Part shown: positions 1 to 60,150 of the stretch, piece by piece | Layout: every line of letters begins with the position of its first letter | Position numbering within the stretch: the first letter of the stretch is position 1 | Origin: Cytophagaceae bacterium | Lineage (GTDB): Bacteria > Bacteroidota > Bacteroidia > Cytophagales > UBA9547 | DNA length: 60,150 nt | NCBI GenBank assembly: GCA_027488865.1 | Contig: JAIYAU010000004.1 | Coordinates: forward strand, 1-60,150 | Reading direction: 5' to 3' | The notes under the pieces: model-generated | What the model saw: only the letters and a program-made list of their open reading frames with translations | Told to the model about the DNA's origin: nothing | Databases searched by the model: none | Position numbers and translations under genes: made by a program

Positions 1-516
1 GAACCTTTTTTTTTTTTTTTTTACTTTGAAAGGTCAGTAGTACTTATTTGTGCCCACAACGAAGAAGGTACTTTCGGTTTTGTTTTGAATCAACCAACAG
101 AAATGACTTTAAACGAAGTATTGGAAGATGAAACCTTGCCACCTCTTCCAGTCTATCTAGGCGGACCAGTAGAGCAAAATACACTACATTTTCTCCATAA
201 AGCTGGTGAAAAAATATCAGCGGCAGTACAAATAGATGAAAATATTTGCTGGAGTGGAGATTTTGACCAGGTGAAACAACTTATTAAAGATGGAGCTATT
301 CAACCTAGTGAAATTAAGTTTTTTGTGGGGTATTCTGGCTGGGAAAATGGCCAATTATCAAAAGAATTAAATGAAAATACATGGATTATGAGTAAATTTG
401 AGCCGGATTTTATATTTAATCCTGATAGCCAAAATATGTGGAAAGAGGGCATGAAAAAACTAGGAGGTAAATATAAAATCATGGCCAACTACCCTGTTGA
501 TCCAAGATTAAATTGA
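1..516 (+). CDS. YqgE/AlgH family protein, 5' partial
   Basis: The frame is open from base 1 and continues upstream of the window; the first ATG (85) is internal. The translation carries the family hallmarks: EP near the start, then FERSVVLICAHNEEGTFGFV and a NQPT segment, a GGPV motif (about residues 54-57), and the conserved late segment FVGYSGWENGQL. YqgE/AlgH proteins are small soluble proteins of poorly defined function, usually about 180-200 residues; roughly 20 N-terminal residues are missing here. Five consecutive Phe codons from a 17-T block (6-22) occupy the place where relatives normally have a mixed segment containing Asp, so the first residues are suspect. The stop is followed by 141 bases without a gene. 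Confidence 0.93.
   Translation, partial: EPFFFFFYFERSVVLICAHNEEGTFGFVLNQPTEMTLNEVLEDETLPPLPVYLGGPVEQNTLHFLHKAGEKISAAVQIDENICWSGDFDQVKQLIKDGAIQPSEIKFFVGYSGWENGQLSKELNENTWIMSKFEPDFIFNPDSQNMWKEGMKKLGGKYKIMANYPVDPRLN
6..22. repeat. 17-base T block inside yqgE
   Basis: Seventeen consecutive T at the window edge. It covers the third base of a Pro codon, five Phe codons and the first base of a Tyr codon, and the yqgE frame stays open across it. Two similar 17-base blocks occur at 13883-13899 and 20344-20360. See findings. Confidence 0.9.
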
Positions 517-657
517 TTTTTTTTGGTAAATTAATTATATTTAGCCCAAATATTGACCAAACTCACTTATACAACCAATAAGATATTTGGATAGTATCTA
601 CAAATGTTAAATATTTGCTTGATTTTTAATAAAAGCTACGATTAAATTGTTTTACGC

Positions 658-2478
658 ATGAGACTTATTTGGGCAATTCAGTACTCCAACGAAGCTAACA
701 GTGATAGCACCCTGTTGGATAGCAACGAATTGAATTTAAACGCTGACCATGACCTGGTGGCTGATGAGGCCGTGGAGGAAATTAACTACAACACTTTCTC
801 TAAACAGGATCTTATTATAGCTATTAAAAAAAATACTGTTGGTCTTAATCCCATGTCGGCTTATAGCGAAGCCAAAAAGATAAAAGCATGCTTTGAGGTA
901 ATTGTAGACTCAGAAAAAAGCATGGCCCTCGACAAATTCTTAGCAGAAGGTGGTGAAGAAGATAGCTTTGATTACAAGGACATTGATGAGGAAGAGTTTG
1001 ATAAGATATTTAAAACGTTAAAAGATAACAATTCTAAACATTTTAACGAACTTAACGCGCAGAAAGACAGTAATCTAAAGCGTAAAAATGAGTTGTTAGA
1101 CGCACTACGCGAATTGGTAACAGGTGAAGAAACAAATACAAGCATTGTTAAGTTAAAAGAAATTCAAGAGAGTTGGAAAAAAACAGGTTCCGTTCCTTCC
1201 GAACATGCTAAAACTCTCTCTGCCAATTACAGCGCCTTGTTGGATAGATTTTATGATAATCGTTCAATTTTCTTTGAACTGAAGGAATTAGACAGACGAA
1301 AAAATCTAGAAATCAAAAAAGATCTTTGTGAAAAGGCAGAAAAATTAGTAGATAATACATCTGTTAATCAGGCACTTAAAGAACTTAACGAATTACATCA
1401 AGAGTTTAAAAACATTGGTCCAGTACCCAAAGATGCACAAGAGGAGTTATGGCAACGTTTTAAAGCTGCTTCTGATAAAATTTATGAAAATAAAAAGGCT
1501 TATTTAGATTCACTTAATCAACAATATGAAGAAAATCTGGCCAAGAAAAATGAGTTAATAGCCAAACTAGAAGAATTTAGTTCATTTAATGCCGATAAAC
1601 TTGAGTTGTGGAACAAAAAAGCTGATGAACTTATTGTGCTAAGAGAAGCTTGGAATAAAATAGGTTTTGTTTCAAAAGAGAAATCAAAAGATATTAATAA
1701 AACGTTTTGGGCAATATTTAAACAGTTTTTTAATAATAAAAGAAATTTTTACAAACAAATTGAACAAATAAGGGCAGACAATCTAGCCTTGAAAGTGCAA
1801 TTATGTGAGCAGGTTGAAAAAATAGTTGAGCAAGGCGATTCATCAGAAAAATATGCAGATGAGATTAAATCTTTTCAAAGAAAATGGAAAGAAATTGGCC
1901 CGGTTCCCTCGAAAAAAAGTAATGAAATATTTGAAAGATTTAAAAAATCTTGCGATGCCTTTTTCGATCAGAAGCGCCAACAATCTAATGTGGTAGAAAA
2001 AGAATATGAAGAAAATCTTAAACGTAAAATAGAAATTTGTGAATCACTTGAAAGCTATTCAGGCGATGAGTTGCTAAAACTTCAAGATATTATGATTCAG
2101 TGGGAGGGGATAGGTTTTGTTCCTAAAAAGGAAATAAATACCATCAAAACGAGGTTTTCACAGGCGATTGAAGCTCACCTAGATAAATTTTGTAAAACTG
2201 ATGAACAAAAGAATAAGTTGAAACTAACTTATCAAATAGCCTTGTTTAAAGATTCTCCAGATGCTAAAAATAAATTTCAAAAGAAAGAAAAGGCAGTAAG
2301 AGCTAAAGTTCAAGAGTTGGAAAATAATATTTCCCTTTGGAGAAACAATTTGGAGTTTTTTGGCAAGTCTAAAAATGCACAACAATTAAGAGATGAGTTT
2401 GATGTAAAAATTGTGGAAGCAAATAAAGAAATTGCGGTTTTAAAGGATCAATTAAAAATACTAAAAAATTCACATTAA
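658..2478 (+). CDS. DUF349 repeat protein
   Basis: A 606-residue, Lys/Glu-rich, mostly helical protein. After an acidic N-terminal segment of about 130 residues it contains five DUF349-type repeats of about 70-75 residues, each with a core like W-K-x-I/T-G-x-V-P followed by an F-x-x-F/Y segment and a KK/KR-rich helix: WKKTGSVPSEHAK, FKNIGPVPKDAQ, WNKIGFVSKEKSK, WKEIGPVPSKKS and WEGIGFVPKKEI. It ends in a coiled-coil-like segment. DUF349 proteins are widespread in Bacteroidota and their function is unsettled. There is no signal peptide or membrane segment, so it is probably cytosolic. An in-frame TAA at 643-645 limits the start to 658. The tRNA-Thr gene follows after 52 bases. Confidence 0.9.
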   Translation: MRLIWAIQYSNEANSDSTLLDSNELNLNADHDLVADEAVEEINYNTFSKQDLIIAIKKNTVGLNPMSAYSEAKKIKACFEVIVDSEKSMALDKFLAEGGEEDSFDYKDIDEEEFDKIFKTLKDNNSKHFNELNAQKDSNLKRKNELLDALRELVTGEETNTSIVKLKEIQESWKKTGSVPSEHAKTLSANYSALLDRFYDNRSIFFELKELDRRKNLEIKKDLCEKAEKLVDNTSVNQALKELNELHQEFKNIGPVPKDAQEELWQRFKAASDKIYENKKAYLDSLNQQYEENLAKKNELIAKLEEFSSFNADKLELWNKKADELIVLREAWNKIGFVSKEKSKDINKTFWAIFKQFFNNKRNFYKQIEQIRADNLALKVQLCEQVEKIVEQGDSSEKYADEIKSFQRKWKEIGPVPSKKSNEIFERFKKSCDAFFDQKRQQSNVVEKEYEENLKRKIEICESLESYSGDELLKLQDIMIQWEGIGFVPKKEINTIKTRFSQAIEAHLDKFCKTDEQKNKLKLTYQIALFKDSPDAKNKFQKKEKAVRAKVQELENNISLWRNNLEFFGKSKNAQQLRDEFDVKIVEANKEIAVLKDQLKILKNSH

Positions 2479-2481
2479 GAT

Positions 2482-2512
2482 TTTGGATTTTAATTTGAAC
2501 TCCATATCTTTG
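2482..2512 (+). promoter_or_regulatory. Bacteroidota promoter for tRNA-Thr
   Basis: TTTG at 2482-2485 and TATCTTTG at 2505-2512, 19 bases apart, match the -33 TTTG / -7 TAnnTTTG pattern. The predicted transcript start is near 2517, about 14 bases before the tRNA. Confidence 0.65.
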
Positions 2513-2530
2513 CAGTCCCAAATAATTAAA

Positions 2531-2603
<73 letters not shown>

Positions 2604-2607
2604 CAAC

Positions 2608-2635
2608 AAAAGGAAACAGAAATGTTTCCTTTTTT
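2608..2635 (+). terminator. Intrinsic terminator after tRNA-Thr
   Basis: Inverted repeat AAAAGGAAACA / TGTTTCCTTTT with a four-base loop and a run of T, placed right behind the tRNA. Confidence 0.85.
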
Positions 2636-2875
2636 GTTTTCAAATCTAATATCAGTAGCTTATTATCTTCGCACAATACTACTAACCCACAAATAAATAT
2701 TTTTTGTTTTAATCATATACAAATATTCGTGAACTGTTTTTGAAATCAATTCCAAGTCTTGTCATATTCAATTAGCAAGTATTTATAAAATAGTTACGAA
2801 TGTGGTATTTAATTCCTTAAAATGAGTCATTAATAAATAATATCAATTTTTTTAGTGAAACAATAAGAAATTTGC

Positions 2876-2905
2876 TTTGTATTTTACATCAAAATTTTAT
2901 ATTTG
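2876..2905 (+). promoter_or_regulatory. Promoter for the DUF2795 gene
   Basis: TTTG at 2876-2879 and TATATTTG at 2898-2905, 18 bases apart. The predicted start is near 2910, giving a leader of about 20 bases before the ATG at 2931. The rest of 2636-2875 is AT-rich with no ORF, RNA gene or repeat that I can support. Confidence 0.7.
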
Positions 2906-2930
2906 CAAACCGTTTTAAAATTTTAATATT

Positions 2931-3152
2931 ATGTACTGGACACTTGAATTAGCTTCCTATTTGGAAGATGCACCATGGCCTGCCACTAAAGACGAATTGA
3001 TAGACTTTGCAGTACGTTCAGGAGCGCCTATGGAGGTAGTAGAGAATTTACAAGAGCTTGAAGATGACGGACAGCCTTATGAAAATATTGAAGAAATTTG
3101 GCCTGATTACCCAAGCAAAGATGACTTCTTTTTTAATGAAGATGAATATTAA
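2931..3152 (+). CDS. DUF2795 domain protein
   Basis: A 73-residue acidic protein that begins MYWTLELASYLEDAPWPATK and continues with DELIDFAVRSGAP and IEEIWPDYP. This is the highly conserved small DUF2795 protein found across Bacteroidota, full length. Its function is not established; the helical fold and strong conservation suggest a housekeeping role. It is a single-gene unit, with its own promoter upstream and an intrinsic terminator at 3199-3230. Confidence 0.95.
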   Translation: MYWTLELASYLEDAPWPATKDELIDFAVRSGAPMEVVENLQELEDDGQPYENIEEIWPDYPSKDDFFFNEDEY

Positions 3153-3198
3153 TTGAAATAAATATATTATTTGCTTAGTAAGAGTGACCTAATTAAAG

Positions 3199-3230
3199 TC
3201 CTAAGGAATATTATCACCTTAGGATTTTTT
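3199..3230 (+). terminator. Intrinsic terminator after the DUF2795 gene
   Basis: TCCTAAGG (3199-3206) pairs with CCTTAGGA (3217-3224) and is followed by six T. Confidence 0.85.
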
Positions 3231-3288
3231 GTAGATTTTTTATCAAGAATTATCTAAGTAGTTTTTTACTAAATCAGAAATAAATTTC

Positions 3289-3753
3289 ATGACTATCAAA
3301 ACAACTTTACCTATTTTAGTTTTTATTTTTTTCGTGGCGTGTAAGCCATTTAAGATGGTGGAAATAAGTAGTATTGATTATGTAAATGTGGATAAGATTG
3401 ATAATGGGAATGTTAAACTTAATGTAGGGGTTAAACTCAATAACCCTAATAATTACGCCATCAAAATAAAGGGTGCTGAATTAAATGCAAATATTAACGA
3501 GTCCGTAATTACTAAGATATCAAATGTATCTAAAATAAAAATTGCTGGAAATACGCACGAAACACAGCGGATTGAACTAAATATTAGCAGTTCACAACTT
3601 ACTTCGCTCATCCCAATCCTTATGATGCGTGGTAAGGTTAAATTGTTAATTAAAGGTTATATTAAGGGTAAGGTAGGTATTATTGGTAAAAAGATTCCGA
3701 TTGATTTTAAGGAAGATATCAATATGAAAGATTTATCAGGGATTGGATTTTAG
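3289..3753 (+). CDS. LEA type 2 family lipoprotein
   Basis: A 154-residue protein with an N-terminal hydrophobic segment ending in a lipobox (FFVAC, Cys at residue 18), so it is probably a lipid-anchored envelope protein. The rest alternates short strands and contains the LEA14/WHy-type signature with an asparagine-rich turn, VGVKLNNPNNYAIKIKGAEL. LEA type 2 domains are small beta-sandwiches; bacterial members have no defined biochemical role. It precedes nuoI by 78 bases but nuoI has its own promoter, so it need not belong to the complex I group. Confidence 0.8.
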   Translation: MTIKTTLPILVFIFFVACKPFKMVEISSIDYVNVDKIDNGNVKLNVGVKLNNPNNYAIKIKGAELNANINESVITKISNVSKIKIAGNTHETQRIELNISSSQLTSLIPILMMRGKVKLLIKGYIKGKVGIIGKKIPIDFKEDINMKDLSGIGF

Positions 3754-3795
3754 TTAAACCTTAGCGAGGTAAATTTTATGTAAATTAAGTTTTCA

Positions 3796-3826
3796 TTGTT
3801 AATTGCGCAATCCTTAGCTATTTTTG
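3796..3826 (+). promoter_or_regulatory. Promoter directly before nuoI
   Basis: TTG at 3796-3798 and TATTTTTG at 3819-3826, 20 bases apart. The -7 box ends six bases before the nuoI ATG at 3832, so transcription would start at or next to the start codon. Confidence 0.65.
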
Positions 3827-3831
3827 CAACA

Positions 3832-4485
3832 ATGAAAGGTTATTTTAAAGATATTTTTGATACCTACAAGTCACTAAAGATAGGGATGTCCCTAACGCTA
3901 AAACATTTAGTAGCTGCTCGTAATCCGCATAAACCGTTAGCGATAAATAATAAAGAATATTTTCAGCAAAGTGAAGGAATTGTGACCTTAGAATATCCGT
4001 ACGAGGCTATTCCCGTGCCTGAAAATGGACGATATAGGTTATATAATGAAATGGATGATTGCATAGTATGTGATAAATGTGCTAAAATTTGTCCGGTTAA
4101 TTGTATTGATATTGAGCCTATTAAAGCTACTGATGACATTGGCCTTACCTCAGATGGCACCATGAAAAGATTGTATGCGGCTAAGTTTGATATAGACATG
4201 GCCAAATGTTGCTTCTGCGGGTTATGTACAACGGTTTGCCCTACGGAATGTCTTACAATGACCTCAACCTACGATTTTAGTGAGTGGGATGTACGAGCCA
4301 TGAATTATGAATTTTCTAATCTTTCCAAGGAAGAGGCTGAGGAGAAAAGAAGGTTGTTAGAAGAAAAAAATCGACAAAAAGAACTCTCAAAAAACGAAAT
4401 ATCTAAGCCTGAAGACTCCCAAAACGCTTCTAAAGTGGTGGCTAAGCCTATTTTTAAACCAGTAATTAAAAAGAGTACGGAATAA
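3832..4485 (+). CDS. nuoI: NADH-quinone oxidoreductase subunit I
   Basis: Peripheral-arm ferredoxin-like subunit of complex I, passing electrons through two [4Fe-4S] clusters toward quinone. Two CxxCxxCxxxCP motifs are visible in the 217-residue protein: Cys 77, 80, 83, 87 and Cys 126, 129, 132, 136. The C-terminus from about residue 170 is a charged Lys/Glu extension beyond the usual ferredoxin core. I chose ATG 3832 over an upstream TTG (3796) because family members start close to MKGYF and because the TTG lies inside the promoter. nuoJ starts 3 bases after the stop, and nuoK follows; no other nuo gene is in the window. Confidence 0.95.
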   Translation: MKGYFKDIFDTYKSLKIGMSLTLKHLVAARNPHKPLAINNKEYFQQSEGIVTLEYPYEAIPVPENGRYRLYNEMDDCIVCDKCAKICPVNCIDIEPIKATDDIGLTSDGTMKRLYAAKFDIDMAKCCFCGLCTTVCPTECLTMTSTYDFSEWDVRAMNYEFSNLSKEEAEEKRRLLEEKNRQKELSKNEISKPEDSQNASKVVAKPIFKPVIKKSTE

Positions 4486-4488
4486 TAA

Positions 4489-4986
4489 ATGAATGTCGCG
4501 ATAGTGTTAATTCCGCTGATGCTGCTAATTCTCTCATCGGCAATATGTATGGTGTTTTTGAAAAATCTGTTACACTCGGCTTTAATGTTGATCATCAGCT
4601 TATTACTTATAGCTGTTTTATATGTTTTTTTGTTTGCTGATTTTTTGGCAGTTTCTCAGATATTGATTTATGCTGGAGGAATTTTGGTTATAATTTTATT
4701 TGGGATAATGCTTACACAACAAATAGGAGTAGTTAGCTATGCAGTGATTAATTCCAACAAGTGGTATGGTATAATTTCTTGTAGTACACTTTTTTTAGTG
4801 ATGGGATATTATATTTTGCAATTAGAGTTAGGTGCACCAGTTGCTACCAATCCAATCGGTTCCACTATTCAACCGATTGGTAAATCCTTGCTTACTACTT
4901 ATTTATTGCCGTTTGAGTTGGTTACAATTTTACTTACTGTTGCCTTGATAGGCGCAGCGTTAATAGCTAATAAGGTTAAAAGATAA
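4489..4986 (+). CDS. nuoJ: NADH-quinone oxidoreductase subunit J
   Basis: A 165-residue membrane subunit of complex I with five predicted transmembrane helices. It carries the NuoJ signature in its third helix, ADFLAVSQILIYAGGILVII, where conserved Tyr and Gly residues lie near the quinone/proton pathway. Length and hydropathy match the family. It lies 3 bases after nuoI and 8 bases before nuoK, so all three are probably translated from one transcript. Confidence 0.95.
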   Translation: MNVAIVLIPLMLLILSSAICMVFLKNLLHSALMLIISLLLIAVLYVFLFADFLAVSQILIYAGGILVIILFGIMLTQQIGVVSYAVINSNKWYGIISCSTLFLVMGYYILQLELGAPVATNPIGSTIQPIGKSLLTTYLLPFELVTILLTVALIGAALIANKVKR

Positions 4987-4994
4987 TAGCCATC

Positions 4995-5306
4995 ATGATA
5001 ATAGAACTAAAACTTTATTTGTTAATAGGAGCGGCACTTTTTTGTTTGGGCATTTTGGCCGTTATAATTAAAAGAAATGCTATTATGACACTAATGGGCA
5101 TTGAATTAATATTTAATGCCGCTAACGTAAATCTGGTGGCATTTAGCCGGTTTGACCAAAATTTTATTCAAGGTCAAATGGTTGCACTTTTTATCATTAT
5201 TATAGCGGCGTGTGAAACAGCTGTTGGATTAGCTCTAATAATGCAAATTTATAATTATTTTAAAACCATTGAACTTGACAAAATAAATGAATTAAAAGAT
5301 AATTAA
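4995..5306 (+). CDS. nuoK: NADH-quinone oxidoreductase subunit K
   Basis: A 103-residue, three-helix antiporter-like (MrpC-like) subunit of complex I. The second helix includes MGIELIFNAANVNLVAF, with the conserved membrane Glu needed for proton translocation, and the third contains IIIAACETAVGLALI with the second conserved Glu. It ends the nuoIJK group; the next gene converges from the other strand after 7 bases. nuoL, M and N, which usually follow nuoK, are absent here. Confidence 0.95.
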   Translation: MIIELKLYLLIGAALFCLGILAVIIKRNAIMTLMGIELIFNAANVNLVAFSRFDQNFIQGQMVALFIIIIAACETAVGLALIMQIYNYFKTIELDKINELKDN

Positions 5307-5313
5307 CTGTAAG

Positions 5314-5769
5314 TTATAACTTAACAGTTGTGATACCTTCTCCTCCGTTATTATGACTGTCATCCTCAATCGATTTTATTTCTTTATAAGTTCTTAATAC
5401 ATTTTTTGCTGTTGTTTTTATGGTACCATTTCCACGTCCATGGTGAATTCTGAACTCTTTAATACCCAACAACAAGGCATCGTCTATTTGTTGTGTGAGC
5501 AATACCATCACCTCATCTTTCATTTTACCTCGTAAATCCAAATCAAATTTAAAATTCATTAACTTGTCTTTGGTATCCAGCGTAGTTTTTACTTCCTCAG
5601 GGTAGTCAATATCAGGTACATGATTGTCAATTCTTTCTACACGATTTTTTTTAACAGTGGTTTTAAGCAAGCCAAAAATGACCTCCAAATCGCTTCCCTT
5701 AAATCCAACTACTTCACCTATAGCACTTTGCCCAGCTATTTTCACAAAGTCACCAACTTTAAAATCCAT
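5314..5769 (-). CDS. Stand-alone MutS2 C-terminal-like protein (KOW-like + Smr)
   Basis: A 151-residue protein that corresponds only to the tail of MutS2. Residues 1-50 are the small barrel (FKVGDFVKIAGQSAIGEVVG, then VIFGLLKTTVKK), and residues about 75-151 are an Smr domain with LDLRG, IHHGRGNG and a final GGEGITTVKL. The MutS2 clamp and ATPase domains are missing: its start codon sits 2 bases after the stop of the S41 peptidase gene, leaving no room for them. Smr domains act as nucleases on DNA or RNA, and MutS2 Smr domains are implicated in recombination control and ribosome rescue. It is probably co-transcribed with the protease gene. Confidence 0.85.
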   Translation of the reverse strand: MDFKVGDFVKIAGQSAIGEVVGFKGSDLEVIFGLLKTTVKKNRVERIDNHVPDIDYPEEVKTTLDTKDKLMNFKFDLDLRGKMKDEVMVLLTQQIDDALLLGIKEFRIHHGRGNGTIKTTAKNVLRTYKEIKSIEDDSHNNGGEGITTVKL

Positions 5770-5771
5770 AG

Positions 5772-7445
5772 TTATTTGCTAGTTTCAATTTTTGAAGCCT
5801 TATCAAACATTTTCAACGCTTTAATGTAAATTTCATCATTCTCATTAATAATTGGGAAAAATCCTTCGTTTTTCCAAATGCTTCTTGCTATAAATGCCTT
5901 CATATTATTTTTTATCATGCTTTTTGACCTGTTAAATTGTGAAGCATTATACTTTACATCCGATTTTTTGCCTAAATCAATTAATTCATTGAGCATTTTA
6001 TCTGTTACCTCAAATTTATTTTTAAACTCCACAAAGGACATTTTTTCTAATACAGCTTTGTTTTCATTTGCGTAGTTAAGCGTGTATTCTCTAAGTACAC
6101 TTTTGTTGTAAAGTTCAGAGAGATAAGAGGTATAACTAGTAGTGTCTCTAGGTACAAAAATATCGGGCATTATACCACCTCCGCCATAAACAATTCTGCC
6201 CTTGGTAGTTTTATATTTAAGTGAGTCATTAAATTTAATGCTATCCGCTGAGAAAAATTCACCATGTTTATATCGTTTCACAATGTCCATGTCGTAATCT
6301 TCTGAGGCAGTGTAAGGCTTTTGGATACTTCTACCACTAGGGGTATAATATCTTGATATGGTGAGTCTTAGTTCGCCGCCCTCATTGAGTTGTATTGGCA
6401 TTTGAACAAGACCTTTGCCAAAGGTGCGGCGACCAACAATTATTCCTCTGTCGTTGTCTTGAATAGCTCCTGCTAAAATTTCAGAAGCGGAGGCGCTACC
6501 TTCATTTACTAAAACAACCACCGCACCATTTTCAAAATCTCCACTTTTATATGCATTAAATTTTTGGTCGTACCTTGAATCTTTTCCGTTGGTGTACACA
6601 ATTAGTTTGTTTTCCCCAAGTAATTCATCTGCAATGTCGGTGGCACGTTCCAGATAACCACCAGGATTATCTCTTAAGTCTATCATGAGTTTTGTTGCTC
6701 CTTGAGTTCTTAAACTTACCAGTGCTTTTTTAAATTCTTGATGGGTATTTGCCGCAAATCTACTTATTTTAATATACCCTGTTTTAGAATCAATCATATA
6801 GGCCACATCTACAGAGTAAGTAGGTATTTTATCTCTTGTGATGGTATAGTTCAAAACATCCTTAGCACCTTTTCTCCAAATGCTTACTTTAACTTTTGTT
6901 CCTTTAGGACCTCTTAATTTACTAAATACAAATTGTGTACTTACTTCTTTACCAGTAGCTACGGCATTATCTATTTTTAAAATTTTATCTCCAGATTTTA
7001 ATCCAATTGCTTCTGAAGGACCTCCACTAATAGGAGTTACTACATAAATAGTATCTTTTATTATTTGAAACTCAATACCAATTCCTTCAAAATCTCCCTC
7101 AAGTTGGCTTTTTGCTATCTGTAAATCTTTAGCAGGAATATATACGGAATGCGGATCGAGTTTTTCCAACATTTTAGATATTGCCTCTTCTATTAAATCT
7201 TCGGTGTTTACCGTATCAACATAATCTCTATCAATATAAGTTAAAATTTCCCTAAATCGTGATACGTTTTTGTTGATGTCATTGGTCTTGTTATCCTTAC
7301 TAAACATATTAGCTCCTATAAAAATACCACCAGCTACTGCTAGGCCAACGATGAGAGGGAGTCTAATTTGCCAACCTTTGTTATTAATAACTTCTTTTTG
7401 AGTAACATTTGAAGAAGTTGACGAATGCTTATTTTCCGTTTCCAA
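5772..7445 (-). CDS. S41 family carboxy-terminal processing peptidase
   Basis: A 557-residue serine protease of the CtpA/Prc type. One N-terminal transmembrane helix (about residues 27-46) anchors it, with the bulk probably periplasmic. A PDZ domain follows (about 118-195, GIGIEFQIIKD, SGDKILKIDN). The catalytic domain has the DLRDNPGGYL segment, the Ser-containing GSASASE motif (316-322) and the general-base Lys in FGKG (344). Family members trim C-termini of envelope proteins. The residues after about 400 are an extension that I cannot assign. It heads a two-gene unit with the Smr protein. Confidence 0.93.
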   Translation of the reverse strand: METENKHSSTSSNVTQKEVINNKGWQIRLPLIVGLAVAGGIFIGANMFSKDNKTNDINKNVSRFREILTYIDRDYVDTVNTEDLIEEAISKMLEKLDPHSVYIPAKDLQIAKSQLEGDFEGIGIEFQIIKDTIYVVTPISGGPSEAIGLKSGDKILKIDNAVATGKEVSTQFVFSKLRGPKGTKVKVSIWRKGAKDVLNYTITRDKIPTYSVDVAYMIDSKTGYIKISRFAANTHQEFKKALVSLRTQGATKLMIDLRDNPGGYLERATDIADELLGENKLIVYTNGKDSRYDQKFNAYKSGDFENGAVVVLVNEGSASASEILAGAIQDNDRGIIVGRRTFGKGLVQMPIQLNEGGELRLTISRYYTPSGRSIQKPYTASEDYDMDIVKRYKHGEFFSADSIKFNDSLKYKTTKGRIVYGGGGIMPDIFVPRDTTSYTSYLSELYNKSVLREYTLNYANENKAVLEKMSFVEFKNKFEVTDKMLNELIDLGKKSDVKYNASQFNRSKSMIKNNMKAFIARSIWKNEGFFPIINENDEIYIKALKMFDKASKIETSK

Positions 7446-7478
7446 TAGAGAATTGAAGTTTTAAAAATTGTAATTAAG

Positions 7479-7508
7479 CAAATTTATTGATTTTAAGAAA
7501 AATTACAA
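7479..7508 (-). promoter_or_regulatory. Promoter for the S41 peptidase gene
   Basis: On the minus strand, TTG (7508-7506) and TAAATTTG (7486-7479) are 19 bases apart. The predicted start is near 7474, about 30 bases before the ATG. Confidence 0.6.
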
Positions 7509-7650
7509 TTTTTGGATTGCTATTCTTTTTTATTTCTCGTATAAAAAAATGTAAATTGTGCTAAAATGTTTTTTTGATAAATAAATATTATCAATAACAG
7601 ATAGATTTAATTATTGTTTTCAGGTATTCCATTTTCAAATTTCCAATTTT

Positions 7651-8319
7651 ATGGTTAAATTCTTCCTGCCCAAGATGAGATTTTTTTTAAGTATAACAAT
7701 TCTTTTTTCTACGTTGGGTATTCACACTACATACGCTCAAATATGCCTTGGGGGTCGACTTGGTTTTAATATGACTAGGATAGTAACAGATAGAAATACC
7801 CTTGGAACTACATCAATTAAACCTGGTGCGCAAATAGGAGGGGTAATAAATTATGCTTGGAAGACTGGGGTGTCGTTTCAAGGAGAACTGCTATTTTCAA
7901 CGAAGGGATATAAGGCTAGTAAAGAAAGTTTTAATGCAAGTTATATTGAGTTACCAGCTTTAATTAAAATCGAAATACCTATAAAAAAACCAATTGTGCC
8001 CTTTATAAATTTTGGCTCATATGTGGCTTACCAAGCAAGTTCAAAAATTGTATATAATGATACTATCACGGAGAGTTTAAACAAAACTACATTTAACAAA
8101 GATAAATTAAACAAACTGGAGTTTGGTATGTGCCTAGGAGCAGGTGTAAACTATCCTTTGAAGAAAGGCGTTATTATAGCAGAAATTAGATATACCTTTG
8201 GTCTAACTAATGTGAGCAAATCTACTGGTTTGGATAGAAATAGGGTAATAGGCTTATATTTTACCTATTTATTACCCATCACAAAAAAGAAAGAGGAATT
8301 AAACTTGCAACAGGAATAG
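7651..8319 (+). CDS. Outer membrane beta-barrel protein (PorT-like family)
   Basis: A 222-residue secreted protein. A signal peptide ends near TTYAQ (about residue 30), and the mature part alternates aromatic beta-strands with turns (GGRLGFNMTRI, INYAWKTGVSFQGELLFSTKGY, FGMCLGAGVNYPLKKG), as in the small porin-like barrels of Bacteroidota. The ATG at 7675 is an equally plausible start and gives a tidier signal peptide. The last 21 bases overlap the convergent truA gene. It is too generic to equate with PorT itself. Confidence 0.75.
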   Translation: MVKFFLPKMRFFLSITILFSTLGIHTTYAQICLGGRLGFNMTRIVTDRNTLGTTSIKPGAQIGGVINYAWKTGVSFQGELLFSTKGYKASKESFNASYIELPALIKIEIPIKKPIVPFINFGSYVAYQASSKIVYNDTITESLNKTTFNKDKLNKLEFGMCLGAGVNYPLKKGVIIAEIRYTFGLTNVSKSTGLDRNRVIGLYFTYLLPITKKKEELNLQQE

Positions 8320-9048
8320 GTTCGTAGGGTACGAAATATTACTTAAAAATAATCCTTGTGGTGAAACTGCCATTCCTGCTTTGCATCTATCTTGAGCTAG
8401 AATAATTGATTCAAACTCTTCTATGGATAATTTTTTATAGCCAACTTCAAGCAAAGTACCAACAATTGCTCTAACCATTCCACGTAAAAATCGGTTTGCT
8501 GTAATATGAAATATCATTCTTTGACCATCATTTCTCCAGATTGCTTCTGTTATTTGGCATTCAAAATTAGCCACATCAGTATGAACCTTGCTAAAACTAG
8601 TAAAATTGGTATGATGGAGTAATTTTTGTGATGCCTCATTCATAAGGACATAATCTAGTGGTCTTGAATTAAACAAACCCAAATCGTGATAGAATGGATT
8701 TGGTTTTGGATAGAGGTGATATTCATAAGAGCGACTAAGAGCATCAAATCGCGCATGGGCATCTGGCAATACTTGGTAAATCTGATTACATACGACGTCG
8801 TTTGGCAAAATAGCATTTAGACCAATTATATGTTTGGTAGCCAGAGCAATGTCTGTATCAATATGTACCATTTGCATTTGGGCGTGCACACCTGCATCAG
8901 TGCGCCCACTACCAAGTGTTTCTACTTTATGCCTTAACAATATTTCTAGGGCGTTATTTAGAACTTCCTGAACACTAGATGCATTAGGCTGAATTTGCCA
9001 ACCATGATAGGCAGTACCTTTATATGAAATATCTAAAAAATAACGCAA
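8299..9048 (-). CDS. truA: tRNA pseudouridine(38-40) synthase TruA
   Basis: A 249-residue enzyme that isomerises uridines in the anticodon arm of many tRNAs. It has the family N-terminus YFLDISYKGTAYHGWQIQP, the catalytic Asp at residue 51 in GSGRTDAGVHA, and the late RNA-binding segments FTSFSKVH and ANRFLRGMVRAIVGTLLEVG. The start codon is TTG (plus-strand bases 9046-9048): it gives exactly the usual N-terminus, and no ATG lies suitably close upstream. Confidence 0.95.
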   Translation of the reverse strand: MRYFLDISYKGTAYHGWQIQPNASSVQEVLNNALEILLRHKVETLGSGRTDAGVHAQMQMVHIDTDIALATKHIIGLNAILPNDVVCNQIYQVLPDAHARFDALSRSYEYHLYPKPNPFYHDLGLFNSRPLDYVLMNEASQKLLHHTNFTSFSKVHTDVANFECQITEAIWRNDGQRMIFHITANRFLRGMVRAIVGTLLEVGYKKLSIEEFESIILAQDRCKAGMAVSPQGLFLSNISYPTNLFLLQV

Positions 9049-9068
9049 TCTAATTCTGTGTACACTTT

Positions 9069-10274
9069 CTAATGTACTTCTTTAACCATTATTCTACCAC
9101 CATTTCCTCCATAATCTACCCAAGCGTTAGATGCAATGCCAGTATTTGTTTTGGCCCAAACACTAACTGTGTGTGATCCAGCGTCTAATCTAGGGAACAT
9201 AACAACAATATTTCCTGGAACAGTTGGACTAGCTTGAATTGAAGTATATCCAGTACCGAATGTAGTAGGAAGCCCGTCAACCCTTAGCTCAAAATATATA
9301 ATATTAGCAGTACCATAATTTCCAATGGACAAATTACTTGTTAAAACCAACTCAATTTGAGTATCGGTATATTTTTTGTCAAATTTTAAATCGCCTACTA
9401 CTTGTGCATAGGTAGTAGAAACATTGCCCAATGATGTTGCATCTAGTTTACTAAGTTGTGTGTATTTTGTTCCTTTTCGCCATTCCGAAACGCCTTGGGC
9501 ATCAGTCACTAAGATATTACCTTGCGCTTGAGAACCGTTTTTTAGCCTGAATTGAGCGTCTGCCCTTAATGTATCACCAACTATATGTAATTTAGCACTA
9601 GGTTTTGCTAAGCCAATACCTACTTGACCCGTAGGTAATAAAATCAATTGTTTTGGGTCATTTGCACCAGCGTATATCCAAAATGGATGTCCAGTGCTTA
9701 TTGTACCGATCGATCCACCTGTAATACCCAGAGGAGAAGAAGTATTTGTTGCAATGGTGACCGTGCCATTTGTATGTGCGAAACCAAAGCCATTTGCGTC
9801 TGTAACTGCTAGTGAAAGAGGATAAGTTGGGTCAATCCCTATTCCAACATATCCATTTCCTTTAATTCTCATTTTTTCAGAGTTTCCAACAATAAAAGGT
9901 AACTCAATATTTGTAATTGTTCCAATTTTTGATTCTGCAGTTAAGGTATTTCCTCCTAATGCCCATCCAGAACCATTACCTGCAGATGACCCTCCCAGTG
10001 GTCTCCATCCAATTCCATTATGAAAAAAGTGTTTTGAGGAATCTGTATTGTAGACAATTAAACCTCGTTCTGCTGAAGAAATTGTTGTAATTGTGCTCAT
10101 CTGGGCGTTATTAATTTTAGGTAGTATAACCCCTTGTATTCCATTTGCTTCGAGGTGAAGTACTGCTCTGGCACTAGGGAAGTTAGTTCCGATGCCTACG
10201 TTATTTTGAGCGTATCCTATTGATAAAACAAATAGGTTGACTAGGCTATACAATAAAATTTTTGAAGAATCCAT
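9069..10274 (-). CDS. Secreted fibre-like protein with VGIG repeats
   Basis: A 401-residue exported protein (signal peptide ending about FVLSIGYAQ). The N-terminal part matches a common Bacteroidota surface-protein start: NNVGIGTNFPSARAVLHLEA, LPKINNAQMSTI and GLIVYNTDSSKHFFHNGIGW. VGIG-type motifs recur (YVGIGIDPTYPLSL, QVGIGLAKPSAKLHIVGDT) as in tail-fibre-like, S74-related proteins, but no intramolecular-chaperone peptidase domain is visible. The last about 130 residues form a beta-rich domain of unknown type. No T9SS sorting domain is seen. The function is unknown; it may be a surface or matrix protein. Confidence 0.7.
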   Translation of the reverse strand: MDSSKILLYSLVNLFVLSIGYAQNNVGIGTNFPSARAVLHLEANGIQGVILPKINNAQMSTITTISSAERGLIVYNTDSSKHFFHNGIGWRPLGGSSAGNGSGWALGGNTLTAESKIGTITNIELPFIVGNSEKMRIKGNGYVGIGIDPTYPLSLAVTDANGFGFAHTNGTVTIATNTSSPLGITGGSIGTISTGHPFWIYAGANDPKQLILLPTGQVGIGLAKPSAKLHIVGDTLRADAQFRLKNGSQAQGNILVTDAQGVSEWRKGTKYTQLSKLDATSLGNVSTTYAQVVGDLKFDKKYTDTQIELVLTSNLSIGNYGTANIIYFELRVDGLPTTFGTGYTSIQASPTVPGNIVVMFPRLDAGSHTVSVWAKTNTGIASNAWVDYGGNGGRIMVKEVH

Positions 10275-10365
10275 AGGAGCAATTTTGTCTTGTTAGATCG
10301 AATTAAATTTTATTTTTGAAATTTTTCACTTAATGAATTACGTATTTAATTGAAAATGGTTTGAT

Positions 10366-10758
10366 TTAAAGATGTTTAGAAATTTTTAAAGCAATTTCTG
10401 AAAATTCCTCTTTGCTTAACTTAAGTTTGGGTCTTGAAAAATCCATGTCGTGCATAGATTGAAGAGGAATAAGATGAACATGAGCATGAGGCACTTCAAG
10501 CCCAATTACTGCTGTGCCTACCCTAAGACAAGGAATTGCTTGTGAAATAGCAACCGCGATTTTTTTGCTAAACAAAGCCATTTTAGCTAAAATCTCATCT
10601 TCTAAATCATAATAATAGTCTACTTCGATTTTAGGTATTACTAGGGTGTGCCCTTTTACCAAAGGATTAATATCTAGAAAAGCCAAAAAATGTTCATTTT
10701 CTGTTACTTTATAACAAGGTATGTCTCCATTAATTATTTTAGTAAAAATGCTTGCCAT
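10366..10758 (-). CDS. HIT family nucleotide hydrolase/transferase
   Basis: A 130-residue histidine-triad protein of the HINT branch. The signature HAHVHLIPL supplies His 91, 93 and 95, with the middle triad acting as the nucleophile on nucleoside phosphoramidates and related AMP conjugates. The FLDINPLVKGHTLVIPK segment that shapes the nucleotide pocket is also present. It lies 17 bases downstream of greA on the same strand, so the two are likely co-transcribed. Confidence 0.92.
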   Translation of the reverse strand: MASIFTKIINGDIPCYKVTENEHFLAFLDINPLVKGHTLVIPKIEVDYYYDLEDEILAKMALFSKKIAVAISQAIPCLRVGTAVIGLEVPHAHVHLIPLQSMHDMDFSRPKLKLSKEEFSEIALKISKHL

Positions 10759-10775
10759 CTTGACTTTAGAATGAT

Positions 10776-11249
10776 TTATCTTGTTATATCTAGAATTTCA
10801 AATTTAACTAAGCCTGCAGGTGCCATTATTTCGGCAAACTCACCAACTTTTTTACCTAATAGGCCTTTACCAATTGGTGATTTGATAGAAATTCTTCCTG
10901 CTTTTAGATCTGCTTCTTCTTCGGCCACCAAGGTGTATATTACTTCTAATTTATTTGCAGAGTTTTTAATTTTTACTTTCGACAATATAGAAACTATTGA
11001 ATGGTCAATATTGGTTTCATCAATTACCCTGGCAGTAGAAACTACTTCTTCTAATTTGGATATTTTCAATTCTAACAATCCTTGTGCATCTTTTGCAGCG
11101 TCGTATTCAGCATTTTCACTTAAGTCTCCCTTATCTCTGGCCTCAGCAATTTGTTTGGCCATTTCAGTACGACCTTTGGTTTTTAATTCTTGTAATTCGT
11201 CCTTCAGTCTCTTTAGCCCTTCTTCAGTATAATATGTAAACTTACTCAT
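10776..11249 (-). CDS. greA: Transcription elongation factor GreA
   Basis: A 157-residue factor that binds the RNA polymerase secondary channel and stimulates cleavage of backtracked transcripts. The N-terminal coiled coil contains YYTEEGLKRLKDELQELK and the acidic tip ARDKGDLSENAEYDAAKDAQ. The C-terminal FKBP-like half includes VAEEEADLKAGRISIKSPIG and a final GKKVGEFAEIMAPAG. Length is normal for the family. It is separated from the upstream acidic-protein gene by a terminator at 11290-11317 and so probably starts its own transcript with the HIT gene. Confidence 0.96.
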   Translation of the reverse strand: MSKFTYYTEEGLKRLKDELQELKTKGRTEMAKQIAEARDKGDLSENAEYDAAKDAQGLLELKISKLEEVVSTARVIDETNIDHSIVSILSKVKIKNSANKLEVIYTLVAEEEADLKAGRISIKSPIGKGLLGKKVGEFAEIMAPAGLVKFEILDITR

Positions 11250-11283
11250 CTTAAATTGTTCCTATTTTTGCTTAGTATATAAT

Positions 11284-11317
11284 AAAAAAAGAACGGCTTT
11301 CCACGGAGAGCCGTTCT
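11284..11317 (-). terminator. Intrinsic terminator after the acidic protein gene
   Basis: AGAACGGCT (11290-11298) pairs with AGCCGTTCT (11309-11317). Read on the minus strand it is followed by seven T. Confidence 0.85.
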
Positions 11318-11405
11318 AATAACACAAAGTTAACTATAATCAATAAAATTACAAAATTCTTTAATTGACTATCATTTTAAATTTCTAAACGTATAATGAA
11401 AATGG

Positions 11406-11837
11406 CTAATACTCATCGTATCCGCCTGACCCAAAAGAGCCTTCATCGTCGTTATAATCATCAGAATCTTCTTTGCTGCCCCATTCGTCGTCTTCCGATC
11501 CGAATTCGTCGTCATCAGAACTCCATTTGTCAGTGCCAAATTCATCATCCTCACCTTCGAATTTGTCATACTTTTCTTCAAATTCAGACCTGAAGCTCAT
11601 TTCTTCTTCTTCAAGTTCTAAATCCTTAGCAATTTGTTCCGTAAGTCCTGTTCTTTTAAGGGCTTCACCTCTAGTAATGCCCGCATCTAATAGGGTTTTG
11701 AAGGCATCAAAATTCGCATAAAGATTTTCGTCGCTAAATTCTAAGTCTTCATCAATAGGCTCTTTCATGTCAATAGTTATAATTTTGTTATTTTTAATAC
11801 TTTCCACGAGTTCATTGGCAAATTTAATAAACTCCAA
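11406..11837 (-). CDS. Acidic protein with Asp/Glu-rich tail
   Basis: A 143-residue protein. The first about 90 residues look globular and helical, including FDAFKTLLDAGITRGEALKR, which resembles a helix-turn-helix-sized unit but is not assignable to a known family. From about residue 95 to the end it is an extremely acidic, Gly/Ser/Asp/Glu low-complexity tail (DDEFGTDKWSSDDDEFGSED and on). No signal peptide. A terminator follows at 11290-11317. The regular codon pattern and the gap-filling position support it as a real gene; the function is unknown. Confidence 0.65.
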   Translation of the reverse strand: MEFIKFANELVESIKNNKIITIDMKEPIDEDLEFSDENLYANFDAFKTLLDAGITRGEALKRTGLTEQIAKDLELEEEEMSFRSEFEEKYDKFEGEDDEFGTDKWSSDDDEFGSEDDEWGSKEDSDDYNDDEGSFGSGGYDEY

Positions 11838-11899
11838 TAAATCTTATTACTAATGCTGTCACTTTTTTTTATGCTTCTTTATAAACAAATGGTTTTGTA

Positions 11900-12853
11900 T
11901 TAGTTGTATAAATTTTTACAAAAAGAATGGATTTTAGAAACCAAAACGTCATTAATTTTAGCATATGACTCAAAGGACCACCCTGCAACATGTGGTGTTA
12001 ACAAAACTTGAGGTAGTTCTTTTAATTCATTAAAAGTTTTTAGTTGATTATTGTCTAAAGAATTAATTTTTTCGTTTTCCAGTACATCTAATGCTGCACT
12101 ATAAATTTTTCCAGTTTTTAATAAATCCACCAAGTCTTGAAGGACCACAATTTCACCACGGGCCGCATTTACAAAATGAATTTTTTTCTGGAATTTGGAA
12201 AGATAGTCTTTATTGACCATTTGATAATTGCGGTCTGTTAAAGGTATGTGTAAACTAAAAACCTCCGCTTTTTCAAAAATTTCGTCCATGGTTGTTTGTC
12301 TTGCAAAGTCAAAACGATTGGGTCTTGCAACTAGGTCATAATATAGCACTTTACAGTCAAAACCTATTAAACGTTGAGCAAATGCGCTTCCCATGTTACC
12401 GTATCCTACAATCCCTACTGTTTTGCCCATGAGTTCAAGACCTCTATTACCTTCTCTATCCCAAACTAAGTTTCTTACTTGAGCATCAGCTTCTTTTATT
12501 TTGTTGAAAATACATAAAATCATACCCAAAACATGCTCTGCTACTGCATCTTTATTAGCTTCTGGGGCGTTAAAGAGGGATACACCATTATTTTTAGCTT
12601 CATTTTCATCTATTAGGTCCATACCTGCTCCAGCCCTTGCGATAAACTTTAACTTTTTAGCACAGCTAAAAAAGTCTTTTTCCATTCGCATTTTACTTCT
12701 TACAATTATACCATCATAGTTTGCAATTATTTCCATCACTTCCGATGGATTGATGCTTGGACGATAATCATGTTGAATTCCAATGTTTTCTAATAATGGA
12801 ATAATAGATTCATGCATTTCATCGATAATCAAACATTTAATTTTATGATTCAT
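11900..12853 (-). CDS. D-2-hydroxyacid dehydrogenase (SerA-like)
   Basis: A 317-residue NAD-dependent oxidoreductase. The Rossmann motif is GKTVGIVGYGNMGSAFAQRL. The three catalytic positions are Arg in NAARGEIV, Glu in LDVLENEK and His in LLTPHVAGWS. The N-terminal catalytic part contains LKFIARAGAGMDLID, typical of phosphoglycerate-dehydrogenase-like members. There is no ACT domain, so it resembles the short 3-phosphoglycerate dehydrogenases of Bacteroidota, but serC is not adjacent and the substrate cannot be fixed from sequence. It starts 15 bases after the DUF5686 gene ends and may share its transcript. Confidence 0.88.
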   Translation of the reverse strand: MNHKIKCLIIDEMHESIIPLLENIGIQHDYRPSINPSEVMEIIANYDGIIVRSKMRMEKDFFSCAKKLKFIARAGAGMDLIDENEAKNNGVSLFNAPEANKDAVAEHVLGMILCIFNKIKEADAQVRNLVWDREGNRGLELMGKTVGIVGYGNMGSAFAQRLIGFDCKVLYYDLVARPNRFDFARQTTMDEIFEKAEVFSLHIPLTDRNYQMVNKDYLSKFQKKIHFVNAARGEIVVLQDLVDLLKTGKIYSAALDVLENEKINSLDNNQLKTFNELKELPQVLLTPHVAGWSFESYAKINDVLVSKIHSFCKNLYN

Positions 12854-12868
12854 TCGGAGTAATTGGTG

Positions 12869-15250
12869 TTAAATTCTAAAGTTTGTAGCAAGTTTTATAA
12901 TTAAATTTCTATTGGGTTCAGCAAAAGCATAAGCTCCATATCTATAGTATAAACTAATTCCTAGCCCTGTTTTTAGTCCAAAACTATGTATCTCAATTAA
13001 ATTCCCCAACGTGATACCAGATTCAAAAAAACCTTTTTCCATTGTTTTAAATTGAATAAACTCGTGTTTGTTTTTGTTGTTAAGGGCACCGTAACCAATA
13101 TTTTGCGAAAGTTCTAAGGAAGGTCTAAATCGTTTAAACTTGTTCAATTTTCCAAGAAAAATAGTGTAAAATAAAGAAGTGTACTGATTAGAAACAAATT
13201 CATTAAAGGCCATTGTTTCAAAAGAGTTGTGAATAACTGCATAAAAATTTCTAAAACTACCTTTACTGTTATATAATTTCATGTAAGGTAAATTCCCTTC
13301 GGCATATCCACCAACAACTTGTATGATATGTCTACCATAACCTAAAATTTTTCGGTCATAGGAAATTTTTATATCTATCTTGGTATAGTTAAAATCTCCG
13401 AATGTGGAGAATATTCCTTTATAATATTGGAGTTGTACTACCGGAAATTTGGTACTTAATACTACCTTTTTATCCTCATATTTAATACATTTTTCTCCAA
13501 AGGCATATCTAAATCCAGCACCAAGTTCGTTAAATTTATAAAATGAACGGTTATTGGATTCATAAAAATAGGTATATTGAGGATTAAGATTTTCTATTTG
13601 ATATGATACAAATGTTTTTAGATATTTAATTGGTGTCCATGTGGTTATCAAATTATATTTTTCAGTGTAATCCATTCTTGGTATTCTATATTGGCGTAGA
13701 GGCTCACTACTATATTGAAGTTTATCAAAAATAAATTCGGTATAACCAGGTTCAAATAGTTCTTTTTGTGCAAGCGTTTTTAGTTGTAAATCAGTTTTTT
13801 TATTTATGACCCAAATGGTGTTTAGCCCATATTTTTCTAAATTATCCTTAAGACCATAGCCGTAGTATCCACCAAAGCCATATTTTTTTTTTTTTTTTTC
13901 GTTAGTTTCCAAGCCTAAACCTAAACGCAAGCCTTCAAAATCGTTATAATTCAACAGTTTATTAAGCCTAAGATTAACATACCTAATTGGAACTAAACCA
14001 CTATAGATGCGGCTACCAACGTTAATAACCTTGTCAACTTTCTTAAAATTTCCTAAATTTTGAAAGAAAGATATTGTGTTTTTGTCAATATTATTGAACT
14101 GTTCTTGCCTATTGGTATTCCAAATTGAATCTGATTTGTAGTCAGATGAATCTTGATATTCTACCAAACAATCATCAAAACTACTTTTAGTAATGCTTGG
14201 AAGTTCATGAAAATTATAAATATAACTTTTAAATGTGGCTAAAAGTCTAATTTTGTGGTTGGTAGTTTCTTTGGTTAATAGACTTGTAGTTGTAATTACA
14301 GGAAATCTTATTTCAGTTTTACCAACTGCTTCATATTTTTGTGCTACTTCAATTTTGGATTTTTGAGGGCCAATAGGTGCCACTTGAAAGTATTGAACGG
14401 ATAAATTTTTACTATTCACATATAATAATCCTTGAAGACCTTCAAAAAATGTGCGTTTATTAGGTGTAAATTTAATTACAACTAATGTCTGAGATTGTTC
14501 TTGAATCGTATCAATAATTTTATAATCGTATCTTTTTAAGCCTCTGTTAGACAATGGGCTAACGTGTAAATGGTTTGCTATATTTAATTGAGTATTATAC
14601 ACTGATAAAAACTGAAGGCCAGAATTTATATTAAACAAGGCTGTGTTTTCAAGTCCAGTAACCCTTGTAGCAAATACAGTTTCTTTTTGGTTGGTTTTAT
14701 TTTCAAATAGTTTTTCTGAAAGAGATTCCATTAAAAAGAAATGGTGTTGGCCTCCTTCCCAATGAATTCTCTTTTTTGAAAATTTCTTTATTATGTTGTT
14801 GAGAATTTGTGTGGTAGTTTGCTGTTCATCGGTATCTATTTGAAATTTATTATAAGTGGAGTAGGAGTGAGGCTGGTTATAATTTCCTTGTTTGGCTTCA
14901 ATTACCTTTTTTATCAAGCTATCACTTACAATATCTCTTACTTCTTTATCTTGATTAAATAATAATGGAAACAATCTGATTTCTAGCTCTTTGGTTATTG
15001 TGGAGTCAATAACCATTATGAGTGGTAGCTCGGGATAATGCTTGAATTTTAATTTTTTAATATGAGCATTGGGAATTAAAAATTCTCCATTAATATCGGA
15101 AAGATAATTAATACTATCATTAACCTGAATAGATGTAAAAGGAATTGGCTTTTTTGAAAAAAAATCAACCGTTCTTCCCTTGACTATGGTTCCTTGTGCA
15201 AAGTTAAATAAGGGTAAAAAGATTAGAAAAAATTTACCTAAATTATTCAA
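12869..15250 (-). CDS. DUF5686/carboxypeptidase-regulatory-like outer membrane protein
   Basis: A 793-residue exported protein. A signal peptide (ending near FNFAQG) is followed by a carboxypeptidase regulatory-like domain (about 22-100, VKGRTVDFFSKKPIPFTSIQ, SDINGEF) and then the long DUF5686 region rich in paired aromatic strands, ending in a typical barrel C-terminus. This architecture is common in Bacteroidota and predicts an outer membrane barrel with a periplasmic plug-like N-domain; its function is unknown. Residues about 465-469 are five Lys from a 17-A run on this strand, where relatives usually have a mixed segment of the same length. Confidence 0.85.
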   Translation of the reverse strand: MNNLGKFFLIFLPLFNFAQGTIVKGRTVDFFSKKPIPFTSIQVNDSINYLSDINGEFLIPNAHIKKLKFKHYPELPLIMVIDSTITKELEIRLFPLLFNQDKEVRDIVSDSLIKKVIEAKQGNYNQPHSYSTYNKFQIDTDEQQTTTQILNNIIKKFSKKRIHWEGGQHHFFLMESLSEKLFENKTNQKETVFATRVTGLENTALFNINSGLQFLSVYNTQLNIANHLHVSPLSNRGLKRYDYKIIDTIQEQSQTLVVIKFTPNKRTFFEGLQGLLYVNSKNLSVQYFQVAPIGPQKSKIEVAQKYEAVGKTEIRFPVITTTSLLTKETTNHKIRLLATFKSYIYNFHELPSITKSSFDDCLVEYQDSSDYKSDSIWNTNRQEQFNNIDKNTISFFQNLGNFKKVDKVINVGSRIYSGLVPIRYVNLRLNKLLNYNDFEGLRLGLGLETNEKKKKKYGFGGYYGYGLKDNLEKYGLNTIWVINKKTDLQLKTLAQKELFEPGYTEFIFDKLQYSSEPLRQYRIPRMDYTEKYNLITTWTPIKYLKTFVSYQIENLNPQYTYFYESNNRSFYKFNELGAGFRYAFGEKCIKYEDKKVVLSTKFPVVQLQYYKGIFSTFGDFNYTKIDIKISYDRKILGYGRHIIQVVGGYAEGNLPYMKLYNSKGSFRNFYAVIHNSFETMAFNEFVSNQYTSLFYTIFLGKLNKFKRFRPSLELSQNIGYGALNNKNKHEFIQFKTMEKGFFESGITLGNLIEIHSFGLKTGLGISLYYRYGAYAFAEPNRNLIIKLATNFRI
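13883..13899. repeat. 17-base T block inside the DUF5686 gene
   Basis: Seventeen consecutive T on the plus strand. On the coding (minus) strand it encodes the end of a Glu codon and five Lys, in frame, between ETNE and YGFGGYYG. Confidence 0.9.
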
Positions 15251-15307
15251 GGTACAAATTAATTGATAGGTTTAATGTCAAAAGCTAAACCTAGTATAAT
15301 TACCAGT

Positions 15308-15610
15308 TTACTTAAAAATTTTATTAATAAGATTTTTGGCCTCTTCGGTTATCTCAGTAATTTTTTCTGTAGTTTCTTTAGTGGCCTCATGGATTTTTTC
15401 ATTAGCAGTATTGCTCAATTTTTCCATTTTTTCCTTTACTAAAGGGGCATAATCTAACTCTTTACCAATTAGAAGATCTTCTATTTGACTACCTAATGAG
15501 GCTGGTAATTTCTCTTTTAGGAGGGTTAATATAATTGAATATGCTTGTGAGGCATGTTCAGTAGATATTCCTGTTTCTCTTTGAATTTTATCGATAATCT
15601 GATGCATCAT
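15308..15610 (-). CDS. Small helical protein (DUF2267-like N-terminus)
   Basis: A 100-residue protein. The first half (IIDKIQRETGISTEHASQAY, then ILTLLKEKLPASLGSQIEDL) resembles the DUF2267/YidB-like helical module found in small bacterial proteins. The second half is a Lys/Glu/Thr-rich amphipathic helix (KIHEATKETTEKITEITEEA). No signal peptide. It lies 53 bases downstream of the MarR gene on the same strand. Start at 15610 or the next Met codon (15607). The family assignment is tentative. Confidence 0.6.
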   Translation of the reverse strand: MMHQIIDKIQRETGISTEHASQAYSIILTLLKEKLPASLGSQIEDLLIGKELDYAPLVKEKMEKLSNTANEKIHEATKETTEKITEITEEAKNLINKIFK

Positions 15611-15663
15611 TAATTAGTTAAGTTCATTTTAACAAATATACTTAACTTTATTTTAGCTCACAA

Positions 15664-16113
15664 TTAGCCGCGCAATTTATCTAGTATATTATTAAGTTGT
15701 GCTATCTCCTCAGGGTTGAGTTTGTGCATTACACTATCTAATTGATTAATTTCCAAATCAATTGTAGATAGCAAGCTTTGTCCTTTAGTGGAAATAACTA
15801 CATCTACCGAACGCCTGTCAAGCTTGCAAATTTTTCTTTCTACAAGTTTTTTTAAACGTAACCTCTCCACTATTCTTGATGCATCACACATCTTATCTAT
15901 CATTCGTTCTCTTATATAGTTCACACGTGCTGGCTCAGGAAATTTACCTCTCAGTATTCGTAAAACATTAAATTGTTGTGGAGTTAGGTCAAAAGCAGCA
16001 AAAAATTCTTTAGATTGAGAATCTAGCCAATTAGTTGTAAATAAAATATTTACATAAGCTTTATGATATTCGTTTTTAAATTCCTTTTGTTTAATTTCTT
16101 CTTCTAGTTTCAT
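15664..16113 (-). CDS. MarR family transcriptional regulator
   Basis: A 149-residue winged-helix regulator. The N-terminal dimerisation helix is followed by the DNA-binding unit: FDLTPQQFNVLRILRGKFP, then VNYIRERMIDKMCDASRIVE as the helix-turn-helix, and LVERKICKLDRRSVDVVIST as the wing with its conserved DRR. MarR proteins repress nearby genes and release on binding small ligands. It lies downstream of a yceI-like gene on the same strand, a pairing often seen in Bacteroidota, but a hairpin separates the two. Confidence 0.92.
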   Translation of the reverse strand: MKLEEEIKQKEFKNEYHKAYVNILFTTNWLDSQSKEFFAAFDLTPQQFNVLRILRGKFPEPARVNYIRERMIDKMCDASRIVERLRLKKLVERKICKLDRRSVDVVISTKGQSLLSTIDLEINQLDSVMHKLNPEEIAQLNNILDKLRG

Positions 16114-16165
16114 ATTATAGCCTATTTAACAATCTTAATATTTAACCAATTATACCTTATAATAA

Positions 16166-16196
16166 AACAGCCTTAGACACAAGGTCTAAGGCTGTT
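16166..16196 (-). terminator. Hairpin between yceI-like and marR genes
   Basis: A perfect 13-base inverted repeat, AACAGCCTTAGAC / GTCTAAGGCTGTT, with a five-base loop. On the minus strand four T follow, so it is probably a terminator for the yceI-like gene. A regulatory role in the marR leader cannot be excluded. Confidence 0.65.
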
Positions 16197-16220
16197 ATGC
16201 GAAAATACTGTTTTATTTGT

Positions 16221-16811
16221 TTATTTTTTAATAAATTCTAGATTGATTAAAAGATCAACATTTTCCCCTATGGCCACACCACCAGTTTCAAGCGCAGAAT
16301 TATATTTTAAATTATAATCGTACCTATTTAATGTACTTACAATTTTAAATCCTGTAATTGTCTGTCCATATGGACTTTTTGTAATACCTCTGTACACTAC
16401 ATCAAAAGAAACTTCTTTTGTAACGCCATGCATTGTAAGTGTACCTACCAGTTTGTAAGCTTTATCATTTACCTTGGTAAAAGATTTACTTTTAAAGGTA
16501 ATAGAAGGATATTTGGCAGCATCGAAAAAATCTGCACTCTTTAAATGTTTATCACGGTTTTCGTCATCTGTGTCAATGCTATTTACGTCGATGGAAAAAT
16601 CAATTGTAGCACCGTTGAAATCATCAGCCTTAGGTGAAACGATTGTACCTTCAAATTTTCTGAAATGACCTGTTGTTTCAGAAACTAAAAGATGTGTTAC
16701 AGAAAACTGTACCTTAGCATGAGATTTGTCAGAAACCCATGTTGTTTGCGCTTGTGTAGCAAGAGTTACTACTAAAAATGCTACTGAAAATAAGAAATTG
16801 TACTTTTTCAT
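16221..16811 (-). CDS. YceI family periplasmic protein
   Basis: A 196-residue exported lipocalin-like protein. The signal peptide (MKKYNFLFSVAFLVVTLATQ) is cleaved before TTWVSDKSHAKVQFSV. Diagnostic YceI segments follow: FRKFEGTIVSP, FNGATIDFSIDVNSIDTDDE, RDKHLKSADFFDAAKYPSI and TMHGVTKEVSF. Family members bind isoprenoid-type lipids and are often induced by stress. I chose 16811 because it opens the signal peptide; an in-frame ATG at 16868 would prepend residues unlike a signal sequence. It lies 63 bases after the aldehyde dehydrogenase gene. Confidence 0.93.
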   Translation of the reverse strand: MKKYNFLFSVAFLVVTLATQAQTTWVSDKSHAKVQFSVTHLLVSETTGHFRKFEGTIVSPKADDFNGATIDFSIDVNSIDTDDENRDKHLKSADFFDAAKYPSITFKSKSFTKVNDKAYKLVGTLTMHGVTKEVSFDVVYRGITKSPYGQTITGFKIVSTLNRYDYNLKYNSALETGGVAIGENVDLLINLEFIKK

Positions 16812-16874
16812 TTTTGTTAAATTTTTAAAGTTATAATTCCATAACATGTTTAAACAATTAAAGTTCAAACATCG

Positions 16875-18239
16875 TTAATTATTTTTTATCCAAACTGTTT
16901 TTGCGTTTGTAAACTCCTTGATTCCCAGTGCAGAAAGTTCTCTTCCAAACCCACTATTTTTTACCCCTCCAAATGGTAGACGTACATCAGACCGAGATAT
17001 TCCGTTTATAAAAACTGCTCCAACTTCTAACTGATCAATAAAAATATTAGCTATTGTGTGATCGTTAGTCCATACTGATGCTGATAAACCATATTGTGAA
17101 TCGTTGGCTACTTCAATAGCTTGTTCCACAGTACTTACAGCTATGATGGAAAAAACAGGCCCAAATATTTCTTCATTATAGGCAGGCATTTTATTGGTAA
17201 TTTCTGAGAGCACGATGGGCTTTAAAAGATTCCCTTTTAGTTCTAAACTTCCAAATAATAATTTAGCTCCTCTTTTAATGCATTCATCAGCTTGTTTTAT
17301 CACCATTTGAGCCAAATCTAATCTAGCCATTGGACCACAAGAAACATTTTCATCCTTCGGGTCTCCATAATTTACCAAATTTAAATTTTCAACCAACCTT
17401 TGGGTAAAAGTGTCCAGTACTTTATCATGAACAATAAAACGTTTGGCTGCAATACAACTTTGACCATTATTTATTAGTCGTGATTTGATGGCATTTTCAA
17501 CTGCCAACTCAACATTTGCTGAAGGAAGCACAATAAAGGGGTCGGAACCGCCCAGCTCTAAAACGCATTTTTTTAAATATTTTCCGGCCAAACTTGCTAC
17601 TGATTGTCCAGCAATGGTGCTACCAGTAAGTGAAACAGCTCTTACAATTGAATGGGCTATAACTGATTCAATATGGCCAATATTTATAAACAATGTTTGA
17701 AAAACGCCAACAGGAAATTCAGCATTTTGAATGAGATCTGCTAAATACAATGTACACCTAGGCATATTAGGGGCAGGCTTTAAGAGACAAACATTACCAG
17801 CCATTAAAGTTGGCGCAATAAAACGTATTACCTGCCAAATGGGGTAATTCCAAGGCATTATGCCTAAAATTGCTCCTAAAGGTTCATACTTAATATAACT
17901 TAAGGACGCATCGGTATACACATCCTCCTGTTTTAACATATCTTCTGCTTGATAGGCGTAATATTCACATGCAATTACCGATTTTTCAATTTCTGCCATA
18001 GATTCAGCCAATGGTTTACCCATTTCTTCTGTTATCAATTGGGCTAAAGTTTGCTTTTGATTGACTAATAAATTGGCAAGTCTTAATAAATGGCTGGCAC
18101 GACTATTGTAGTCTAGGTATTTCCAAGTCTTGTAAGCAGATTGGGCTTTTCCTAAGCATGAAGCAATTTCTTCGGTGCTTAACAATTCGAAGCTTTCTAT
18201 TTGGGTATTGTTAAATGGATTGATGGAAGTGTAGTTCAT
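16875..18239 (-). CDS. NAD(P)-dependent aldehyde dehydrogenase (succinate-semialdehyde type)
   Basis: A 454-residue aldehyde dehydrogenase. The catalytic Cys is 262 in NNGQSCIAAKRF, the general base Glu is 228 in LELGGSDPF, and the oxyanion Asn is 131 in PWNYP. The sequence lacks the longer N-terminus of betaine-aldehyde enzymes and resembles the short succinate-semialdehyde dehydrogenases (GabD/Sad-like); the substrate is not certain. It is the first gene of a minus-strand run with the YceI and MarR genes. Confidence 0.9.
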   Translation of the reverse strand: MNYTSINPFNNTQIESFELLSTEEIASCLGKAQSAYKTWKYLDYNSRASHLLRLANLLVNQKQTLAQLITEEMGKPLAESMAEIEKSVIACEYYAYQAEDMLKQEDVYTDASLSYIKYEPLGAILGIMPWNYPIWQVIRFIAPTLMAGNVCLLKPAPNMPRCTLYLADLIQNAEFPVGVFQTLFINIGHIESVIAHSIVRAVSLTGSTIAGQSVASLAGKYLKKCVLELGGSDPFIVLPSANVELAVENAIKSRLINNGQSCIAAKRFIVHDKVLDTFTQRLVENLNLVNYGDPKDENVSCGPMARLDLAQMVIKQADECIKRGAKLLFGSLELKGNLLKPIVLSEITNKMPAYNEEIFGPVFSIIAVSTVEQAIEVANDSQYGLSASVWTNDHTIANIFIDQLEVGAVFINGISRSDVRLPFGGVKNSGFGRELSALGIKEFTNAKTVWIKNN

Positions 18240-18337
18240 GGTATCGATGTAAATAAACTAGTTAACACAAATGTTCGAAAAGTTTAATTTGCTTTTGATT
18301 GAGGTAATACTTAAAAATGATGTAGACAAAATTACTT

Positions 18338-18366
18338 TTTGAATTAAAATTAACTGCTTAAATTTG
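18338..18366 (+). promoter_or_regulatory. Promoter for the 18385 gene
   Basis: TTTG at 18338-18341 and TAAATTTG at 18359-18366, 17 bases apart. The predicted start is near 18371, 14 bases before the ATG. Confidence 0.55.
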
Positions 18367-18384
18367 ACTAATTAATTTATTATT

Positions 18385-18927
18385 ATGAAAACAATTAATG
18401 CTTTTATTTTTATAACCTTATTACCAGTTGTACTATTCGGGCAAGTTGGAAAAGATTTCCCTTTGATTGAAGGACAAACTGTGGAAGGAATTACCATTTC
18501 ATTGCCAAAAGCAGTTAAGGGTAAATATGCCCTTATTGGATTGGCATCAAGTTTAGCAGCTCAGGAGGATTTAAACACTTGGTTACAGCCGATGTACGAC
18601 AATTTTATAAGAAAAGCAGAAAAAGGTCAACTTTTTGACGATTCTTATGATGTTTTCACTTATTTTGTTTCAATAATTAATGGAGCAAATAAAGCCGCAT
18701 CTGGAAGTATAAAAAAGCGATTTAAGGAACAGGCTGATAAGGAGTTATTGCCACTAGCGATTTTTTATGAAGGTGACCTAAAACCACTAAAGGAATATTT
18801 GTCCATTAAAAATACAGAAACTGTTTATTTTTATTTGTTGGACGCTAATGGCAAGATAGTACATGTGGTTTACGGAAAATATTCAACTGCCAAGATGGAA
18901 GATATAGAAAAGCTTTTGGATAACTAA
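18385..18927 (+). CDS. Exported thioredoxin-fold-like protein
   Basis: A 180-residue exported protein (signal peptide ending at VVLFGQ). The body has the pattern of a thioredoxin-like fold, KGKYALIGLASSLAAQEDL near residue 50 and a closing FYLLDANGKIVHVVYGKYS, but with no CxxC redox pair. The strand order and the helix after GLASS recall ATP10-like proteins; this is a weak resemblance. The gene is a single unit with its own promoter and ends 6 bases before the convergent recO. Confidence 0.65.
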   Translation: MKTINAFIFITLLPVVLFGQVGKDFPLIEGQTVEGITISLPKAVKGKYALIGLASSLAAQEDLNTWLQPMYDNFIRKAEKGQLFDDSYDVFTYFVSIINGANKAASGSIKKRFKEQADKELLPLAIFYEGDLKPLKEYLSIKNTETVYFYLLDANGKIVHVVYGKYSTAKMEDIEKLLDN

Positions 18928-18933
18928 ACTAGC

Positions 18934-19611
18934 CTAATCAAAAACCTCTTTTAAAATGGCTAATGAATTTAAGTTATTGACGGAGGATATGTGAAGTGCA
19001 TAGAATTTAAGTAGTATTTCCAACGTTTCTCTTCTTTCTTGGTTAGATATTATCAATGGAGTACCGTACTCAGTGGTAATTAGCTTGTTAATATTGTTCA
19101 AATGAATGGTGGTAAACACAAAAGAATTGAGCTGTAGGGCTATTTCTTCAGCGTCCGCAGCGGCAATTCCAAGATGAGTAGCAAATTTTAATAAAAAATG
19201 TAGGTGAAAATTTTCATAATTTTTTTCGAGGGTATCCAAAATTTTTAAAGAGGTCTGAAGAAAATAGAATAATTGAGGGTTGGACATTTCTTCTACCAAA
19301 ATCTTAAGTAGCAACTCCTGTAAGAAAAATAGTATGGCATTTTTTTTACTATTGTAAGCTATATGATGATAGGGATGTTTACAATTGATTTCGGCGATCC
19401 TTTGTAGGTTGGCATTTTCTTTATGGTAAATGACCAAATCTAATATGGTTAAAGGCTGAAAAAGGCTTATTTTATTCTTATTACTTTTGCTTCTTGCTCC
19501 ATTTACCAGATAAGTTTGTAAACCAAATTTTTCTGTATAGATCTTTGTTATTATGGAAGTTTCACCATATCTAATAAAGTTTAGTACGATGGCTTCAGTT
19601 TTATGTAACAT
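18934..19611 (-). CDS. recO: DNA repair protein RecO
   Basis: A 225-residue recombination mediator that helps load RecA at gaps together with RecR. The N-terminal OB-fold begins KTEAIVLNFIRYGETSIITK and continues with YTEKFGLQTYLVNGARS. The central part is helical (FFLQELLLKILVEEMSNPQL). There is no zinc-binding Cys set, as in many Bacteroidota members. The ATG overlaps the stop of porZ by one base (TAATG), so the two are probably translationally coupled. recO beside porZ is a recurrent arrangement in Bacteroidota, which supports both calls. Confidence 0.92.
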   Translation of the reverse strand: MLHKTEAIVLNFIRYGETSIITKIYTEKFGLQTYLVNGARSKSNKNKISLFQPLTILDLVIYHKENANLQRIAEINCKHPYHHIAYNSKKNAILFFLQELLLKILVEEMSNPQLFYFLQTSLKILDTLEKNYENFHLHFLLKFATHLGIAAADAEEIALQLNSFVFTTIHLNNINKLITTEYGTPLIISNQERRETLEILLKFYALHISSVNNLNSLAILKEVFD

Positions 19612-20276
19612 TAATCAACAATTGCAATTTTAGAAACTAGGCCATCTTTACCATCGTTGGAAGCACTAAAAATTAGATAAACCCCTGTTTCAGCCCTTTT
19701 GCCTTGTAAATCACGACCATCCCAAGTGACTAGGCCTCCATAGGCACGTGTTTGGAAAATTAACTTTCCGTTGGTATCGGTTATTTTAACTATAGCATTT
19801 TCTGTAACACCGTTAATTGCAATAAGCCCTTCGTAATCTGGTCTAACAGGATTTGGAAATACCGAAACATTATTTTTGGCAACTTCGGATTCGTTGGCTG
19901 TACTTCGAAAGGAAGTTAATCCTTTATCAGTTGAAAAGAAAACCTCTCCAGTTGCACTATTTATACCTATATTGAGTATGTTATTTGAAGGTAGTGGGCT
20001 ATTTTCTGTAGTGAAGTGATAAATTAAGGTACCACCGTCGGCCGAGAAAAGCCAAGCTCCATCATTAGGTGTACCAATCCATTTTCTATCGCCACCATCA
20101 GGAGTAATACAGGTTACAATTTTTTCTCTAAACAAAGCCCTAGAATCGTATATTGGAACGCTGGCATCAAATCCACTCTTATTTGTTAACACTTTTTCAG
20201 GGTTATAAAAAACAGATATTCCATTATCAGTTCCTATCCATATTTCTCCGTTTTTAGCTTTTGCCATACAGTACAC
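19611..20276 (-). CDS. porZ: PorZ, C-terminal part with T9SS sorting domain (downstream of in-frame stop)
   Basis: C-terminal part of porZ, in the same frame as the upstream part and separated from it only by a TAA at 20357-20355 within a 17-base A-rich run. The frame is open right from that stop, with KLTVGVGNGNLTSDYVYCMA before the first Met at 20276. Residues 1-130 continue the propeller (GEIWIGTDNGISVFY, DRKWIGTPNDGAWLFS). The last about 85 residues form a type A T9SS C-terminal sorting domain (VSVFPNPVRPDYEGLIAING, then GVYLIFSA and VSKIAIVD). PorZ sits at the cell surface and takes part in attaching A-LPS to T9SS cargo. Confidence 0.85.
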   Translation of the reverse strand: MYCMAKAKNGEIWIGTDNGISVFYNPEKVLTNKSGFDASVPIYDSRALFREKIVTCITPDGGDRKWIGTPNDGAWLFSADGGTLIYHFTTENSPLPSNNILNIGINSATGEVFFSTDKGLTSFRSTANESEVAKNNVSVFPNPVRPDYEGLIAINGVTENAIVKITDTNGKLIFQTRAYGGLVTWDGRDLQGKRAETGVYLIFSASNDGKDGLVSKIAIVD

Positions 20277-20343
20277 ATAGTCACTTGTAAGATTGCCATT
20301 CCCTACACCAACCGTTAATTTTTTTGCTTGGGTAGCAGTAGGA

Positions 20344-20360
20344 TTTTTTTTTTTTTATTT
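20344..20360. repeat. 17-base T-rich block containing the porZ stop
   Basis: Thirteen T, one A, three T on the plus strand. On the coding strand it reads AAA TAA AAA AAA AAA AA, giving Lys, stop, three Lys and the start of an Asn codon. Both sides remain in one frame. Confidence 0.9.
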
Positions 20361-21920
20361 AATAAGCCCACCACCTCTAATAAGCTCACCTCCAAGATAT
20401 GAACCATGTATAGTTTGGAGCCATTTGTTTCCGTAGTCGTCTATAATGATATCATAAACTGAACGTGCCTCATTAAAAGGAATTATATAAGTTTCCCATT
20501 GGTCTTTATTTTTGACATATAAATTGGGTAATCCTCTAGGTCTTATTTCAGAGGCCATAAACATTTTACCATCAGCATCTGCTTCAATGGAAGTAATAAA
20601 GTTATAATCTGCAACATTTATGTCTACACCTGTAATCGGGCTATTTTTAGCATTATACATTATCCCTTTTCTAGTATATTGATGGATGGCCGCCAAGCCG
20701 TTAAAAGTACCAATATACATGGTGTCTTGGCTAAAATGAAAATCATAGGCATCTCTAAAAAATGGGGTATTGCCATCTCCAGGAAAAAAATTATTCCAAT
20801 AGTTATCAAATATATAAAATCCATTATTTGAGGCGCTTGGACTACCATTAACCCTATTTAATGATCCTGGCAAACACATCATTTTATTATCAAAAAATAT
20901 AGTTTTGGCTGTAGTAATAAAATGTGGTCCTCCCGGGTTATATGCCTGCCAACTGTTATTTTTTTTACCTATTAAACCATTGTAATCTGTTGCTATCCAT
21001 GTATTTCCATTTTTATCGAGTATTTGCTCTTGTGGTGAATAATCAAATCGAACCGTGTCAAATGTATTGGTTTTTGATAAAAGACCTTTGTAATTATTAA
21101 AACTCGCTACCAAGGTATCGCCTAATACATCCAAACTTCTACAATTACCCAATTTCTTATTGATTGTAGCAACGATTTTCCAACTATTTGATGTTTTTTG
21201 TTTTAAAGTGGTAACCTCTTCCAAGGCATAAAGCACATTGTTAAATACTTGAATATGACGTATATTAAGTGTAGATAAATTGTTGAAATTGGAATAAGTT
21301 ATCCAATTAAGATAATTCAACCTGTTGATTGATGGGGATAGGGATGTGGCCATTACACCTTGTTTAGAAGCCACAAACAAACTGTCGTTTAAAATTGCAC
21401 TTGAATAAATCGCAATTTGAGCGCCATTGTTGCCAATATTGGTATATGATTCCTTGATTTCCAGTTTTAGTAAATCAATTAATATCAAACCAGCATCTGT
21501 TGATAAATAAGCGAAATCATTATTTATATTGATGTGGTTAATACTTTTAGAACCAGAAAATGAAATTCTGTTAAAGTCAGGAATGTTCTTAACACTGTTA
21601 CCTACCAAAATATCGATATTGCCTGATTTATAACCGATAATTAATGCATCATGCTTTGGGCTATATTTGAGTTTACTAATTTCGTACTCGCTATATCCAT
21701 CTAGTTTCGATAATGCCCTAGAAGTATTTTCTTTAATATCATATACATACATTCCGTATTCGCACCCAACATACACTTTATCATTTACCACTGCCAAGGT
21801 TTTACCCAGCCTAAAAGGAAAATGAACGCGCCAAGAACCAATTGGTATACCTTGAGCAACAGCGTTGAAAGAAACAAATACTCCAATAAGTACAGATAAA
21901 TAAGTTAATTTTAACTTCAT
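20355..21920 (-). CDS. porZ: PorZ, N-terminal propeller part (interrupted by in-frame stop)
   Basis: N-terminal 521 residues of a PorZ-like T9SS protein. A signal peptide (MKLKLTYLSVLIGVFVSFNA) is cleaved at about VAQ, followed by the conserved IPIGSWRVHFPFRLGKTLAV. Repeated beta-propeller blades of the two-component-regulator type follow (DKVYVGCEYGMYVYD, GNTWIATDYNGLIGK, DTMYIGTFNGLAAIHQY). It stops at RGGGLIK. I chose 21920 because it opens the signal peptide and avoids overlap with tdk; the longer frame from 22019 does neither. Joined to the downstream part through the stop, the product would be about 770 residues, the usual PorZ length. Confidence 0.87.
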   Translation of the reverse strand: MKLKLTYLSVLIGVFVSFNAVAQGIPIGSWRVHFPFRLGKTLAVVNDKVYVGCEYGMYVYDIKENTSRALSKLDGYSEYEISKLKYSPKHDALIIGYKSGNIDILVGNSVKNIPDFNRISFSGSKSINHININNDFAYLSTDAGLILIDLLKLEIKESYTNIGNNGAQIAIYSSAILNDSLFVASKQGVMATSLSPSINRLNYLNWITYSNFNNLSTLNIRHIQVFNNVLYALEEVTTLKQKTSNSWKIVATINKKLGNCRSLDVLGDTLVASFNNYKGLLSKTNTFDTVRFDYSPQEQILDKNGNTWIATDYNGLIGKKNNSWQAYNPGGPHFITTAKTIFFDNKMMCLPGSLNRVNGSPSASNNGFYIFDNYWNNFFPGDGNTPFFRDAYDFHFSQDTMYIGTFNGLAAIHQYTRKGIMYNAKNSPITGVDINVADYNFITSIEADADGKMFMASEIRPRGLPNLYVKNKDQWETYIIPFNEARSVYDIIIDDYGNKWLQTIHGSYLGGELIRGGGLIK

Positions 21921-21951
21921 GGTTCCAAATTTTGAGTAATAACCTAATTTT

Positions 21952-22527
21952 TTAGAAAATATTGTATTGACCGCTATTAAAACATTGTCTACATCTTGGT
22001 TCGTAACTTTCTTTTTCACCGATTAGAATTTTTTCGGTGGAGGTTGATTTTCTAAAGGTATGAGACGCAATACTGCCACAAACCATGCATATTGCGTGCA
22101 ACTTTGTAACAAAATCAGCTTCTACAAGCAAAAAGGGCATAGGTCCAAATGGCTTTCCAAAAGAGTCTTTATCTAATCCTGCCACAATAATTCGCTTGCC
22201 CTTATCTGCTAGTTCCGCACATACTTCCACAATGGCTTCGTCAAAAAATTGAGCTTCGTCAATTGCTATAACACTTTGTGATTTAATATGTTGAAAAATT
22301 TCTATCGCGTTTGTTATTGGTAGGGCCTCAATGTAGTTTTCATTATGTGAAACCACATTTTCTGGATGATACCTCAGATCTACTTGCGGTTTTACAATCA
22401 GCACTTCCTGTTTCGCTATTTTAGCTCTACGGACTCTCCGAATAAGTTCTTCAGTTTTGCCGCAAAACATTGGCCCACATACCAATTCTATCCATCCTTT
22501 TCTTACATTGTAAAGTTCAGTATACAT
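21952..22527 (-). CDS. tdk: Thymidine kinase
   Basis: A 191-residue type II thymidine kinase of the pyrimidine salvage pathway, phosphorylating thymidine to dTMP. The P-loop is GPMFCGKTEELIRRVRRA (18-35), the Walker B-like segment is VIAIDEAQFFD, and the lasso region carries a zinc-type Cys set (CMVCG and later CRQCF). Length is normal. It lies 20 bases downstream of the DUF2027-Smr gene and 31 bases upstream of porZ on the same strand, so the four genes to recO probably form one unit. Confidence 0.96.
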   Translation of the reverse strand: MYTELYNVRKGWIELVCGPMFCGKTEELIRRVRRAKIAKQEVLIVKPQVDLRYHPENVVSHNENYIEALPITNAIEIFQHIKSQSVIAIDEAQFFDEAIVEVCAELADKGKRIIVAGLDKDSFGKPFGPMPFLLVEADFVTKLHAICMVCGSIASHTFRKSTSTEKILIGEKESYEPRCRQCFNSGQYNIF

Positions 22528-22547
22528 ATTATTGACAATTGCTAGTT

Positions 22548-23480
22548 CTAATAAATCTTTACCAACGTAGCACCATACCCAAATTTATCTTTTTGAGCAT
22601 CTTGAAAAAATTTTATCTGCTTGTGCTTACTTAAAATCTTGTGAATTGCAGTTTTTAAAGATCCATTGCCCACACCGTGAATAAAGGTAATTTCGTTTAA
22701 ACCTGAAGCAATAGCTTGATCTAGAGTTTTTTCGAACATATCCAATTGTAATTTAAATTTATCAGCATTGCCCATAAGCATATGCTCTTTTGTAAGATTT
22801 TCAATATGCAAATCAATTTCTTTAGCAGGTTTGGTTACTACATTCGCTAACGCTGGAGGCTTGGGTTTATTTTCATTTAACTTGTCTTTTATTTGTTCTT
22901 TATCGGAATGGCCAATTTCATGATCTACTTGAAATGTGTAAGCAAGTTTAGCTATTAAGGGAGCTTGTCGTTTTGATTCTCTAAATCCTTGTGCTTTAAA
23001 TTTTAATCGTTTTTCTATAAATGGTTTGATTTCATTAGAGCCTTCTCTAAACTGCATGTATTGTAAAACCAGTACGGGCCATTTATCAAAATTTTCTAAA
23101 GTAGTATTTTTTAGTAGTTTGAATTCCCTACTTTCTATTTTACCACTTGTAACTGCCATTACCTTGTTTTCTTTATCATCATAATATGTAAATACAAGAT
23201 CATAATCAGTATTGTTAATAAGATACAATACAAGTTGATTATCTTCACCAGCAAAGGCCACAAAAATTCCTTTTTCTGCCAAAGCTGCTTTGTCATCTTT
23301 TTTAGTTGGTTCAGAAAAAAACTTGGCTTCTTTAATACTTACAACCACTATTTCTCGTTTAGAAATCGGTATTTTAAAGCCATCTTCAATTTCAACCTCC
23401 ACGGTGAGGTCATTGATTATTCTGGTTACAATGCCTTCTTCTTTACTATGTATTAGTTTTACTTTGTCGCCGATGTGCAT
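22548..23480 (-). CDS. DUF2027 and Smr domain protein
   Basis: A 310-residue Bacteroidota-type protein. A small N-terminal barrel (MHIGDKVKLIHSKEEGIVTR) is followed by the DUF2027 beta-domain (about 60-190) and a C-terminal Smr domain (about 215-310) with EIDLHIENL, EITFIHGVGNGSLKTAIHK and GYGATLVKIY. The Smr domain resembles the nuclease domain of MutS2. There is no signal peptide. It is the second Smr protein in the window; the first, at 5314-5769, has a different N-domain. Confidence 0.9.
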   Translation of the reverse strand: MHIGDKVKLIHSKEEGIVTRIINDLTVEVEIEDGFKIPISKREIVVVSIKEAKFFSEPTKKDDKAALAEKGIFVAFAGEDNQLVLYLINNTDYDLVFTYYDDKENKVMAVTSGKIESREFKLLKNTTLENFDKWPVLVLQYMQFREGSNEIKPFIEKRLKFKAQGFRESKRQAPLIAKLAYTFQVDHEIGHSDKEQIKDKLNENKPKPPALANVVTKPAKEIDLHIENLTKEHMLMGNADKFKLQLDMFEKTLDQAIASGLNEITFIHGVGNGSLKTAIHKILSKHKQIKFFQDAQKDKFGYGATLVKIY

Positions 23481-23517
23481 GTAACAATCCTAAATTTTGT
23501 AATTAATATTCTAGATT

Positions 23518-23525
23518 CAAAATTA
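23518..23525 (-). promoter_or_regulatory. Possible -7 box for the DUF2027-Smr/tdk/porZ/recO unit
   Basis: TAATTTTG on the minus strand, 38 bases before the start codon. No clear -33 TTTG is seen at the expected distance. Confidence 0.4.
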
Positions 23526-23595
23526 GCAATTAAACAGTTAATCTTTTCTAAATGAATTTTATGTTTTGGAGAAAGTATAATTCTTTTTTCTCTAT

Positions 23596-23603
23596 TACAT
23601 TTG
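23596..23603 (+). promoter_or_regulatory. -7 box for the 23624 gene
   Basis: TACATTTG, 20 bases before the ATG. The nearest upstream TTTG (23565-23568) is too far at 27 bases, so the -33 part is weak. Confidence 0.45.
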
Positions 23604-23623
23604 TAAACTAATAATATATTTTA

Positions 23624-24298
23624 ATGATTTTTAATAGTTTAAAAGTTACTCTTTTACGAATAGGTATTGTTGGAATTATTTTTTTCCAATTAATACCCCA
23701 TGTATACGCACAATCAGATTATAAGGGTCAACTAGAAAAAGCTAAAGAATTATTGACTAAAGGAGATTTTAAGGAAGCAGAAATATTATTTAAAAAAGTT
23801 ATTAAATCGCAGCAGGAGGGACTACCCGATGAAGTAAGCTACTATTATGGATTGGCTTTGTTTAAAATTGGAAAACCAAATCAATCCAAAGCATTTATTG
23901 AACGATATTTAGCCATTTCAGGTGTGAAAGCAGAATTTTATAATGAGGCTAGAAACTTGTTAAATGAGTTAAATCCTAAAATATGTACTAAGTGCAATGG
24001 CACAAACGAGATTTTTAAATTTGACACTTGTACATTTTGCATTGGTGTAGGGATAGTTTCAGAGTTGTGTAAGGCATGCGCAGGTAAGGGCATAATTCGT
24101 TGTAATTGGTGTGAAGGCAAGGGAATTGCAAAGAAAACAAATAGCTTTAATGTAACTAATTATGAAAATTGTTATCATTGTGAGGCAAAAGGCAAGCTGG
24201 TATGCGGGTTATGTAAAGGAACTAAACAACCTAATACACAATGTAAAAACTGCAATGGCACAGGAAAAATACGGACAAAAATTCGTTGCACACACTAA
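23624..24298 (+). CDS. Exported TPR protein with DnaJ-type zinc finger
   Basis: A 224-residue protein with an unusual combination. An N-terminal signal peptide (IVGIIFFQLIPHVYAQ) is followed by one or two TPR-like helical pairs (about 32-105, GQLEKAKELLTKGDFKEAEI). A cysteine-rich second half resembles the DnaJ zinc-finger: CTKCNGTNEIF, CTFCIGVGIV, CKACAGKGIIRCNWCEGKGI, CYHCEAKGKLVCGLCKGT and CKNCNGTGKI. That makes at least seven CxxC units, more than the four of DnaJ. No J-domain is present. The signal peptide would place a zinc-binding module outside the cytosol. The gene is alone on its transcript as far as can be seen; the function is unknown. Confidence 0.75.
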   Translation: MIFNSLKVTLLRIGIVGIIFFQLIPHVYAQSDYKGQLEKAKELLTKGDFKEAEILFKKVIKSQQEGLPDEVSYYYGLALFKIGKPNQSKAFIERYLAISGVKAEFYNEARNLLNELNPKICTKCNGTNEIFKFDTCTFCIGVGIVSELCKACAGKGIIRCNWCEGKGIAKKTNSFNVTNYENCYHCEAKGKLVCGLCKGTKQPNTQCKNCNGTGKIRTKIRCTH

Positions 24299-24433
24299 GG
24301 TTATGTGGTAGGATCAATCTATTATTTACAATAAATACTTATGTAACTTTTGATGAACAATTATAGCAATTTTAAAAATCCTTAAACACAAATCTTCGTT
24401 AAAGAAGATATATTCAGATTAAAAATACTGATA

Positions 24434-25309
24434 ATGAAAACATTATTTACACCTATATTAATACTATTAACTCTGCTTTTTTCTTCTTTTGCTCAACCCG
24501 ATGCACAAAATTACTATGAAAGTGGAGTGAAAAATTTAAAATCTAATGATTTTATTAAAGCTATTGGCGATTTTACAAGCGCTATAAGTATAAATCCTAA
24601 GTTTGGGGATGCATATTATCAACGGGCATTGGCCAAAGATCTTATGGGTAAAAAAATGGGTTTTGTTAATTCAGAATTGTGCTTTGATCTTGTTCAAGCC
24701 ATGAAATACGGAAACAAAGAAGCCATAAGCTTGCTTGAAAAAACTTGTATGGGCGAATGTTTCAATTTACAAAGTGCCTATGTGGAGCCAGAGTTGGTTT
24801 TATGTGCTGATTTTAGTTCTAAGGTTATCATTACCATGCCTAATGGAACAGATAACTTAATGAATTTGATTAAAATTAATCTCTTTAATAATAAATTGAC
24901 CAAATTCCCCGAGGTGTTAACTAAATGTGACGGATTGATGCAATTGGATATAAGTAGTAATAAAATCACAGACATTTCACCCAACATAAAAAATCTTGTC
25001 TTTCTTAATGAAATTAATCTAAATAAGAATCAGCTTACTAATTTACCTTATGAATTTGGAGAATTAAAAAATCTAAAATCGTTGTACATAAGAGGCAATT
25101 TATTGAAGGAAATGCCTAAATCTATTGCAAAATTGACATCGCTAGAAAATTTGGATCTTTCGATAAATAGTCTTACCACCTTGCCAATTGAAATTTCCAA
25201 TCTTAAAAAATTAAAAACATTGTCGTTGGTAGGTAACCCAATTAGTAAAAAAGATCAAAAGTTGATTCAAGCATTGTTACCCACTTGCAAAATTTTCTTC
25301 GATGAGTAG
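24434..25309 (+). CDS. Exported TPR and leucine-rich-repeat protein
   Basis: A 291-residue exported protein (signal peptide MKTLFTPILILLTLLFSSFA, cleaved near QPD). Residues about 25-75 form a TPR unit (YYESGVKNLKSNDFIKAIGD, YYQRALAKDLMGKK). From about 135 there are six leucine-rich repeats of roughly 23 residues (LIKINLFNNKLTKFPEVLTK, LMQLDISSNKITDISPNI, LNEINLNKNQLTNLPYEF, LKSLYIRGNLLKEMPKSI, LENLDLSINSLTTLPIEI, LKTLSLVGNPISKKDQ). The LRR type is the irregular bacterial form that mediates protein binding. It follows the zinc-finger TPR gene by 135 bases. Confidence 0.8.
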   Translation: MKTLFTPILILLTLLFSSFAQPDAQNYYESGVKNLKSNDFIKAIGDFTSAISINPKFGDAYYQRALAKDLMGKKMGFVNSELCFDLVQAMKYGNKEAISLLEKTCMGECFNLQSAYVEPELVLCADFSSKVIITMPNGTDNLMNLIKINLFNNKLTKFPEVLTKCDGLMQLDISSNKITDISPNIKNLVFLNEINLNKNQLTNLPYEFGELKNLKSLYIRGNLLKEMPKSIAKLTSLENLDLSINSLTTLPIEISNLKKLKTLSLVGNPISKKDQKLIQALLPTCKIFFDE

Positions 25310-25335
25310 GTCTTTCTAAAATTGGTTATTTCCTT

Positions 25336-26064
25336 ATGCCTCCAATTATTCTTTTTTTTAAAAATATTCCTCTTTGGGAAGGTTTCTGGTGGCTATTGCT
25401 TGAGAACTTTTTAATTTGGATAATTTCAATTGCCTTGGGCATGGTGATTGTGTTGGGTTTTAAATCCAAAAAAATTACTGAAAACACCCCAGGATTGATT
25501 TCTACCAATTTAAGGCTAGAATTGGTATTGTCATTTTTTACGATTATTATCAATACTTTTATCACTCTTCTTGGATTATTTCTTTGGCAAAATGGAATAA
25601 TAGTAATACTTCCATTTGAAGGAGGTCTTTTGGATTGTGTAGATGTGCTTGTTTTGATAACCTTAATGGATATATCAATGTATTTTTTGCATAGATTAGC
25701 TCACAACACTTTATTTTATAGCTGGTTGCATCATTTACATCACAAGTTTGATAACCCCACACCAATCACCCTTTATAGTCTCAACCCACTAGAAACAATT
25801 AGCTTTGGAATATTATGGTTGTCCATTTTGAGTGTTTATCATGCTTCTATTGTTGGCATATTTATTTATTTGACCTTTAACGTGCTTTTTGGAATTATTG
25901 GTCATTTAGGTGTTGAGCCTTTTCCCGAAAGTTGGAAAAGTATACCCATTGTTAATTGGATTTCTAGCAGTAGCTTTCATGCGGCACATCACAAGAAAGA
26001 GAATGTTAATTATGGGTTTTATACAGTACTTTGGGATAAACTATTTAAAACCTTTAGTTCATAA
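25336..26064 (+). CDS. Sterol desaturase/fatty acid hydroxylase family protein
   Basis: A 242-residue integral membrane di-iron enzyme of the fatty acid hydroxylase superfamily. The His clusters are in the right order: HRLAH (119-123), HHLHH (132-136), and HAAHH (215-219). Four to five transmembrane helices flank them. Members hydroxylate or desaturate lipids using O2; the substrate cannot be told. It starts 26 bases after the LRR gene and ends 6 bases before the convergent flavoprotein gene. Confidence 0.9.
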   Translation: MPPIILFFKNIPLWEGFWWLLLENFLIWIISIALGMVIVLGFKSKKITENTPGLISTNLRLELVLSFFTIIINTFITLLGLFLWQNGIIVILPFEGGLLDCVDVLVLITLMDISMYFLHRLAHNTLFYSWLHHLHHKFDNPTPITLYSLNPLETISFGILWLSILSVYHASIVGIFIYLTFNVLFGIIGHLGVEPFPESWKSIPIVNWISSSSFHAAHHKKENVNYGFYTVLWDKLFKTFSS

Positions 26065-26070
26065 TAAGGC

Positions 26071-27648
26071 TCAATTGCTTTTTCCGTGGATCGCGATTAG
26101 TTTTTCTACACAGTTTTCACCATCCATTGCGGCAGAAACAATACCGCCAGCATAGCCAGCACCTTCTCCACATGGGAATAATCTTTTTATTTGAACATGT
26201 TCAAGTGATTCTTTGTCACGAGGAATCCTCACAGGAGAAGAAGTTCTACTTTCAATGCCTATAATTTGAGCTTCATTGGTATAATAACCTCGCATTTTTG
26301 TACCAAAAGATTTAAATCCAATTTTTAATCGTTCTCCAATAAAACTAGGTAAAATGTCACTCATATTTAAAGAGCTTAATCCAGGTTGGTATGATGTCTC
26401 ATTTAAATTGGTCGATTGAATGTTTTGTGTAAAATCTACAAGGCGCTGAGCTGGTGCCACCTGTTTGTTGCCAGCCATTTTACATGCCAACTGTTCAATA
26501 TCTTGTTGAAATTTAAGACCTGCCAGCGGCCCATATTGTTGATATTCAGGAATTTCATCCTCTTCTACAGATACTACAATTCCGGAATTGGCAAATTTAG
26601 AATCTCTTTTTGAAGGAGACATTCCATTAACAACAATTTCACCAGGGGCTGTTGCAGATGGAACAATAAAGCCACCAGGACACATACAAAAGGAAAAAAC
26701 ACCTCTATCTTTTCCTTGATAATTTGCTTGGGATACTAAAGAATAACTTGAAGCTGGGAGCAAGTAATCCCTTGTTTCACAATGATATTGTATCGAATCT
26801 ATCAATGACTGAGGGTGTTCTACCCTTACTCCAAGCGCAAAAGGCTTGTTTTCAATATAAATCTTTTTTTTGTATAATAATTCAAAAATATCCCTAGCGG
26901 AGTGCCCAGTTGCTAGGACGACGCCTAAGCCAAGTATTTCTTGACCTCCTTCAGTAATAACACCTTTAATTTCTTGGGATTCTATTACTAAATCAATCAC
27001 TTTTGTTTCAAATAGAATTTCACCTCCTAAAGCCAAAATTGTTTCGCGCATGTTGGCAATTAGTGCAGGAAGTTTATTGGTGCCTATATGCGGATGCGCA
27101 TCAATTAAAATGTCTTCTTTGGCACCATGAGCAACAAGTATTTCTAAAATTCGCCTTACATCCCCACGTTTTGTACTCCGTGTATACAGTTTACCATCCG
27201 AATATGTTCCAGCTCCTCCTTCCCCAAAACAATAGTTACTTTCAGGATTTACAATTTGATCTTTGTTGATGGCTGCCAAATCTCTGCGCCTTTGTCTTAC
27301 ATCCTTTCCTCGCTCAATTAATATTGGTTTATAACCTAATTCAATGCACTTTAAAGCTGCAAAAAGGCCTGCTGGGCCAGCACCTACAATCACCACTCTT
27401 TGCTTTTTTTCAACAATATTCTTTGGGATTTTGTAACTTAAAGTAGTTTGGATGGGTTCATTTATATAAATTTCAAGAGATAAATTTACTACTACTACCT
27501 TGGCTCTGGCGTCGATTGACCTTTTTATTTTTTTAATATTAACTTCCTGTTTTTCATTAAAATAAGATTCTTTTAATAAATATTCTCTCAATGTACTATC
27601 ATCAAAGGCTATAGACGGAGCTAGCCTCAAATCAATTTTTTTAATCAT
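26071..27648 (-). CDS. FAD-dependent oxidoreductase (COG2509 type)
   Basis: A 525-residue flavoprotein. After an about 85-residue N-terminal domain the FAD-binding motif appears (VVIVGAGPAGLFAALKCIEL), followed by RGKDVRQRRRDLAAINKDQI and ESNYCFGEGGAGTYSDGKLY, the signature of this uncharacterised family. The C-terminal FAD segment is FPCGEGAGYAGGIVSAAMDG. It is often annotated as an NAD(P)/FAD-dependent dehydrogenase; the substrate is unknown. It lies 31 bases downstream of the SUI1/YciH gene on the same strand. Confidence 0.9.
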   Translation of the reverse strand: MIKKIDLRLAPSIAFDDSTLREYLLKESYFNEKQEVNIKKIKRSIDARAKVVVVNLSLEIYINEPIQTTLSYKIPKNIVEKKQRVVIVGAGPAGLFAALKCIELGYKPILIERGKDVRQRRRDLAAINKDQIVNPESNYCFGEGGAGTYSDGKLYTRSTKRGDVRRILEILVAHGAKEDILIDAHPHIGTNKLPALIANMRETILALGGEILFETKVIDLVIESQEIKGVITEGGQEILGLGVVLATGHSARDIFELLYKKKIYIENKPFALGVRVEHPQSLIDSIQYHCETRDYLLPASSYSLVSQANYQGKDRGVFSFCMCPGGFIVPSATAPGEIVVNGMSPSKRDSKFANSGIVVSVEEDEIPEYQQYGPLAGLKFQQDIEQLACKMAGNKQVAPAQRLVDFTQNIQSTNLNETSYQPGLSSLNMSDILPSFIGERLKIGFKSFGTKMRGYYTNEAQIIGIESRTSSPVRIPRDKESLEHVQIKRLFPCGEGAGYAGGIVSAAMDGENCVEKLIAIHGKSN

Positions 27649-27679
27649 ATCAATAAGTTAATGAGGTAGTTAAGGTAGG

Positions 27680-28018
27680 TTATTTCATTTTAATTTGATA
27701 GCCTTCCTTTTTGAGAATTTCACCTATTTTGTCACGTAAATCACCTTGAATTATAATTTCGCCATCTTTTGCACTACCACCTACGCCACATTTGTTTTTT
27801 AATAATTTTGTTAAAATTTGTAAATCAACCTCTTTACCGATAAATCCACTTATAAGCGATACTTGTTTGCCAGCGCGTTGCTTTTTGTCAAGGCTGATAA
27901 TCAATTTTTGTTCATTGGGCAATAAGGTATCAGGCTCTTGGTTATTCCCAGTTTGGTATTGGTAGTTTTCTATGGTAGAATATACGATACCTTCTCTATT
28001 TTTACGATTGTTTGACAT
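27680..28018 (-). CDS. yciH: Translation initiation factor SUI1 family (YciH)
   Basis: A 112-residue protein with the eIF1/SUI1 fold in its C-terminal 70 residues: SLDKKQRAGKQVSLISGFIG, then LLKNKCGVGGSAKDGEIIIQ and GDLRDKIGEILKKEG. Bacterial YciH affects start-codon fidelity, by analogy with eIF1. The N-terminal about 35 residues are a polar tail. It lies 25 bases downstream of the MFS gene, probably in one unit of three. Confidence 0.93.
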   Translation of the reverse strand: MSNNRKNREGIVYSTIENYQYQTGNNQEPDTLLPNEQKLIISLDKKQRAGKQVSLISGFIGKEVDLQILTKLLKNKCGVGGSAKDGEIIIQGDLRDKIGEILKKEGYQIKMK

Positions 28019-28043
28019 AAACAGAATTGCTTATTTTTATGGG

Positions 28044-29156
28044 CTAGCTTAAATTTTGAAATACATTTATTAAGCCATCCACTATTTCACTAGCGCCAAA
28101 AAACATCCCAGCACCAAAAGTAACATTTTGCACACTAAGATTTTTTAACGCCAATGGAAATGCACTTACAGCCATCATGCTGAAGCCAGAGGCTACTAAA
28201 ATACATGCGAGGGCTGAAATAAATGCAATTGGAGACACAAAAACTATAAAAATAGCCACGGCTGAAATGATACATCCAATTATAAATGATTTTTCAAGGC
28301 CATTTTTTTCAACAAACTTACTCATAGGAATGGCCAACGTAGCAGTAATTGCCAGAATAATTGAAACAAAATGTTTGCCTCCAAAAAACATTGAACTGTA
28401 TGATTTAAAACTTTCGTGTAGAATATCTGGAAAAATATTTTGTAAAGTACCCATCACCGTACCTAATGATAACCCAATTAAGATTACAATTAAATAATTA
28501 TCCTTTTCTGCTTCCGCATCTGTAGTATCCCTAGCTGCGGTAACATTTTTGGTTGTAGACCTAAACCAATAACCTGTGGTTATAAGCAAAATACCACCAA
28601 ATACAAAGGTAATAACTGGCCCCATTAAATCTACCAAATTTACCACTATTGGCTCAAGGGCATAAAGCATTTCAGTTACCATGGTTATAATCGACATAAC
28701 AATTGGCAATTGCTTAGTAGGTGCAAACAGCTCTAACATTGAATTGGCTGGGCTATGAAAAATGTTCATCGAAATCAGCCAAATGGTTATCATTATGGGT
28801 AAAATCATCTTTAAAATCGACAATGGGATAGGGGCACTACTTACTGAAAATGCCACCGCCATAAAAGTCATTGCTGTAATACTAATACCAATAGTAAATA
28901 CAATAAAGTAATTACTATTTTTAGCAATCATAATATCACCTACTTTTCCAGCTATTGGTGGTATCAACACTAATATTAATGCTTGAGCAACAACCATAAA
29001 AAATGCCAGATCGGTTAATTGAAATTTTTCAAGCACTTTTGGCTGATAATTGTGATAAGCTATCCAACTTATTACTACAGCCGCATTTAGTGCTGCTAAA
29101 CTAAAAATCTGATTCCAGTTGATTGACGGAGATGTTATTTTTGCGTGGTTAGTCAT
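28044..29156 (-). CDS. MFS transporter
   Basis: A 370-residue membrane protein with 10-12 predicted helices. Features of the major facilitator superfamily are the first helix (FSLAALNAAVVISWIAYHNY), a following GKVGDI loop between helices 2 and 3, and a central hydrophilic loop (about 200-215). It is somewhat shorter than the usual 400-450 residues and its substrate cannot be inferred; the early helices recall sugar-type (SLC45-like) members. Probably first gene of the MFS-yciH-flavoprotein group. Confidence 0.75.
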   Translation of the reverse strand: MTNHAKITSPSINWNQIFSLAALNAAVVISWIAYHNYQPKVLEKFQLTDLAFFMVVAQALILVLIPPIAGKVGDIMIAKNSNYFIVFTIGISITAMTFMAVAFSVSSAPIPLSILKMILPIMITIWLISMNIFHSPANSMLELFAPTKQLPIVMSIITMVTEMLYALEPIVVNLVDLMGPVITFVFGGILLITTGYWFRSTTKNVTAARDTTDAEAEKDNYLIVILIGLSLGTVMGTLQNIFPDILHESFKSYSSMFFGGKHFVSIILAITATLAIPMSKFVEKNGLEKSFIIGCIISAVAIFIVFVSPIAFISALACILVASGFSMMAVSAFPLALKNLSVQNVTFGAGMFFGASEIVDGLINVFQNLS

Positions 29157-29228
29157 TATTTTGAATTAGTTTACCAATTTAATTTTTTAATTGTTTCTAA
29201 TACTTACGCCATTAATATTTAATCGGAT

Positions 29229-29606
29229 TTATTCAAATTTTATTCTTTTAAAAACAAGGGGACCATTGTTGCCTTTATCATCTATATAATAACCCCTTAA
29301 GGTATTTCCTTCATTTTCTATATTCAAATGATGAGTTCCTTTGGTAGCCCAGCCTGAGATGCCTTTGGTAACCTGTACATCATAATGAATTTCATTATTT
29401 TTTAAATAACCAGTTCCCTTTTCAACCAACGAAACACCCTTATATTCAAGATAATGCGATATTGTTATAACGGTTGATTGCTGTGAAATTATTAAAAAAC
29501 AGTTTTTAAATGAGGTGGAGTTGCTATCTGCCCAAATCCCGTTTAAGTCTGTTTGTCCATAACAAAAGCTACTACCAATTAATAGAAATATTAATACTGT
29601 TTTCAT
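29229..29606 (-). CDS. Small exported beta-rich protein
   Basis: A 125-residue protein with a signal peptide (MKTVLIFLLIGSSFCYGQ) and a beta-rich body beginning TDLNGIWADSNSTS and ending GNNGPLVFKRIKFE. The LNGIWAD-type start and the repeated strand-turn pattern resemble lipocalin-like domains that open with a G-x-W motif; this is suggestive only. It lies 3 bases downstream of the DUF2237 gene and is probably co-transcribed with it. Confidence 0.65.
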   Translation of the reverse strand: MKTVLIFLLIGSSFCYGQTDLNGIWADSNSTSFKNCFLIISQQSTVITISHYLEYKGVSLVEKGTGYLKNNEIHYDVQVTKGISGWATKGTHHLNIENEGNTLRGYYIDDKGNNGPLVFKRIKFE

Positions 29607-29609
29607 ATT

Positions 29610-29972
29610 TTAGGCTTTATAGGCAAGTTTGATTAGTTCTTCAAGGGGTAGGTAATTTAACATTTTTTCATGTGTAGCTTCTAAAACAACATAAGGAGCA
29701 ACACCAGCTTTTAAGGCTTCCAACCATCTTGAAGCACATAAACACCATTTGTCGCCACTTTTTAAACCTGGAAACTGATATTCTGGTCTCGGGGTGATTA
29801 AATCATTTCCTTTTAATAATGAAAATTTTAGAAAATCATCTGTCATCACGACACAAACAGTATGCATACCTTTATCATTATCGTCTGTATTACAACATCC
29901 ATCTCTAAAAAATCCAGTTAGCGGGCTTTGTGAACATATTATTAGTGGTTCACCAAAAACATTTAATGACAT
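29610..29972 (-). CDS. DUF2237 family protein
   Basis: A 120-residue protein with the full family signature: MSLNVFGEPLIICSQSPLTG, FFRDGCCNTDDNDKGMHTVC, NDLITPRPEYQFPGL, KSGDKWCLCASRWLEALKAG and VVLEATHEKMLNYLPLEEL. Four conserved Cys (GCC, CLC) suggest a metal or redox site, but the function is unknown. I chose 29972: the upstream ATG at 30029 adds 19 hydrophobic residues not seen in relatives. Confidence 0.92.
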   Translation of the reverse strand: MSLNVFGEPLIICSQSPLTGFFRDGCCNTDDNDKGMHTVCVVMTDDFLKFSLLKGNDLITPRPEYQFPGLKSGDKWCLCASRWLEALKAGVAPYVVLEATHEKMLNYLPLEELIKLAYKA

Positions 29973-30081
29973 AGTAATTTCAAGAAAATTCAATAATAAC
30001 TTGTCAAATATAATAAAGACTAAAGACAAAATTTTTAATTTAAGGTAGAATGATTCTATATTTATGTTTTGTCTATTTTAA

Positions 30082-30111
30082 TTGAATGTTAAAAACAATT
30101 AGCTAATTTTG
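30082..30111 (+). promoter_or_regulatory. Promoter for the CDP-glucose dehydratase gene
   Basis: TTG at 30082-30084 and TAATTTTG at 30104-30111, 19 bases apart. The predicted start is near 30116, about 28 bases before the TTG start codon. Confidence 0.6.
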
Positions 30112-30143
30112 TTGCTTTCAAATCCAATATAAATCTTTTACAG

Positions 30144-31214
30144 TTGTTTTCGGGAATTTATAAAAATAAAACAGTTTTTGTAACTGGCCATACAGGATTT
30201 AAAGGTACTTGGCTGGTACTATGGCTACAAAGTCTTGGCGCTAAAGTAATAGGATTTTCATTAGATATTCCTACTAATCCATCACATTTTGAATTATTAA
30301 AGCTTGATGTAGTTCATATACAAGGTGATATTCGAAATTTACAAAACCTAAAAGATACCTTAGCTAAATATAACCCAGACATAATTTTTCACCTCGCAGC
30401 GCAATCGCTAGTGCGTTATTCCTATCAACATCCGATAGAAACCTTTGAAACCAACATCATAGGTACGGCTAATTTATTTGAGGCTGTCAAAAGCACACCG
30501 TCTGTAAAAGCTATTGTTAACATTACTAGTGACAAAGCTTATGAAAATAAGGAATGGGTATATGGTTATAGAGAAACTGATCCTATGGGTGGGTTTGATC
30601 CATATAGTGCCTCCAAAGGATGTGCAGAGCTAATTACATCTGCTTACAGAAGATCCTTTTTTGAGTCAAACGATATTTTATTGGCTAGTTTAAGGGCTGG
30701 TAATGTTATTGGAGGTGGTGATTGGGCACTAGATAGATTATTACCAGATGTATTTAAAGCCACATTTAACAATGAAGTAGTCCAAATAAGAAATCCTAAG
30801 GCTACACGACCATGGCAACATGTGCTTGAACCAATCTCTGGTTATTTGCAAATTGGACAAAAATTGCTCGAAGGAAATAAAAAATTCGCCGATGGATGGA
30901 ATTTTGGTCCCTCAGACATTGATCACATCACGGTAGAAAATGTTTTAAAGGAGGCAATGAAATATTGGGAAGATATTAAAGTCGAAATTAACTCTTCACC
31001 CAATCAACCACATGAAGCTAATCTACTTAAACTGGATATTTCCAAAGCCAAAATGGCCTTAAACTGGATGCCAGTTTGGAATTTTAATACAACAATACAA
31101 AAAACTACCAATTGGTATAAACAATATTATTTATTTAATAATATTCAAACCTATGAAGATTTAGAAAATTATATTAACGATGCACATAAACTAGGTCTTA
31201 GTTGGATTAAGTAA
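30144..31214 (+). CDS. rfbG: CDP-glucose 4,6-dehydratase
   Basis: A 356-residue short-chain dehydrogenase of the extended type that converts CDP-glucose to CDP-4-keto-6-deoxyglucose, the entry to 3,6-dideoxyhexoses of surface polysaccharides. It has the NAD motif TVFVTGHTGFKGTWL, the catalytic YxxxK in YSASKGC, and family-specific PIETFETNIIGTANL and NPKATRPWQHVLEP. The start is TTG: it is the only start-type codon between an in-frame TAA (30090-30092) and the NAD motif that matches the usual N-terminus. rfbF and the later dideoxysugar genes are not in the window, so the gene is isolated. Confidence 0.92.
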   Translation: MFSGIYKNKTVFVTGHTGFKGTWLVLWLQSLGAKVIGFSLDIPTNPSHFELLKLDVVHIQGDIRNLQNLKDTLAKYNPDIIFHLAAQSLVRYSYQHPIETFETNIIGTANLFEAVKSTPSVKAIVNITSDKAYENKEWVYGYRETDPMGGFDPYSASKGCAELITSAYRRSFFESNDILLASLRAGNVIGGGDWALDRLLPDVFKATFNNEVVQIRNPKATRPWQHVLEPISGYLQIGQKLLEGNKKFADGWNFGPSDIDHITVENVLKEAMKYWEDIKVEINSSPNQPHEANLLKLDISKAKMALNWMPVWNFNTTIQKTTNWYKQYYLFNNIQTYEDLENYINDAHKLGLSWIK

Positions 31215-31727
31215 CTATTGAAACAAAAGCTTTAACTCCGTGGCGTCTTCAGGTTTTAAACGTCCAGCCAAAACAAGTCTAAGTTGCCTTCTTCGAAGTG
31301 CGCTATCAAATAGCCCTTTTTCTTCCTCTGTTTCAGGAATGGCTTCAGGGACATCTATCGGATTCCCAAGTTGATCAACCGCTACAAATGTGTAGAATGC
31401 AGTGTTACTCTGAAGGGTTTTTTGGCCGGGGATGTCTTCTGCCAAAACCTCAATATATACTTCCATAGAAGAATTAAATGCACGTGTTACCTTGGCTTTT
31501 AAAGTAACAACATTTCCTAATCGTATGGGATGAGAAAATGATACATTGTCTACAGATGCAGTTACAACAATTCTGTTAGAATGACGTTGTGCCGAAATTG
31601 CGGCTACAATATCCATCCAGTGCATCATCCTCCCACCCATCAAGTTTTGTAATGTGTTTGTATCGTTCGGTAATACTAGTTCGGTCATCGTAACCAATGA
31701 TTCCGATACTTTTTTAGACTTTTTCAT
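31215..31727 (-). CDS. Acyl-CoA thioesterase (hotdog fold)
   Basis: A 170-residue hotdog thioesterase of the YciA/BFIT type. It shows TELVLPNDTNTLQNLMGGRM followed by MHWMDIVAAISAQRHSNRIV, with the active-site Asp after HWM, and FSHPIRLGNVVTLKAKVTRA. Such enzymes hydrolyse acyl-CoA to free acid and CoA. There is one hotdog domain. Its stop codon abuts that of rfbG on the other strand, with no gap. Confidence 0.92.
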   Translation of the reverse strand: MKKSKKVSESLVTMTELVLPNDTNTLQNLMGGRMMHWMDIVAAISAQRHSNRIVVTASVDNVSFSHPIRLGNVVTLKAKVTRAFNSSMEVYIEVLAEDIPGQKTLQSNTAFYTFVAVDQLGNPIDVPEAIPETEEEKGLFDSALRRRQLRLVLAGRLKPEDATELKLLFQ

Positions 31728-31751
31728 AAAATTTTGCTAACCTAGAGACAT

Positions 31752-31779
31752 AAAAAAAGCAGCTTTTGGCTGCCTTTTT
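31752..31779 (-). terminator. Terminator after the PorG-like gene
   Basis: GCAGC / GCTGC stem with a five-base loop flanked by A on one side and T on the other; on the minus strand seven T follow. The stem is short. Confidence 0.6.
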
Positions 31780-31800
31780 ACTAACTATATTTTATTTATA

Positions 31801-32832
31801 TTACCTTCTTCTAGTCCTAAATCTTGGATTGTACATTCTATTAATGTTAACACCACGTTGTTTTGTAACCTTAATAGTATATTCTGCTTTTATCATAAAA
31901 AGAAAATATCCATCTTTTTTCTTAGAATTACCTCTTATTCTTTGCCCTTCAACAGGAACAGCTACGACTTCTCCATTACTTTGCATTTCATAAGTATAAG
32001 AATAATATTTCCATGTATCATTAACACCTTTACTATTAACTGCTGCCCATTCATCATCTGATTTAAATTTTTCCCAAGATTTATCAGCTGCGAGCTGTTG
32101 CATTGTAGCTTCTTGTTTAGAGTTCGGAGGAGCTATTACATACTTGGTACTTACATCATCCAAGTAGTCAGTAAATGTTTTTCTGTAACCTACCTCACCA
32201 CAAATATCTAAATGGTCAGTCATTTTCATTCTAACTCCAAAACCAAAGGGTATAACCATAGTAAATGGAGAATAATTTACGTTTTCTGTTTTTAATGGTC
32301 TTAGATTTACTCGATCTTTCTTGCCATCAATTTCAATTGTTGTTCTTGGATTAAAATACATCAAACCTATACCTGCATGAAGGTAAGGTATAAAATCGGC
32401 TCTTTTGAAAAATAATGGTTCAAATTTAATTATATCAAAAACACCACCTATTGAAAATTCTACATTGTTCGATCTAAAATCTAGGTTCCTTGAAGCGTTC
32501 TTTTTGCCATCATCTTTACCTGCTAATCTGGTATACAATAGTTCACCTCTTACTAAAAAGCGCTGATTTATCCTGTAGTTAGCCCCAACATTTATTTGTG
32601 GTCTAAATACAAAACAATCAAAGTTATCACATAAATCACCGTAATATGTTCCTGTTCCTAATCCTCCTGTGAGTTTTACAGAGTTCAAGTAATTTTTTTG
32701 GTGCAAGTGCATGTGGGGGTGAAGTGTCTTGTGCACGTGATGACCATGAGTATGGTGTTGCTGCTGATTTTGCTGTGCAAGAATCACACCTATCGAATTC
32801 AATAAAATTAGTAAGGGTAAAAACCTTTTCAT
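31801..32832 (-). CDS. DUF6089/PorG-like outer membrane protein with His-rich N-terminus
   Basis: A 343-residue exported beta-barrel. The signal peptide (MKRFLPLLILLNSIGVILAQ) is followed by a histidine-rich stretch with 11 His in about 24 residues (HHTHGHHVHKTLHPHMHLH). The barrel carries DUF6089/PorG hallmarks: GTGTYYGDLCDNF, FRPQINVGANYRINQRF, a RNLDFRSNNVEFS segment and the diagnostic GYRKTFTDYLDDVSTKYV. PorG is a T9SS outer membrane component, so a role in the same machine as PorZ is likely. An insertion of about 60 residues near the C-terminus and the His stretch make it longer than typical PorG (about 230). Confidence 0.82.
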   Translation of the reverse strand: MKRFLPLLILLNSIGVILAQQNQQQHHTHGHHVHKTLHPHMHLHQKNYLNSVKLTGGLGTGTYYGDLCDNFDCFVFRPQINVGANYRINQRFLVRGELLYTRLAGKDDGKKNASRNLDFRSNNVEFSIGGVFDIIKFEPLFFKRADFIPYLHAGIGLMYFNPRTTIEIDGKKDRVNLRPLKTENVNYSPFTMVIPFGFGVRMKMTDHLDICGEVGYRKTFTDYLDDVSTKYVIAPPNSKQEATMQQLAADKSWEKFKSDDEWAAVNSKGVNDTWKYYSYTYEMQSNGEVVAVPVEGQRIRGNSKKKDGYFLFMIKAEYTIKVTKQRGVNINRMYNPRFRTRRR

Positions 32833-32881
32833 AACAACATTTTTAAGGGTTCTATCAGAAATAATACTTTATCACCCGTTA

Positions 32882-32912
32882 CAAAAATATATAAACAATT
32901 CATAAAATCAAA
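32882..32912 (-). promoter_or_regulatory. Promoter for the PorG-like gene
   Basis: On the minus strand TTTG (32912-32909) and TATTTTTG (32889-32882) are 19 bases apart, about 45 bases before the translational start. Confidence 0.6.
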
Positions 32913-32931
32913 TCAATAAACCTTATTTTTA

Positions 32932-33585
32932 TCACTTCCACCCGTTTTCTCCTATCAATGGCACAAAACTAAAGATACCTAGTTCCTCCTTTTCTATTAA
33001 TTTATCGTCTATTCTTGTTAATTTAATCATTTTTTGTACTTTATCATCACCAACTGGAATTACCAATACTCCACCTATTTTTAGTTGGTCAATCAAACTG
33101 TCGGGTATAGTAGGGGCACCTGCAGTAACGATTATTTTATCAAATGGCGCATAAGCATGTGCGCCCAAAGTGCCATCGCCTAATAAAAAAGTTGCTTGAT
33201 AGCCAATTTTGGGTAAAAAATTTTTGGTTTTTTCATATAATATCTTTTGTGTTTCAATGGTAACTACCTCTGCACCAAGCTGCAATAGAACACAACATTG
33301 ATATCCAGAACCGGTACCTATTTCTAAAATTTTATCTCCTTTTTTTACCTCTAGGGTTTGAGTTTGAAAAGCAACAGTGTAAGGCTGAGAGATAGTTTGA
33401 CCTTCTCCAATAGGAAACGCTTTATCTTCATAAGCATGCTCAATAAATATTTTTTCGAAAAAAAAATGTCTTGGTACTGTTCCGATACTATTTAAAACAC
33501 TAAGATCATATATACCCTTGTTGGCTAAGTGTTTCACAAGCGAGTTTCTCAAACCTTTATGTTTAAACGTGTCCTCTAAAATCAT
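32932..33585 (-). CDS. pcm: Protein-L-isoaspartate O-methyltransferase
   Basis: A 217-residue SAM-dependent enzyme that methylates damaged isoaspartyl residues to start protein repair. Features: VPRHFFFEKIFIEHAYEDKA, IGEGQTISQPYTVAFQTQ, and the SAM-binding motif ILEIGTGSGYQCCVLLQLGA. The late motif PFDKIIVTAGAPTIPDSL is also present. Length is normal. It is divergent from ribE, with 63 bases between the starts. Confidence 0.94.
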   Translation of the reverse strand: MILEDTFKHKGLRNSLVKHLANKGIYDLSVLNSIGTVPRHFFFEKIFIEHAYEDKAFPIGEGQTISQPYTVAFQTQTLEVKKGDKILEIGTGSGYQCCVLLQLGAEVVTIETQKILYEKTKNFLPKIGYQATFLLGDGTLGAHAYAPFDKIIVTAGAPTIPDSLIDQLKIGGVLVIPVGDDKVQKMIKLTRIDDKLIEKEELGIFSFVPLIGENGWK

Positions 33586-33648
33586 TTTCTTTTTTTTTGG
33601 TGCAATTTAAATAAAATGATTATTATTGCATCAAAAGAAATAATTTTA

Positions 33649-34257
33649 ATGTTTACAGGAATAATTGAATCATTGGGCGTTGTATTAACTAAAAAACAAG
33701 TTGGAACAAACCTAAATTTAGAAATTAAATCTGTATTATTAAAAGAGTTAAAAGTTGACCAAAGTGTCGCTCATAATGGAGTTTGTCTAACAGTTACTGC
33801 TGTACATGAAGATTATTATGAGGTTACTCTTATAAATGAAACCCTTAAAAGAACTAATTTTTTAAACATTTCAAAAGGAGATTACGTAAACCTCGAAAGA
33901 TGTTTAAAATTAGGAGATAGGCTTGATGGTCACATGGTTCAGGGGCATATCGACCAAATAGGAGTTTGTGTTGGCTTGAAAACTTTAGATGGAAGTTGGA
34001 TTTTTGAATTTGAGTATGATCCTACTTTGGGTAATGTAACCATAGAAAAAGGCTCAATTTGTATAAATGGGGTTAGTTTAACTGTAGTTGAATCAAAAGA
34101 TGGATGGCTCTCGGTTGCGATAATTCCATATACCTTTGAAAACACTATATTTAAATATCTAAAACTCGGTGACAGGGTTAATCTAGAGTTTGATGTTTTG
34201 GGTAAGTATATTAAGAAAATAACAGAAAGTTATAATAAAAGAAATTCTGAAATTTAA
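33649..34257 (+). CDS. ribE: Riboflavin synthase, alpha subunit
   Basis: A 202-residue enzyme that dismutates two lumazine molecules to riboflavin, the last step of the pathway. It is a duplicated fold: the first half begins MFTGIIESLGVVLTKKQ and holds VAHNGVCLTVTAVHEDYYEV; the second repeats this as GHIDQIGVCVGLK and GSICINGVSLTVVES. I chose 33649 because family members start with MFTGI; an in-frame upstream ATG at 33616 adds 11 non-homologous residues. No FMN riboswitch is visible, and ribD, ribA/B and ribH are not nearby. Confidence 0.96.
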   Translation: MFTGIIESLGVVLTKKQVGTNLNLEIKSVLLKELKVDQSVAHNGVCLTVTAVHEDYYEVTLINETLKRTNFLNISKGDYVNLERCLKLGDRLDGHMVQGHIDQIGVCVGLKTLDGSWIFEFEYDPTLGNVTIEKGSICINGVSLTVVESKDGWLSVAIIPYTFENTIFKYLKLGDRVNLEFDVLGKYIKKITESYNKRNSEI

Positions 34258-34326
34258 AAAGGTCGTAATATTTCAGGGAAGTGTTGGTTTTTTATTTTTT
34301 TAAAATTGTAGTTAAAATAACAAGTT

Positions 34327-35016
34327 ATGAATTGTATCATTGTTGATGATGAGGAATTATCGAGAAGTGCTTTAAGGCAACTGGTTTTAAAAACCGATTA
34401 TCTACATTTGGTGGCTGAATGCACCAATGGACTCGAGGCAGCTAATGAATTAAAAAGAAATGATGTAGACATCATGTTCTTGGATGTTGAGATGCCAGAA
34501 CTAAGTGGATTAGACTTACTTAAAAGTTTGGATAACCCTCCATTGATTATTTTAGTAACTTCAAGTGAAAAGCACGCAGTTAAAGCTTTTGAATACAGCG
34601 TTTTGGATTATTTGGTAAAACCTGTTGAGCATTCACGCTTCTTGAAATCGGTAGAGAAGGCCAAAGATGTGTATGATGCGGTTCAATTTGATGCTACAAA
34701 TACTAAAGAAATATTTGTAAAATCAGATTTGAAAATTGTAAGAATTAATTTAGATGATATTCTATATATTGAAGCGCTAGCTGATTATGTAATCATTGCT
34801 GCTACCAATAATAAACACATAGTTCATTCTACGATGAAGGGTATGGAAGCAAAACTTCCTGGAACTAATTTTGTAAGAGCCCATAGATCTTATATCGTCA
34901 ATGTTAACAAAATTGATACCATCGAAAATAATGATATAATAATTCAAAAGAAAGCTATACCGGTCGGTGCCTCTTACAAAGAGAGCCTTATAGGTAGCTT
35001 GAGATTTTTACTTTAG
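34327..35016 (+). CDS. LytTR family response regulator
   Basis: A 229-residue DNA-binding response regulator. The receiver domain occupies about 1-120, with acidic DDE at 7-9, the phosphoacceptor Asp 53 in FLDVEMPELSG, and Lys in DYLVKPVEHSRF. The LytTR domain occupies about 130-229 (IFVKSDLKIVRINLDDILYI, FVRAHRSYIVNVNKID). Such regulators usually pair with a LytS/YpdA-type kinase, which is not adjacent. A strong terminator follows at 35042-35070. Confidence 0.95.
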   Translation: MNCIIVDDEELSRSALRQLVLKTDYLHLVAECTNGLEAANELKRNDVDIMFLDVEMPELSGLDLLKSLDNPPLIILVTSSEKHAVKAFEYSVLDYLVKPVEHSRFLKSVEKAKDVYDAVQFDATNTKEIFVKSDLKIVRINLDDILYIEALADYVIIAATNNKHIVHSTMKGMEAKLPGTNFVRAHRSYIVNVNKIDTIENNDIIIQKKAIPVGASYKESLIGSLRFLL

Positions 35017-35041
35017 TAGCATAATATTTTCGCAGACGAAT

Positions 35042-35070
35042 AAAAAAAGCCCTTTCAAAAGGGCTTTTTT
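35042..35070 (+). terminator. Intrinsic terminator after the LytTR gene
   Basis: AAAAAAAGCCCTTT, a one-base spacer, then AAAAGGGCTTTTTT. The symmetry would allow it to work in both directions. Confidence 0.85.
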
Positions 35071-35102
35071 ATTGACAATAGTTGACCAAATCTTCATTAA
35101 AC

Positions 35103-35131
35103 AAAAAAGGTTCAAGTAAAACTTGAACCTT
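35103..35131 (-). terminator. Intrinsic terminator after tRNA-His
   Basis: A perfect inverted repeat AAGGTTCAAGT / ACTTGAACCTT with loop AAA. On the minus strand it is followed by six T. Confidence 0.85.
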
Positions 35132-35135
35132 AATG

Positions 35136-35210
35136 GGTGAATGATGGGGCTCGAACCCACGACCCTCAGAATCACAATCTGATGTTCTAACCGACTGAAC
35201 TACATCCACC
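35136..35210 (-). tRNA. tRNA-His (anticodon GTG)
   Basis: On the minus strand the acceptor stem is GTGGATG/CATTCAC, the D arm GTTC/GAAC, the anticodon stem TCAGA/TCTGA with loop TTGTGAT (anticodon GTG), and the T arm GTGGG/CCCAT. The base before the acceptor stem is G (plus base 35210) and the discriminator is C, so the extra G-1:C73 pair that marks tRNA-His is encoded. CCA is not fully encoded. Confidence 0.96.
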
Positions 35211-35340
35211 ATGAAAATTGGACTGCAAATATACGGAAGTTTACAATAAATGCAATAACAGTTTGCTGTAATTTTATTAAAAAATTATTTTATACTTTAC
35301 TTCTCACCTAATAAAACACTCTTAAAAACATTTCTTTTGT

Positions 35341-35348
35341 TAATTTTG
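35341..35348 (+). promoter_or_regulatory. -7 box for parE
   Basis: TAATTTTG, 21 bases before the ATG. No TTTG lies at the usual distance upstream, so the -33 part is poor. Confidence 0.5.
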
Positions 35349-35369
35349 TAAAAGTTAAAACTGATATAA

Positions 35370-37244
35370 ATGGCAGATAATATTGAACCAGTAGTTTATA
35401 ATGAAGATAGTATAAAATCATTGGACTGGAGGGAGCATATACGCTTGCGACCAGGCATGTACATTGGTAAACTAGGAGATGGCTCCGCAGCTGATGATGG
35501 TATCTACATCTTAGTAAAAGAAGTGGTAGATAACTCATTGGATGAACACATGATGGGCTATGGAAAAGTAATAGATATCAAGGTGACCGATGCACGTGTT
35601 GAGGTGAGGGATTATGGAAGAGGAATTCCCTTGGGTAAAGTAATCGATTGTGTTTCAAAGATTAATACAGGCGGCAAGTACGATTCTGGCGCATTTCAAA
35701 AATCGGTTGGGCTTAATGGGGTCGGAACAAAAGCAGTAAATGCGCTATCTCATTATTTTAGGGTGCAGTCTGTAAGAGAAGGTAAAACCAAGGTAGCAGA
35801 ATTTGAGAAGGGCATATTATCAAAGGAGTTTCCTGATACCACCTCAAATGAAAAGAATGGCACCTTTATTTGTTTTGTCCCAGACGATACCATTTTTAAA
35901 AATTACCATTTTATACCCGAATACTTAGATAATTTAATTTGGAATTATGCTTATCTAAATTCAGGTTTAACCATAAACTTTAATAATAAGAAATACTATT
36001 CAGAAAAGGGATTATATGACTTGCTAAAAAGCAAAACAAACGAAGATGAACTACGCTACCCAATTATTCATTTAAAGGGCAAAGATATTGAACTTAGTTT
36101 AACTCACTCCAACCAGTATGGTGAAGAGTACTACTCTTTTGTAAATGGTCAAAATACTACACAAGGTGGTACGCACTTAGCTGCATTTAGAGAGGCTTAT
36201 GTGCGCACAGTGAGAGAGTTTTATAAGAAAGATTTTGATGCTGCTGACATACGACAGTCCATTGTGGCTGCTGTGGCCATAAGAGTACAAGAACCAGTAT
36301 TTGAATCTCAAACAAAAACAAAACTTGGTTCTCAGAATGTTGGACATGATGGCCCCACGGTGAGGTCATTTATATATGATTTTATTAAAAAAGAGCTAGA
36401 CGATTATTTGCATAAGCATGCTGACGTGGCTGATGCATTGCAAAAAAGAATTTTACAATCAGAACGAGAACGAAAGGATATCGCGGGTATTAAAAAATTG
36501 GCAAATGATAGGGCCAAAAAGGCAAATTTACACAATAAGAAGCTTCGTGATTGTAGGTTTCATTTGGTAGATACTAAAGAAACTGATAAAAGATTTGAAA
36601 CAACCCTTTTTATTACTGAAGGTGACTCTGCTAGTGGATCAATAACCAAATCGAGAAATGTAGAGACTCAAGCGGTGTTTAGTTTGAGGGGTAAGCCTTT
36701 AAACTGTTTTGGAATGACCAAAAAGGTGGTATATGAAAATGAGGAATTTAATTTGATGCAACATGCATTAGACATAGAAGATGGACTAGAAGGACTAAGG
36801 TATAATAAAATTGTGATTGCTACTGATGCTGATGTTGACGGAATGCACATTCGCCTTCTCATGATGACCTTCTTTTTACAATTTTTTCCAGATTTGGTAA
36901 GAAACGGACATGTTTATATATTGGAAACACCTCTTTTTAGAGTACGTAACAAAAAAGAAACTATTTATTGTTACAGCGATGAGGAACGTCAGCGTGCAAT
37001 AGCCAAACTTGGTACCAAACCTGAAATAACTAGGTTTAAAGGGTTAGGTGAGATTTCTCCAGATGAGTTTGGAGAGTTTATTGGGGATAATATTAAACTT
37101 GAACCCATAATACTTCAAAAAGAAACACCGATTCAAAAGCTTTTGGATTATTATATGGGTAAAAACACACCTGCAAGGCAAAACTTTATTATTGATAATT
37201 TAAGAATTGAAAAAGATATTGTGGATGAGGTAGTTGGGGTTTAA
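35370..37244 (+). CDS. parE: DNA topoisomerase IV subunit B (ParE/GyrB family)
   Basis: A 624-residue type IIA topoisomerase ATPase subunit. N-terminal GHKL ATPase: [31 protein letters not shown] and DYGRGIPLG. The transducer contains the QTKTKL loop and Lys. The TOPRIM domain has [14 protein letters not shown] and [13 protein letters not shown] call it ParE rather than GyrB from the [20 protein letters not shown] start and the length typical of Bacteroidota ParE, but the two are close. parC would usually follow; here an HD-domain gene converges instead, overlapping the last 4 bases. Confidence 0.88.
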
Positions 37245-38476
37245 TTGTTATTGAAAACAAGTCCTTTTGGCCAAGCAATATAGTATTTTTTTACTATATT
37301 GCTAAGAGCCTTAATATTCGGTAAATCAGAGGCTTCCGCAATATCTATTAAATCTCCACTTTTAGTAAGGATATTTATATTTTTGTTGTTTTTTATATAA
37401 GCGGCATTACTTATTTCACCTTTCATACAAAAGTATGCCGCTTCATCAAGTTGTATATTTAATTGAGTTGAACACTGTTGGTACAAATCCTCCAAAACAC
37501 TTTGCCCAAAAGGCTTATTGGATATTGCTATTTTAAGTAGTTTTCGATCTAGTAGATTTTTGCTTAGTGTACTTAATATTTTGTCTGGGTGGCTCTGCCA
37601 TACTTTAATGGCTCCCCAAATATCGTAATCGTCAAGTTTGCAAAAGTGATCTATATAACTCGTGTTTTTTCTAAAATCTTCTATACCAATGGTTTGATTA
37701 ATAAATATTTTTAAAGATTCACTTGCAAAAACCTCAATTTGAACAGATAATAAGTGTTTCGCTCGTTTAATTAATTGTATTAACATTTCCTCCGCACTTA
37801 TGCTTGTTTTATGCAAATAAACCTGCCAATACATTAACCGACGAGAATTAAGGAAATTTTCAACACTATAAATACCTTTTTCTTCCACTACTATTTTATT
37901 ATCACGGACATCAAGCATTTTTATTATACGTTCTGCACCTACGGTTCCTTCTGATACTCCTGTAAAAAAGGAATCGCGATTTAAATAATCAAGCCTATCT
38001 ATATCTAGCTGGCTGGTGATTAATTGATGAAGAAATTTTTTAGGATAGGTGCCTTCAAAAATTTGGATTGCCATTTCAAGACCACCCCCAAGTTCTTTAT
38101 TAAGGTATTGCATAAACAACAAAGATAAATCTTCGTGATGTGCATTACTTAATATAGTAGTTTCCAATGCATGTGAAAATGGACCATGCCCAATATCGTG
38201 TAATAGTATTGCAAGTTGAGCAGCTTCATATTCTTCATCTGCTATAAAATGGCCTTTACTTTTGAGTGTATCCAGGGTTACACTCATTAAGTGCATGGCA
38301 CCTAAAGCGTGGTGGAATCGAGTGTGAAGCGCACCTAGGTACACATAATCTGTAAGTCCCAATTGCTTAATTCTTCTTAATCGCTGAAAAATGGGATGTT
38401 CAACTACTTTAAAAATTTTTTCACCAGCAATTGAAATAAAGCCGTATACCGGGTCGTTTAGGATTTTCTTTTTCAA
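37241..38476 (-). CDS. HD-domain phosphohydrolase (dGTPase-like)
   Basis: A 411-residue metal-dependent phosphohydrolase. The HD motif is laid out as [12 protein letters not shown] (first His), then [16 protein letters not shown] (HD pair and helper His), and the final Asp in [17 protein letters not shown]. This arrangement matches the SpoT/dGTPase-like branch that acts on phosphorylated nucleosides; the substrate is unproven. The 4-base overlap at its end with parE is tail to tail. Confidence 0.9.
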
Positions 38477-38687
38477 TTTAATTAAAAATTAATTGCACTA
38501 TGGTCGTAAATTCTAAATGTAATGTTTTAAATCGAAATGGTGTAATTATGACGAGGTATTTTTGATGGGTATCAAGTGTATTCTTAATATTTTGGCTAAA
38601 ATGCGTTATTTGCAAATAAACTAATCATTTTTTCCTATTAATTTTTATTGCACTTTTTTGATTTAAATATAATTTTTTAAAATAAAT

Positions 38688-38717
38688 TTTGTTTAAAAAA
38701 TTCTTTATGTAGTTTTG
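38688..38717 (+). promoter_or_regulatory. Promoter for the 38753 lipoprotein gene
   Basis: TTTG at 38688-38691 and TAGTTTTG at 38710-38717, 18 bases apart. The leader would be about 30 bases. Confidence 0.65.
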
Positions 38718-38752
38718 AGGTATTATTTAAACCATTTAAATTTTTAACAAAA

Positions 38753-39574
38753 ATGAAAAAAGTTAAATTAACCATTATTGCGCTTGTATCAAGTGCTTTG
38801 ATTTTTTCGTCATGTTCTAAAGAAGACAGCGCTTCTACAGTTACGAACCCAACTGGAATACCAACTCCAACTTTCAAGTATGGTTTGACAATTCACGTAT
38901 TGCCAACTACAAGTAATAGTAACAATAATGGTAGAGTTGAAGGATTAACAGGTGCTACAGTTACTGTAAAACAAAATGGTGCTACTATTGGAACTGTTAC
39001 AACTGACGAGTCTGGAATTGCAACATTTTCAGGTTTAACCGAAGGTAGCTATTCTTATTTTGTAAAAGCAACAAATTACGCTTCTATAAATGGTTCAGGT
39101 TTTATTTCTTATGATGGAAACCTTAATTTAGGTAATTTTGGAAATAATAACACTACAGGAGGTTCTACTAACAATTACGGTATAAATGGCGAAATCGCAT
39201 ATGCAGATAGAATTGAAGTTGGTTTGAAAAAACTAGGTGCTTCAGTTTCTGGTGTTTTAAGGGCTGATTTAACAACAAATGGTACAACTACTCTTACAAC
39301 AGGTTCTGTTCGTCTTACATTAGATAATGCTTATTTAGAGCCAAATGTGTATACTGCACCTGTAGATGCAAATGGAAAGTATATATTTTCTGCGCTACCA
39401 ATTAATGAAGATTTTACATTAAGTGTAGTTGATATTTATGGTAACCAACCTGCTGTTGGTAATACTCCAGCTTTTATTTATAACTTAGTTTTCCCAAATG
39501 CTAGCGGAACTACTGGCTTAGATGGTTCAATTGAACACAGAGGTGTAACAACACTTAGCAGACAAGATTTCTAA
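38753..39574 (+). CDS. Lipoprotein with carboxypeptidase-regulatory-like repeats
   Basis: A 273-residue lipoprotein: the signal peptide ends in a lipobox with Cys at residue 22 (ALIFSSCSKEDS). The following Ser/Thr/Asn-rich part contains a carboxypeptidase regulatory-like/prealbumin-like unit (VEGLTGATVTVKQNGATIGT, then FSGLTEGSYSYFVKATNYAS) and a second weaker copy further on (VRLTLDNAYL, PVDANGKYIFSALPI). These Ig-like units occur in exposed Bacteroidota proteins. The function is unknown. It is a single-gene unit, with a strong promoter before and a strong terminator after, and the composition suggests an abundant surface lipoprotein. Confidence 0.8.
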   Translation: MKKVKLTIIALVSSALIFSSCSKEDSASTVTNPTGIPTPTFKYGLTIHVLPTTSNSNNNGRVEGLTGATVTVKQNGATIGTVTTDESGIATFSGLTEGSYSYFVKATNYASINGSGFISYDGNLNLGNFGNNNTTGGSTNNYGINGEIAYADRIEVGLKKLGASVSGVLRADLTTNGTTTLTTGSVRLTLDNAYLEPNVYTAPVDANGKYIFSALPINEDFTLSVVDIYGNQPAVGNTPAFIYNLVFPNASGTTGLDGSIEHRGVTTLSRQDF

Positions 39575-39593
39575 GATTATTTTTTTGAAAATT

Positions 39594-39630
39594 AAAAACG
39601 GAATGTATTAATTTACATTCCGTTTTTTTT
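39594..39630 (+). terminator. Strong terminator after the lipoprotein gene
   Basis: ACGGAATGTA and TACATTCCGT pair around a six-base loop and are followed by eight T in all. It lies just before the next gene. Confidence 0.9.
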
Positions 39631-39637
39631 GATAGAT

Positions 39638-40624
39638 ATGATAAGTTCAATAATTGATAGTTTTAGTAAGGTTAGAATATTAATCATCGGTGACGTTATG
39701 ATTGATTCTTACCTCTGGGGTAAGGTAGAAAGAATATCACCCGAAGCACCCGTACCAGTTGTAAATGTTCAAAAAAGAGAAAAACGCTTAGGAGGTGCTG
39801 CCAATGTGGCATTGAATGTTCAATCTTTGGGTGCAACTCCAGTTTTGTGTTCTGTTATAGGGAAAGATCCAGATGGGGAAGAGTTCGTAAAACTTTTAGA
39901 CCAAAGTAGTCTGTCAACAGAAGGTATTATAAAAAGCGAAACCAGAATCACTACAATTAAACATAGAATAATTGCTGGTTCACAACAAATGTTACGTGTT
40001 GATTCTGAAACAGATATGCAAATATCTAGCGAGGAGGAGCTTCTTTTAATTGAAAAGACTAAAGAATTGATGTTGTCGTGTCAAGTTGTAATTTTTGAAG
40101 ATTATGACAAAGGGGTGCTTGGTAAAAATTCTATTAAAAATATAATAGATTTTGCCAATCAAAATAATATACCAACGGTAGTTGATCCTAAAAAAAGGAA
40201 TTTTTTGTTTTATGAAAATGCCACACTTTTTAAACCAAATCTTAAAGAGTTGAAAGAAGGTCTTAAGTTAGATTTTGAAGGAGATTTAATTACTAATGTA
40301 ACAAAAGGGATAGATAAGCTTAAAGAACAATTAAAAGTAAAATCATCATTTGTGACACTCTCTGAGCACGGTGTATTGATTTCTGATGGCGTTGATTATT
40401 ATCATATTCCAGCGCATAAACGTGAAATAGCTGATGTGTCTGGCGCAGGTGATACTGTAATTAGTGTAGCAGCGTTATGTGTGGCACTCGGTATGAATTT
40501 GAAGTCAGTTGCTCAGTTATCTAATTTGGCTGGAGGAATTGTTTGCGAACACGTTGGGGTAGTGCCAATTGAGCTAGATGTCCTAATGGCAGAAGTTAAA
40601 AGATTAAATTTGAACTTGGCTTAA
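39638..40624 (+). CDS. hldA: Heptose-7-phosphate kinase-like carbohydrate kinase (HldA/RfaE1 type)
   Basis: A 328-residue PfkB-family kinase. It has the RfaE-type start VRILIIGDVMIDSYLWGKVE and RISPEAPVPVV, then GGAANVALNVQSLGA and the catalytic motif ADVSGAGDTVISV near the end. In this family it makes D-glycero-beta-D-manno-heptose 1,7-bisphosphate for ADP-heptose and LPS core. The nucleotidyltransferase half of bifunctional HldE is missing, as is common in Bacteroidota. I chose ATG 39638; the TTG at 39629 falls within the T run of the preceding terminator. Confidence 0.87.
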   Translation: MISSIIDSFSKVRILIIGDVMIDSYLWGKVERISPEAPVPVVNVQKREKRLGGAANVALNVQSLGATPVLCSVIGKDPDGEEFVKLLDQSSLSTEGIIKSETRITTIKHRIIAGSQQMLRVDSETDMQISSEEELLLIEKTKELMLSCQVVIFEDYDKGVLGKNSIKNIIDFANQNNIPTVVDPKKRNFLFYENATLFKPNLKELKEGLKLDFEGDLITNVTKGIDKLKEQLKVKSSFVTLSEHGVLISDGVDYYHIPAHKREIADVSGAGDTVISVAALCVALGMNLKSVAQLSNLAGGIVCEHVGVVPIELDVLMAEVKRLNLNLA

Positions 40625-40714
40625 ACATATCAAAAATCATTTTTTTAGTCCACCAATTATTAAGATTTTAAACTATAGAAAAGTTAAAATTGATTGACTA
40701 TTCTTAATTAAAAT

Positions 40715-40743
40715 AAAAAAACCACCTTTGCAGGTGGTTTTTT
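40715..40743. terminator. Bidirectional terminator between hldA and glnN
   Basis: AAAAAAACCACCT, loop TTGC, then AGGTGGTTTTTT. It lies between two convergent genes and has A before and T after the stem, so it can serve both. Confidence 0.9.
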
Positions 40744-40752
40744 GTTTATCAA

Positions 40753-42933
40753 CTATCTTACAAAAAGTAGTTCTCTGAATTTTGGTAAAGGCCAATCTTC
40801 ATCATCTACAATCATCTCTAATTTATCCACAGCATAGCGTATTTTGTCAAAATATGGTTTTACTTTGTCACAATAAGCTATAGCTTTTTCGCGTCCTTCA
40901 TCTATGGCATTGGCTTTTTTACGTTCTTCAGTCATGTCATCTACATCCTTAATGATTGAGCCAATGTGTTTGTTAATTTCCTTGATTGTATCAATAGTTT
41001 CTTTAGACTCCAATCCAATATCTTTTAGTCCTTTTACATTTTGGATTAATAAGTTTTGGTATTTGGTAGCAGTAGGAACTATATGATTCATTGCAAGATC
41101 AGCAACAACACGTGATTCTATTTGAATTTTCTTCAAGTAGTTTTCTAACATGATTTCATGACGTGCATGAAGCTCTCTTTCGCTCATTACACCACTTTTT
41201 TCAAAGATTTCTAATGCACTTTTCGTAACATAAAAATCTAATGCTCTTGGCGTAGTTGGTTCGTTACTTAGGCCACGTTTTGCCGCCTCATTTTTCCATT
41301 CGTCAGAATATCCATTTCCTTCAAAACGTATTTTTTTAGAAGCAATAGTGTAATCTCTAAGAACGTTGATAATTGCTACTTCTTTTTTAACATTTTTATC
41401 AATTTGTTTGTCTACGTCTTTCTTAAATTGAGCCAAAGTTTCAGCAACAATCATGTTAAGAACTGTCATAGCATTAGCAGAGTTTGCTGAAGAACCTACT
41501 GCACGGAATTCAAATTTATTTCCAGTAAATGCAAAAGGTGAAGTTCTATTGCGATCTGTATTGTCCATGATAATTGCTGGAATTTTACTAATTCCCAATT
41601 TCATATATACATTATCACCCTTATCCACTTTTACTTTTGCGTTTTTCTCAAGCTCTTCTAGAACTGCTGTCATTTGAGAACCAACAAATACCGACATAAT
41701 AGCAGGAGGAGCTTCATTAGCACCAAGACGATGGTCGTTTGCTGCCGAAGCTATAGAAGCACGTAATAAATCTGCATGGTCATGTACGGCTTTGATTACG
41801 TTAACAAAGAAAGTAAGGAAAATTAAATTTTCTTTAGGTCTTGAGCTTGGCCCCATTAGGTTTTTGCCGGTATTTGTAGCAATTGCCCAGTTATTGTGTT
41901 TGCCACTTCCATTTACACCTGCAAAAGGTTTTTCGTGGAATAAAACTTTTAAACCATGTTTTTCACCTACTTTATCCATCACGTCCATCATCAACGCGTT
42001 GTGGTCTACAGCTAAGTTGATTTCTTCAAAAATAGGAGCAACCTCAAATTGGCTAGGAGCAACTTCGTTGTGACGGGTTTTAACAGGCACGCCTAATTTC
42101 AACAATTCGATTTCAAAATCTGCCATAAAGTTGTGAACTCTTGGAGGAATTGAACCGAAATAGTGATCTTCTAACTGTTGTCCACGTGCAGGGATATGGC
42201 CAAACACTGAGCGGCCAGCCATTACTAAATCTGGACGGGCATAATATAAAGCTCTATCAACCAAGAAGTATTCTTGTTCAATACCCAAGGTAGCGTGCAC
42301 TTTAGTAACGTCAGTATCAAAATATTGGCATACTGCGGTAGCTGCTTTGTCAAGATAAACCAATGACTTTAACAATGGTGCTTTGTAATCAAGTGCTTCT
42401 CCTGTATAAGAAACAAAAATTGTAGGAATACAAAGCGTTTTTGTTGGGCCATTTTCTAGAATGAATGCAGGTGATGAAGGATCCCAAGCTGTGTAACCTC
42501 TTGCTTCAAAAGTGGAACGGATACCACCATTAGGGAAAGAAGAAGCATCTGGTTCTTGTTGAACTAGAGCGCTTCCTTTAAATTTCTCAATAGCACGACC
42601 TTCATCAAATGGCTCATAGAAGCTATCGTGTTTTTCGGCTGTTAATCCTGTAAGTGGTTGAAACCAGTGTGTATAGTGGGTACAACCTTTGGCGATAGCC
42701 CAAGTTTTCATACCTGCGGCTACAGCCTCAGCTACTTCACTATCAATTTTTTCACCTTTATCGATAGCATTCATTACCTTCTTGAAGCTATCTGCGGCAA
42801 TGGTAGACCTCATTGCCTCAACGGTGTACACATTGTTTGCATAATACTCAGAAACCTTCATGGAAGGATGGTTGGGATACACCGGAGTTCTGCTGTTCAC
42901 GATGTCCAACGCTTTAAAACGTAAGTGAGCCAT
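40753..42933 (-). CDS. glnN: Glutamine synthetase type III
   Basis: A 726-residue large glutamine synthetase that makes glutamine from glutamate, ammonia and ATP. It starts in the type III manner (MAHLRFKALDIVNSR) and has the KGCTHYTHWFQPLTGLTAEK segment, the metal-binding GIEQEYFLVDR, the EVAPSQFEVAPIFEEINLAV block and the GKHNNWAI segment. The last 150 residues are the helical tail typical of type III enzymes. It is full length. No glnB or amtB is adjacent. Confidence 0.97.
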   Translation of the reverse strand: MAHLRFKALDIVNSRTPVYPNHPSMKVSEYYANNVYTVEAMRSTIAADSFKKVMNAIDKGEKIDSEVAEAVAAGMKTWAIAKGCTHYTHWFQPLTGLTAEKHDSFYEPFDEGRAIEKFKGSALVQQEPDASSFPNGGIRSTFEARGYTAWDPSSPAFILENGPTKTLCIPTIFVSYTGEALDYKAPLLKSLVYLDKAATAVCQYFDTDVTKVHATLGIEQEYFLVDRALYYARPDLVMAGRSVFGHIPARGQQLEDHYFGSIPPRVHNFMADFEIELLKLGVPVKTRHNEVAPSQFEVAPIFEEINLAVDHNALMMDVMDKVGEKHGLKVLFHEKPFAGVNGSGKHNNWAIATNTGKNLMGPSSRPKENLIFLTFFVNVIKAVHDHADLLRASIASAANDHRLGANEAPPAIMSVFVGSQMTAVLEELEKNAKVKVDKGDNVYMKLGISKIPAIIMDNTDRNRTSPFAFTGNKFEFRAVGSSANSANAMTVLNMIVAETLAQFKKDVDKQIDKNVKKEVAIINVLRDYTIASKKIRFEGNGYSDEWKNEAAKRGLSNEPTTPRALDFYVTKSALEIFEKSGVMSERELHARHEIMLENYLKKIQIESRVVADLAMNHIVPTATKYQNLLIQNVKGLKDIGLESKETIDTIKEINKHIGSIIKDVDDMTEERKKANAIDEGREKAIAYCDKVKPYFDKIRYAVDKLEMIVDDEDWPLPKFRELLFVR

Positions 42934-43292
42934 GTTTTAGATTTTTTAAAAGTTTTGGTTAATTATTGAGCAAAAATATAAAAAAAAAGATACTATTCAC
43001 GATTCTAATGTATTTTTTTACATAAATATTTTAAAAAATATGATCTTTGAATTAAAAAATGCTCAAATACAGTAAAAATGCCCTAAGTTGTATATTTGAG
43101 TAGTATTTTAAATAAAGTGGTGTAATATCATTTTAGTGCCTATTTTTTGGGCTGGTTTAACAAATAATTCTAATAATTTTAATAAATGTGCTTTAACATG
43201 ATTTTTCAAGAATATGGTCAAACAAGGTTATTTATTTTATGAATGTTTAGATATTTTAATAGTTTTACAACTTGATAAAAATTAAAAAATTA
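42934..43292. other. 359-base divergent intergenic region between glnN and mltD-like gene
   Basis: Very AT-rich, with no ORF of note. It holds a -7 box for glnN on the minus strand (TATTTTTG, 42978-42971), a plus-strand TATATTTG (43091-43098), and an 8-base inverted repeat CTCAAATA (43062-43069) / TATTTGAG (43093-43100) overlapping that box. Nothing else is recognisable. Confidence 0.5.
42971..42978 (-). promoter_or_regulatory. -7 box for glnN
   Basis: TATTTTTG on the minus strand, about 38 bases before the ATG. No convincing -33 element was found. Confidence 0.45.
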
Positions 43293-45107
43293 ATGAAGAT
43301 TTTTTACTTAATACTTTTATGGCAATTGGTTTTTGTAGGTGCCTACGGTATTGAAATTCCTAACCGAGTAATAATTGATAACCTGGAGGTAATCATTTCA
43401 GAAGATGCTCAAGCTGAGATTGGCAAAATAATACAGGGTTTAAATAAAAATCCTAAATATTTTGACGCTAAATTGGAGAAAATGGATCTTTATTTTCCAA
43501 TAATTGAACGAATATTAAAAGAACAAAACATTCCTGACGAGTTTAAATACCTATGTGCCATGGAGAGTTCTTTAGATCCTAATGCGGTTTCTACTTCAAA
43601 CGCAGTAGGTTTTTGGCAATTTAAAAAAGAATCGGCCATAGAGGTAGGTATGAAGATTGATCATGAAGTAGATGATCGTAAAAATATTGTGGCATCTACA
43701 ATTGGTGCTTGTAAGTATTTGAAAAGAAGTAATTTGGCATTAAATAACTGGATATATACTACATTATCCTACAACTTAGGCTTAGGAGGTACCAAAAGAA
43801 CCATGGAATCCAGTTATGTCGGTGTAAAACAAATGACTATCGATGCCACTACCAACAGGTATATTCTTAAGTTTTTGGCTTATAAAATACTTTTTAGTAA
43901 TTACTTATATAAAAATAAAAGAAAGTACACTTTGTTAGAATATAATGATGGAGGAGGAACAGGATTTCATGAATTGGCTAATCGAATTAATATAAATAGA
44001 GAAACCCTGGAAATATATAATTCATGGTTATTGGTTAAAACTATTCCTAAAGACAGACCTTATTCGATAATTATTCCGGTAGATTCGGTTCAAAAAGAAA
44101 AAGTTATTTCAATATTGGGATTACAAAAAATTGAAAATCAAGTGGTGGTAGAACCGTACCAAGAGCCCAAACGACATTGGTGGGAGATTTTTAAGTCAAG
44201 AGATGCAGAAGCGGACTACAATAATACCGATGTACCTATCATATTTAAAAACAATGGGTTAAAGGCAATACAAGCAAAAAAAGATGATAATTCACAAAAG
44301 TTGGCATTGCAAGGTAAAGTAAAGTTTAAAAGATTTCTAAAATATAATGAAATCAGAAGTTTTGATGAAATCATTCCAGGTAAATATTATTACTTGGAGA
44401 AAAAGCTAGAATCTGCACATGTTCTATATCACATTGTTCAAAATAACGAGAGAATATGGGATATAGCACAGCAATATGGCGTTACCATAGAATCTATTTT
44501 GCAAAAAAACAAAATGGAGGAAGGTGAGGCTTTGGTTGTGGGTCGCAAACTTTATTTAAAATATGAAAGACCAGAAGGAGAATTAGTTATAATTGAGAAA
44601 GTAAATCAATCAGTTTTGCCAGAAACGCGGGAAGAGAAACAAAAGACTGAAGATACAATTAATACACCCAAGGACATCCAAAATAAAACTCCTAATGTAG
44701 TAGATTCTACAAATAAATCACAAAATCAAGAAATAGAATTAACTCAAACTATCGATACTAATCTATTTGTTTTTCATGAAGTTATGCCTGGACAATCGTT
44801 ATTTTCAATATCCAAATTGTACCAAACTACATTAGATTCATTGATTAAATGGAATGATCTAGATGGCACAAGCTTAAAATTGGGACAAAAGCTTCTTATA
44901 AAAAAGAAAATTTTAAACCAGTCTCAAGCTCAAGAATTTGATCTTAATGAACCAAACGAATGGATTCTTCACACTGTGGTGGAAGGAGAAAGTTTATATA
45001 AAATCTCCAAAATATACGGTGTTACAGTATCGAAAATACAAAATAATAATCAAAAAGTTGATTTTAAAGTTTCACTAGGAGAGGTTTTAAAAATTAAATT
45101 AAAATAA
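43293..45107 (+). CDS. mltD: MltD-like lytic transglycosylase with three LysM domains
   Basis: A 604-residue exported cell-wall enzyme. A signal peptide (MKIFYLILLWQLVFVGAYG) is followed by a lytic transglycosylase domain with catalytic Glu 91 in YLCAMESSLDPNAVS, then SNAVGFWQFKKESAIEVG. Three LysM repeats bind peptidoglycan: YHIVQNNERIWDIAQQYGV, FHEVMPGQSLFSISKLYQT and LHTVVEGESLYKISKIYGV. I chose ATG 43293, which opens the signal peptide; the TTG at 43272 adds only a basic stretch. The OmpA-like gene begins 5 bases after the stop, so the two probably work together in the wall/outer membrane. Confidence 0.92.
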   Translation: MKIFYLILLWQLVFVGAYGIEIPNRVIIDNLEVIISEDAQAEIGKIIQGLNKNPKYFDAKLEKMDLYFPIIERILKEQNIPDEFKYLCAMESSLDPNAVSTSNAVGFWQFKKESAIEVGMKIDHEVDDRKNIVASTIGACKYLKRSNLALNNWIYTTLSYNLGLGGTKRTMESSYVGVKQMTIDATTNRYILKFLAYKILFSNYLYKNKRKYTLLEYNDGGGTGFHELANRININRETLEIYNSWLLVKTIPKDRPYSIIIPVDSVQKEKVISILGLQKIENQVVVEPYQEPKRHWWEIFKSRDAEADYNNTDVPIIFKNNGLKAIQAKKDDNSQKLALQGKVKFKRFLKYNEIRSFDEIIPGKYYYLEKKLESAHVLYHIVQNNERIWDIAQQYGVTIESILQKNKMEEGEALVVGRKLYLKYERPEGELVIIEKVNQSVLPETREEKQKTEDTINTPKDIQNKTPNVVDSTNKSQNQEIELTQTIDTNLFVFHEVMPGQSLFSISKLYQTTLDSLIKWNDLDGTSLKLGQKLLIKKKILNQSQAQEFDLNEPNEWILHTVVEGESLYKISKIYGVTVSKIQNNNQKVDFKVSLGEVLKIKLK

Positions 45108-45112
45108 ATGTT

Positions 45113-46465
45113 ATGGTTACTAGAATAATTCTACTTTTTATGGTTTTTGTAAACATTGCAACAGCACAACGCTTTGGTGTCTACAACTTTAATAATAATT
45201 TAAATGAAAATGGAGGCAAGTTTCCTGCGTTAACCGTTTTAGGCAATTCAGGCAAGTTTGTGAGTGAGGCTTTACCGGAACTTGGCGTGAATCAACGTTT
45301 GGTATACCAATTCGACAAAAACTGTGGATTGTCTTTCGATAATAACAAGGCAAATAACTTATTATCAGGTTCTTATTCCGTTGAAATATATTTTAGATTT
45401 GATAAACTAGACAGTTGGAAGCGCGTAATCGATTTCAAAAATCGAAGAATGGATAATGGGGCATATATATTTAATGGGAAACTTAATTTTTATAAAATTG
45501 CTGTTAGTGAACTGGCTCCTATACGTGTTAATGAATATACCCACTATATTTTAACTAGAGATGCCAAAGATAAGGTAATTAAGATATATGCTGATGGTAA
45601 GCTCTTTATTGAATTTATTGATAATGATGATTTAGGTGTGCTAAATAGCTTCAATCTAATGAACTTTTTTTATGATGATTTAGTGGTTCAAAATGAGGCT
45701 AGTGCAGGAGCTGTGGCATATATTAAGCTTTTTGATTATGTACTAAATCCTGACCAAGCCAATGATAATTTTAAAAATCTGAAAGAAAATATTCTAAATG
45801 ATGTTAACCAAGAGGTAAAAAATGAAGTGAAAAAAGAAGAAGTAATAAATGTTGATGTTCCGCTTAGTGTCAAATTGGCTATAAAAGATGCTAAAACAAA
45901 TAACCAAATTAATGAAGTTGAAGTTGAGTTTCAAAGTATTAAAAATAAGCAGGTTATCTATAAAAAGGATGCGTCAAATTCCGAGGTAAAACCAATTAAA
46001 GCGGATAAATATGTTCTATTAATTAAAGCTCGTGGGTACTTTCCCAAGTCGGATACGCTCGATATTACTACACAGAAAGGGGTAGTGATTTATAACAGCA
46101 TTCTGGTTCCTATTGAAGTTGGAAACACTATTGTACTAGATAATATCTTTTTTAGACAAGGAATGTACGATTTACTCAAAGAATCTTTTCCGGCACTAGA
46201 AAAACTAGTTTCGTTGATGAAGGAAAACGGTAAAATGGAAATAGAACTTTCTGGTCATACCGATAACCAAGGTGATCCAAGATTAAATAAGGTTTTGTCT
46301 GAAAATAGGGTGGAAGAGGTAAAGAAGTTCTTAGTAAATAAAGGTGTTTCGGAAAAAAGAATTGTGTGCATTGGATATGGAAGCCTTAAGCCAATTGCTT
46401 CTAATGCAAAAGAACAAACCAGAAAATTAAATAGAAGAGTAGAGTTTAAGGTGCTTAAAAACTAA
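45113..46465 (+). CDS. OmpA family protein with LamG-like N-domain
   Basis: A 450-residue exported protein (signal peptide ending at NIATAQ). Residues about 20-210 look like a laminin G/concanavalin-type sandwich (GLSFDNNKANNLLSGSYSVE, VIDFKNRRMDNGAYIFN, YILTRDAKDKVIKIYADGK). A middle Lys/Glu-rich and carboxypeptidase-regulatory-like part (about 240-330) follows. The C-terminal OmpA domain (about 340-450) binds peptidoglycan through Asp and Arg in ELSGHTDNQGDPRLNKVLSE, then NRVEEVKKFL and GYGSLKPIASN. It shares a transcript with the MltD-like gene. Confidence 0.87.
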   Translation: MVTRIILLFMVFVNIATAQRFGVYNFNNNLNENGGKFPALTVLGNSGKFVSEALPELGVNQRLVYQFDKNCGLSFDNNKANNLLSGSYSVEIYFRFDKLDSWKRVIDFKNRRMDNGAYIFNGKLNFYKIAVSELAPIRVNEYTHYILTRDAKDKVIKIYADGKLFIEFIDNDDLGVLNSFNLMNFFYDDLVVQNEASAGAVAYIKLFDYVLNPDQANDNFKNLKENILNDVNQEVKNEVKKEEVINVDVPLSVKLAIKDAKTNNQINEVEVEFQSIKNKQVIYKKDASNSEVKPIKADKYVLLIKARGYFPKSDTLDITTQKGVVIYNSILVPIEVGNTIVLDNIFFRQGMYDLLKESFPALEKLVSLMKENGKMEIELSGHTDNQGDPRLNKVLSENRVEEVKKFLVNKGVSEKRIVCIGYGSLKPIASNAKEQTRKLNRRVEFKVLKN

Positions 46466-46510
46466 TTATCAGGCTTAAAATTATTTTTTTACCACAAACT
46501 TTAGTAGGAT

Positions 46511-48928
46511 TTATTCATTTTCCAAAACTAACTTTTTTAGTTTTTGGTATAGAAAGGATATTATTAATAGTAACAGCCCTAAAGAAATAAATGCGGCAAT
46601 TCTACCACCGGGTGACATATCTAATATGTCAATTGTAAATAGTTTTAGAAGAATTACACCAAGAAGCGTCAAAGAAAATATTCTAAGCTGTCTTAGTTTT
46701 TGCTTTAAGCCAATGTACATAATTACAAATGAAGTGAGGCCCCAAACAATAGGGTAAAGCACTTTTTGGGAAATTTTAAGGCTCTCAAATAACAATGTTT
46801 CGTTGGTAGGGCCATTAAATAAGACCCAAGCATGATCGATTTCCGTACTTATAGAATATATAACTGCCGCACCCAAAACCCAGATTCCAGCTTCTAGGTA
46901 TGACTTAAAACGTTGGTTAATAAATTTATATAAATTAGCCAAAATAATCCCAACACCCACAGTAATAATATAATGTGTTAGAAAAAATCCAATAGGATGG
47001 CCTTTTGAGAAGAGATACATGTTTCTTGTTTCAATTATTTTTCCATTTATAATAATTATTAAAATTAGAAAATACCACCCACTTGCAATGAGGGCTGTAT
47101 AACCATATTCTAATAGTTGTTTTTTAATGACTATTATCCATAAAACAGCTAAGAATGAACCTATAAATGCATAATCAGCTACAAACTGATAAATTGCTTC
47201 ATAATTGTTTTCGCTTGCTTTTGATTGATAATTAACTTCTAAGAAACCTACCAAAAATCCCAACGCCACCATTGCGGCATTAATAATTTTTTTAATTTGA
47301 ACATAAGAGGTGCTATAAAATAGCGGATCTTTTTCGTAAATAAGGAATTTATTAAATAAGCCCATGGCAACTAAAACGCCCAATCCTGTAATAAAAGGTT
47401 GATTTATAATAGGCCACATCGATACGTCGTTTATCTGGTAATCGTAATGTTTTACCCAATCACCCACCAAACTTATGATCATCAAAGGCCAAAGAATAAA
47501 TGAAGCTACTTTTAGTAATAATATACTCGATTTTTGCGAAAGCCATAATAAAATTACCGCCTCAGCAGCCCAAAATAAGGTAATTTGGTTGCCATTTAAT
47601 TGAACAGGAGCAATAAGTGTGACATAGCTCAAAACAACGGCAATAATTAGATATATAAAATTTTTGTCTATCGACTGCCTTCTAATCAACAAATAAGCTA
47701 ATATAAAATTGATTATAGCTAACAATAAGGTAAATATACCTTTATAAACTCCGTTTGAGAGGGATGAAAGAATTTCTATGCCAATACTATAATAACAACA
47801 ATTTAAACTTAATACTGCAAAAAAATCAAAAGAGACAAATGAGAGCTTTTTTCTAATATTAAAAGTTGTAGCTGCAGTAAAAAATAATAGATAAAAGGCT
47901 GTTGCAAAGCATAATGTACCTATAAGTTGTGATTTTTGGAATTGTGTAAAAAACCAAGCAGCAAAAATTATTATTGTGAAAACATAGGCTACCATAAAAA
48001 CAAGGTTCCACTTTTTAAAGTAGGAAAGCAATAACATTCCTGTATTTAAAATGAGTAGATAGGAAAATAAGATTACGTAGTTTCCTTCTCCTGTACTAAC
48101 TATAAATGGTGTAGAAAAGCCGCCAATAAGTGCTATTACCGCAAGCTCAATACGTTGATAACTTAAGGAGAGCGCAATTGCAAATAAAGTAATTACGCTC
48201 ATAGACACAAAAGCAACTGTTTGATTAATAAGTTGATATTCGTGAAATGCAATCCCGATAGTAAAATATAAGGTTGCAATTCCTCCACCTACCAACACAC
48301 TACTAAATGCTTTGTAGCCATGTCTTAAATAGTGTGCAGTACTTAAAAGAATGCCTCCAGCTAAAAAACCAATACATACTCTTCCAATTTCATTAATCCA
48401 ATGATTATCAATTGCGAATTTTACAAAAATTCCAATACCTATGGTTAGGATGGCAATACCAATTTTATTAATGAGATTTTCTCCAATAAATTTTTCCCAA
48501 TCGATCACTGGCTTTTTGCTTTGTGGTTTTGGGGGCTTAGTATCGTGTAGTAAAGGTTTAATTTCTGTAATATTATCGTCTGGAAAAGAGATAATTACTT
48601 TCTCAGGTATATCAATTTTTGAATTAGAATTTATATCAACTTCTGCTTCAATAGGTTTTACTTCCTCGATTGGAGATGGTGGTTGGAAAGAAACCTCTTT
48701 ATTTAGATCTAAGTTTACAAGTGGCTGTCTGTGGGACAAATCCTTTAAAAAAGAAGGGTTGTTTTCATGTAAAAAATCGGAAATCGACTTAAGAAATTTT
48801 TGGTTGTTGTCAATTTGTTTGCCTAAAATATCAAGTTTAGTTTGTATTTTCTTTAAGCTGTTTACAAAAACAATGATGCATATAAGAAGTAAAATGAATA
48901 TTATAGCAATTATTCCTTCCATAAACAA
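46511..48928 (-). CDS. DUF2339 polytopic membrane protein
   Basis: An 805-residue protein. The first about 130 residues form a single N-terminal transmembrane helix (IIAIIFILLLICIIVFV), a coiled-coil part and a proline-rich polar linker. The rest is a continuous series of about 20-24 transmembrane helices, starting after the DUF2339 signature DWEKFIGENLINKIGIAIL. Such proteins are common in Bacteroidota and Proteobacteria but their role is unknown. It converges with the OmpA-like gene and is monocistronic as far as visible. Confidence 0.88.
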   Translation of the reverse strand: MFMEGIIAIIFILLLICIIVFVNSLKKIQTKLDILGKQIDNNQKFLKSISDFLHENNPSFLKDLSHRQPLVNLDLNKEVSFQPPSPIEEVKPIEAEVDINSNSKIDIPEKVIISFPDDNITEIKPLLHDTKPPKPQSKKPVIDWEKFIGENLINKIGIAILTIGIGIFVKFAIDNHWINEIGRVCIGFLAGGILLSTAHYLRHGYKAFSSVLVGGGIATLYFTIGIAFHEYQLINQTVAFVSMSVITLFAIALSLSYQRIELAVIALIGGFSTPFIVSTGEGNYVILFSYLLILNTGMLLLSYFKKWNLVFMVAYVFTIIIFAAWFFTQFQKSQLIGTLCFATAFYLLFFTAATTFNIRKKLSFVSFDFFAVLSLNCCYYSIGIEILSSLSNGVYKGIFTLLLAIINFILAYLLIRRQSIDKNFIYLIIAVVLSYVTLIAPVQLNGNQITLFWAAEAVILLWLSQKSSILLLKVASFILWPLMIISLVGDWVKHYDYQINDVSMWPIINQPFITGLGVLVAMGLFNKFLIYEKDPLFYSTSYVQIKKIINAAMVALGFLVGFLEVNYQSKASENNYEAIYQFVADYAFIGSFLAVLWIIVIKKQLLEYGYTALIASGWYFLILIIIINGKIIETRNMYLFSKGHPIGFFLTHYIITVGVGIILANLYKFINQRFKSYLEAGIWVLGAAVIYSISTEIDHAWVLFNGPTNETLLFESLKISQKVLYPIVWGLTSFVIMYIGLKQKLRQLRIFSLTLLGVILLKLFTIDILDMSPGGRIAAFISLGLLLLIISFLYQKLKKLVLENE

Positions 48929-49000
48929 GTAGTGTGGGTTTAATGTATTTTAAACTAGCTTAAAAGTATGAAAAATTATACAACTAATATAAAAAATAAA

Positions 49001-49027
49001 ATCCTGCAATAAAATTGCAGGATTTTG
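49001..49027 (-). terminator. Terminator after the TerB-like gene
   Basis: ATCCTGCAA (49001-49009) pairs with TTGCAGGAT (49015-49023). On the minus strand it is followed by TTTTATTTTTT. Confidence 0.8.
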
Positions 49028-49051
49028 ATAATTAACTGTGTTATTTTAAAA

Positions 49052-49480
49052 CTAATAAACTAAGAAAGGTTCGATATGTACTTTTATCTCCTCTCTTGAT
49101 TTGCCATTAGCCATTTCCATGGCCATTTTTCTAACTAATACACCAACAATTTCAGTCTTAAAACCAAGCTTGGTGGCATAATCTGTTACAAAATCTAATT
49201 CTTCTTCATCTACAATTCCATCAGAATTGAGCATTTCTAATAAGTCTAAGGTTTGTTCTACTTTTTCATTTTTGTCAGAAGGGATTTCAACTTTAGAAAT
49301 ATCAGCCTTTTCGATGATAACATCTACTTCAGAAGGTTTGAATCCGTGCTTTTCACCTATTTTATATAGGTACATACGTTCTAGATCATCTACGTTACCA
49401 TCTATTTTAGATAGTGCCGCAAGATTAGTTATGTGGCTTTTTTGCTTTCTTGTTTTTTCGCTAACAAATATGTCGAACAT
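49052..49480 (-). CDS. TerB-like small cytosolic protein
   Basis: A 142-residue all-helical protein. The pattern NLAALSKIDGNVDDLERMYL, a conserved acidic position, and LLEMLNSDGIVDEEELDFVT, in which each D-G is followed by an acidic residue, matches the TerB/DUF533-like EF-hand-resembling metal-binding fold. No other ter genes are near, so a tellurite role should not be inferred. A promoter lies upstream (49505-49536) and a terminator follows. Confidence 0.72.
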   Translation of the reverse strand: MFDIFVSEKTRKQKSHITNLAALSKIDGNVDDLERMYLYKIGEKHGFKPSEVDVIIEKADISKVEIPSDKNEKVEQTLDLLEMLNSDGIVDEEELDFVTDYATKLGFKTEIVGVLVRKMAMEMANGKSREEIKVHIEPFLVY

Positions 49481-49504
49481 GATATTATGAATTTGTTTAC
49501 TTTA

Positions 49505-49536
49505 CAAATGTACAAAACAAGGATGTATAATTCAAA
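49505..49536 (-). promoter_or_regulatory. Promoter for the TerB-like gene
   Basis: On the minus strand TTTG (49536-49533) and TACATTTG (49512-49505) are 20 bases apart. The leader would be about 20 bases. Confidence 0.65.
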
Positions 49537-49827
49537 ATTTATTTTATAATTATTTTTATTGTTTTGTTGGACTTATGAAAATATTATCAATAATATATAA
49601 TTGTATTATTTAAATACCATTTTTATGTAAAATTTAATAACATATTGATAATTAGTTATTAATAGTATAAATAATTTTATAAATTGTAAAAATAATTATA
49701 AATACTTTAGGGAATAGAATAGAATTAATTTGATTAGATATTGTATTATTTTAATAAACTTGCTCTTAAAAATAATTTGAATTAATATGAATTTAATGTC
49801 TATATTATTCTGTTATTTTTAATAGAT

Positions 49828-49859
49828 TTTGGCTAACACATACTTTCGTTCTATATTTG
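49828..49859 (+). promoter_or_regulatory. Promoter for the BamA-like gene
   Basis: TTTG at 49828-49831 and TATATTTG at 49852-49859, 20 bases apart. The predicted start is near 49864, only about 6 bases before the TTG codon at 49870. Confidence 0.65.
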
Positions 49860-49869
49860 ATTTAACCGT

Positions 49870-51315
49870 TTGCTTTATTTCTTAGTTTTTAATTTAGTTA
49901 TTCTTTTGTCATTCCTTTTTACAAAAATTCAAATTATACTCATTTTATTTTCCTTAGCTTGTACGGCACAAACGGAGGATAAGAATGATATTTTTTTTAA
50001 GGTTACTAAAATAGATTTTGCTGGAAATAAACGTACAAAAAATTCAATCATAACTCGGGAGATGGATTTTACCATTGGTGACAGTATTCCTATGGAACAG
50101 CTTTCAGAAAGGTTAATGATCAACCGAAATAAAATTTTTAACACTGGTCTTTTTGTATCAGTTGATGTAAGGAGGGATAGTTTAAATGATGGTGTGGTGC
50201 TAGTACTGTTACATGAACGTTGGTACACCTTTCCATTTCCTTTGTTTGATTTGGCCGATAGAAGTTTTAATGAATGGTGGTACCGACAAAACCGCGATTT
50301 AAAAAGAGTTAATTACGGTGTTTGGTTTGAACAAGCAAACATGCGCGGTCGTAACGAAAAATTCAAAATATTGCTACAATCTGGATTTACCCAAAAATAT
50401 GAATTCTCATATGATATTCCCTATATCAATAAAAAACAAGTTCATGGGTTATCGCTAGGAGTAGGTTATGCTGAAAACAAAGAAATTTTCTACAAATCAT
50501 TAAATAATAAACAAGTATTTATTAAATCAGAGAATGTACTTAGAACTAGATTTTTTGCCAAACTTAATTACCGATATAGGCCTAGCTTTTTTGAGTCGCA
50601 TAATTTAGAATTTAGATTTTCTTATAACACTGTTGCGGACACCATTGTAAAGCTTAACCCTGATTACTTTCTTAACTCAAATACCACGCAGCAATTTTAT
50701 ACTATTCGATATAATTATTTTAGTGACCACCGCGATGTACAGATGTATGCGCTTAAGGGATATCATACAGCCTTTGAAATTGAAAAAATTGGTCTATTGC
50801 CAAATGATCAACTTAATCTTTTACAAACTACCCTTACACATAGTAGGTATTGGGCTTTAGGTAAAAATTTATTTTTTGTAGGAAAAACCAAATTGGAGCT
50901 AAACCTACCCAATAAACAACCTTATTATAATTTACAAGCACTTGGGTACGGCCAAGACTACATAAGAGGTTATGATTTGTATGTTATAGATGCTACTAGT
51001 TTTGGATACATAAAAAACACTTTGAGAAAAAGAATAGTAAACAAAAATATTAATCTAAACAAAATTATGCCATTGGTTCAGTTTAGATCAATTCCCATTT
51101 CAGTTTATTTTAATATTTACAACGACTACGGATATGCCCACAGAAAACTCGTACCTAAAGGTAATGAACGAATGTTAAATAATCTATTGGTTGGCTATGG
51201 AGCTGGTTGTGATATAGTTACCTTTTATGATATAGTAATACGTACAGAATATTCAATCAATAAATATGGGGAGAATGGATTGTATTTTTATATATTGACT
51301 GACATTGTATTTTAA
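49870..51315 (+). CDS. POTRA-barrel outer membrane protein (BamA/TamA-like)
   Basis: A 481-residue exported protein. A hydrophobic N-terminus with cleavage or lipidation near FSLACTAQ is followed by one POTRA-type domain (about 45-120, VTKIDFAGNKRTKNSIITRE, VSVDVRRDS). A 16-strand-like barrel resembling the Omp85 bacterial surface antigen fold makes up the rest, and the protein ends with a Phe (TDIVF). A single POTRA makes it distinct from BamA itself. No ATG is available before the signal sequence: TTG at 49870 fits the promoter position, and a TTG at about 49909 is an alternative. A role in outer membrane protein insertion or secretion is inferred. Confidence 0.85.
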   Translation: MLYFLVFNLVILLSFLFTKIQIILILFSLACTAQTEDKNDIFFKVTKIDFAGNKRTKNSIITREMDFTIGDSIPMEQLSERLMINRNKIFNTGLFVSVDVRRDSLNDGVVLVLLHERWYTFPFPLFDLADRSFNEWWYRQNRDLKRVNYGVWFEQANMRGRNEKFKILLQSGFTQKYEFSYDIPYINKKQVHGLSLGVGYAENKEIFYKSLNNKQVFIKSENVLRTRFFAKLNYRYRPSFFESHNLEFRFSYNTVADTIVKLNPDYFLNSNTTQQFYTIRYNYFSDHRDVQMYALKGYHTAFEIEKIGLLPNDQLNLLQTTLTHSRYWALGKNLFFVGKTKLELNLPNKQPYYNLQALGYGQDYIRGYDLYVIDATSFGYIKNTLRKRIVNKNINLNKIMPLVQFRSIPISVYFNIYNDYGYAHRKLVPKGNERMLNNLLVGYGAGCDIVTFYDIVIRTEYSINKYGENGLYFYILTDIVF

Positions 51316-51366
51316 TAATTTACAAATTTATTCGACTTAACTATGTTTATTTTCGTAATTAAGTTC

Positions 51367-51374
51367 TAAGTTTG
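51367..51374 (+). promoter_or_regulatory. -7 box for the hybrid histidine kinase
   Basis: TAAGTTTG, 31 bases before the ATG. The upstream -33 element is not clear. Confidence 0.45.
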
Positions 51375-51404
51375 CTTTAAATCGCTTTTAGTTATTTTTA
51401 TTCA

Positions 51405-54038
51405 ATGATAAAACTGAAAAAAATTTGGTTAGATCTTTCCTTTGTTGGTATAGATGAAAAGACTTATTCTCCCGACAAAAAAAGAGTAATTCTAACCAAT
51501 CAGTTTTGTTTTTATGCCTTAATCCATGCGTTAATAAGTTGGATTATATTAGTAAGCTTATCATTATTACCACATTCACATATATTTTTGATTTATACCC
51601 TATTTTTGGGTGTTACTTTCTACCTCAATTATAACAGGCGTTATAGGTTAGCCAAGCTTTTTTTTCTTGTAAATATTGCTTTAAACGTTTTTTTCTATTC
51701 CAATATATTATCTAAAGAAACGGGTGTTTATCTATACTATATTCCAACTGTTTGTTTGGTGTTAATGCTGTTTAACCACAACGAAAAAACCTTTGCAGGC
51801 TCAATAGTCACTGGTATTTTGTTTTTCATCTTAGTAGCGGAAGTTAAAACTATTGAAATCTTTTATCATGTTTCAATGCCTAAGGAATCGATAATGGCAT
51901 TATTTTTAATCAATTTCATATTGAGTACAAGTCTCACGGTTATTATAATATTTCAGTTTTCGGCCAATACCATAAAGGTAGAAAGGTTACTTCAAGAAAT
52001 GATTTATGAGAAAGAACTACTTAATGTTGCATTGAACGAAAGCAAAGAGCAGCTTTCATATAATCTTAAGAATTTGTCATTTTTAAACGAGAGAATTATA
52101 AAAAATCAACAATATGTTAATGAATCAGAGGCAAATCTTAAAGCCTTGATTGATAATGCCTCGGATAGCATATGGTCTGTTGATCCTGATTATAAATTTT
52201 TAACCATAAATTCTAAGTTTAAGAATGATTTTCTCAATACATTTGGGGTCAATTTGAGAAAAGGGGATAATATTTTCCCACCTCAGTTACCCAAAAGCAT
52301 AGTATTTATCTGGAAGGAACTTTATGAGCGTGCATTTCAAGGTGAGAAATTTGTTGAAGAATGGACGCTTGAAGGTCAAACCTTCGATGTAGCTTTTAAT
52401 CCAATTATAGATCAAGGAGAAATAAAGGGAGTTGCGGTATATTCAAGAGACATTACGGAAAAGAAGAGATTGACAACACAAATTGCAGATTCAGAAAATA
52501 CATTAAGATCGCTGATCGAAAATATTGATGGAGGTGTAAGTTCCTTTGATAAAGAAGGTATTGTCCTATATTTAAACAAAAGGTTTATAGAATATTTCGA
52601 ACTTACATTTGGAATACAAATAAAAGTTGGAGATAAAATGACTGAGGTGTTACCCGCTGACTCTCAGGAGATTTGGAATAGCATATTTAACACAGCGATT
52701 AATGGGCAACGTGTTCGTGACGAAATAAAATTAATGGGGAAAGATCAACCTGTTTATTTTGATTTAAGTGTTTCTCCTTTAATCAATTCTAAAGGCTTAA
52801 TAGAAGGAATTACCATATTTAAACAGGATATTACAGCCTCTAAATTGGCCCAAGAAATATTAATTAAGTCACAAAAGGAAGCCGAAGAGGCCTCCAAAGC
52901 CAAAGGACACTTTTTGTCAACCATGAGTCACGAGCTTCGCACACCCATGAACGCCGTAATTGGAATGACTCACCTTTTGTTACAAGAAGACCCTAAACCG
53001 GAACAAGTAGAAAATTTGCTCACGCTTAAGTTTTCTGCTGAGAATCTTTTGGTTATTATTAATGATATCTTAGACTACAATAAAATTGAGGCAGGGAAGG
53101 TTGTATTTGAAAATATAGACTTTAACCTCAAAGAAATGATTGCCAGGCTAAAACAATCACTTCAGTTTCAAGCCAATGATAAAAACATTCAAATCAAAAC
53201 ACTTTTCGATGGAGATTTGCCAGATTTGGTAAAAGGCGATCCTTATCGTATCAACCAAATATTGACCAATTTACTAAGTAATGGGATTAAATTTACATCA
53301 AAAGGGCATGTGGCCATTGAAGTGACTGTTGACAGTGTTAGTAAAGATAAATTATTTTTAACCTTTTCTGTAAGTGACACAGGAATAGGCATTCCAGAAG
53401 ATAAATTAGATGTGGTTTTTGAATCTTTTACCCAAGCAAGTGATTCTATTACAAGAGAATATGGAGGCACTGGGCTTGGTCTTGCCATAACTAAAAAGCT
53501 ACTTAATTTACTTGATTCTGATATTCAGGTAGAAAGTAAAGTTGGAAAGGGTACACGTTTCTATTTTAAACTAGCATTTCATAAAAGTACTGGAAATCAG
53601 TTTGTTAAACCTTTAAAAAAACCAAATCATACAAAGTTAGATTTATCCAGTATCAAAGTATTGATTGCAGAAGATCACGTAATCAATCAAAAGGTGGCGG
53701 ATAAATTTCTTAAAAAACTAAATATTCAAACGTTTATTGCAGATAATGGACTAAAAGCCCTTGAAATGTTCAAAACTAACAATTTTGACCTAATTTTGAT
53801 GGATTTGCAAATGCCCGAACTTGATGGGTACGAAACCTCCTTGGCGATAAGAGATTTAAGTAAAGAAGTGCCTATTATTGCAATGACAGCTTCTACTATG
53901 GATGATGTAAGAACAAAGATATCAAACGCAGGAATGAACGACTTTGTCTCTAAGCCATTTGATCCCAATGTTTTGTATGAAATTATTATAAAGCATTTGC
54001 CTAAAGAAAAGTTACCTAAATCTTATTTTGAGGCATAG
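51405..54038 (+). CDS. Hybrid sensor histidine kinase
   Basis: An 877-residue membrane sensor. About six transmembrane helices (35-190) form the input, followed by a coiled coil, two PAS domains (about 245-355 and 365-480), the dimerisation/phosphoacceptor domain with His 509 in STMSHELRTPMNAVIGM, and a catalytic domain with NQILTNLLSNGIKFT, SDTGIGIPEDKL and GGTGLGLAITKK. A C-terminal receiver domain (about 745-870) has the phosphoacceptor Asp in LILMDLQMPELDGY. No output domain or HPt is attached and no cognate regulator is adjacent. Confidence 0.95.
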   Translation: MIKLKKIWLDLSFVGIDEKTYSPDKKRVILTNQFCFYALIHALISWIILVSLSLLPHSHIFLIYTLFLGVTFYLNYNRRYRLAKLFFLVNIALNVFFYSNILSKETGVYLYYIPTVCLVLMLFNHNEKTFAGSIVTGILFFILVAEVKTIEIFYHVSMPKESIMALFLINFILSTSLTVIIIFQFSANTIKVERLLQEMIYEKELLNVALNESKEQLSYNLKNLSFLNERIIKNQQYVNESEANLKALIDNASDSIWSVDPDYKFLTINSKFKNDFLNTFGVNLRKGDNIFPPQLPKSIVFIWKELYERAFQGEKFVEEWTLEGQTFDVAFNPIIDQGEIKGVAVYSRDITEKKRLTTQIADSENTLRSLIENIDGGVSSFDKEGIVLYLNKRFIEYFELTFGIQIKVGDKMTEVLPADSQEIWNSIFNTAINGQRVRDEIKLMGKDQPVYFDLSVSPLINSKGLIEGITIFKQDITASKLAQEILIKSQKEAEEASKAKGHFLSTMSHELRTPMNAVIGMTHLLLQEDPKPEQVENLLTLKFSAENLLVIINDILDYNKIEAGKVVFENIDFNLKEMIARLKQSLQFQANDKNIQIKTLFDGDLPDLVKGDPYRINQILTNLLSNGIKFTSKGHVAIEVTVDSVSKDKLFLTFSVSDTGIGIPEDKLDVVFESFTQASDSITREYGGTGLGLAITKKLLNLLDSDIQVESKVGKGTRFYFKLAFHKSTGNQFVKPLKKPNHTKLDLSSIKVLIAEDHVINQKVADKFLKKLNIQTFIADNGLKALEMFKTNNFDLILMDLQMPELDGYETSLAIRDLSKEVPIIAMTASTMDDVRTKISNAGMNDFVSKPFDPNVLYEIIIKHLPKEKLPKSYFEA

Positions 54039-54040
54039 TC

Positions 54041-54071
54041 TTTGAAGCTACAACCAACTTTTCTACCTTTG
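54041..54071 (+). promoter_or_regulatory. Promoter for panB with a start at the ATG
   Basis: TTTG at 54041-54044 and TACCTTTG at 54064-54071, 19 bases apart: a near-perfect match. The ATG of panB (54076) lies only 4 bases after the -7 box, so the transcript would be leaderless. Confidence 0.7.
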
Positions 54072-54075
54072 ATGT

Positions 54076-54894
54076 ATGTCTACACAAATTTCAGAAATAA
54101 AAAGGGTTACTACCCATCAGCTTCAAGAAATGAAGAATCGTGGGGAGAAATTCTCCATGCTTACGGCTTATGATTTTTCCATGGCTAAAATATTAGATGC
54201 AGCTGGTATAGACGTGCTATTGGTGGGCGACTCGGCCTCAAATGTAATAGCTGGCCATGAAACAACCCTTCCTATTACGCTAGACCAAATGATTTATCAT
54301 GGTGCAGCCGTAGTACGCGCAGCAAAACGCGCTTTGGTAGTAGTGGATATCCCATTTGGATCCTATCAAGGTAACTCCTCAGAAGCCTTGCGATCAGCCA
54401 TCAGAATCATGAAAGAATCTGGTGCACACGCCGTTAAGGTAGAAGGTGGTGCAGAAATTAAAGAGTCAGTTATCAGGATATTAAGTGCTGGTGTGCCCGT
54501 GATGGGACATTTGGGCTTAATGCCTCAGTCAATTTATAAATACGGTACCTATACCGTAAGGGCTAGAGAAGAAGAAGAGGCCAATAAACTCATTTCTGAT
54601 GCTAAGGTGCTTCAAGAATGTGGCTGTTTTGCCATTGTACTCGAAAAAATACCCGCAGAATTGGCTCAAAAAGTAGCCTTAGAACTATCCATACCTATCA
54701 TTGGCATTGGTGCCGGTGGGCATGTAGATGGTCAAGTATTGGTAACACATGATATGGTAGGGATAACCAATGAGTTTCAGCCAAGGTTTTTAAGAAAATA
54801 TGCAGATTTATATTCCATCATGACAGAAGCTGCTAAAAGTTATATTAATGATGTTAAAACTGGTGATTTTCCAAACGAAAAGGAAAGTTATTAA
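54076..54894 (+). CDS. panB: 3-methyl-2-oxobutanoate hydroxymethyltransferase
   Basis: A 272-residue enzyme of pantothenate and CoA synthesis, transferring a hydroxymethyl group to alpha-ketoisovalerate. Family signatures: [39 protein letters not shown] with the metal-binding Asp, [20 protein letters not shown], and [20 protein letters not shown]. Length is normal. It is followed by the RluA gene after 9 bases. panC is not next to it. Confidence 0.97.
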
Positions 54895-54903
54895 TTCTCT
54901 GTT

Positions 54904-55596
54904 TTGGATTCACTGTCAGCACAATACATCAATTTTTTTTCTGTAATCTTTGAAGATAACCATTTGATTGTGGTCAATAAGCAACCAGGCGTATTGGTGC
55001 AAGGAGATAATACTGGTGACATCCCGTTGAGTGAACTTGTAAAAGATTTTCTTAAAAAAAAGTACGATAAGCCGGGTAATGTTTTTTGCGGGGTTACGCA
55101 TCGTCTTGACCGTCCAGTAAGTGGATTGGTTATTTTAGCCAAAACATCCAAGTCCTTGGAGCGCATCAATGCCATGTTTAGAGAAAAGACAATTCAGAAA
55201 ACTTATTGGGCGCTGGTAGAACAAAAACCACCTAAGGAAGTAGACCTGCTTACCAACTGGCTTCGTAAGGATGGAGCAAAAAATATGTCTAAAGCTTATG
55301 ACAAAGAGGTGCATAACAGCCTAAAGGCACAATTAACTTATCAAACCATCAAGCAAATTGGCGGATTTTGGCTGGTAGAAATAGAATTACATACAGGCCG
55401 ACATCATCAAATAAGGGTTCAATTGGCGCATATTGGCTGCATCATTGTGGGAGATTTAAAATATGGCGCAAGAATAAGCACTGGAGATGGCAGTATTTGT
55501 TTGCATGCGCGCAAAATAGTATTTGAGCATCCTGTGAACAAAAATGCCATTTCGCTTCAAGCACCATTGCCAGCGCATCGTTTTTGGCAATTTTAG
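54904..55596 (+). CDS. RluA family pseudouridine synthase
   Basis: A 230-residue RNA pseudouridine synthase. The N-terminal half begins FEDNHLIVVNKQPGVLVQGD; the catalytic Asp is 69 in THRLDRPVSGLVILAKTSKS; and the late segment IELHTGRHHQIRVQLAHIGC is typical. There is no S4 domain, so it is of the short RluA/TruC-like type. The target RNA cannot be told. The only start is TTG at 54904, 9 bases after the panB stop, so it is probably in the panB transcript. Confidence 0.92.
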   Translation: MDSLSAQYINFFSVIFEDNHLIVVNKQPGVLVQGDNTGDIPLSELVKDFLKKKYDKPGNVFCGVTHRLDRPVSGLVILAKTSKSLERINAMFREKTIQKTYWALVEQKPPKEVDLLTNWLRKDGAKNMSKAYDKEVHNSLKAQLTYQTIKQIGGFWLVEIELHTGRHHQIRVQLAHIGCIIVGDLKYGARISTGDGSICLHARKIVFEHPVNKNAISLQAPLPAHRFWQF

Positions 55597-55678
55597 TCTC
55601 ATTTATTACCAATCAATGTTAAATTGACGAACCTTTATCGTTAACTTTACCATATGATCAAATCTTGAGATTCTATTT

Positions 55679-56527
55679 ATGCTTCCAATTTTTAATATTC
55701 TAAAAATAGTTGTTCTCTTAATAATTTTTAGTCAACTGACGGAAGGATGTTTTTCCTTCAAAATGTCTTCAAAGGAGATGAAAAAGGAGTATTCTCAAGT
55801 TATGATGCAGCCAAAGGTAGAGAAATTGCAAAGTGCCGATAGGGAAATAAGTTATGTCACCTCAGGCACGGTCGGTAAGCCCGCCATTATTTTTATCCAT
55901 GGCTCTCCCGGCTCTTGGACGGCTTGGAAGGACTACTTTAAAGATTCTACCTTATTGTCAAACTTTCAGCTAGTTGCGGTAGATAGGCCTGGATTTGGCA
56001 ATTCTGGATTAGGTAAAGCAGAAAAATCTTTGAAAAAACAAGCTGGATATCTGGAGCCTATATTTAACAAGTTTAAAAACAATAAGATTTATTTAGTAGG
56101 GCATTCTTATGGCGGCCCAGTAGCTGTTCGTGCGGTCATAGATTATCCAACCTTGGTCAATGGATTAATTTTAGTCGCTCCGTCCATTTCGCCTAGTCAT
56201 GAAAAAGTATTTTGGGTTCAAAATTTCGGTGTTTGGAAAGCTACGGCTTGGATGCTTCCAGGGTCTATCAGGGCGAGCAATCAAGAAATATTGCCGTTAG
56301 AAGCAGAATTGAAAATAATGGAGCACGAGATCGATCAAATTAAATGCAAAGTAATTTACATTCACGGGGTTAAAGATCCGCTGGTTCCAATTGGAAATGC
56401 TGATTTTGCCAAACAAAAGTTTATAAATGCCGATACGCTTTTTTGGATAGAGCCAGCCCTTAATCATTTTATTCCTTGGACCAAACCAGCCTTAATCAAA
56501 GAAGCAATTTTTAAAATAGCCAATTAA
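55679..56527 (+). CDS. Alpha/beta hydrolase lipoprotein
   Basis: A 282-residue alpha/beta hydrolase attached to the envelope: a lipobox with Cys 24 (QLTEGCFSFK) ends the signal peptide. The nucleophile is Ser 143 in LVGHSYGGPVAV, the oxyanion region is FIHGSPGSWTAWKDY, the acid is in HGVKDPLVPIGNADF, and the His is in ALNHFIPWTKP. Envelope-located hydrolases of this type are unusual, as most are cytosolic; the substrate is unknown. The histidine kinase gene begins 9 bases after it. Confidence 0.88.
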   Translation: MLPIFNILKIVVLLIIFSQLTEGCFSFKMSSKEMKKEYSQVMMQPKVEKLQSADREISYVTSGTVGKPAIIFIHGSPGSWTAWKDYFKDSTLLSNFQLVAVDRPGFGNSGLGKAEKSLKKQAGYLEPIFNKFKNNKIYLVGHSYGGPVAVRAVIDYPTLVNGLILVAPSISPSHEKVFWVQNFGVWKATAWMLPGSIRASNQEILPLEAELKIMEHEIDQIKCKVIYIHGVKDPLVPIGNADFAKQKFINADTLFWIEPALNHFIPWTKPALIKEAIFKIAN

Positions 56528-56536
56528 TTGTGATTT

Positions 56537-58018
56537 ATGAAGATTAAGATTTTTCACAAATTCTTTTTGGCCTTTGTATTAGTAGGAGCAGGGACCATCT
56601 TGTTGCTCTCTTTTTGGTATTATCATGCCATGAGCGATGCTTTAATTAATAGAACCTTCGATCAGCTTTATTCTGTCAATGTTTTAAAAAAGCAGCAGGT
56701 GAATCTATTATTCAAGAACAAAGACTTTACTATCAATGAATTAAATAATATTTTGTTTGAAACCACCGGTATGGGGGCTACGGGTGAATCTTATTTGGTA
56801 AATGACCAATTAAAAATGCTGAGTATATCTAGGTTTTTTCCTAAGGCACCAAGTAAAAGTATTACAGTAAATACACTGGCTGCTCAGCGAGGTTTAAAAC
56901 ATCTAGAAGGTCATGCGATACTCAAAGATTATAGAAATGTAGATGTTTTTAGCGTTTATAGTTTTATCAATTTAAATGGAATAGACTATGCCTTAATTTC
57001 TGAAATTGATTTTAGTGAGGCTATCAAGCCAGTGAAAGATTTGAGAAATAAAATTATTTTGGCAAGTTTAATTATTCTTGGTTTGATTTTTTTCGTTTCC
57101 TTGCTACTTACAAATCAGATTGTATTGCGAATCAGACAGTTGCAACAACCTATTAATTCTTTGGCCTTAGGGATCATTCCTGAGAATTATATGGTTCCTA
57201 AAGATACAGACGAGATTGGAGAAATGAGTCAATCCGTTGAAGTGCTCATTCAGGCCTTTAAGAAAGTAACAACCTTGGCATTCGAAATAGGGCAGGGGAA
57301 CCTTACTTACCACATCGAGCCTTTAAGTGAAAAGGATATTTTGAGTAAATCTTTGTTAAAAATGAGAGATCAGTTGCTGTTTTTCAACCAAAGAGAAAAG
57401 GAAATTCAACGACAAAGATCTTACCTCTTGCTCGAAGGGGAGGAAAGGGAACGTAAGCGAATGGCTAGGGAATTGCACGATAGTTTGGGCCAGATGCTTA
57501 CCGGATTGAGAATGAGACTTGACCTCATGCCCAATAATACACAAGGGGCTGAATTAAAAAATATTGTAGATGAAGTGCTTAAGGAGTTAAAACAGATTAG
57601 TCATAACCTGATGCCAACAGTCTTGGCTGATTTTGGCCTTGAAGCGGCACTTTCTTCCTTATGTGAAAGTATTACCAAAGCCAATGGCTTGGCCATCACC
57701 TTAAGATATGAAAAAGCTGAAAATTATAAAAAGATATCTTTTGAAACCGCGGTGTTTCTGTATAGAATTGTGCAAGAATCGTTTACAAATGTAATCAAAC
57801 ATGCCAGTGCCTCTAAAGTAAATCTTTCAATCGATAAATTTGAAGATAGACTGTTTTTGTACATTAAAGACAACGGATCGGGATTTGATGCAACCAAAGA
57901 TTACGACGGCCAAGGGCTTAAAAATATTAAAGAACGGGTAGCCTTACTGCAAGGTGAATGTGAGATAACCTCTTCCGAGGAAGGAACTATCATTAACATC
58001 GAAATTCCTTTTATATGA
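56537..58018 (+). CDS. NarL-type sensor histidine kinase with Cache-like input
   Basis: A 493-residue kinase. Two transmembrane helices (about 9-28 and 173-195) enclose an extracytoplasmic Cache-like sensor containing ETTGMGATGESYLVNDQLKM. A HAMP segment (about 195-260) and coiled coil follow. The dimerisation domain is of the HisKA_3 type with the phosphoacceptor His 314 in RMARELHDSLGQM. The catalytic part has FLYRIVQESFTNVIKHASAS. It overlaps the next gene by four bases (ATGA), so the two are translationally coupled. Confidence 0.94.
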   Translation: MKIKIFHKFFLAFVLVGAGTILLLSFWYYHAMSDALINRTFDQLYSVNVLKKQQVNLLFKNKDFTINELNNILFETTGMGATGESYLVNDQLKMLSISRFFPKAPSKSITVNTLAAQRGLKHLEGHAILKDYRNVDVFSVYSFINLNGIDYALISEIDFSEAIKPVKDLRNKIILASLIILGLIFFVSLLLTNQIVLRIRQLQQPINSLALGIIPENYMVPKDTDEIGEMSQSVEVLIQAFKKVTTLAFEIGQGNLTYHIEPLSEKDILSKSLLKMRDQLLFFNQREKEIQRQRSYLLLEGEERERKRMARELHDSLGQMLTGLRMRLDLMPNNTQGAELKNIVDEVLKELKQISHNLMPTVLADFGLEAALSSLCESITKANGLAITLRYEKAENYKKISFETAVFLYRIVQESFTNVIKHASASKVNLSIDKFEDRLFLYIKDNGSGFDATKDYDGQGLKNIKERVALLQGECEITSSEEGTIINIEIPFI

Positions 58019-58656
58019 TTTATCCTATTAAAATAATTTTGGCCGACGACCACAGAATCATTCGGGATGGGCTTAAAATGGTTTTTGGTGATGTGAATAA
58101 ATTTCAGATAATAGCAGAAGTCGCTAACGGACAAGAACTGATTGCGATTTTTGATACAGTATACAGTGACGTAATCCTCTTAGATTTATCTATGCCTACC
58201 TTGGGGGGCTTAGAAACTTTAGCTGCCATTAAAGCTAAAAGTACCTCCAAAATATTGGTTTTAACCATTCACGACGAACCGGCCTATGTATTAAAAGCAA
58301 TACAATTGGGTGCGGATGGTTATGTATTAAAAAATGCGGATCATGAAGAATTAATTAGAGCCGTCGAAACAATATACCAAGGGCAGAAATACTATTCTTC
58401 GGTTATTTCAAATATTGTGATTGACAATCTGAACAAAAAGTTTCAAACAGAAAAACAGGCTATCCAAGTAACAGCAAGAGAACAGGAAGTATTGCAGTTG
58501 GTGGCTGATGGCTTAAGTAATAAATTGATAGCCGACCAGCTAAACATCAGCCAACGTACCGTTGAAACCCACAGAACCAATTTGTTAAGAAAATTCGAAG
58601 TATTTAATGCCGCAGAATTGGTAAAAAAGGCTGGAGAAATGAGCTTGTTAAAATAA
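58015..58656 (+). CDS. LuxR/NarL family response regulator
   Basis: A 213-residue regulator. The receiver domain occupies about 1-125 (IILADDHRIIRDGLKMVFG, phosphoacceptor Asp 57 in VILLDLSMPT, Lys in DGYVLKNADH). A LuxR helix-turn-helix follows (about 150-213): TAREQEVLQLVADGLSNKLI and ISQRTVETHRTNLLRKF. It is the natural partner of the overlapping histidine kinase. Confidence 0.96.
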   Translation: MIYPIKIILADDHRIIRDGLKMVFGDVNKFQIIAEVANGQELIAIFDTVYSDVILLDLSMPTLGGLETLAAIKAKSTSKILVLTIHDEPAYVLKAIQLGADGYVLKNADHEELIRAVETIYQGQKYYSSVISNIVIDNLNKKFQTEKQAIQVTAREQEVLQLVADGLSNKLIADQLNISQRTVETHRTNLLRKFEVFNAAELVKKAGEMSLLK

Positions 58657-58726
58657 AGTAGGGGGGGGATATTCTGAATTTTGGATTTTCGTAGATAACA
58701 CTGATTATGAAGATTTTTGGGAAAGC

Positions 58727-58756
58727 AATCAGGGTAATCCTTTACTCTGATTTTTT
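58727..58756 (+). terminator. Terminator after the NarL-type regulator
   Basis: AATCAGGGTAA pairs with TTACTCTGATT (11 positions, one G-T) around loop TCCT, followed by four T. An unusual run of eight G (58661-58668) lies between the gene and this hairpin. Confidence 0.8.
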
Positions 58757-58769
58757 CTTTCTCACTCAA

Positions 58770-59381
58770 CTATAATTTTTTTACTTCTTGGATAAGAGCC
58801 TTCTTCACTTTAGACCAAGTTATCTTTTTATCAATTAAGACAGGGTCTGGGTTATGTTCTGCGTCTTCAAAATAAACTAGGCTTCGTGCCACATGAAAGA
58901 TAGTTTGGTGTGGGTATTTTTCTTGATAAAGGGCAAACATGCTTTCTAAGCTAAACTGTTGCAGAAGATAAAACATGTCAAAAAAATCCTTCTTGCTACC
59001 CCTTCCTGTAATTGCGTCCAATTTCATAGGAGCGATGTCCTCTATCGAAAGCATCCGAATTCCATCAATAGTTTTTATAGGGCGGATAAACGGATATTTG
59101 AAACGAATAAAGTCAACCTTTATCCCATTTATACTTCCTATCAATGTTTGAGGCAACTGTTGTGTTGTCACCAAGTCATATTGCTTTATGAGATTCAGGA
59201 CGAGATTTTCTGTGTCAAAATCTTGGTTTGTAAACATGTCCAGATCGATGGACTTGCGGTGACCTATTTGTAAAGCCAATGCGGTTCCTCCTACCAATAC
59301 AAATTGGCTTATGAACTCATTTAGCATGAGTTTCTTTAATAACTCCAATGTGTTTGGTTCAACTGTTTGGTAGTATAACAT
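58770..59381 (-). CDS. AbiEii/AbiGii-type nucleotidyltransferase toxin
   Basis: A 203-residue nucleotidyltransferase of the AbiEii/AbiGii (type IV-like toxin) family. Its nucleotidyltransferase motif is FVLVGGTALALQIGHRKSID then LDMF, with GG at 31-32 and the DLD metal residues at 46-48. VDFIRFKYPFI and SIEDIAPMKLDAITGRGSKK, the expected later motifs, follow. It may act as a phage abortive-infection toxin; in this family the enzyme adds nucleotides to tRNA or a similar acceptor. It overlaps its putative partner by 46 bases. Confidence 0.88.
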   Translation of the reverse strand: MLYYQTVEPNTLELLKKLMLNEFISQFVLVGGTALALQIGHRKSIDLDMFTNQDFDTENLVLNLIKQYDLVTTQQLPQTLIGSINGIKVDFIRFKYPFIRPIKTIDGIRMLSIEDIAPMKLDAITGRGSKKDFFDMFYLLQQFSLESMFALYQEKYPHQTIFHVARSLVYFEDAEHNPDPVLIDKKITWSKVKKALIQEVKKL

Positions 59382-59644
59382 CTGAAGGTAGAAATAGGGG
59401 CATCAAAATAGATGCTGCAGAAATTTAGAATACGCTCGTCTAGGTAGCGCAGTTTTTTTACTATTCGTTTTAACTTAGGCTTGCCATAAAATGCCTTAAT
59501 GCACCGAAAATCCTCCAGCGTACCTCTGCTAAGAACACGCTCCACAATAAATGGTGCGTGTTTTTCAAGATGAATAGTTTGGATATCAACATCCCAAAAC
59601 AAGGTAGGGCTCAGGCTAGCAATTATTTCGTTTGTATGTTCCAA
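59336..59644 (-). CDS. DUF6922-type partner of the AbiEii toxin
   Basis: A 102-residue protein starting MEHTNEIIASLSPTLFWDVD and containing PFIVERVLSRGTLEDFRCIK, in the manner of DUF6922-type proteins (small predicted antitoxins next to AbiEii genes). It precedes and overlaps the toxin gene by 46 bases, the arrangement expected of an antitoxin-first pair. There is no recognised DNA-binding motif. The antitoxin role is inferred from context. Confidence 0.7.
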   Translation of the reverse strand: MEHTNEIIASLSPTLFWDVDIQTIHLEKHAPFIVERVLSRGTLEDFRCIKAFYGKPKLKRIVKKLRYLDERILNFCSIYFDAPISTFRCYTTKQLNQTHWSY

Positions 59645-59724
59645 ATAAAGTATGGTGATATCAGAAGCAAATATACTATTAATTTAGAGCAACTTTAAGG
59701 CTGAATAATTTTCTTAATTACGGA

Positions 59725-59973
59725 TTACCTTTCTTTATTCCCTCCGCTATGTAGTTTATTAATTTGGTCGTTAAGGTCGGAACGCAATTGTTTGGAAATC
59801 GCCCCTTTGTATTGCTCTTCCCAGTTAGTGGGTGATGGTGTTTTTCTTTTCGTATGTGGATACGCTGCAAAAGTTCCAAATCTTGGAGCAAAAAACATAT
59901 CCTGTCTGTTTATCCCTCTGTTGTAGATGTGGTAAAAGGTATCAGGTTGTAGTGGGGTTTTTCTTGTTTCCAT
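59725..59973 (-). pseudogene. Truncated REP-associated tyrosine transposase (RAYT) fragment
   Basis: An 82-residue frame. The first about 30 residues are the RAYT/Y1 transposase N-terminus (TFYHIYNRGINRQDMFFAPR). The His-hydrophobic-His and Tyr active-site regions are missing; residues 31-82 (TKRKTPSPTNWEEQYKGAIS and on) do not continue the transposase. It is therefore most likely a decayed or internally deleted element. A REP-like hairpin lies about 40 bases beyond its 5' end (60012-60044). Confidence 0.55.
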
Positions 59974-60011
59974 GTTATTTTTTTTAAACCCATGCTTTCG
60001 TTAGGAAAGAA

Positions 60012-60044
60012 ACCGTTGCCTTCGCTCTAAGCAAAGGCAGCGGT
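60012..60044. repeat. REP-like hairpin near the transposase fragment
   Basis: ACCGTTGCCTT (60012-60022) pairs with AAGGCAGCGGT (60034-60044) over 11 positions with one G-T wobble. The 11-base loop contains a GC / GC pair. It is richer in G+C than the surrounding sequence, as REP elements usually are. It is seen once in the window. Confidence 0.5.
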
Positions 60045-60092
60045 AGGTTCCCTGCCAAAATAGCAAAGGTGGTTCAATTTTACAAACTACGA

Positions 60093-60150
60093 TTAGGCTA
60101 CGATGGTATAGGTTTCAACAGTCATGTTTTGTGGGCGGTCCTTTACCTCC
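60093..60150 (-). CDS. Possible 3' end of a gene running off the window
   Basis: One minus-strand frame is open from the window edge for 18 codons, with the peptide EVKDRPQNMTVETYTIVA, and ends with TAA (60095-60093). It is too short to identify, and other frames stop sooner. It may be chance. Confidence 0.3.
   Translation of the reverse strand, partial: EVKDRPQNMTVETYTIVA

What the first reader, a model, noticed from the sequence alone, without database searches (positions are those of the whole stretch)
6..20360. Three 17-base T-rich blocks that seem to overwrite coding sequence without changing frame
Blocks at 6-22 (17 T), 13883-13899 (17 T) and 20344-20360 (13 T, A, 3 T) have the same total length and the same strand bias: T on the plus strand, although yqgE runs plus and the DUF5686 and porZ genes run minus. 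So one gives poly-Phe and the other two poly-Lys. In each case the frame is intact on both sides, and the number of residues matches what I recall of relatives (a mixed segment with Asp in YqgE; a mixed basic segment after ETNE in DUF5686; about five residues before NPTA in PorZ). Ordinary slippage would change lengths and break frames. Same-length replacement suggests overwritten or low-quality sequence. If real, the blocks would be an odd, strand-specific homopolymer system.
Basis: partly seen in the sequence, partly recalled or inferred. Interest (0 to 1): 0.7.

Follow-up and report, generated by a model that had tools for sequence, protein, structure and literature searches.

The report
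Poly-T blocks are assembly errors
Short runs of T that replace real sequence in this draft genome are sequencing or assembly mistakes, because another contig of the same assembly still carries the normal sequence of the same gene, so this is a data-quality problem and not a new biological system.

Summary
In detail: T17 at 6-22, T17 at 13883-13899, T13-A-TTT at 20344-20360. It belongs to a genome-wide set of 22 T/A runs of 12-25 bases, most often 17, set apart from ordinary runs by an empty class at 11.
In all 16 coding tracts where both sides can be judged, the frame matches across the run.
Homologues show equal-length replacement: PyrB 21/21, SufS 19/19, MiaA 20/21, LeuS 80/80, YqgE 22/23, DUF5686 12/12. 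PorZ is inconclusive.
Decisive: the window is a whole contig whose first 18 bases overlap the end of contig C6. C6 reads GAACCTTTTTTAGCAGAC, the normal start of the same yqgE gene; the window reads GAACC plus T. Contig C9's start conflicts likewise with the ends of C4 and C15. For most other tracts no native copy was seen; the verdict there rests on homologues and pattern.
C9 also ends in Illumina adapter. The blocks are in-register errors; which step made them needs the reads. No strand bias: 12 T, 10 A.

The parts
6..22 (+). Erroneous T17 block in yqgE (PF02622, AlgH-like); the native sequence here begins TTTTTTAGCAGAC
   Evidence: Contig C6 end reads GAACCTTTTTTAGCAGAC; window start reads GAACC+T17+ACTTT; 22 of 23 relatives keep the spacing of EPFLxDxNF-like sequence
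1..516 (+). yqgE, 3' part; the 5' part lies at the end of contig C6 of the same assembly
   Evidence: ORF list; PF02622 E=2.4e-47; one match to the C-terminal part in the genome; frame ...SPKSGILLLSEPFLAD at the C6 end
13883..13899 (+). Erroneous T17 block (A17 in coding sense) in the DUF5686 gene; the fourth overwritten residue is S in 10 of 12 relatives
   Evidence: 12 of 12 closest loci aligned have the same length, none with poly-Lys
12869..15250 (-). DUF5686 family gene carrying the block
   Evidence: PF18939 E=7.6e-25
20344..20360 (+). T13-A-TTT block in porZ; contains an in-frame TAA on the minus strand
   Evidence: Sequence, codons ATT AAA TAA AAA AAA AAA AAT; same frame open on both sides; equal length not decidable
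19611..22019 (-). porZ, split by the stop inside the block into 20355-22019 and 19611-20354
   Evidence: PF21544 PorZ N-terminal beta-propeller E=1.8e-27; Reg_prop in the second piece E=2.6e-07

Best explanation
The T blocks are errors of the draft assembly. At about 20 places in the genome a stretch of real bases (spans of 7 to 20 in the cases that can be compared inside the assembly) has been replaced, base for base, by T, or by A in the other orientation; native T or A bases beside it make the run look longer. Because letters change and positions do not, frames survive, conserved protein motifs are lost, and a stop codon sometimes arises. Shown here: conflict between contigs of the same assembly at yqgE and at the start of C9, and equal length against homologues for six proteins. 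Inferred: that the remaining tracts have the same cause, and that the error arose in Illumina base calls, read error correction or de Bruijn consensus at weak spots, for example cycles without usable signal written as A, or reads pulled towards a poly(A/T) k-mer. These cannot be told apart without reads.
For: (1) yqgE: contig C6 ends GAACCTTTTTTAGCAGAC; contig C33 (the window) starts GAACCTTTTTTTTTTTTT; 18-base overlap, 7 mismatches, all to T, no indel. The C6 tail translates to ...ILLLSEPFLAD, the YqgE N-terminus of relatives, and the YqgE C-terminal part matches once in the genome. (2) Contig C9 start against the ends of C4 and C15: 74 aligned bases, 16 mismatches, all within positions 10-29, 15 of them to T and one T to A, no indel. 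(3) A tract near the end of C4 reads T16 where the end of C15 reads T9CAGTGGG; this is the only difference in the last 160 bases. (4) L045: six sister repeats of the same gene read, for example, TATGTTTGGAGAAATGG or TATGTTTGGAAAAATGG where the tract reads T-A13-TGG. (5) Homologues aligned with the tract masked: PyrB 21/21, SufS 19/19 (YN in 19, YNT in 18), MiaA 20/21, LeuS 80/80, YqgE 22/23, DUF5686 12/12 equal in length. (6) 16 of 16 judgeable coding tracts keep frame, at run lengths 13, 16, 17, 18 and 20; 2 of them hold an in-frame TAA. (7) 3 of 22 tracts lie within 100 bases of a contig end, two of them within 10. (8) Contig C9 ends with 23 bases of Illumina adapter. (9) The three relatives with most long runs (G004, G010, G014) show a falling tail of lengths from 12, with no peak at 17. 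(10) This class of failure is described: correction tools alter reads near homopolymers and in low coverage, and SPAdes contigs often end with a poly(A/T) k-mer (PMC6545690: abstract and passages seen).
Against: No reads, coverage or qualities could be seen. The C6/C33 overlap is only 18 bases, 11 of them identical. C9 against C4/C15 lies in a repeated element, so it could be another copy and not the same locus; C4 against C15 is a comparison of two copies that diverge beyond 160 bases. For 18 of the 22 tracts I found no native counterpart in the stretches of this genome that I held (not the whole genome). The native sequence under the C9 block has only 4 T in 19, which fits poorly with drift towards a similar k-mer. 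PMC6545690 used no bacterial data and says that error correction often has little effect on such small genomes. PorZ is inconclusive (10 of 25 loci equal), and the S46 tract faces a 3-residue gap in a distant solved relative.
Confidence: 0.95

Rival explanations
1. Real hypermutable homopolymer tracts (contingency loci) that grew by polymerase slippage and switch genes on and off.
For: Long A/T runs in coding sequence, including the secretion gene porZ and proteins with type IX secretion signals; one tract (L051, T25 near the start of a subtilase gene) was not compared and could be genuine.
Against: Slippage changes length; here length equals that of homologues and motifs are replaced. Housekeeping genes (leuS, miaA, pyrB, sufS) are hit. 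Length classes 11, 14 and 15 are empty. A native version of yqgE is present in another contig.
Confidence: 0.02
2. A real in-cell process that overwrites DNA in register with poly-T or poly-A in part of the population, so both versions exist in the sequenced culture.
For: Both versions of yqgE coexist in one assembly; blocks are A/T only, with no G/C run of 10 or more.
Against: Up to 18 genes would be damaged at once in one genome, several of them conserved housekeeping genes; tracts lie in coding and non-coding sequence alike (18 and 4 of 22); 3 of 22 sit at contig ends; an adapter remnant shows unclean data; no mechanism is known to me.
Confidence: 0.03
3. Native poly-Lys or poly-Phe segments of these proteins, tolerated because frames are intact.
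For: 14 of 16 judgeable coding tracts have an intact frame without a stop.
Against: No homologue segment printed carries the homopolymer; SufS YN is invariant in 19 of 19, and 64 of 80 LeuS relatives read IFxQLF or IFxKLF.
Confidence: 0.01

Closest known systems
Illumina read and assembly errors at poly(A/T) k-mers and in low coverage (Heydari et al. 2019, PMC6545690; abstract and passages seen)
   Same: Poly(A/T), contigs that break there, reads altered near homopolymers, Illumina data
   Different: That work used eukaryotic data and reports inconsistent corrections; in the passages seen it does not describe in-register blocks of about 17 T in a bacterial assembly
Phase-variable homopolymeric tracts (contingency loci; from recall)
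   Same: Long single-base runs inside genes
   Different: Here length relative to homologues is unchanged, motifs are replaced, housekeeping genes are hit, and a native version exists in the same assembly

Membership tests
Assembly or sequencing artefact | Conflict between overlapping sequences of the same assembly | tested here: met
   C6 end against C33 start; C9 start against C4 and C15 ends. Seen for 2 tracts, with paralogous copies for 2 more; not seen for the other 18 in the stretches held
Assembly or sequencing artefact | Absent from homologues at the same place, with collinear flanks | tested here: met
   Six proteins; PorZ inconclusive
Assembly or sequencing artefact | Enriched at contig ends | tested here: met
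   3 of 22 tracts within 100 bases of a contig end in a 4.33 Mb, 64-contig assembly
Assembly or sequencing artefact | Low read support or quality at the block | not testable with these tools
   No reads held
Phase-variable homopolymeric tract | Length differs from relatives by slippage | tested here: not met
   Equal length in every locus compared for PyrB, SufS, LeuS and DUF5686, and in 20 of 21 and 22 of 23 for MiaA and YqgE
Phase-variable homopolymeric tract | Length variation within the population | not testable with these tools
   No reads held
Strand-specific homopolymer system | Consistent strand bias | tested here: not met
   12 T and 10 A runs in contig orientation; in genes both poly-Phe and poly-Lys occur

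The most novel reading that the evidence does not exclude
An unknown cellular or library process replaces about 7-20 bases in register with poly-T/A on individual DNA molecules, so that native and overwritten molecules coexisted in the sample.
Probability: 0.03. Interest if true: 0.85.

Novelty: not a real feature. Interest (0 to 1): 0.08.

Why it matters
It matters mainly as a warning. Up to 18 predicted proteins of this genome carry false poly-Phe or poly-Lys segments or false stops, and yqgE is split between two contigs; annotation would treat these as real. Because the replacement is in register, checks for frameshifts would not see most of them, while a scan for A/T runs of 12 or more with a gap in the length distribution does.

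Tried and rejected
Slippage and contingency loci: rejected on length and motif evidence. Strand-specific system: rejected, 12 T and 10 A. Ordinary tail of a low-GC genome: rejected, the length distribution has two peaks. Of 28 relatives, 17 have at least one run of 12 or more, most of them only 1 or 2; the three with most show a simple falling tail (11 of 11 tracts of G004, 9 of 9 of G010, 20 of 42 of G014). Fixed 17-base unit: rejected, lengths are 12-25, and inside the assembly the changed span is 7 bases for C4, 18 for C9 (20 with a T-to-A change) and at least 7 for yqgE, where the overlap ends. A block always extending a native T run: suggested by yqgE, C4 and L045, not true of C9. G/C blocks: no run of 10 or more. 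Oligo(dT) priming and conversion of N to A were considered from recall and could not be tested. The genome-contig scan with DUF5686 found no relative. BLAST of the tract flanks against the held stretches of this genome gave second copies only for L032, L033, L034, L045, L046 and L050 (L032 and L050 not followed; the best L046 copy, 51% alike, says little). Paper searches: in the listings seen (4 of 4, 15 of 42, 12 of 705 and none) only PMC6545690 bore on this, and I saw no title on in-register T blocks.

Full report
What is there. The three blocks are in the sequence as described, with one correction: on its coding strand the porZ block reads ATT AAA TAA AAA AAA AAA AAT, so it holds an in-frame stop and the gene falls into two ORFs. 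The window is a complete contig, G000:C33, of a 4,326,669-base, 64-contig draft genome, and the first block begins 5 bases from the contig's end.

How unusual. In the window, A/T runs number 178, 54, 16 and 3 for lengths 6 to 9, then none until one of 13 and two of 17. Over the genome there are 123 runs of exactly 9, 13 of exactly 10, none of 11, and 22 of 12 or more (searches list the same 22): 12, 13, 13, 16, 16, eight of 17, five of 18, two of 19, 20 and 25. Of the 22, 12 are T and 10 are A in contig orientation. There is no G or C run of 10 or more. Of 28 relatives, none from the same genus, 17 have at least one run of 12 or more. The three with most were looked at: G004 12x7, 13x3, 15x1 (11 of 11 tracts); G010 12x8, 14x1 (9 of 9); G014 12x10, 13x6, 14x2, 15, 16 (20 of 42). 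None has a second peak. The same frame is open for at least 100 codons on both sides of 13 of 22 tracts here, against 0 of 11, 0 of 9 and 4 of 20 in those relatives (my count from the tables).

Frame. Eighteen of the 22 tracts lie in ORFs; L032, L033, L034 and L040 do not. For two (L042, which is yqgE, and L051) one side is too short to judge. In the other 16 the same frame is open on both sides, though the downstream side is short in L037, L049 and L050 (41, 17 and 20 codons). Run lengths are 13, 16, 17, 18 and 20; 14 have no stop and 2 (porZ and L045) have a TAA at the edge of the run.

Equal length. Proteins were aligned to relatives with the tract masked. PyrB: 21 of 21 equal, typically IFALQK or IFALKK where this genome has FFFFFL; three further loci (a fragment and two weak matches) were left out. 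SufS: 19 of 19 equal, YN in all and YNT in 18; five weaker or second-copy loci were left out. MiaA: 20 of 21 equal; three second-copy loci left out. Matches for which no locus was fetched were not used. YqgE: 22 of 23 have the spacing of EPFLxDxNF against EPFFFFFYF; one is a residue shorter. DUF5686: 12 of the 12 closest loci equal, S at the fourth overwritten place in 10; 17 weaker loci were not used. PorZ: 27 loci tried (two of them the same G011 gene), 25 covered the site, 10 equal; too variable to decide. For the S46 peptidase (L038) a distant solved relative is 3 residues shorter there, inconclusive. The other coding tracts were not compared.

Native sequence in the same assembly. I looked at 64 of 64 contig starts and 61 of 64 contig ends, C29 being N throughout. 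The end of contig C6 is the missing start of yqgE: it translates to ...SPKSGILLLSEPFLAD and ends GAACCTTTTTTAGCAGAC. The window starts GAACC followed by 17 T. Over the 18 overlapping bases there are 7 differences, all native base to T, and no indel. The YqgE C-terminal part matches once in this genome, so C6 and C33 are very probably two versions of one locus. Contig C9 starts ATGTTTGCA-T19-AGAGGGG; the ends of C4 and C15 read ATGTTTGCAAAAGAAATCCAATCATCCTTGAGGGG. Over 74 bases there are 16 differences, all in positions 10-29 and in register. C4 itself carries T16 where C15 has T9CAGTGGG, the only difference in their last 160 bases. Inside one gene (L045), six sister repeats carry normal sequence where the tract has A13. 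For the other 18 tracts no native counterpart was found in the stretches held.

Assembly quality. Contig C9 ends with AGATCGGAAGAGCGTCGTGTAGG, Illumina adapter (recognised from recall; found at 1 of the contig ends examined). Four contig pairs overlap by exactly 119 bases, which suggests a de Bruijn assembler with k near 119 (inference). Three of 22 tracts lie within 100 bases of a contig end, two within 10.

Explanation. In-register replacement, conflict between contigs, loss of conserved motifs in housekeeping genes and adapter remnants together mean that the blocks are errors, not DNA of the organism. The literature describes the class of error: correction tools alter reads near homopolymers and in low coverage, reads with poly(A/T) have low quality, and contigs often end there; the same paper says that small genomes are often little affected (PMC6545690, abstract and passages seen). 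Which step failed is open. The C9 case, where the native sequence has only 4 T in 19, speaks for base calls or unknown bases written as A/T over drift to a similar k-mer; this is inference.

Verdict. The strand-bias idea and the fixed length of 17 do not hold, and the porZ block holds a stop. It is not a biological feature.

Noticed in passing
G000:C9 last 23 bases (locus L398): Illumina adapter sequence left at a contig end.
   Followed up: yes
Ends of contigs C4, C5, C8, C9, C15, C36, C38, C41, C44, C51, C53, C61 (among loci L330-L449): Part or all of a multi-copy element, in several copies with a native T9CAGTGGGCAAATGG segment, followed in some by ATGAAATACAAGGACTTTCC (coding not tested); its copies coincide with assembly breaks.
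   Followed up: partly
L045; related copies at C5, C7, C21, C43, C59 and C60 ends: Tandem repeats of 231 bases in a coding frame, with related arrays at many contig ends; domain type not tested.
   Followed up: no
L051:1487-1511: A25 (T25 in coding sense) close to the start of a subtilase-family gene (PF00082); the longest tract, not compared, could be genuine or an error.
   Followed up: no
G000:C29 (all 2,588 bases) and 2,075 bases within the first 3,000 of C55: Stretches that read as N in the held copy.
   Followed up: no
window 2531-2604 and 35135-35209: tRNA-Thr (TGT) and tRNA-His (GTG).
   Followed up: no
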